Part shown: piece after piece, positions 1 to 31,444 of the stretch
How the letters are laid out: the number at the start of each line of letters is the position of its first letter
How positions within the stretch are numbered: the stretch's first letter is position 1
Origin: Scenedesmus sp. ARA3
Lineage: Eukaryota; Chlorophyta; Chlorophyceae; Sphaeropleales; Scenedesmaceae
DNA length: 31,444 nucleotides
NCBI GenBank assembly: GCA_004335835.1
Contig: RWJK01000570.1
Location: forward strand, 4,908 to 36,351
Reading direction: 5' to 3'
Program-made: the position numbers and the translations under genes
Notes under the pieces: model-generated
Databases searched by the model: none
Seen by the model: the letters and a program-made list of their open reading frames with translations, nothing else
Told to the model about the DNA's origin: nothing

Positions 1-82
1 AGGAGAAGTATCTAAATATGGTTCACTGCAGGAGAAGTATCTAAATATGGTTCACTGCAGGAGAAGTATCTAAATATGGTTC
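1..82. repeat. 29-bp tandem repeat at the window edge
   Basis: A 29-base unit beginning AGGAGAAGTATCTAAATATG is present at 1-29 and 30-58 with no differences seen, and its first 24 bases recur at 59-82. The array probably continues to the left of the window. The unit is AT-richer than its surroundings and codes for nothing recognisable. Confidence 0.9.
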
Positions 83-837
83 GAAGGCGTCTCCCCTTGC
101 TGCTACGAACCCAGCTGACGATGCTGTCCCATGGTTCAGTTGGTTGCTGCTGACCCTTATATGTTGATCTCCTGTCTGTATGTGTCCCATCAGCAGTCTG
201 CATGTGTCCCATAAGCAAGGCAATACTATTGCATAGTATGCCTGCTGTGGCTCAGTGAGCAACAGGGGCTCGGCTCAGCGAATTGCTGCACACCCATTAT
301 CAATGTCCACTCTGCGTGCTGCACGCTGCTGCAAATGCTGATGTGCGCGCTGCATTCTTTCCTGCACGCAGCAAGTGTAACTGCAGATTGCTGGTGTGAC
401 TTCCTGTGTGGTGCATGGGAGCTGGGAGGCTGTTTGTGCCACGTGGCATGCATGCGCCTGTATGGCATGCAGCATCGGTTTTGTTTTGTAGGCACTGTAG
501 GTAACCCAATATGTTCTCAGTGGAAAGCTTTGAAAGGGTGCAAGCACGCAGTCTAGCAAGACTGGGCTGCCCAAAAAGTTCCACATGTCTTCAATGCTTG
601 GTGCTGCCACAGCGCGTGCACTGCTGCATAATGCGCACACAGAAGCTAGCCAGTAACGCACAAGGCGCCCCTGACAGCAGCTGCCTGCCAGAGGACAGCA
701 CACCACACAACAATCTCGCCGTCAACAACAGCATATGGCACCGCAACATCCTGCGTCTTGAGTGACAAGACCGCTCCTGCAAGGACACCTCACAGTGACT
801 CCAACGCAGAAACAAAGACACGCACAACTCGTGCCTC
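83..837. other. Non-coding flank, 3' of the EF-hand gene
   Basis: No gene is supported here. Open frames exist on both strands but have no recognisable domain and mostly lack an ATG. By position the right part should hold the 3'UTR of the minus-strand EF-hand gene, whose stop codon is at 838-840. I did not find a TGTAA-type poly(A) signal for it on the minus strand. Confidence 0.5.
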
Positions 838-1184
838 TCAGCCTCTCCTGCCCCTTGGGCTGAGGCCGCTGTAGCACAGCCGAGGCGACACAGCAGCCTT
901 GCTGCTGCTGCTGCCGCCGCCGCCGCCAGGGCCATACACTGCTGGCATGCCCCCACCAATGCTTTGTCCACTGCTGCTGCTGCTGCCGCCTGTGAGAGAC
1001 CCAAACCCTCCGCTCACTGCGGTGCAGCAGCCGCCGGCTGCTGCTGCAGCAGTGCCAGCCAATGAGCCGCCGCTGCTGCTGGTGCCAGGCGAGCAGCTGC
1101 CCCGAGGACTTGGCAGGTAGCTGTTCACATAGGCTGGGTGGCGGCCGCCAAGCGCACCTGAGGCTGCACAATGCACCTCCTTTT

Positions 1185-1219
<35 letters not shown>

Positions 1220-4200
1220 CCAGGCTGCCTGCTGACACCACCAGTACTACTAGTAGTTGTGCTGCTGCCACTGCCACTGCCTGAAAGGGATATGCCGGCA
1301 GAGCCGTTTGCTGAGGCGCCGGCACTGCTGCCTGCGTTGCTGCGAATGGTCACTCGTTGCTGCCGCTGCTTCTTCTTCTTCTGCGCAGCACCACCTGCTG
1401 CTGCGCTTGGTGTTGCTCCCTTGCGGAACAGGCTGCCAGCACTGGTACCGCTGCCTTCTGTGGGTAGCAGCGCCACCCCACCCTGCTGCTGCTGCTGCTG
1501 CTCCTCCCTTCTCTGCATGCTGCTGCACAAGCTGCTGCCAGCGCTGCTGCTGCTGCCTGTCCCTCGGCGGCTGCTGTGCCCACATCCTTCGGCTGGCTGC
1601 TGCGTGCTGCTGCTGCTGCTGCTGCTGCCACCTGCAGCAGTACATGTATCTACATAGCTGCCATGCACACGAACCAGCTTCTGAGCCAAGACACTATGCC
1701 TAGGGCTGGCAAGCGCCTTCACACAGCTGCTGCGGCTGCTGTTAGTAACACCCTGCTGCGCCAGTGCCCCTGCTGCTGCCTTATCTACCAGCATGCTACT
1801 GCGAGGGCTGCTGTAAGTCCCATTGGCAGCTGCAACTGCGCCAGCTGCATTCAGACCTGCCTGCCACATCTCAGTGAATGCGCTGCTGCTGTCCACACCA
1901 CTGCCTCCACTGTTACTGCTGCTGCTGGCTCCCCCTGGCAAAGCAGCAGCAGCAGGACGTGGGGACTGCAGGTACCGCAGCAACTTGCCTTGCTCTGTCA
2001 CCACTGCGCCGCGTGAGTTGGTGGCTACTACTCTAGCAGAGAGGGGTGTCAACTGGCCTGGGCCTGATTGACCTGCTGCCGCCCCTGCTGTTGCTGCTGC
2101 TGCTGCTGGCTTGCCTGGTGACGCATGCAGCTGCCGTGCAGTGCTGCTGCCTCCGCTGCTGCTGCTGCCTGGCCCCCGCATCACTTCGCCATCTGTTTTT
2201 GCTGCAACTTCTTCTGCCGCCTTCACTGCTGCTGCTCTGCGAGGCGTATGCACAGTCACAATTGCTGCCGTGATTGGGCCAACATAGTCCTGCGACAGCA
2301 GCGCTGCAGGCGGCGTGGCGCGAGCAGACTGCAAATGCTTCACACACACATCTCTGAAGCCACCTTGCTGCGTCTCCTGGGCAGCACGCACCGCCTGCAG
2401 CAGTGCCGGCGGCGCCGCTGCAGCCGCCGCTGCTGCATCCAGCAGCAGCTGTGCAAAGCTGCCGGCGTCCCCACTCTGCTGCTGCTGCTGCTTCTGCTGT
2501 ATGCGTGGGCTCGCTACGGCTGAGCTGCTGCTGCCAACACCACCAGACAGCGAAAGGAACACGGCGCCACCCCCGCCGCTCCTGCTGCTGCCACTGCCAT
2601 CCCCAGCACCTGCCAGCCTACTGCCTCGGCTGCTGCTGCTGCTGCAGCAGCAGCCAGCAGCACTCACAGCCTGCGGTGCTGCAGCTGCAGCAGCAGCTGT
2701 AGCAGTGCTGCGGCTCTTGGGGCTGCCTGGCTGGCTAACTGCCCCAGACAGAGATGAGATCTGCTGCGCAATGCAGCTGGCAGTCACTACGCGCCATTCA
2801 TCCCTGCAAGGCTGCGGCTGCAGAACATGCCTGGGGCTGCTGCTGCTGCTGTTGATCCTGCCTGGTGAGGTGGGTGACCTGGGTGACCTAGGGGATCCAG
2901 GCGCTGATCTGTTAGTGACACTGTTAGTAACATTGTGGTTGTTACGAGCTGCACTGTGGCCTGTCGCACTGCTGCAGCAGCCTGACAGCAGGCACCCCTT
3001 GCCCGCTGCTGCTGCTATGTCTAGAGAACCCAGCTGCTGCTGGTGCAGTGAGTGCTGGTAGAGATGGTCTGCCACACAATCGCGGCTTGACGCCGCTGCT
3101 GCTGCTGCCACACCTGCTTGCCCTGCTGCTGCTGCTGCTGGGTCTGTGAGCCAATAGCTGCCCCTAGCAGATGCCAGCACTGAACCTGGCTCCACCTGCC
3201 ACACACTGTGCTGCGCTGTGCCAGTCTCTGCTGCTGCAGGAAACTCAAACCCTGCTGCTGCACCCTGCTGCTGCTGCTGCTGCTGTTGTGCCTGGCCCAC
3301 ACCCAACCCAGCACTCCCACCAGTAATGCTAGACAGCTGCAGCCTAGGAACTGCTACTGCTGCTTTTCGTGCTGCAGCAGCCTTGCAGGACCCCCCAGCA
3401 GCCACCTGCAAGCCCTGAACCCCACCCGGTGGCTGCAGCACAAACCCAGCCGCCGCCGCTGCTGCTGTAGTAGCCGCAAGCGACTCTGCTGCTGCTGCAG
3501 CAGTGGCCTGCATGTCCCCGAGCAGCGATTCATGGCCCGTGCAGGAGCTGCGGCGCCGCTGCATGCGTGGCGGCGGCCCAGAAGGACAGCCGGCTGCTGC
3601 TGCTGGTGACACTGCCAGCAGCCGCTGAGTCAGCACTGGCACACCAGCAACCACTGCCACAGCACCTGCAGCTGCTGCTGCTGCGTCGTCTGCCGCGCCG
3701 GTACCGCTGGTCGTGCGGCGCTGCCGTACCACAGCAGCCGCCACTGCTGCAGCAGCAGCAGCCTCACCACCACCATCCTGCAAGCCCTCGCCTGCTCCCA
3801 CCAGCTGCTGCTGGCCATCCGGCAGCAACCCACCAGTGCTATCACTTGCACCTTGCAGGCTGTCAAGATCAGGCCCTGCAGCAGCTGCAGCTACAGCGTC
3901 CTCCACTGTCTCCCTGTTGTGCAGTGTTTCGTTGAAGGCCTTCTGGCTGCGGATGGCCTCCTCTGCCTTGGCTACTGCTTGTGCGTCGTCGCTGAGGTTC
4001 ACGTCGTAGTGCAGCCACTTGCGGCGGCTCTCACCACCCTGCAGGCACAACACAGCATATCACAGCCGTCAGACACACAGCACAAGCCGGCACCATGACT
4101 CTGTGCATTATCCTCCGCCTTGGCTACTGCTTGTGCATCGTCGCTGAGGTTCACGTCGTAGTGCAGCCACTTGCGGCGGCTCTCGCCTCCCTGCAGGCAC

Positions 4201-5472
4201 AACACAAGCGCCGCACACGAGCACATAGGAAGTGTGATTGTCACACAACCCAGCAAGAAGCGGGAGGTTCCCACAGTGGGAGCTTCAAACAATGGCGGCT
4301 GGGAAGAACAAACACAGGCAGCTCCCCTCAGATGCAGCAGGCATCACCGCCAGGCAGGACATACTTGCAGCAATGCTGCAAAGATCATCACGCTTCCCCG
4401 CAATATCTGCTCTAACGTACAATCGCTGAGCAGCGCTGTGCACCGCGCCCTGCTGCAGCCGCACCTGCGTGATCTCCGACAGCATCTGGGTGCGCTTCAG
4501 CTGGCGGATCATCACGCCAAACGGCAGCGCCATGCCTGCAGGCACAGATAAGACCAGAGCAATATACAGCAATCGGTCAGACTGATCATTGTAAAGCAAA
4601 GATCAATCACTATTCATTTTGCCAAACGGCAGCACCACGCCTGCAGGCACAGTTGAAGGCACACCACACACTGAGCATGTGTTCACCCTGTTGTGGCCTA
4701 TTTCATCCAAGGTGGTGCCAGGACCCACATGCAACTATCCTCACACTTGCACACCTGCACCAGAGCTGCTGCCAGGCATTGCATGCCACGTCACTTGCGT
4801 GCGAACCAGCTGCTGTCCTTGCTGCTGCTGCTGCTGCCGCATGCTCACCTGAGGGCAGCACGTACTCCCCTGACAGCAGGTGCTTGCCAGCAGCAAACTC
4901 ATCCATCATGAACGCCTCAAACTCGCCCCAGCCAATGCAGCCGTCATGGTTGGCGTCCTGCAGGACAGGCAGACAAGTGACAAACATGTGAACCACGGCT
5001 GTTTGAACTCAAGACAGTGCTGGCAGCGATTGCAGTGGCACCCTGCAGGCAGGGCATGCTAAATCGTCACGTGCGTGACACCTGAGCAGCAGACAATAAG
5101 CTGCCGCATCCCTGCTGCTATGAGCTGCTTGCAGGAAACAGCTGTCACTGGGAGGGCTGTTCTCCGCCAGAACAGCGCCACCTGCTTCAGCTGCCGCTGC
5201 CGCTGCTGCTATTGCCTCACCAAGTCACCGGCTGGGCATGCCATGCTCTGTGTGCAGCGCGAGCTGCTGCTGCAGCTGCTTTACACAGCCACACAATGCA
5301 CAACCACCATCAGAGCCATTCAGCGCAGCCCCACATAGAGCGGCGGTGCCTCTGATGTTGCTGCTGTTGCTGCTGTCCCAGGCAATAATTGGTGCTGTCT
5401 CACACAATGCAACGAGCTCTGCCTCCTGAAGAAGCGACCTGCTGCTGCTGCTGGCTTTCTAGCACTGGCTGC

Positions 5473-5527
<55 letters not shown>

Positions 5528-6628
5528 TCAAGCAGTGCCCGCTGCCGGCTCTCACCATGAGCTTTATCATCTCAGTGATGTTGGACTCATCACAAGGGAT
5601 GCGCGCCGCCTGCGTGATAGCACACACAATGCATGCATTGGTTCTCTGTTGCTGGATGCTGCCGCACATGCCTTGAAGTGATGGCGCTGTGTTGCGGCGG
5701 CATAGATGCTTGTGCTGCACAACTGTTGCTGCAGTCGTTGCGCTGGCTTAGAAGCTGTGGTTGCGCTGGCTTACAAGCTGTGGTCTCATGCTTGCGCTGG
5801 GACTATGATAACCTCGCTGTTGCTTTGATGGCTGCTTCAGCAGCTGCTACTGCTATCGTGTAGTGTGTGCTGCTGCCGCAATCTCAGCACTGCAAGCAGC
5901 TCAAGGTGCTCCAGCGTGCTGCTGCTGCTGCTGCTGCTGCTTGTGCTGCTTACTATGCAGTGTTGAAACCCGTAACAATGCTGCTGCTGGTGCTTACTGC
6001 CTCACCTGCAGCGCTGCCAGCAGCCCGCGGTGCTCCATCATGCCGCTGCTGCTTATGTGCAAAGATTTAACACCGTCGTTATTGCTGGTGCTGCTGCTGC
6101 TCACTGCCTCACCTGCAGTGCAGCCAGCAGCTCGTGGTGTTCCAGCGTGCCGCTGCCATCATCATCAACCAGGTCAAACCACTCGCGGATGACTTTGACT
6201 ATGACCGGATGCAGCCGCGGAGGCGGCAGCGTCTTGCCGTGCCGCAGGCACCATGCGCGGTGCTGTGCGCGGCGCAGCATGCCCTCAATGTAGGTCTGCA
6301 GGAAACAGCAGGGCAACACGGCACGGTGCTGGCATAATGCCTCATAGCATTATGCTTTGTCCTGCATTACGTCTTGTCTACTGGTTGAAATCATACAAAC
6401 AGGCTGTACTGCTCACAATGTAAGAAGGACAGCGTCTACTGCCTGCACACAGAAGAGATAAACTGCTGGCATGCAGAGCACGAGCCATGCACGTACCTTG
6501 GTTGCCTTGTCCAGGCGCTTCACCCTGGTAACCTTGCCATTGCCTGCAATGCTATTGAATGCCGAGGAGGTGCGAGCAGAGCCGTGCCTGCTCGCTACCT
6601 GCGGCACTGCTGTTTCAGCGGGCTGCAT
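838..6628 (-). CDS. Paired EF-hand calcium-binding protein with long SPR-motif low-complexity tail
   Basis: Six exons join in phase: 6628-6497, 6295-6113, 5609-5556, 4957-4849, 4535-4465 and 4038-838, giving about 1,249 residues. All donors are GT and all acceptors AG. The start is the ATG at 6628, the first in the frame. Two canonical EF-hand loops are visible, DDDGSGTLEHHE (about residues 88-99) and DANHDGCIGWGE (about 124-135). They are separated by a helical linker encoded partly by the 18-codon exon 3, so a Ca2+-responsive pair is likely. Exons 5 and 6 add a basic helix and the segment GGESRRKWLHYDVNLSDDAQ. The rest of exon 6 is Ala/Ser/Gln/Gly-rich and disordered, with at least nine Ser-Pro-Arg motifs up to the C-terminus (SPRGRRG), which suggest proline-directed phosphorylation or microtubule/RNA contact. 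I do not recognise the family beyond EF-hand, and the target is unknown. Exons 2, 5 and 6 have partial tandem copies in adjacent introns. Confidence 0.8.
4039..4190 (-). repeat. Partial copy of EF-hand gene exon 6 (acceptor side)
   Basis: The first roughly 80 bases of exon 6, with its splice acceptor CCTGCAG and the following intron bases, recur 152 bases upstream. The copy's acceptor ends at 4191 and its coding-like part runs from 4190 to about 4110. It keeps the frame for GGESRRKWLHYDVNLSDDAQ with only a few silent changes, then diverges. Reading in from the copy leads to sequence without an obvious donor, so it is more likely a decoy acceptor than a second exon. Confidence 0.85.
4606..4652 (-). 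repeat. Short copy of EF-hand gene exon 5 acceptor edge
   Basis: The start of exon 5 and its acceptor (real acceptor boundary at 4535) are repeated 105 bases upstream, with the copied boundary at 4640. About 35 bases match with three or so changes, covering the splice site and the codons for LPFG. Confidence 0.75.
5468..5526. repeat. CTG microsatellite in EF-hand gene intron 3
   Basis: Eight GCT units and, after a one-unit interruption, about eleven more lie just downstream, in the minus sense, of the exon 3 donor at 5556. On the sense strand the run reads CAG. Confidence 0.9.
5875..6060 (-). repeat. Two copies of EF-hand gene exon 2 donor edge
   Basis: The end of exon 2 (LEHHELLAALQ followed by GTGAGG, boundary at 6113) recurs 107 bases downstream with boundary 6006, reading MMEHRGLLAALQ then GTGAGG. 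A more decayed copy near 5880-5915 reads roughly LEHLELLAVL with no good donor. CTG runs separate the copies. Confidence 0.75.
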
Positions 6629-6701
6629 GCTGGGCACCCCTCAGGCCTGCTGCTGCTGTGCAGCTGCTTTACTGCTCCCACAGCTCCAGCAACCGCTCGC
6701 C

Positions 6702-6722
6702 CTACTATAACATTATAGTTAT
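6702..6722 (-). promoter_or_regulatory. Candidate TATA-rich core promoter of the EF-hand gene
   Basis: On the minus strand this stretch contains TATAAT and TTATAG within 20 bases, 75-95 bases before the ATG at 6628. It is the most AT-rich patch in the upstream region. Position and composition are the only evidence. Confidence 0.3.
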
Positions 6723-8617
6723 GTCTTGGTCATCATTGAATTAGTTTAAAGGCCCTCATTGCACTGAGTGCTACGCAGGCAACTTGGCGGGGTTTTCCTC
6801 GTCTCCTTGAGTAAAGCCTCTCGTTCACGCGTTACTGGCTTCAAAGTGAGTAGTTTTGTTCCGAAAAACCTTTCTTTCGGCAACGCCACCTTGAGCTTGC
6901 AAGTGCCATCATGGTCATTGCAGTGAGTGTTTATGTTCTGCAGCAGTGCTGCAGTGGTGTCACTCACTCGCAGGCTCAGCCTGGCTGTGAAAGAATCCTG
7001 GCTCTGCAGCAAGCGGATAACGGCAAAAAAATATCACATGCCACTCGCGAGCAGCTGCTCGTTCCATTTCAGCAGATTGATTTCATGGGACGCCTCATCA
7101 ACTGCAGCACCAGATGGCAGACAACAAACAGCCTGAGCCAGCAAGCAGCTGCGCCACTTGGGGACGACAACCAGCCTCTGCCAGACACATCAAGATCCTG
7201 CAAGTTGCGGTGCGTAACACACCTGCCAAGCACATCAGCAAACAGCACGCAAGACTTCAAGAACTCAAAGCCTGCCAGTCCTGTGGCGCGCCATGCCTAT
7301 GCAGGGGGGCAGCAACACCACAAACCCACTGACAATACACAACCTAGCGAGCTGTCTAGGCCATACATATGTACTGCACTACAGAGCTGCAGGCACACAA
7401 ACTATTGTTGACCTGACCCAAGTAACACGTCAGGTAACACTCTGCCGCTCATTCACATCAATGCAGCCACAATCATGACAACATCAACCATGTCACCGCT
7501 GCTTGCCGAACATGCCCAAACCTTCCTGCTAGCTATCCGGGCAAAAACATACACACACACAGGGAGCTCAGCTGCAAGCGCACATACAACAGTTTAAGAG
7601 TGCAAAAGTTGCTGCAGCAGCACACGCGCACTGCTGCTGCTGCTCCACATCAAGCAAAACTGGACATTGCATGGTCACCGCTGTACCGCTTGTTCACATG
7701 CTGAAACAGTACACTGCACATACAGGGCACACAGCACTGGCTCAGACAACCCGGGAAATGCCCTGACACCACACAATGGGACTTGCTACGTGAGCATGCA
7801 GCAGCATTTGCCATGAAACAAACCGATCACAAACACAGCTACACAACAGGTATGTTCTGGCATGACACCAGAGCCCTTCTGGCAACAAAACCTCCACATG
7901 CCATCAAAACCCATACAACCCTTGCCGGCAAGCCAATCCATCACTGGCTGTGCTGCAGCTGCAGCTGCAGCTGACTGTTCCCCTGTCACTTCGTCATGAT
8001 GCTGCTCTGCAGAACTTGACAGCTGTCACACTCACAGCCCTGCAACTAAACACTGCAGGTGTTGTGCTAGAACAGTAGCAGCCTGATGCTTCATGGCAGC
8101 CAGCGACCAACAGTTTGCTGACCGGTCTCATGCAAGAAGAAGGGGTCTGGGTATGCACACAGGCACAGCATCAATCAAACAAAGAGGACGATATCAGCAG
8201 CCGTCGCTACCGGGGCTCCCTGACAAAAGCATGCTGCTGCTAGGTATACACCTTGCAGAGCTGTAGCAGCTGCAGCTGGCATGAAACAACAAAAAACACA
8301 TAAAGAGGCTGGCTGGCATAAAACTGCCCTCTCACACAGAGTCAGCCAGAACATGCACAAAACGGTGCGGGCCTGCTGAGGATCGCAGCTGCGTGCTAGT
8401 GCTTCTACTCAGTTGCTGGACAGGCACACAGTACCAGAGACGCGGACGCACACACGTTGCAACTTGGTCCCACGCATGTCAACCATGTCTACATCTCATG
8501 CCACTACATCAGGGTGAAGCATGACATCATCATCACAATCTTGCAGCGCTGCCGCTTATGTTTGCTACCCAGATGGCTGCAGCTGCTGCAGTGACAACCC
8601 ACCCGCCAGGCTGGATC

Positions 8618-8618
<1 letters not shown>

Positions 8619-8660
<42 letters not shown>
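8619..8660. repeat. (CTG)14 microsatellite
   Basis: Fourteen uninterrupted CTG units on the plus strand, 3' of the transporter gene's stop codon. In the transporter's sense the run reads CAG. Confidence 0.95.
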
Positions 8661-8661
<1 letters not shown>

Positions 8662-8699
8662 AGGAGCAGCTCAGCCACCACAAAGCTGGAACCACGTCA

Positions 8700-8825
8700 A
8701 AGCCATGCTCACTGCTGCTGCAGCGCGGCCGCCTGCTGCTGCTGCTACTGCTGATTCTGCAGCTCAGATTCCTTTTCTGCCACCAGGAAGATCAGCCCGC
8801 TGACCACATAACAGCAGGGCACAGT
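8700..8825 (-). repeat. Copy of the transporter's C-terminal exon end beyond the stop codon
   Basis: The sequence encoding the last helix of the transporter (CCYVVSGLIFLVAEKE) is repeated past the real stop at 8832. In the copy the reading goes CCYVVSGLIFLVAEKESELQNQQ and then hits a TAG within the glutamine run. It lies in the presumed 3'UTR, and is the downstream counterpart of the other exon-edge copies in this gene. Confidence 0.85.
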
Positions 8826-8831
8826 CCCTGC

Positions 8832-9951
8832 TCACTGTTGCTGCAGTGCGGCCGCTTGCTGCTGCTGCTGCTGCTGATTCTGCAGCTCGATCTCCTTTTC
8901 AGCTACCAGGAAGATCAGCCCGCTGACCACATAGCAGCAGGGCGCCAGCAGCATGGCGTGCTGCAGGCCCACCACCTCTGCCAGCTTGGCAACCGCCACA
9001 GGGCCAAAGCCGCCGATCAAGTTCCTGCAAGCAGACACAGGCAGCAGCAGCAGCAGCAGCAGCAGCCACAAAGTCAGCACCACACCCGCCAGCTTGGCAA
9101 CTGCCACAGGGACGAACCCGCCGATCAAGTTCCTGCAAGCAGCGGAAAAGCAGCAGCAGCAAAGTGTACAGTCTGCAAAGCGCAGTCGCTTTACGAAGGT
9201 TGTTGCAGCGCGTTGGCCGTGCTGCCCAGCTCCTAGACGCGCAATCTGCGAATGAATATTGTGCCTGAAATCAATTCCTTGTAAAGAAACATACCAATTG
9301 CTGCTGTTGCCCCTGCTGCTGCTGCCCCTGCCACTGCTGCTGCATTTCTAGACACTAACGGCCTCGCCTGATGCACAGGTACAGCGCGCTGGCCGTGCTG
9401 CCCAGCTCCTGTGGGGCCACGCTGCGGATCATGATGGCCCCCGGGCGCCCGCCAAGCCTCAGACAGTGCAAAGCCCACAAGCAACATACACGATTGCTAC
9501 CAGCCATGTATACCACAACTAACACCCAAAAAGAACCTGATGTAGAATGTCAGCTGCCTACCACAAAGCACTGCTGCTGCTGCTACTGCTGCTGCTGCCG
9601 TGCTCACCTAATGCACAGGTACAGCGCGCTGGCTGTACTGCCCAGCTCCTGTGGGGCCACACCGCGGATCATGATGGCCCCGGGGGCCCGCCATGCCTCA
9701 GACAGTGCAAAGCCCACAAGCAACATACACGATTGCTACCAGCCATGTAACCACAACAAACACCCAGAAAGAACCTGCTATACCACGCCAGCTGCCTACC
9801 ACAAAGCACTGCTGCTGCTGCTACTGGTTCCATGCTCGCCTGATGCACAGGTAACCGCGCTGGCCGTGCTGCCTAGCTCCTGTGGGGCCACGCTGCGGAT
9901 CATGATGGCCCCTGAGCTCACCTTATGCAAAGAAACATCCCAAACTGCTGC

Positions 9952-9990
<39 letters not shown>

Positions 9991-12900
9991 CCGCCACTGC
10001 TGCTAGATTTCAGTAGCATGCCTCACCTGATGCACAGGTACAGAGCGCTGGCCGTGCTTCCCAGTTCCTGCGGGGCCACGCTGCGGATCATGATGGCCCC
10101 CGGGGCCCGCCATGCCTCCGACAGTGCAAAGCCCACCAGCAGCGCAGTAAACGAGCCCCCAGGGCTGTCTGCCAGCAGCGACTGAGCAACAAAGGGCGCA
10201 GCCAACAGCGACGCGCCTGCGGCAGAGAGGTGAAGGTGCGGCAGCAGCAGCAGCCTGAGATAGTGCAAAGCCCACCAGCAGCGCAGTGAAGGATCCTCCG
10301 GGACTATCTGCCAGCAGCGACTGAGCAACAAAGGGCGCAGCCAGCAGAGACGCGCCTGCGGCAGAAAAGTGAAGGTGTGGCAGCAGCATCAGGCTCAGAC
10401 AGTGCAAAGCCCACCAGCAGCGCAGTGAACCATCCTCCGGGACTATCTGCCAGCAGCGACTGCGCCACAAAGGGCGCAGCAAGCAGCGATGCACCTGCAA
10501 ATGTGCAGTTGATGCAGGCGAGACAAGTAAGAATCAACGGAGAAAGTGGTGAGCCAGACAGAAGCCGGCAAAAGGATTTGGCAGCAACAGGGAGCAGGGT
10601 CAAGGAGCCCCCAGGGCTGCCTGCTAGCAGCGACTGAGCAACAAAGGGCGCAGCCAGCAGCGACGCACCTGCAGGCGGTTGGTAGGAGGCGAGACAGGTC
10701 ATATAAACCAGGGGGTTCGCAGCAAGAGAGAAGAGGGCGAGAAGTGGGTCAACAGAGCCAGCCAGCAGTCGGTTCCTGCAAGTTGGTGTGAAAGATCCTC
10801 CAGGGCTGCCTGCCAGCGGCGACTGCAGCCACAGAGGGTGCTGGCAGCAGCGATGCACCTGCAAGAGGGATGTTGGTTGACATCACAGGATTGAAGGGCC
10901 CGGCCATGACATTCCAGGTACACCCCCAGATCATGCATGAACAGCCTGCTCTTACTCGCAGTAAGCAAGTGGACCAAAATACAGATCTGCATGTAAGACA
11001 AGCAGTAACAACGGCCCAAACACAGTAGACGCCGCACACAACAGACAGCACGCATGATAAGTAACAATAACAGAACCGGATTAAGCATCCTCACCTGCGG
11101 TCAGCCGGTAGCGGCCGCACATCACTGAGCCAGTTCGCAAACAGAGCACGGCCGCTTTCAATTGCTGTACTTATGAGAACAGACACCAGACACGCAACAG
11201 CAGCATATGCCCGAGGCCTGAGCTCTCACCTGCAGTCAGCCAGTAGCGGCCGCCCACCACACTCAGCCAGTCCGCGATCAGCCCACCACACACTCCGCCC
11301 AAGATGCCACCGGCAAAATCGCCGCCAGCATCGGCGTATACTAAGCATAACCCTGAACAAGCCCTACTTGCAGTCAGGCGGCAGCCGCCACCCTACACCC
11401 GCAGCCACAGCAAACAGCACAGCAGGTACGGCAAAGTAAAACAGTAACTCCAGAATCACAAAACCCACCTGCGGTCAGCCAGTAGCGGCCGCCCACCACA
11501 CTCAGCCAGTCCGCGATCAGCCCGCCACCCACGCCACCCAAAATGCCGCCCACCGGCAGGATCACCGCCAGCATCGGCGCATACACTCCACTGTCCAGCC
11601 CAAACACCCGCTCATAAAATGTAGAATGCCAGGCAATGAGGGCATAGCTCCCCACATCATTGAGCGCTGCTGCTACTGTGGTGGCTTGGAAAGCTTTCAT
11701 TCCCAGTAGGTCACTAACTGGGTTATGTGAGAGCTTTGCGACAAGCGCTGTTGAGGCAGCAGCAGCAGTGCTGCTGGCGACGGCTAAGGCTGTTGTGGGA
11801 GGCGCATCACCTGCTGCTGCTGCTGCTGCTGCTGCAGGATCTGCCTCTGCCTCTGCTGATGCTGCTGCTGCTGCTGTGCTGCTGTCTTCCAGCTCTACAA
11901 TGCAAGCAGGACCAGACAGCACTGGCTCTGCTGCTGCTGCTGCTGATTCTGCTGCTGGCGCCTCATTATTGCTGCTGCTGCTGCTGTTGTGCCAGCCGTG
12001 CCCAGTCACCATGTTCAGCAGCTGAGCACTCAGATTTGAAGCACCCTCCCTCCAAGATGACGGATCTGTCACACTAACACCCACTGCCGCCGCCGCCGGC
12101 CCCGCTGAACCCTGAACCCCATCAACAGCTGAACCCTTAAACCCTGGCCCCGGCGCGGTTGAACCCTTAGACCCTGAACCCTCGGCCTCAGCATGCCGCG
12201 GCTCCCGCACAGTCAGCAGCATCAGCAGCGCGATCGCAAACCCTGGAATGCCGATCCACGTGAACAGATCTCGCCAGCCGCCGCCACCGGACCCTGCTGC
12301 TGCCTCGTAGGCAATGACATGGAAGTTGTAGTTATATAACGGCGTTACAGCCGCCATGTCACCCATGGTGTAGATTATGCTCATGCGCTGCAGATCTAGC
12401 GCGTCCAGGGGAACCATGGACAGCGCTACTCCCTCGTCTGCTGCTACGCCTGCTGCTGCATCTGCCATTGTGCCGACTCCTGTGAGTCCTGCTGACAAGC
12501 CAGACTTAGCAGCACCGACCCTACATGAAAAGACAGCAACAAGGAACCACGCGGTTCTGTCAGCCAGAGTAAGCAAAACAACCAGGATCAGCACATGTGA
12601 CATGCGCGGCAGACATGCTGAGATAAACATGCAACGGGAACAAAATTGCTGCCCAGCAGGCTACCTGTGGCCGCCAGGAATGTGCACAGGACAACATAGG
12701 AACGTCCCCACAAAACGTGCCAAACTGTGCCATCTTTTTTTATCAAGTACTACATGCCTGCAAAATTGCGCCGCACCTGTGTGCCGCCAGCACCGACGCA
12801 AAGCTCAGAGCCCGCCCCAAATAGATCGCGCAGTTGTAGCCCGCCAGCGCTGTGCTCTTGTTTGCAGGAAACAGGTCCGGGATCAGGGAAAAGCTCACAG

Positions 12901-13152
12901 GGTTTTGCGCGGCCTGCGCGATTGCAAACCCTGTGCGCACGATCAGCAGCTCCCCAAAGGACCCTGCTCTGCTGGAAATGATGGACAGGCTGCTCCACAG
13001 GGCTAAGCCAACAGCCAGCAGCTTAGGGCGGTCCACCTGGCCGCAGCAGCAGCAGCAGCAGCAGTGGGGCTTTCAGCAGATTGAATCACTAGAAAGTATG
13101 GAGAGGCTGCTCCACAGGGCAAGGCCAACTGCCAGCAGCTTGGGGCGGTCCA

Positions 13153-13191
<39 letters not shown>

Positions 13192-14955
13192 TGAGGATTC
13201 AGGGACTTGGCTCCACATGAGATGATGGACAGGCTGCTCAACAGGGCAAGGCCAACTGCCAGCAGCTTGGGCCGATCCACCTGGCAGCAGCAGCAACAGC
13301 AGCAGCAGCAGCAGCAGTTGAGGATTCAGGGACTTGGCTCCACTGAAGATGATAGACAGGCTGCTCCAGAAGGCTAAGCCAACTGCCAGCAGCTTGGGCC
13401 GGTCCACCTGGCAGCAGCAGCAGCAGCAGCAGCAGTTGAGGATTCAGGGACTTGGCTCTGGAGATGATGGAGAGGCTGCTCCAGAGGGCTAAGCCAACTG
13501 CCAGTAGCTTAGGGCGGTTCACCTGGCGGCAGCAGCAGCAGCAGCAGTGGGGCTTTCAGCATATTGAATCACTAGAAGGTATGGACAGGCTGCTCCACAG
13601 GGCTAAGCCAACTGCCAGCAGCTTGGGGCGGTCCACCTGGCAGCAGCAGCAGCAGCAGAAGCAGCAGCAGGAGCAGCAGAAGCAGCAGCAGCAGCAGCAG
13701 CGGCAGCAGTTGTGCATTCAGAATCTCAGATCATCACGAGTCGTCACCCACATTGTCAGCCTGCAGCCTTACAGGACCAGCGCCAGCCTACAGGTAGCTG
13801 TAGCCAGATGACACTGCATGCAATCAAAACAAGAACGTAACCCTACACATCGATCACCTTGTCAGCCAGCAGCCCCACAGGAACCAACGCCAGTGCATAC
13901 AGGTAGCTGTAGCCCGACGTCAGCAGCGCCCCTTGGAAATCCGACAGCCCTAACTCCGGACTGATCATCGGCAGCAGCGCCGGCAGCGCAAACCCACTCG
14001 TGGCTTGATGCACATAACTGAGGCCCAGCACAAACAGCGGCCAGAGCTTTGTGCTGTCGGCAGCAGTAGGGAGTGCCGGTGCTGCTGCTGGGGCTGCTGC
14101 TGCTGCTGCTGCTGCAGGTGGTGAGGCAACCAGGGCTTGTTGTGCTGCTGGGCTGTCTGCTGCTGCCCCCATGGAAGCTGCCTCGGCAAATGCTTCAAGC
14201 TCTAAGGTGTGAGCGACAGCAATAGGAGCAGCACCAGCAGCAGCAGCAGGCTCCACTGCAGCAGCAGCAGCAGCAGCAGCAGCAGGTGCTGGCACTGGCT
14301 GCTGCACTGAAGGTGCCAGCGGTGCAGCAACTGTTGGAGCTGCAGGTGCCGCAGCTGCTGCTGCTGCTGCTGCTGTAGCCGCTGGCAGCACGGATGTCGC
14401 TGCATCCAGAGCTGCTGCTGCTGCATCTGCTGCTGCTGCTACAACAGGCGCCGCGGGCCCCGCAACCTCGGCTGCTTTCTCTGCTGCCCGCTGCGCTGCG
14501 GCAGCGGATGCTACTGCCTGTGCAGTTGCTGCTGCTGCCAGCGCTGCTGCCTCTGCCTGTGCAGCAGCAGAGACTTCTGCTGCGACAGCCGGACTGCGCG
14601 CTTCTGCTGCTGCTGCTGCTGCCTCGGCGTCACTGGCACTGCCGCTGCTGTGCACGACAGCAGACAAGTCCTGCTCTAGCTGCTCCAGCTTATGCAGTAC
14701 ATCTGTCAGCTGCTGTGTTGCTTCCTCCCCTAACTCGAGCACCTCTACCACATGTGCCAGCTCTGCTAGCTTCTTTTCTGTTGCCACTTGCAGCTCAGAC
14801 AGTGCAACTAAATCTGTGCTAGTCAAAGATCCTGACAAGCTGCCGCTGCTGCTGCTACGCTTGATGCCGCCGCTGCCTCCCACTGCTGCTGCAGTGTCGG
14901 GGGCAGCTGCTGTGGCCTCAAGCTGCTGCTGCAGCACTGCGGCATCTGCCAGTTC

Positions 14956-14988
<33 letters not shown>

Positions 14989-15879
14989 CAGTGACTGGAT
15001 GCGTGCTGCTCTGCTGATGACGTCATACATGCTTGTCATGCCATCTAGCTCATCCTCATCTACGCTCAGGATGCTGAAGTCTAGTGGCTTAGCAGCAGCA
15101 GCAGCAGCAGCAGCAGCTGGGCCCTCGTCTAGCAATGCGCTGCTGCCGCTGCCTCCAAGCTGACTGCCAGGCAGCATTGGCACCAACAGCGTTGTGCCGC
15201 TTTTGCTGCTGCTGCTGCTGCTGCTGCTGCCATCTGCTGCTGGGGAGGCTGTAGGAGGTGATGCTGATGCTGATGGTATCAATGGTGATGCTTCTGCTGC
15301 TGTAAGTGCTTCTGCTGCCTGTTGCAGGTCACTGCTGCTGCTGCTGCTGGTGAGGAGCAAGGGCGCTGCCACTGCTGCACCACCATCTGGTGCTGCTGCT
15401 GCTGCTTGTGTAATGCTACTGCTGGTGGCTGCGGTGCTGCTGCTGCTGCTACTGCTATCTAGCACTGACGGTGCACCATCGATGCTGCTTGATGCACTGC
15501 CAGTGCCGGATGGTTCAGCGAGGACCCCCGTGCTGCTGCTGCCCCTGCTGCTGCACAAGCATGATGTTCCTGCAAGCTTGCTTCTGCTGCTGCTGTCTCT
15601 GCTGCTTGCACTGCTGCTTAGGCTTGCTCTGCTGCTGGTACTCCTGCCGCTGCTACTGCTTAATGCTGCTGACTTGTGGCTACTGTTGCCTGGTGCTGGC
15701 TGTAGTGCAGCTGAGCGGGCAGAGGCACAAAGCAAAACAGCGCTGCATGCTGGCCCTGGTTTGCAGGCGCTGAGTGCTCGGGCTCGGAGCAAGCTGCTGC
15801 TGTGTATCACATGCACCTGCCAGCCTGGCCTATGCTGCTGATGCCTGTGGCTACGCGAGCCGCTGAGCGCGGGCTGCAT
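8832..15879 (-). CDS. Major facilitator superfamily transporter, Spinster-like, with giant N-terminal extension
   Basis: Five exons join in phase: 15879-13858, 13036-12777, 12520-11469, 10216-10027 and 9024-8832, about 1,238 residues. The ATG at 15879 opens a Ser/Ala/Arg-rich, acid-poor stretch that could be an organelle transit peptide. About 550 residues of Ala/Ser/Gln tracts with one helical segment (about 360-415) follow. Helices 1-2 start near residue 612. MFS motif A appears as GLLADKVDRPKLL, split by intron 1, and a Spinster-type segment reads SLIPDLFPANKSTALAGYN. Exon 3 carries helix 6 (GIPGFAIALLMLLTVREPRH), a roughly 190-residue Ala-rich loop and helices 7-8. Exon 4 holds 9-10 and exon 5 holds 11-12, ending in polyGln. 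The family moves lipids or organic anions by secondary transport; the substrate here cannot be told. Every exon from 2 to 5 has tandem partial copies around it. Confidence 0.85.
9050..9132 (-). repeat. Copy of transporter exon 5 acceptor edge
   Basis: The first roughly 60 bases of exon 5 (NLIGGFGPVAVAKLAEVV) and its CTTGCAG acceptor recur 108 bases upstream, with boundary 9132, reading NLIGGFVPVAVAKLAGVVLT. The copy then runs into CTG repeats that precede the real acceptor. Confidence 0.88.
9200..9840 (-). repeat. Donor-edge copies of transporter exon 4
   Basis: The 3' part of exon 4 (FALSEAWRAPGAIMIRSVAPQ and onward to the donor at 10027) is repeated downstream with boundaries at 9840, 9608 and 9368, plus a worn fragment at about 9208-9233. 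Copy 9608 is open and ends in a normal GTGAGC donor. Copies 9840 and 9368 have GC where the donor GT should be, and both contain coding-frame disruptions. CTG runs separate the copies. Confidence 0.9.
10217..10870 (-). repeat. Acceptor-edge copies of transporter exon 4 (four copies)
   Basis: The 5' part of exon 4 (GASLLAAPFVAQSLLADSPG) with its acceptor occurs at boundaries 10355, 10494, 10668 and 10858 in addition to the real exon at 10216. The two nearest copies also keep TALLVGFALS before diverging. The farthest (10858) carries a one-base indel that breaks the frame. Divergence increases with distance from the real exon. Confidence 0.92.
11090..11345 (-). repeat. Donor-edge copies of transporter exon 3 (two copies)
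   Basis: The end of exon 3 (second motif-A loop, LIADWLSVVGGRYWLTA) recurs with donor boundaries at 11230 and 11095 besides the real one at 11469. The first copy is about 110 bases and lacks one base in the GGIL region, so it is out of frame over part of its length. The second is about 45 bases. Both copies have GTGAG donors, nearer consensus than the real GTGGGT. Confidence 0.9.
13037..13730 (-). repeat. Acceptor-edge array of transporter exon 2 (five copies)
   Basis: Five tandem copies of the first roughly 75 bases of exon 2 (VDRPKLLAVGLALWSSLSII) with a (CTG)n-CCAG acceptor lie in intron 1. Boundaries are 13153, 13280, 13407, 13522 and 13636; the real exon is at 13036. Spacing is 114-127 bases. 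The coding-like part is nearly unchanged in all copies, while the tails fall into two types, one ending near a TTGAATCACTAGAA word (first and last copy) and one near a TTGAGGATTCAGGG word (the middle three). Confidence 0.95.
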
Positions 15880-18865
15880 GCTTCGGCAGCAACTTTAAAG
15901 TGCAACTGAAGCTTCCAGGTTGTTGGGCAAGCCTGCATGCATGCAGCTGAGCTGTGAGTGATAAGAGGCACAACGAGTACATGGTACCGAGCACCCAACA
16001 CATGATCGCTACAACTAAGCCATAAGTGGCAGCAACAAGTTTCGAGCAGTGTATAAACCGCGCACCGAGGTGAATGCGCCTTCCTGCGCTCCTTCAAACG
16101 TGGCACTCACAAGTGAAGGGCTGCACTGCAAGATCGCACTATGTAATATTATACCTCAACCAAAATCATACCCTCTGCCTCGATTTCCCCAAAACACGGC
16201 GGAAGTGTGTTGGGGCAAGTGTGTGGGAGCAGCAGTTTTGCAGGTTGCGAGACTTATCCTGCTTGCTTATGCGCAGAAAACAATCCTTGCAAGTTGTAGT
16301 TTGCTGTTTCCGCCCGTGACATCCGCTACATAACAGAGCCAGCCCTGGGTGTTGACCGTGCATGTTGGCAGTGGCCCTTCAGGGCCTGGCCCTTGGAGCC
16401 TGGCCCTGGTGTTGTGCAAGGGTAAATACCAAAACACGTTCTGTTCAGGGTGTCATTCAAGGGTTGACTAAGCCACACTTCCTTTTCTTTACAAGCCACA
16501 ACTGCAAGACTTTGGACAAGCTGCACGTCATCACGACAGCAGCAACATCTGTGTCACGCCGATGCAGTGCAAACTCATCCCCGAGCAAACTGGATTGGGC
16601 AGCAGCACTCGACAAGCAAGCCAGTAAAGCCGACTGCCGTCTTTGTTTGCCATGGCAAACTGACATCCTGCAACCGTGTCACACGCTGTCGACTGTTTGT
16701 CAAGAGAGAACTGTGCCCCGGCAGCAACCCCCAAAACCCTACATATTGCCACATGCTGGCACCATACTATGACAGTACACTGTGTCCTGCACCTGCACCT
16801 GCACACACAGCACGCACAGACATGCCTCCCCTGCATGTATGCAGTGCTGCTGGAGCAGCAGATACTGCCACGGAAACCCCCTTTGGCAAATGCTGCCTAC
16901 GCCTAACCACTGGTTAGGCATGGATCGTACCACCGGTGGCACCAACCGGAAGAAGAGTCAGTACCTGAGAGCTGGCAACACAAGGCCCCAGCTGCTCATG
17001 CAACACCGCGGTATCATCACTGCTAGTGTGGAAAGAAGTGAACCGGACAGACCTTGAAAGCTATGCGCCTGACGCACAACTGCTGTCAAAACTATGGCTC
17101 CATGAATCAAGTGCCCAAGCAAGCGTCAACCCTTCAAGCTTCTATGGCACAACAGCAACTGTGCTGCGCTGTAAAGTGGGGACTAGAACGCTGGTGGCAT
17201 AATGCAAGCAAAACCACAGCGGGAACAAGCAAAAAAAAACTGCCACAAAAAAATATATCTGAGGCGACCTCAAGGCGAAAAGCGGCAGAAACCACAGCTA
17301 AGTGGTGTGCACTCACACAGGCTTGCACACCTGTGCTCTACAGCATGAGGGCAGCAGCACAAGCAAAACATTGAAAGCAGGCAAGCCTGCCGCATGCAGA
17401 TCAGCAACCAGCCTGTCATACTGGGATCACAGCGCAAACTAGTCGAAATGAATTGCTGCCTCAGTGGTCAGCTCAGCCAGCCAACGCCAACGCCAACGCC
17501 AACAAAGTGCCTTTCTGATAAGGGTTTTTCCTTACGGAAGCAGCTGCATGTATCACAAACACCAGGCCTGAGGACACATCCTCTACCTGCAGGCAGCAGC
17601 GCCTGCCGCTAAAACTCATGATCATGGGTGGGTGGATGTCACAAAGCCGCCCTGCACGAAACTGCATATGGACGGCAGAGGATAAATGTACCTGAATATG
17701 CCGGATTGTGATCACTGCGGAACGTTCACCAGTTGCATCCACACAGTGGAATGATCGCTGGCAGTACCATGCTCATGCACAGGCATCAGCAATGGTCCCC
17801 TCTTGAAAAAAGCCCTGTCCAACTTTTTGACGTGGAGCGGCCTTTTGAGACCAGCTCTGTCAAACTCAAAACAACAGTGCTCGCACAGCAAGCAAATAGA
17901 AAAGCACACACTCACCATCGCGTGTGCAGGGAACCAGCAGCAAGCTGGCAACAAAACAGGTGAGTTTAGTAACACCTGCTGACTCACAAACACTGTGATT
18001 TTTCATGCACAACGCATGCCACTAGCATGCATGCTGTAGTGCACCACACTGCACGCACTCCCAACCATCTACAGCCATCCTGGCTGTGGCTGTTGGCATG
18101 TAACAACTGCAGCCAGCAGAAAGTCAATTTTTTTTCACTCCAACAGCTGCCTTCCTGCAAGTGAGGACGGCAGCGGCGGTCAAACGTTTGACTGACCGTT
18201 TGACCAGGAACAGTGCTTGCACAGCAAGCACTCACATAGCCAAGGGGCCACTTTGCCACTGGCAGGGCACGTTGGGTGCTACTGTTTGTGCAAAGTTGAC
18301 CCCCAACTGCACAGCAAGTCAGCAGCAAGCTGATTGAAAGCGCCTGCACAGCAGGTGCATTGTGTTGGTGCTGCACGTCGCGGACTGAAACACAAATTGC
18401 CCCTCTTGCGACGTCACAACACTGTCGACGGCACACGCCCACATTCATCAGATTCTTTGCACAACCAACACAGGAAAAGCATGGATGCGACAAACGAGCA
18501 ACGCTGAACTGCTTGACAGGCAAGCACCAGCAGACGCAACGAGCATGTGCTTTCCTCATTCTCAAAGTACCAGACATCAACACATTGCACTTCCAGATTG
18601 TCCTGCCAGTTTTCTGTCTGAGCTGAAACAGCACCTCAAAACTCAACACGCTCGCAACACAACTTTTCCCCTATGCATCACGACCCTAGGAAGCATGCAG
18701 GTTGACGCAGGCTGTCCTTTCAACAACAACGGGCCTGTGTACGCTGGCAACCAGAGAAAGCATCCACGGTGTCCAAACATCCCTCATACAGGGTACCACA
18801 TACATCTGCACATGTTGACGCCCCGCGTGTGTATGTCATGCAGCAGCTGTAAGCATGTTAAAGGC
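15880..18865. other. Intergenic, no gene recognised
   Basis: About 3 kb upstream of the transporter and downstream of the secreted-protein gene. I found no frame with a recognisable domain and no phase-consistent exon chain. It includes a short hairpin at 16901-16919 (8-base arms), a CCACCGGTGG palindrome at 16930-16939, a tandem CCAACG hexamer near 17480-17500, and the palindrome GTCAAACGTTTGAC at 18179-18192. A lineage-specific or non-coding gene here cannot be excluded. Confidence 0.4.
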
Positions 18866-20198
18866 TCAAAGCTGAGCCATCAGCAGCCGTTGACTATTAT
18901 AACGCAGCCGCCGGCCCCTCACATCCTCTGGATCTTCTTTCTGCATGTCATCCTGATCATCCTGATCATCCTGATCATCCTGATCATCCTGATCATGTTG
19001 ATCATGTCCTGCAGCTGCTGCTGCTCCCTTGCCAGCATGTGATGCTGATAGCGCCTTCAGGCTTGCAGCAGGGTTGGAAGCCATGTTCGCTGCAAGCAGC
19101 GCAACCTGTGATGAGCAGCAATTTCCACAGACGCAGCATCCACAGCAGCGGGCGAACATCAGCAGTAAACCACAGCAGCAGTGATATGTGGCAGGGATCA
19201 TTTTGTGGTGGGAAGAGGCAGAGCCCTACAGCAGCTTCCTGCAAGCCGAGCTGCATGTGCTGCTGCGCGCCTGATCACCACTGGGTTGGCGTTCTGCTAA
19301 GGGGAGCGCTGCTGCTGATGGAATTGATGTTCTGCCAAGGGATGTTCTGCTGCTGCTGGGGTGGATGTGCTGCTGTCTCACCTTGTCATCATTGGGGTTG
19401 ATGGCTGACTTGCGCATGGCCTTTGCACTGTTCAGCACACCCACTGCTGCGGCCTGCTACACTAGCAGTGCACTGCAGCAGCTTCCTGCAGGCCGTCCAG
19501 TGTCTGCTGCTGCTCACCTTGTCATCACTGCTGACCAGGTTTGACCGCAGTATGGCCGCACTGCTGTCTCACCTTATCATCATTGGGGTTGATGGCTGAC
19601 TTGCGCATCGCCTTGGCACTGTCCAGCACACCCACTGCTGCCAGCTGCTGCTGCTTCGCAAGCTCGCTGTCCAGCTCATCGTGCTGTGACTCAGCTCCGT
19701 GGTGCGCGCCTGCACAGTAAACGCAACAGGTGCGGTCAAACGGCGGTCAAAACATGGCGGTCAAACACGGCAGTGCAAAGCAGTGGCAGTGGCAAGAAGT
19801 GCTTGCAGCTGATCAGGTAGGTGTTCACGCAGCACAGCTTTTCCTTCTCTACTATCAACTGTCTGAGGCGTGCTGAGTTTTGTAGCTTGCCTCATCTTCA
19901 GCGGAGTTGTGGGTGCTGCAATCGGCTTATCATCAGTGCAGTTTTTTTGGTTGTGCAGCTGCAGGTCCTTGCTGAGCTTCAGACCACAGGTGCATATGCA
20001 CTACACTGATGGCCTGAAAGGACTAGGCAGATCAAAGCACACAAATTATAGAAGATAGTTTAAGCTCATTGAGCTGTCAACAATGACCTTGCGCCTCTTA
20101 TTGCTGCTGCACTCACTTGCCAGGCTGGCACAGGCCAACAACGCCACAAGGAACAGTCTCCACGCCGTAGCTCCTGATGCGAAACCTTTCGATGCCAT
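18866..20198 (-). CDS. Small secreted or ER-lumenal protein with acidic Asp-Gln repeat, unknown family
   Basis: I assembled exons 20198-20117, 19709-19573, optionally 19453-19382, and 19105-18866; phases agree at every junction. The protein is about 152 residues, or 176 with the optional exon. The N-terminus MASKGFASGATAWRLFLVAL continues as LACASLAS, a classical signal peptide with cleavage probably near residue 27-28, so the product should enter the secretory pathway. The mature part is charged and Ala-rich (AHHGAESQHDELDSELAKQQ, then SAKAMRKSAINPNDDK). It ends in a histidine/aspartate stretch with a DDQ repeat and a basic end, RRLRYNSQRLLMAQL. Exon 1 ends in a consensus GTGAGT donor. I do not recognise a family. 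The gene is judged real from signal peptide, splice phases and coherent composition; expression data would be needed to settle it. Confidence 0.65.
18950..19000. repeat. 9-bp TGATCATCC minisatellite inside coding sequence
   Basis: About five near-identical nonamers, each containing TGATCA, encode the DDQ repeat of the secreted-protein gene. A variant unit (TGATCATGT) follows on the plus strand. Copy-number change would lengthen or shorten the acidic tract in frame. Confidence 0.9.
19382..19520 (-). repeat. Donor-edge copies of secreted-protein exon 2, one a possible cassette exon
   Basis: The 3' part of exon 2 (VGVLDSAKAMRKSAINPNDD, real donor at 19573) recurs with donor boundary 19382, reading VGVLNSAKAMRKSAINPNDD. 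This copy has its own candidate acceptor (GTGTAGCAG, boundary 19453), so 19453-19382 is 72 bases, in phase 0-0. It could be spliced in to add 24 residues. A third remnant with an AAG-GTGAGC donor lies at boundary 19518. Confidence 0.8.
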
Positions 20199-22452
20199 AT
20201 GACTGCCTTTTATGCCTCCAGTCGGCTTGGTTTGATTTTGCTGCCCAGATCTAGCGTCTTCTTGCACGTCGATATGTACACGTCGCCGAGACGGATTTTG
20301 CTGCTGTGGTAACACAGGTGACAGAAGCTCACTCAAAGATGGTTACAACGTGGTTGGTTTCACTCGGTTCAAGCGGTGCGGGATGAGCACCCGGTGTTGC
20401 GGCGACACAATCTTTCCCGAGGCGAACAGCCACCTCTGAATGAGTCTCCGGCCCCTCACTACAAGCTTTCAAAAAAATGGTTTTTTAACACAAGTATGAC
20501 AAGACATGCCCTATAATAGCTGTCACGCCGCGGTTACGCGGTGGTTTAAGGACATTGTCGGACACCGGCTGAAATAGCGCTGCTTCCACGCCCAGGTCGC
20601 ACATGACTTGCAGCTACATTTGAATACCAAAATCACTGTAGCTGTTTCCTTCCTTACTCACGAGATCGTCGTTACCTCCATCGCTCAGTCTGACCTGCTA
20701 GCCTGGCAAGTGCTGCCGCTGCTACCCTGCTTGGTTTGCCGGTCACCACTCTCGGCCATTCTTTGAAAAGGAATTCCCGGCTTCCAAACTAGTTCATTTT
20801 CCATGTCTTCTGACCCAACCCAACACCAGCGCTGCTTATGCCACGTGTTTTGCAGCTGTCGCATCTTGCCAGGCCAGACAAACAACATGCAGCAGCTGCA
20901 GCTGCTGACCCTGTCCCTCCAGAGCCTGGTTGTCACAGCTGATGTTCAGCCAGACACATTGTGAAGCGCAAGTCGGCATAAAATTTACATACTAATATCC
21001 ATTGCACCACTGTCCGCGCCAACTGGAGCTGCTGAGCAAAACGCCAATGCCATCAAAACGTGCACGCAGCGCACAGCCCGCCTGGAAGCAGCAACAGATA
21101 CTTTCATTTCACCGCGCCGCAAACAACACAAGGGAATGATCGGATCAAGGTGGAAGGTGTGCACCCGCAGCAAGGCTGCAGCAGGGCTCTGAGGACTCCA
21201 AGGGGCAGGAGTCCAAAGCAAACCATGCAGCTACTGTACACCGTGGTGAAAGCTGCTGCTGCAGGCCCGCAGCGGGCGACGATGATGGAGTGTGTCTGTG
21301 TGCAGGCATCAATTTCGACACCAACACGTGTAAAACTTTGTGATGACGGAAAGGATGATGCGTGAATCAGCCGGATCCACCATAAGAGATGACTCATCAG
21401 AGCTACTGCTCAGCAGGCTGCCTGTAGGCTGCAATCAGCAGCTCGTGCAGCAGCTCTGCGGCAGGTGTGCCAAACTGCATGCCAGACTTACGTCACAGCA
21501 ATGCAAGCTGCTGCTGCTGCTGCTGCTGCTCATATAGCTGTGTGATGCCAGGTACTGATCTCCTGCCACGTGCATGCAGCGGCGTGCCCCAAACATTGCA
21601 AAGGCACATCCAGCAGCTGCCAAAGCAACTCGAAAACATCGCTGCCTCAAATCATGCAGTAGCAAGCAAGAAAGTGCCACTACACCACGTGCACACGGTT
21701 GGCAACAGCAGCCAATGACGCAGCCGCACGTACCAAGTGCTGCTGCATGCATATCGTGTTGTGCGCAGTCGGCAGGCTTGCAACATGTGAGCCACCACAG
21801 CCGGGATAATGCTGCTGTGCATGCACAGCAGGTGCTATAACGATTCAGAGCCCACTGCCTGCTGCTGCTGCTGCTGCTGCTGCAGCACCTGCTGATCCTG
21901 AGAGCTTATGTGCACGTTGCAAAAGCTGATGCATGCAGCTGTGCCGGTGCATATGCGGCTTCGCTTGTGGTCTGCGGCGCATGCTGCTTGCAGGAAACAC
22001 CAAACACCCTGTCCCGCAAGCCAAGCCTTCCTGCAGGGCCGCGCCACCTACAGCACACTGCTTGCACATGCGCAACGCAACAAGACTTTCTTTGCATCGC
22101 TGCGACGGCAAGCAGCAGGCGTGTGTGCATGTGCGTCGTGCAGCGCCTGCAGCGGCAAGCAGCTCCGTGCTGCTCGCAGTCACACCTGGTCAAACTAAGT
22201 CAAACCAAGAGATGTAGGCAAAATACACGCCGCCTCTGCAGTGCTGGTACGGCAAGTGAACTGCTTCAGCCATAACAAGTCAAGGTAAGGCAATGGCGCG
22301 CCAACCACCACTGCCACATGTGTGGGTATGTGCTAAGGAAGCTGCGAGATGAGTGCATGGAAACTTGGCAAGAAGCTCCTGCAAGCCGCCCTGATGAGAT
22401 TTTTTTTAGCTCTCAGGGCAGCTGGCAGGTACCTCTTCACCAAATGGGAATC

Positions 22453-22488
22453 GGCAGATGCTCTCCCAAAGAAAAAAGAGCATCTGCC
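22453..22488. other. Perfect 12-bp inverted repeat
   Basis: GGCAGATGCTCT and its reverse complement AGAGCATCTGCC flank a 12-base A-rich loop. No gene contains it in my annotation. Confidence 0.85.
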
Positions 22489-23574
22489 ATGATGTGATGG
22501 GTGGTGGAGATGATAGACCGCTGTGTGTGAGGTGGCAGGTCCATATCTGCACAACCGATGAAGACCCAGCCGCAAAGACCAAGCCAGAGACAGGTCTGCG
22601 CAACAGCTGCAGTCAACAACCAACAAGCTACATGCCGTACTGCCCCGATGTAACATCCGCCATTCGGCCAACCCTACATAACCAGCTGAACTCCTTTGCA
22701 GCCTCGCCCAATCATATGTATCCCACATAGCAGCGTACACAGCAGCTCGCCCTCAGCCATGAACGTATTTCAGGGCACCTGTCACACCAGAGCAGGCCTG
22801 GTCAAATCGGTCACAGCAGTCAAACCAGTCAAACTGGTCAACTGCGAGCAATGTGACAGCAGCGGCATGCCTGCATACCTACAGCAAGTAGCAACGGAGC
22901 CCAGGCAACACCGCACACGTGCAGCGTCATCATGTTGTCCTAATAGATGTCGTAATAGACTGCATTAAGCATCAACCGACCGGCAATGCAGGACTAAAGC
23001 GCTGCTGCAGGAAGCGACAGCACAGCTGCAGAAAGACGGATCATTTTGCCGCCAACTTGGAAGTTGACCTTCCTGCAAGGCCTCGGTCAACAGGGTTGGC
23101 ATGCACCATGTTAGTTTGACCCGCTGCTGCACCATCCCAGGCAAACCCCCAGGCAACAGTGAAGCAACCCTAGGGCCTGAGGATTCCAACTTCGACATCT
23201 CAACATGCACCTGCTCCAGCTGCTGCTCTACAGCACTGTGAAGCACAGAGCACCACAAGCGCACCACACAGACACAGCCGCTGCACAAACTGACCGATTT
23301 GGTCCACTAAGACCGGCAAATGCACCCGCTGCTACCCAAAACACAGAGAGCGAGAGGTGAGAGAGGCTCAGGTAGGCTGGGTGCAAACAAACTGGTTGCG
23401 CAAACAGCACAACATAACACTTCCAGTGCAGGTGCAAGTGCAAGTCCAGCAAGAGCAGCGCCCCTTGCTGGCCCCACGAAAAGGGCAGCAAGCAGAAAAG
23501 GCCAGCGCGCTCAAATGACGGTGCCACTACACAAGAATGAAACAAGCCTGGCGCATGCCATACTCACGCTGTGT

Positions 23575-23609
23575 GCTGCTGTTGCAGCACCTGATGCTGC
23601 AACAGCAGC
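23575..23609. other. Perfect 15-bp inverted repeat with 5-base loop
   Basis: GCTGCTGTTGCAGCA is followed by CCTGA and then its exact reverse complement. The stem would be very stable as RNA or extruded DNA. It lies a few hundred bases beyond the phosphatase stop codon. Confidence 0.9.
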
Positions 23610-23919
23610 ACCTGATGAGCAAACCTCGCAGCAGAGCACGCCTCACTTCCCTGACCATACTGTACAGTGCAGTTGCAGGCAGTATGCAGTAGCCTATGGT
23701 CCCAGGATAAAGTGCATCACATACCGCAACAGCAGCAGAAGTAGGAACACAGAGTGAAGCGTTCAGCAGCCTCGATCCTTCAGCTGCTGCTGCTGCAGCG
23801 GCAGCTGCGCCGAAGAAGCTGCATGCACTGCTGCTGCTGCTGCATGCACGGCTGCTGCTGCTGCTGCTGCATGCACTGCTGCTGCTGCAGCATGCACAGC
23901 TGCTGCTGCTGCTGCTGTG

Positions 23920-23983
23920 TCATGCATCATGCGATACATGCAGCGCAGCAACAGCTTCCTGCATCTCCTCATCCACTTGCCCC

Positions 23984-24015
<32 letters not shown>

Positions 24016-24429
24016 AGCAGCACTGCCAACAGATGGTGCAGGCACGCTGACTTCAGAAGTGTCCATCGGAGCATCAGCAGCACCAGCAGCAGCAGTATCA
24101 GCAGCTGCAACTGCAAAGCCTACATGCCGGCCCGCAGGTCTGCTGTGTGCTGCCGCTGCATGCGTGCAGCAGTCGCAAGGCTGCTGCTGCCGCACGCAAC
24201 TGTGCACAGGCGGCAAGCCCACGGGACGCTGCTGCTGCTGCTGCTGCTGCTGTTGGTGAAGGTGCTGTGGTGGAGAATGTGGCGGCAACAAATCTAGCGC
24301 CCCGCTGCAACCACCTGCTGTTGCTGCTGCTGGAGCAGCACCTGTAAAGCTTGGCTGCCAATGCAGATGATGCTGCTGCTGCTGCTGATCAGATCCAGCA
24401 CTGCTTCTGTGCAGGCAGCTGCGCTTGAA

Positions 24430-24460
<31 letters not shown>

Positions 24461-24947
24461 TGTAGCTCGGATGCCAGCGGTACTGCTGCAGCAGGTGCAC
24501 TGCGGCTGTAGCCATGGCAAGCCACATTTTCGCTGTGCCACGCTTGAGCCTTAAAGCCGGAAGGGACGCTGCAAGGGACTCCCACATCAACGTCACTGCT
24601 GCTGCTGCTCTTGCTGGTGCTGCTGATGCTTAGTGCCCTGCTGCTGCTCGACTGAGTGGCTTGACTGCTGCTGCTGCTGCTGCTGCTGCCCCGGACTCGT
24701 TGACTGCTGCCCAAACCCTGCTGCTGCTGCTGCTGGTGATGGTGCTGCAGTGTTCTACTGCTGCTGCTGCTGCCGCTAGGGTCCTCAAAGCTGCAGCCGA
24801 ACGCCGCAGCAGCTTCTGCAGACGACAAGGCAGTTGCTCTGCTGCTGCTGCTGCTGCCGCTGCTGCCGAACTGAAAGCTGCCATACAATGAGCTGCCGTT
24901 TGCTAGGTGAGGTCCACATGGCAGTACACCTGATACGCCGGCACTCC

Positions 24948-24985
<38 letters not shown>

Positions 24986-26691
24986 GGTTGCTGCGCGACT
25001 TGCGCCACTTGTATGTAGTGCTGCTGCTGCTGCTGTTGCTGCAGCTCCTGCAGCTGCTGGCTGCCCAGCTGCTGCTGCTGCTCCTGCCACACCAGGTGCC
25101 AGGCCCGCCACTTGCTCATGTCATGTGACAAGCCCTGGTAGGTTTCAAGCTGCTTCAAAAACCCTAGGTTTGGGCACACCCTGTGTGGCAGAAGCACGGC
25201 GAAGCAAGGGCAAACGTTTAGCCGGCATGTGGAGCTGATGTGTCAACCCTCAAGGGGCCTCATGCGGATCCATGGTGCAGTTGGTCAAAACATGTTACAT
25301 GACTCATGTGACACACAAAATAACACCCAACATTTGAAAATGTAACAAAAGTAACTGCTCTCACCAGGGCCGCACTGCCTTCAGATGCTCCACTGCTGCT
25401 GTCAGGTCCATGCCGCAGCGAGCCATGAGGTACCCCAGCACCCATTACACGTTACATGACACATTTCAAAATAAAGTAAAACAATGCATGCTGCCTCACC
25501 AAGGCCGCACTGCCTTCAGGTGCTCCACTGCTGCTGTCAGGTCCATGCCGCAGCGAGCCATGAGGTAGCCCAACACCACTGTGGCACTGCGCGACGCGCC
25601 AGCAGCACAGTGCACCAGCACACGGCCTGCAGCAGCAGCAGCAGCAGCAGCAGCAGACATTCAACAGACAGTTGATATAGACAGCCAGCAAGGCAAGCTG
25701 AGAGCACCACAGGGGCGCTGCGGGACACGCCAGCAGCGCAGTGCACCAGCACACGGCCTGCAGCAGCAGCAGCAGCAGCAGCAGCAGACAGTCAACAGAC
25801 AGTTTAGAACAGACGACCAGCAGGGCAAGCTGAGAGCATTACAGTGGCGCTGCGCGACATGCCCGCAGCACAGTGCACCAGCACACGGCCTGCAGCAGAC
25901 ACAAGCAGAGCAGGAGCAGCAGACAGCCAACAGGGGAAGCTGAAACCAAGCAACATGTGATGTTATGGGGTAATCAGTGCTGCATCCAAGACCACGGGTC
26001 AATGCATGCACGAGTGCGGTGCCGACTGTGATGGCACACTGTCTGGTGAATCGCAGCTGCCAAACCTGATGGCACGTCCTGCGCTATTTGCTCGTCAGTT
26101 TCTGCAAACCCTGCTACAGCAGGACAATGACACAGTAACAACACAAATGTAACGCACCTCCTTTGCTGATGGCCCTGTCAATGAACTCGAAGCACGTGGG
26201 GAAGAATGCCACCAGGTCCTCACTGGGCACATCCTGCACCTGCAGCCAGAGCGTTATGTAACATAAAATGATGGTTATGTGACATGTTACATGACATCAG
26301 CAGCAGCATGAATGCATGTGGAAACCAGGCTGCATCACAGGCCATGCCTGGACTGCCTTAGTGTGCCTCCACTGCTTCAGATACCAAGTCAACACTTCTT
26401 GAGCGTTGTTTCTTAGCTATTTGTAGCGTCTCGGCACTGCCGTGCATTGCTGCGATCGAATGCAGCGCAGCAGCAAACGCTGCGGATCTGTTGCTGTGCG
26501 TGCTGGTCAACCTGCCACGCAGATCACCAAGCGCATGTTCTGCTGCTTCCTGCTCTGCCGGATACACTGCTGCTGCTGCTGCTGCTGCTGCTGTGCACAG
26601 GTCTAGGCGCAAAGGCTGCTGCAGTCACCTGGATGTTCATGTAGTTGAACACCAGCGGGTGGTGAGGGAACAAGCCCTGAGCCACCTGCAC

Positions 26692-26738
<47 letters not shown>

Positions 26739-27015
26739 GGAGTTGCACAAATGTCATGGCGTGGATGTTTGTCAGCATTGCAAGCTGTTCTGAACAGCCA
26801 ATGCACGCCATGGCTTACTGCTTAGCTGACATGCAAGCATACCGCAATCAATTGCAGTGTGCAGAGCTGAGTTCAACCAAGTTTGCTAGACATGCACTAC
26901 ACGACACGTGCGTTGCCGCATCCTGCCCTCCCATTCATTCATAATATCCTGCTGCTAGACTGCCATAAGATGCCACAATAGTAGTGTAGGTGTGCCAAAC
27001 CACTGCCTTGCTACC

Positions 27016-27046
<31 letters not shown>

Positions 27047-27479
27047 TTCCCACTGCTACTGCCACTGCTGCTGCTACTGCTGCTGCTGACCTGCAGGATA
27101 TCCGTGATGCCAGCTCTCAGCAGCATGTGTTTATTTGCCTCAGCCATGACAGAGCCGATGAATAGGCCCTCGTGCACCTGCAAGCAGCCACGTGTTCACA
27201 AGGTGTCAGCTGTTCCGGTGTGTGCTGTGCTGCTGCTCCCGCCACACCCCCAACGACCCAATCTAGGGCGCTCTGCTGCCTCGTGCTATTCCACTGGTGC
27301 TGAAACCACAAGTTTCGATGCGTTCTCGCGCGACAGGCACCCCAGGCACACCCGGGTAGGAGAATTACTACAGCACATTAGCCCTGGCGGGCGCAGAACA
27401 CAATTGCTGGCTGTGAGCTCGGAAATTGCTTCACCTTCATGGGCCTATCATCCAGCATTTCCACGACCTCCTCTGCCAT
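23920..27479 (-). CDS. Dual-specificity protein phosphatase with Gln/Ser-rich C-terminal extension
   Basis: Exons 27479-27435, 27177-27091, 26685-26629, 26239-26158, 25626-25500 and 25180-23920 join in phase, giving at least 552 residues. The DSP fold reads in order: VHEGLFIGSVMAEANKHMLL, AGITDILQ, FNYMNIQ, then VQDVPSEDL with the general-acid Asp (about residue 66). The P-loop HCAAGASRSA (Cys about 97, Arg about 103) follows, then GYLMARCGMDLTAAVEHLKA and RPWVCPNLGFLKQLETYQ, which is the usual end of the domain. The enzyme should dephosphorylate Tyr and Ser/Thr, as MAPK-phosphatase-like DSPs do; the substrate is unknown. The last exon adds nearly 400 residues of Gln, Ser and Ala tracts, probably disordered. 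The 5' end is unsure: the frame stays open from 27480 to 27806, including an acidic, protein-like stretch (FCPDDDDLEAFSPEIANDWP), but without an ATG, so an upstream exon is likely. The P-loop exon has tandem edge copies. Confidence 0.88.
25365..25450 (-). repeat. Donor-edge copy of the phosphatase catalytic exon
   Basis: The 3' part of exon 5 (GYLMARCGMDLTAAVEHLKA, real donor boundary 25500) recurs 135 bases downstream with donor boundary 25365. About 70 bases match with very few changes, and both copies end in a GTGAG donor. Confidence 0.92.
25627..25895 (-). repeat. Two acceptor-edge copies of the phosphatase P-loop exon
   Basis: The catalytic loop and its (CTG)n-CAG acceptor are present three times: 25626 (real exon, HCAAGASRSATVV), 25757 (HCAAGVSRSAPVV) and 25889 (HCAAGMSRSATVM), about 132 bases apart. 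The two upstream copies lose homology after the loop and share a different tail (LSACLAG). The outermost then reaches a stop codon. Confidence 0.93.
26693..26737. repeat. (CAG)15 tract before phosphatase exon 3 acceptor
   Basis: Fifteen pure CAG units on the plus strand, CTG in the gene's sense, lie 7 bases beyond the exon 3 boundary at 26685. They occupy the position of the pyrimidine tract of intron 2. Confidence 0.93.
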
Positions 27480-27580
27480 GCCATCACCAGTGTCGAGGTC
27501 TGCCTCGTCTGCCTCTGGCTCTGCTGGCCAATCATTCGCTATCTCTGGCGAAAACGCCTCCAAATCATCGTCATCAGGGC

Positions 27581-27616
27581 AGAAGTCTGTGGGCAGTCGG
27601 TGGCCCACAGACTTCT
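27581..27616. other. Perfect 14-bp inverted repeat at the phosphatase 5' end
   Basis: AGAAGTCTGTGGGC and its reverse complement flank the 8-base loop AGTCGGTG. It lies in the long open but ATG-less frame upstream of the first phosphatase ATG, so it may be in the 5'UTR or an unresolved first exon. Confidence 0.85.
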
Positions 27617-27806
27617 TCGCGTAGAAGCTGCGCTGCCGTGAAGCGGTCAGCTTGCCGTTTTTTAGAGCCAGGTCGACGGTGTTTTTGAAAACAGCCAGTT
27701 TGAGCCGAGTCCTGGCTGTGCAGCTTAGATTGCCATTTCGGAAAGTTGGATTCGGACGTTGCCAAGCATGCAGCCGTACGGGTTCACAAACGTAAGAAAA
27801 ACGACG

Positions 27807-28050
27807 TCAATGGCCTCCGAAATGCTCTGACACTGGCTGCAGACCCCTTGACTTGCTGATCGCATCCCAGCCGTTACACCTCTGTCACTGACATGGCAGC
27901 AGCAAGGACTCCGTTAATCCGCTCGAAATGACTCGCTTCAACACTGATACATCGATTTTGAACTTTTCCGCAAGCAGTCGCCCAGGCCACCAGCCTCATA
28001 CAAGGAGCAGTCACTGCTGCTAGCGTCAGCATAGCTTCTGATCGGCCACC
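27807..28050. promoter_or_regulatory. Shared divergent promoter region, phosphatase and EFG1
   Basis: The minus-strand phosphatase and the plus-strand EFG1 start head to head. At most about 570 bases separate the two candidate ATGs, and about 245 bases lie between the end of the phosphatase's open frame and the EFG1 ATG. No TATA box is obvious. A bidirectional promoter is inferred from position only. Confidence 0.45.
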
Positions 28051-28529
28051 ATGAAGCACAAAAACATGGCCAAGGGCAGGTTGCTTGGGCCGCGGCAGAA
28101 CAAACCTCAGCCATCAGGCGGTAAGCAGCAGCACAAGCAGCAGCAATAGCACACCCTGCCTGCTGCTCCTGCAGCTGCCTTATGTAGCAGCAGCCATGCA
28201 GGCAGCCTCTCACAAACCTGCTGTGTTTGCTGCTTTGCAGGTGTGCAGCAAAGTGGAAAGCTGCGCTCGTTCAAGAACCAAATCAGGGGCATAGAGCGCC
28301 TGCTGCGAAAGGTGGGCACACAAACAGCCAGCACAGCAGCTGCTGATGTGGCCGCAGTGCAGCAGCCACTGCTGCAACATTGCTTGTCCATGGCTTGCAG
28401 GCTACTGGATGTTAACAAAAGTCACTGCTCACCTTTAGCTGCAATTGTATGGCTTGCCTGCATGGTGGCGCTGCTAGCATGCCGCGGCTGCTGGCTGCTC
28501 CTTGTGATGATGACGGTAACGTTGGCTAT

Positions 28530-28627
<98 letters not shown>

Positions 28628-29479
28628 CCAGGAGGACCTGGAGCCGCGCGTGCGAGCAGCCAAGGAGCAGCAGCTGCAGCAGCTCAAGGAGAAGCAGGAG
28701 GCACAGCAGCGCAGCGAGCGGGAGAAGCGGCTCGCCACAAAGTACCACAAGGTGCGGCTGCTTGCAGGAAACGCTTGCAGGAGCGCTTGCAGGAACGCCT
28801 GCACGGACGCTTGCAGGAACGCTTGCAGCTGTGCCTACCCTGGCGTGCAGCTGCATCAGCTGATTATGCAGTTAGGTAGGGTTTGGAAGTGCACCAGGCG
28901 GCTTTTAAGTTATTGTCCTACCTTGGGTGATACTAACATGCTGCTTTCGTATCCGCTGCTGCCGTCTCACATGTTGCAGATCCGCTTCTTTGAGAGAGTC
29001 AAAGTAGAACGGCAGATACAGAAGGTCAACCGGCTGCTGAAGCAGCAGCAGCAGGGACAGGGGCAGCAACAGCAGCAGCATGAGCCAGCACAGCAAGGCA
29101 AGCTACAGAACGACGCGCAGCAGCAGCAGGAAGACGCAGCACTGCAAACCCTAAGCCCTCAGCAGCTGCAGGATCGGCTGCAGCAGCTGCAGCAGGACCT
29201 GCAGTATGTGCTGCACTTCCCGAAGGGCGAGCGTTACGTGTCACTTTTCAAACAGGCTGACAGCTCAGAGGCGCAGCAGCAGCTGGATGCGAATCGGCTG
29301 CGGCTGCGGAAACTCGTGCTGCAGCAGCTAAAAGAGGCTGCTGCTATTGCAGAGGCAGACGAGGGAGCAGCACTGGCAGCACAGGGCGCTGCTGCTCTGG
29401 GTGCTGCTGCTGCTAAGGCGGCTGGGGGTGCTGTGAAAGCACAGAGCAGCAAAGGGGGTGCGGCGCAGCAGCAGGACTC

Positions 29480-29515
<36 letters not shown>

Positions 29516-29573
29516 TGATGATGATGATCTGCTGGATGAGGGAGATGACTTCTTCTTGCAGGAGAGTGAGGAT

Positions 29574-29609
<36 letters not shown>

Positions 29610-30691
29610 GTTAGCAAGGGAGCAGCCAAGCCCAGCAAGCAGCAGCAAGTGCAGCAAGCAGGCAAAGGATCTGCGGCAGCCAGCAAGCAGCAGCAGCAGC
29701 AACAGGGCAAGCCTGTGCCAGGTGCTGCTGTTGGCAAGGCTGCTGCTGCTGCAGGCACCACCAAGAAGCAGCAGCAGCAGCAGCTTGCAGGAGCAAAGCA
29801 GGCAGCAGCAGCGCACATGGATGTTGACGACATCAGCAGCAGCGATGAAGGCTATGACCTGGCAAGCTCTGACGCTGCAGATGATGGCGAAGCAGCAGCA
29901 GTAGCAGCAGCAGCCGGACGGCAGTCGCAGCAGAAGGAGCCGGAGTCTGAGTCAGCACCTGAAGATGACATTGACAGCGATAAAAATGACAATGACAATG
30001 ACGAAAGTGACGATGACGAGGAGGAGGACGAGGAGGGCATCGAAGACATCAGCAAGTGGCTGGAGCAGCAGCGCAAGAAAGCCACTCCGCTGCTGGTTGG
30101 CAGTGCTGCAGGTGACAGCGGCAAGCAAGCAGGCAAGCGGCAGCAGCAGCAGCAGCAGCAAGGGGCCGGCGCCAGCGGGCAGGTGGCCAAGCATCAGCGG
30201 CAGCAGCAGCAGCAGCAAGAGTTTGGTGGAGATTATTTCTTGGCAGGAGCAGGCAGTGCTGAGGAGCAGGCAGATGAGGAGCTGTTTGGTGGTGCATTCC
30301 AGCGGCAGCAGCAGCAGCAGCAGAGGCAGGGTCAGCAGCACGGCAAGCAGCAGCGGCAGCAGCAGGCGCATAGGTTTGGTGAGCAGCAGCAGCAGTGGAA
30401 AGGCAAGTTGGCGGGCGGCGGCAGCGGCGCTGATGCTGCAGCTGGTAGCGGCAAGCAGTTTGGGAAGCTGCCGCGGCTGCAGCAGTTTGACCATGATGCT
30501 TGGCAGCAGCAGTCTGGCCAGCAGCCTCGGCAGCAGCAGTTTGGCGGCAAGTCTTGGCAGCAGCAGTCAGATGACAAACCTCGGCAGCAGCAGCAGTTTG
30601 GCGAGAAGCCTCGGCAGCAGCAGTTTGGCGACAAACCTCGGCAGCAGCAGTTTGGCGACAAACCTCGGCAGCAGCAGTTTGGCCAGAAATC

Positions 30692-30724
<33 letters not shown>

Positions 30725-30839
30725 GCCGCCATTCAAGCAGCAGGGCAAGCCCAAGCAGCAGCAGGGGCCTCCAGGGGAGCCCAAGCAGCCGCTTCGGCCC
30801 CGAGCTGAGGGCGGCAGGAAGCGCCGGCCTAAGAAGTGA
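28051..30839 (+). CDS. EFG1: rRNA-processing protein EFG1
   Basis: Exons 28051-28120, 28241-28311, 28632-28751 and 28980-30839 join in phase into about 706 residues. The ATG at 28051 sits in a GCCACCATG context and the product begins MKHKNMAKGRLLGPRQ. The Efg1 family core is clear: KLRSFKNQIRGIERLLRK, EDLEPRVRAAKEQQ, REKRLATKYHKIRFFERVKV, and DLQYVLHFPKGERYVSLFKQ. In yeast the protein acts in the nucleolus in early 18S/40S maturation, and the same role is expected here. Yeast Efg1 is only about 230 residues. Here some 450 extra residues follow: Ala and Gln tracts, acidic blocks (DDDDDLLDEGDDFF; ESDDDEEEDEEGIEDI), a 9-residue KPRQQQFGD-type repeat and a basic end (GGRKRRPKK) that may serve nucleolar targeting. 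Starting instead at 28449 would translate intron 2 as polyCys and is wrong. Confidence 0.92.
28531..28626 (+). repeat. Pure (GCT)32 tract abutting EFG1 exon 3
   Basis: Thirty-two uninterrupted GCT units end five bases before exon 3 (tract, then TCCAG, then GAGGACCTG). It is the longest perfect microsatellite in the window and takes the place of the pyrimidine tract of intron 2. Confidence 0.97.
28761..28828 (+). repeat. 12-bp CTTGCAGGAACG array in EFG1 intron 3
   Basis: Five to six near-identical 12-13-base units begin ten bases after the exon 3 donor (GTGCGG). Each contains TTGCAG followed by G, the same form as real 3' splice sites in this window. Confidence 0.92.
28931..28937 (+). promoter_or_regulatory. 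Branch-point-like TACTAAC in EFG1 intron 3
   Basis: A perfect TACTAAC lies 42 bases before the exon 4 acceptor (ATGTTGCAG, boundary 28980). It matches the strongest known branch-point consensus. Confidence 0.6.
30532..30690 (+). repeat. EFG1: 27-bp tandem repeat in EFG1 coding sequence
   Basis: About six units of roughly 27 bases encode variants of FGDKPRQQQ (FGGKSWQQQ, SDDKPRQQQ, FGEKPRQQQ, FGDKPRQQQ twice, FGQKSQQQ). The central units are almost identical at the base level, a sign of recent expansion. Confidence 0.9.
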
Positions 30840-30967
30840 TGTGCTGCTGCTGGGCTGCTGCAACTGCTGGGTTTTAGCACAGGCTGGGCGCAGCACGTGC
30901 CCTCCCTTCATAAAAATGGGCTGCTATGACGTCAGTTTGCGTCTCAGGATCAGCCTCTCCAGGGTTT

Positions 30968-30972
30968 TGTAA
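30968..30972 (+). terminator. TGTAA poly(A)-type signal of EFG1
   Basis: The first TGTAA after the EFG1 stop lies about 130 bases downstream. TGTAA is the usual poly(A) signal in chlorophyte algae. Others follow at 31283-31287 and 31438-31442, so the true 3' end is uncertain because the region is duplicated. Confidence 0.5.
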
Positions 30973-31016
30973 CAGGTTATGTAGGGTTCATGCTTATGCT
31001 GAGGTTTGGTTGAGGT

Positions 31017-31260
31017 TTCAAGCAGCAGGGCCCTGCAGGGGAGCCCAAGCAGCCGCTGCGGCCCCGCGCTGAGGGCGGCAGGAAGCGGCGGCCGAAGAAG
31101 TGATGTGCTGCTGCTGGGGCTGCTGCAACTGCTGGATCTTGACTTACCAGCATATGCTGGGCGCGGCACATGCACTGCATGTTGAAGTGGGCTGCTACGG
31201 CGTCAGTTTGCGTCTCAGGGCTGGAGTTTTCACTGAAAGCTGTTGGCAACAGGCCATGCA
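31017..31260 (+). repeat. Duplicated EFG1 3' end: last codons, stop and 3'UTR
   Basis: The segment from about 30735 to 31000 recurs at about 31017-31280. The copy includes the codons for GEPKQPLRPRAEGGRKRRPK, the TGA stop, the CTGCTGCTGGG 3'UTR start, and later blocks such as GTCAGTTTGCGTCTCAGG and CATGCTTATGCTGAGG. A roughly 20-base internal part of the coding end is missing in the copy. It lies beyond the real stop and so is not translated as part of the main protein. Confidence 0.9.
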
Positions 31261-31444
31261 GGGTTCCATGCTTATGCTGAGGTGTAAACGTAAGACTTCT
31301 TGTGTCAACGCGTAGTAGGATGGGGATGAGTTCTTCCGATAGAGCTCTCAGGCCCAGGCCTGCCCTTGTCCTTCTCTACTGTACGCACGGAAGAGCATAG
31401 GCTCAAGCAGGCTTGCCTGCCTCCGACGCGTAGGACTTGTAACT

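Follow-up and report, generated by a model that had tools for sequence, protein, structure and literature searches.

The window, a 31,444-nucleotide stretch of Scenedesmus sp. ARA3 DNA, carries five genes, whose models, derived from the sequence, comprise 19 GT-AG introns and 38 exon edges (Table 1). The host matches Tetradesmus obliquus, with a window protein being 99% identical to that of this species. For gene 2 the annotated T. obliquus protein P0004 is the exact join of the whole exons; for gene 4 a T. obliquus protein of its own was looked for and not found, and a Pfam search with the gene 3 protein retrieved no match. Introns of genes 1-4 contain what we here call echoes, namely partial copies of an exon edge lying within the neighbouring intron.

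Table 1. Genes, exon-edge echoes and copied gene ends in the window.
Feature	Position	Strand	Remarks
Gene 1, EF-hand protein (Pfam EF-hand)	838..6630	(-)	Splice model, 6 exons (6630-6497, 6295-6113, 5609-5556, 4957-4849, 4535-4465, 4038-838); exon 1 start uncertain
Acceptor echo, gene 1 exon 6 edge 4038	4111..4206	(-)	Echo edge 4190, AG kept; only synonymous differences
Acceptor echo, gene 1 exon 5 edge 4535	4621..4652	(-)	Echo edge 4640, AG kept
Second donor echo, gene 1 exon 2 edge 6113	5885..5929	(-)	Donor lost
Donor echo, gene 1 exon 2 edge 6113	5979..6049	(-)	Echo edge 6006, GT kept
Gene 2, major facilitator transporter (Pfam)	8832..15894	(-)	5 exons (15894-13858, 13036-12777, 12520-11469, 10216-10027, 9024-8832); exon joins match those of T. 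obliquus protein P0004 exactly
Gene 2 end copy	8706..8828	(-)	123-b unit including stop codon
Acceptor echo, gene 2 exon 5 edge 9024	9078..9160	(-)	Echo edge 9132, AG kept
Donor echo, gene 2 exon 4 edge 10027	9363..9483	(-)	Echo edge 9368, GC
Donor echo, gene 2 exon 4 edge 10027	9603..9722	(-)	Echo edge 9608, GT kept
Donor echo, gene 2 exon 4 edge 10027	9831..9912	(-)	Echo edge 9840, GC replaces GT
Four acceptor echoes, gene 2 exon 4 edge 10216	10253..10862	(-)	Echo edges 10355, 10494, 10668, 10858; all AG
Donor echo, gene 2 exon 3 edge 11469	11090..11144	(-)	Echo edge 11095, GT kept
Donor echo, gene 2 exon 3 edge 11469	11227..11341	(-)	Echo edge 11230, GT kept
Weak donor echo, gene 2 exon 3 edge 11469	11366..11407	(-)	76% over 42 b; echo edge 11368, GT by eye
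Five-echo array, gene 2 exon 2 acceptor edge 13036	12972..13673	(-)	Echo edges 13153, 13280, 13407, 13522, 13636; all AG; units 114-127 b
Donor echo, gene 2 exon 1 edge 13858	13749..13808	(-)	Echo edge 13752, GT kept; stop codon in exon part
Gene 3, short secreted-like protein	18866..20199	(-)	Splice model, 3 exons (20199-20117, 19709-19573, 19105-18866)
Donor echo, gene 3 exon 2 edge 19573	19370..19458	(-)	Echo edge 19382, GT kept
Gene 4, dual-specificity phosphatase (Pfam DSPc)	23920..27860	(-)	Splice model, 6 exons (27860-27435, 27177-27091, 26685-26629, 26239-26158, 25626-25500, 25180-23920); exon 1 start uncertain
Donor echo, gene 4 exon 5 edge 25500	25355..25445	(-)	Echo edge 25365, GT kept
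Acceptor echo, gene 4 exon 5 edge 25626	25705..25757	(-)	Echo edge 25757, AG kept
Acceptor echo, gene 4 exon 5 edge 25626	25841..25889	(-)	Echo edge 25889, AG kept
Gene 5, Efg1-type rRNA-processing protein (Pfam)	28051..30839	(+)	4 exons; without exon-edge echo
Gene 5 end copy	31021..31283	(+)	Source 30757-31005; 79% identical

When the window was compared with itself, with simple repeats masked, 45 direct and 2 inverted local pairs were found within 2 kb. The echoes number 25 (24 computed, the donor echo ending at 11368 read by eye) and occupy 9 of the 19 introns and 12 of the 38 exon edges, 14 carrying a 3' splice site (acceptor) and 11 a 5' splice site (donor), close to the about 14 and 9 estimated by a previous sequence-only reading of this DNA. 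Its spacing of about 105-240 b agrees with the offsets of ≈100 to 240 b measured here, and two duplicated gene ends, the number it gave, were recovered, those of genes 2 and 5. Its extension of the phenomenon to all five genes holds for genes 1-4, none of the six edges of gene 5 being echoed and only the 3' end of this gene being copied. In a strict edge-spanning test, all of the 17 copies lay on the side it predicted (upstream for the 11 acceptor copies, downstream for the 6 donor ones), and none of three inverted matches spanned an edge. This side rule was rejected as evidence of function, being pure geometry, since these sides necessarily result whenever a duplication crosses a single exon edge. 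Inverted placement and equal numbers in intergenic DNA, two outcomes that would have spoken against the earlier reading, were not observed: inverted copies are few, and pairs intergenic on both sides are absent from the window (0 of 41 at offsets of 20-700 b, in 10.5 kb of intergenic DNA, units under ≈50 b escaping the search), a distribution that exceeds chance. Short intergenic tandem repeats exist at 1-82 and 174-217.

Every listed echo carries a single exon edge, never both splice sites. Spanning copies in the window and in the kinesin genes are 75-96% identical; copies differ by up to ≈25% with indels, arrays reach six copies and their copy number varies without pattern. Several echoes contain frameshifts or a stop codon, AG or GT is retained in 22 of 25, and acceptor scores average 10.9 in the echoes (n=14) and 11.6 in their own exons (n=6). 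The donor echo at 9363..9483 shows 7 synonymous and no other differences over 37 codons, together with one inserted base. As to the claim that older copies lie farther out, the farthest echo is indeed somewhat less exon-like than the nearest in 5 of 7 multi-copy arrays, but the other two are reversed: the most exon-like echo of gene 2 intron 1 is the outermost one (95% vs 77-91%), and in the array of an MCM gene the nearest copy is the most diverged. A strict age gradient was thus rejected.

The nine echo-bearing introns have a raw median length of 503 b, which falls to 235 b (range 112-276) once the farthest echo shift is subtracted, the median of 35 predicted kinesin introns being 233 b (predicted only between neighbouring matches within 1500 b, 83 of 133 rows). 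Gene 2 intron 3 measures 1252 b here vs ≈225, 228 and 237 b in three relatives, as inferred from read-through proteins (12 fetched, three measured). In a fourth relative, P0074, the same intron looks shorter, ≈165 b by eye. The read-through protein of relative P0025 seems to include a small echo, located at the corresponding exon edge. Since the subtracted median and the lengths in relatives (≈225-237 b) agree in this way, some introns have probably been lengthened several-fold through recurrent duplication in place.

The window is rich in duplicates yet not unique in the genome. Among 20 other 10-kb stretches taken as a random sample, five reach its 19% duplicate coverage, so that the number of copies is not exceptional as formerly proposed; the sample contains 194 direct vs 25 inverted pairs within 600 b. 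The preferred echo offset is 100-140 b, 42 of 126 repeat-event shifts of the random sample falling at 100-139 b and 7 at 40-79 b. Five conserved families (MCM, chaperonin, HSP70, tRNA-synthetase and kinesin) gave 268 exon matches, of which 14 were partial copies, 13 of them with the expected side and a shared end (the three HSP70 copies were read directly from the match list). Echoed edges amount to 12 of 38 in the window vs 3 of 70 in the conserved kinesin genes, where one inverted match spans an edge. The duplicates of the random sample are mildly linked with coding DNA: a codon-usage gene finder at low threshold flagged 47-77% of random sequence, and at stricter thresholds duplicate clusters touching coding-like sequence were 59 of 78 (47.3 expected, P 0.002), 50 of 78 (35.5 expected, P 0.0004) and 30 of 78 (24.7 expected, P 0.11). 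CTG repeats, invoked earlier as helpers of duplication, find no support as a driver: of 716 copy ends examined in the random sample, 10.1% have a CTG/CAG run within 10 b vs 12.1% expected; in the window alone the values are 30.6% vs 21.7%.

As far as the available descriptions go, the echo arrays belong to a kind already known from the "mirage" minisatellites of amphioxus, found in Adh3, the globins BflGb6 and BflGb9, TnC and PGBD5. There, intron-exon borders are tandemly duplicated on both acceptor and donor sides, in units of 150-160 b (globins) or 10-72 b (Adh3), with 81-100% identity (BflGb6) and AG/GT in many, not all copies; copy number is unstable between haplotypes or cells, inner copies evolve together with border copies left out, and regular splicing is reported as undisturbed (PMC3087553, PMC3902484). 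From what is described there, the likeness covers the direct tandem copies spanning an exon-intron border (17 of 17 here), the involvement of both borders (14 acceptor-side, 11 donor-side), unit size and identity (≈100-240 b and 75-96% here, partly below the BflGb6 values) and the incomplete retention of AG/GT (22 of 25). On splicing, the annotated protein P0004 alone agrees. On copy number, the contrast in length of gene 2 intron 3 (1252 b vs ≈225-237 b in three relatives) bears only indirectly. The inner-copy pattern would fit gene 2 intron 1 and the MCM array; the exchange test gave non-significant values (P 0.29 and 0.07). The present case differs in concerning a green alga, with several genes of one window and conserved families genome-wide, in that the arrays explain intron length, and in a third-position excess (see below) that is absent from the mirage descriptions at hand.

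Other systems are more distant. The potato RdRp gene gained an intron when a segment crossing an intron-exon border was tandemly duplicated, likewise an intron 3' end plus the 5' part of an exon; there the copy lying upstream is reported to have turned into a functional exon, with a new intron, whereas here the annotation skips the copies and no new intron is in evidence (PMC4974935). Introns born from AGGT tandem duplication derive both sites of a new used intron from a duplicated exonic segment; this does not apply, because the echoes straddle edges that already exist and it is the old intron that the annotated protein relies on. Duplicated alternative exons are whole exons with both splice sites, unlike these single-edge echoes. 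Introners are similar copies in many unrelated genes; this pattern was not seen for the tested part of gene 2, whose matches listed elsewhere were short stretches at its repeat-rich positions.

Taken together, these data make it probable that the arrays are mirage-like: local direct copies of exon edges, likely arising from repeated duplication and expected to be removed together with the intron, in which edge and echoes keep exchanging sequence. Segments of ≈100-140 b spanning one exon-intron border would be duplicated repeatedly; a duplication inside an exon would break the protein and be lost, and one over a single exon edge would leave one whole exon, only lengthen the intron and survive. 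Local direct duplication between a breakpoint within the exon and another within the intron, one whole exon being preserved, was also the explanation of the sequence-only reading and fits. Overall, the observations of that reading are partly confirmed and its interpretation partly supported. Repair of staggered breaks is described as a general route to small tandem duplications and local direct copies and, on that description, predicts flush copies (PMC8355091). Only 4 of 39 simple pairs of the random sample are flush, and the flanks of its pairs retain weak residual similarity (z 2.5 and 1.5); later erosion or filler DNA must therefore be added to the explanation. Further copies may arise via unequal exchange within the array. 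The spliceosome would have to choose the outermost donor and acceptor and not the inner pair with the original ≈235 b spacing, most likely through whole-exon recognition.

The exchange component is argued from codon positions. With a single echo taken for each edge (12 edges, gene 2 supplying 6), 62 of 88 differences between echo and exon fall at third positions (P = 8e-5 vs one half); the count covered 27 echoes (23 of the 25 window echoes plus 4 MCM ones), those with less than 24 b of exon being excluded. Changes confined to a single echo lie at third positions in 23 of 34 cases, one third being expected. Such an excess is unexpected, because a copy freed from selection should not show it, and weighs against plain neutral tandem duplication, in which echoes are free of selection from birth, only decay and never exchange, and at most about half of the differences should be at third positions. 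We regard this simpler account as unlikely, even if it accommodates the frameshifts and the stop in some echoes and the 22 of 25 splice dinucleotides kept, close to neutral decay at 3-6% per copy. It is also favoured by the random sample, where, with frames guessed by codon usage, 163 of 379 differences (43%, 23 pairs) are at third positions, with no excess over half, although periodic mismatches at p<0.05 occurred there in 20 of 140 pairs, 7 being expected. The excess in the window suggests that echoes and exons swap sequence, an indication that this cruder test on random sequence failed to bear out. If edge and echoes keep swapping by unequal exchange, an echo would often have belonged to the working exon for some time since its split from the present exon, and this would explain third-position differences even though frameshifts are already present in some echoes. 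In two arrays the site patterns are not all compatible with a single tree (11 of 21 and 15 of 36 site pairs conflicting), their clustering, a sign of exchange, not being significant (P 0.29 and 0.07). Selection on echoes via rare transfer to the exon was rejected on a rough estimate, the rates misfitting the synonymous divergence near 20%. Direct selection on the protein sequence of echoes translated as alternative or new exons would also produce the third-position excess, and has a precedent in the boundary-spanning potato RdRp duplication reported to have given a new exon-intron pair (PMC4974935); it is nevertheless improbable, given one splice site per echo instead of two, frameshifts or a stop in several echoes, and the absence of any echo from the annotated P0004.

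An assembly artefact, in which alleles or short unitigs would have been strung out as spurious tandem repeats, has a similarly slim chance. Echoes do resemble alleles in their synonymous differences, their unit size is near short-read scale, and amphioxus mirages were described as partly misassembled in a draft (PMC3087553). Divergence of up to ≈25% with indels in arrays of up to six argues otherwise, as does the small echo that P0025 seems to share at the same edge; the amphioxus cases, for their part, are reported to have withstood re-sequencing (PMC3902484). No second copy of gene 2 was present among the assembly matches listed, and a second haplotype or paralogue as echo source was rejected for this gene on that ground. 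Least probable of all, and very doubtful, is that the echoes are selected as decoy splice sites regulating splicing, as the sequence-only reading had entertained. In strength the decoy sites roughly equal the genuine ones, but they are kept without excess over the neutral expectation, so that constraint on them finds no support; moreover, intron 3 of the three relatives as read through (≈225-237 b) leaves no room for such arrays, and copy number differs among arrays without pattern.

Beyond the mirage-like reading favoured here, one may envisage, as a speculation we consider rather unlikely, that an exon edge and its echoes form a tiny co-evolving gene family, in which unequal exchange would move echoes in and out of the working exon, with selection cleaning those that serve. 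The intron would then serve as a reserve of spare, synonymous edges, one that makes introns longer and is able, throughout the genome, to shift intron positions and furnish new exons. Should the mirage-like arrays themselves prove genome-wide, the growth of nine introns, readable copy by copy, would offer a test of how introns grow; the choice between an inner pair with the original spacing and the outer pair of the annotation would test how the spliceosome selects among equally good sites; and it could be asked whether exchange with an exon can keep non-exon sequence clean. Gene predictors and short-read assemblies may err in such introns.

The assembly searched comprised 87.3 Mb in 1567 contigs. 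Manually built models of the window's five genes contain 19 GT-AG introns and 38 exon edges. On Pfam matches, gene 1 codes for an EF-hand protein and gene 2 for a major facilitator transporter; gene 3 codes for a short protein without Pfam match, gene 4 for a dual-specificity phosphatase and gene 5 for an Efg1-type protein. The annotated Tetradesmus obliquus protein OEZ85_000532 (P0004) showed 99% identity to gene 2 over 94% of the query, and by sequence comparison its exon joins are exactly those of our gene 2 model. From this identity the host is regarded as T. obliquus or a very near relative.

Partial copies of exon edges lie inside the neighbouring introns (echoes, acceptor-side or donor-side according to the splice site carried). 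In a masked self-comparison of the window, local pairs (≤2 kb) were direct in 45 cases and inverted in 2. With a strict edge test, 17 copies spanned an edge, at 10 of the 38 edges. Including copies with an eroded or simple-repeat intron side, 25 echoes were found at 12 edges in nine introns, 14 acceptor-side and 11 donor-side; the sequence-only reading had counted about 14 and about 9. AG was retained in all 14 acceptor echoes, while the 11 donor echoes carried GT (8) or GC (2) or had lost the site (1), two of these states being read by eye. Two gene ends are also copied in the window. The claim that all five genes carry exon-edge echoes was not confirmed: gene 5 was devoid of them in the edge test on modelled exons. 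The proposed rule, 5' exon parts upstream and 3' parts downstream, was followed by all 17 spanning copies; inverted placement, regarded there as a contrary outcome, was seen at no edge in the strict test. However, whenever a direct duplication crosses a single exon edge, the truncated copy must come to lie upstream if that edge is an acceptor and downstream if it is a donor, and a duplication within an exon would break the protein. Because geometry plus survival would thus set both the side and the splice-site content of the copies, the side rule is no clue.

As for how common such copies are, twenty 10-kb stretches of other contigs (the random sample, taken at contig starts and hence not strictly random) contained 194 direct versus 25 inverted pairs within 600 b, with duplicate coverage from 0 to 37%; the window's 19% was reached by five of them. 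Profile search of conserved families retrieved partial copies in 14 of 268 rows (chaperonin 2/59, MCM 3/34, tRNA-synthetase 4/37, SNF2 2/70, HSP70 3/68), 11 acceptor-side, 2 donor-side and 1 neither; an MCM gene on C1340 bears four acceptor echoes with units of ~102–125 b. In kinesin genes, echoes occurred at 3 of 70 predicted edges (5 copies, all on the expected side), and one inverted match also lay over an edge. The window is therefore rich, yet of a common kind, and the number called "exceptional" in the sequence-only reading is not so for this genome. Equal numbers in intergenic DNA, another contrary outcome named in that reading, were not observed in the window, where none of 41 pairs was intergenic at both copies. 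In the random stretches, whose exons are guesses only, 59 of 78 duplicate clusters touched coding-like sequence (expected 47.3, P 0.002; P 0.0004 and 0.11 at two stricter coding thresholds). Copies are thus clearly tied to exons in the window, and mildly so in the random stretches.

Shifts of 100–139 b accounted for 42 of 126 repeat events in the random sample and shifts of 40–79 b for 7; tandem repeats with 10–39 b units formed a separate, common class. The suggested help from CTG repeats was not supported by the random sample, where 10.1% of 716 copy ends lay near CTG/CAG runs (12.1% expected); in the CTG-dense window the share was 30.6% (21.7% expected). Most simple pairs were not flush (flush in 4 of 39) and their flanks had little residual similarity, which argues for fast intron-side erosion or added filler. 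Repair of staggered breaks is described as an established origin of small tandem duplications (PMC8355091).

Repeats and other local features noted alongside the echoes
Position	Feature
window 1-82 and 174-217	tandem repeats in intergenic DNA at window start, with short units of 29 b and 22 b
window 25500/25180	gene 4: T. obliquus intron follows RPW; P0090 (protein of a relative) reads RPWVCPNAG, 60 extra codons, then GFLKQL
window 28531-28626	gene 5 intron 2: pure run of 32 GCT/CTG units, ~5 b from 3' splice site
window 30474-30704	gene 5 coding part: 27-b and 84-b tandem repeats (RQQQFGDKP-like), a coding counterpart of local duplication
C1340:168701-169900 (L051)	single N within one near-identical MCM echo, perhaps an unresolved or heterozygous base

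Unexpectedly, differences between echo and exon fell mostly at third codon positions within the exon part. When a single echo was taken for each of 12 edges, positions 1, 2 and 3 differed 15, 11 and 62 times; over all 27 echoes (23 from the window and four from MCM, each with at least 24 b of exon) the numbers were 33, 22 and 145, and the intron parts differed at 186 of 1264 sites. An echo freed at birth next to a constrained exon would place at most about half of the differences at third positions; tested against one half, the observed share gave P = 8e-5, and ≤9e-4 after dropping any single edge. Changes private to one echo numbered 7, 4 and 23, some of those in an array's oldest echo possibly belonging to the exon side, and 7 of 11 differences in kinesin echoes were at third positions. 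By contrast, 23 pairs of the random sample, in frames guessed from codon usage, gave 106, 110 and 163, with no excess over half; a test independent of frame detected periodic mismatches (p<0.05) in 20 of 140 pairs, against 7 expected. Steady translation of the echoes is unlikely, as several contain frameshifts or a stop. We favour a history of exchange between echo and exon edge by unequal recombination, or of deep alleles joined; mosaic site patterns are suggestive of exchange but not significant.

When the farthest echo shift is subtracted, the nine echo-bearing introns measure 112–276 b (median 235; raw median 503), beside medians of ~289 b for ten introns with no detected echo (modelled lengths) and 233 b for 35 kinesin introns. 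Gene 2 intron 3 is 1252 b long in the window and ~225, 228 and 237 b in three relatives (P0025, P0020 and P0014), as implied by proteins that appear to read through it; a small echo from the corresponding exon edge seems to be present in P0025. Echo-driven growth would fit the long mean intron of T. obliquus genome-wide, given in the table of PMC5966456 as 462 b versus 230–302 b in four other green algae. In gene 4 the intron position seems to have moved by ~14 b relative to P0090, beside an echo-bearing exon, which may be an instance of intron sliding.

Amphioxus "mirages" are structures of this kind, and in potato a border-spanning duplication turned into a used new intron (PMC4974935). No account of such copies in green algae was found in the portion of the open-licence PMC literature consulted, and the main text of a 2025 comparison of these algae (PMC12571836) lacks the words "intron" and "tandem"; as far as that literature shows, the kind is known from amphioxus and its occurrence in a green alga is new.

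Echo acceptors scored roughly as well as real sites (10.9 versus 11.6). In the double array of gene 2 intron 3, the inner donor-acceptor pair holds the old spacing (234 b) and the annotated product joins the outermost pair. Since choice of the shortest intron would misplace splicing, we infer that recognition of the whole exon by the spliceosome is the likeliest rule. RT-PCR in amphioxus suggested that such arrays leave splicing undisturbed (PMC3087553). At the end of gene 2 exon 3, the transcript-derived protein P0006 of another alga terminates in YWLTAG-EALYLTAG, which would fit read-through of a second donor copy lying 24 b downstream.
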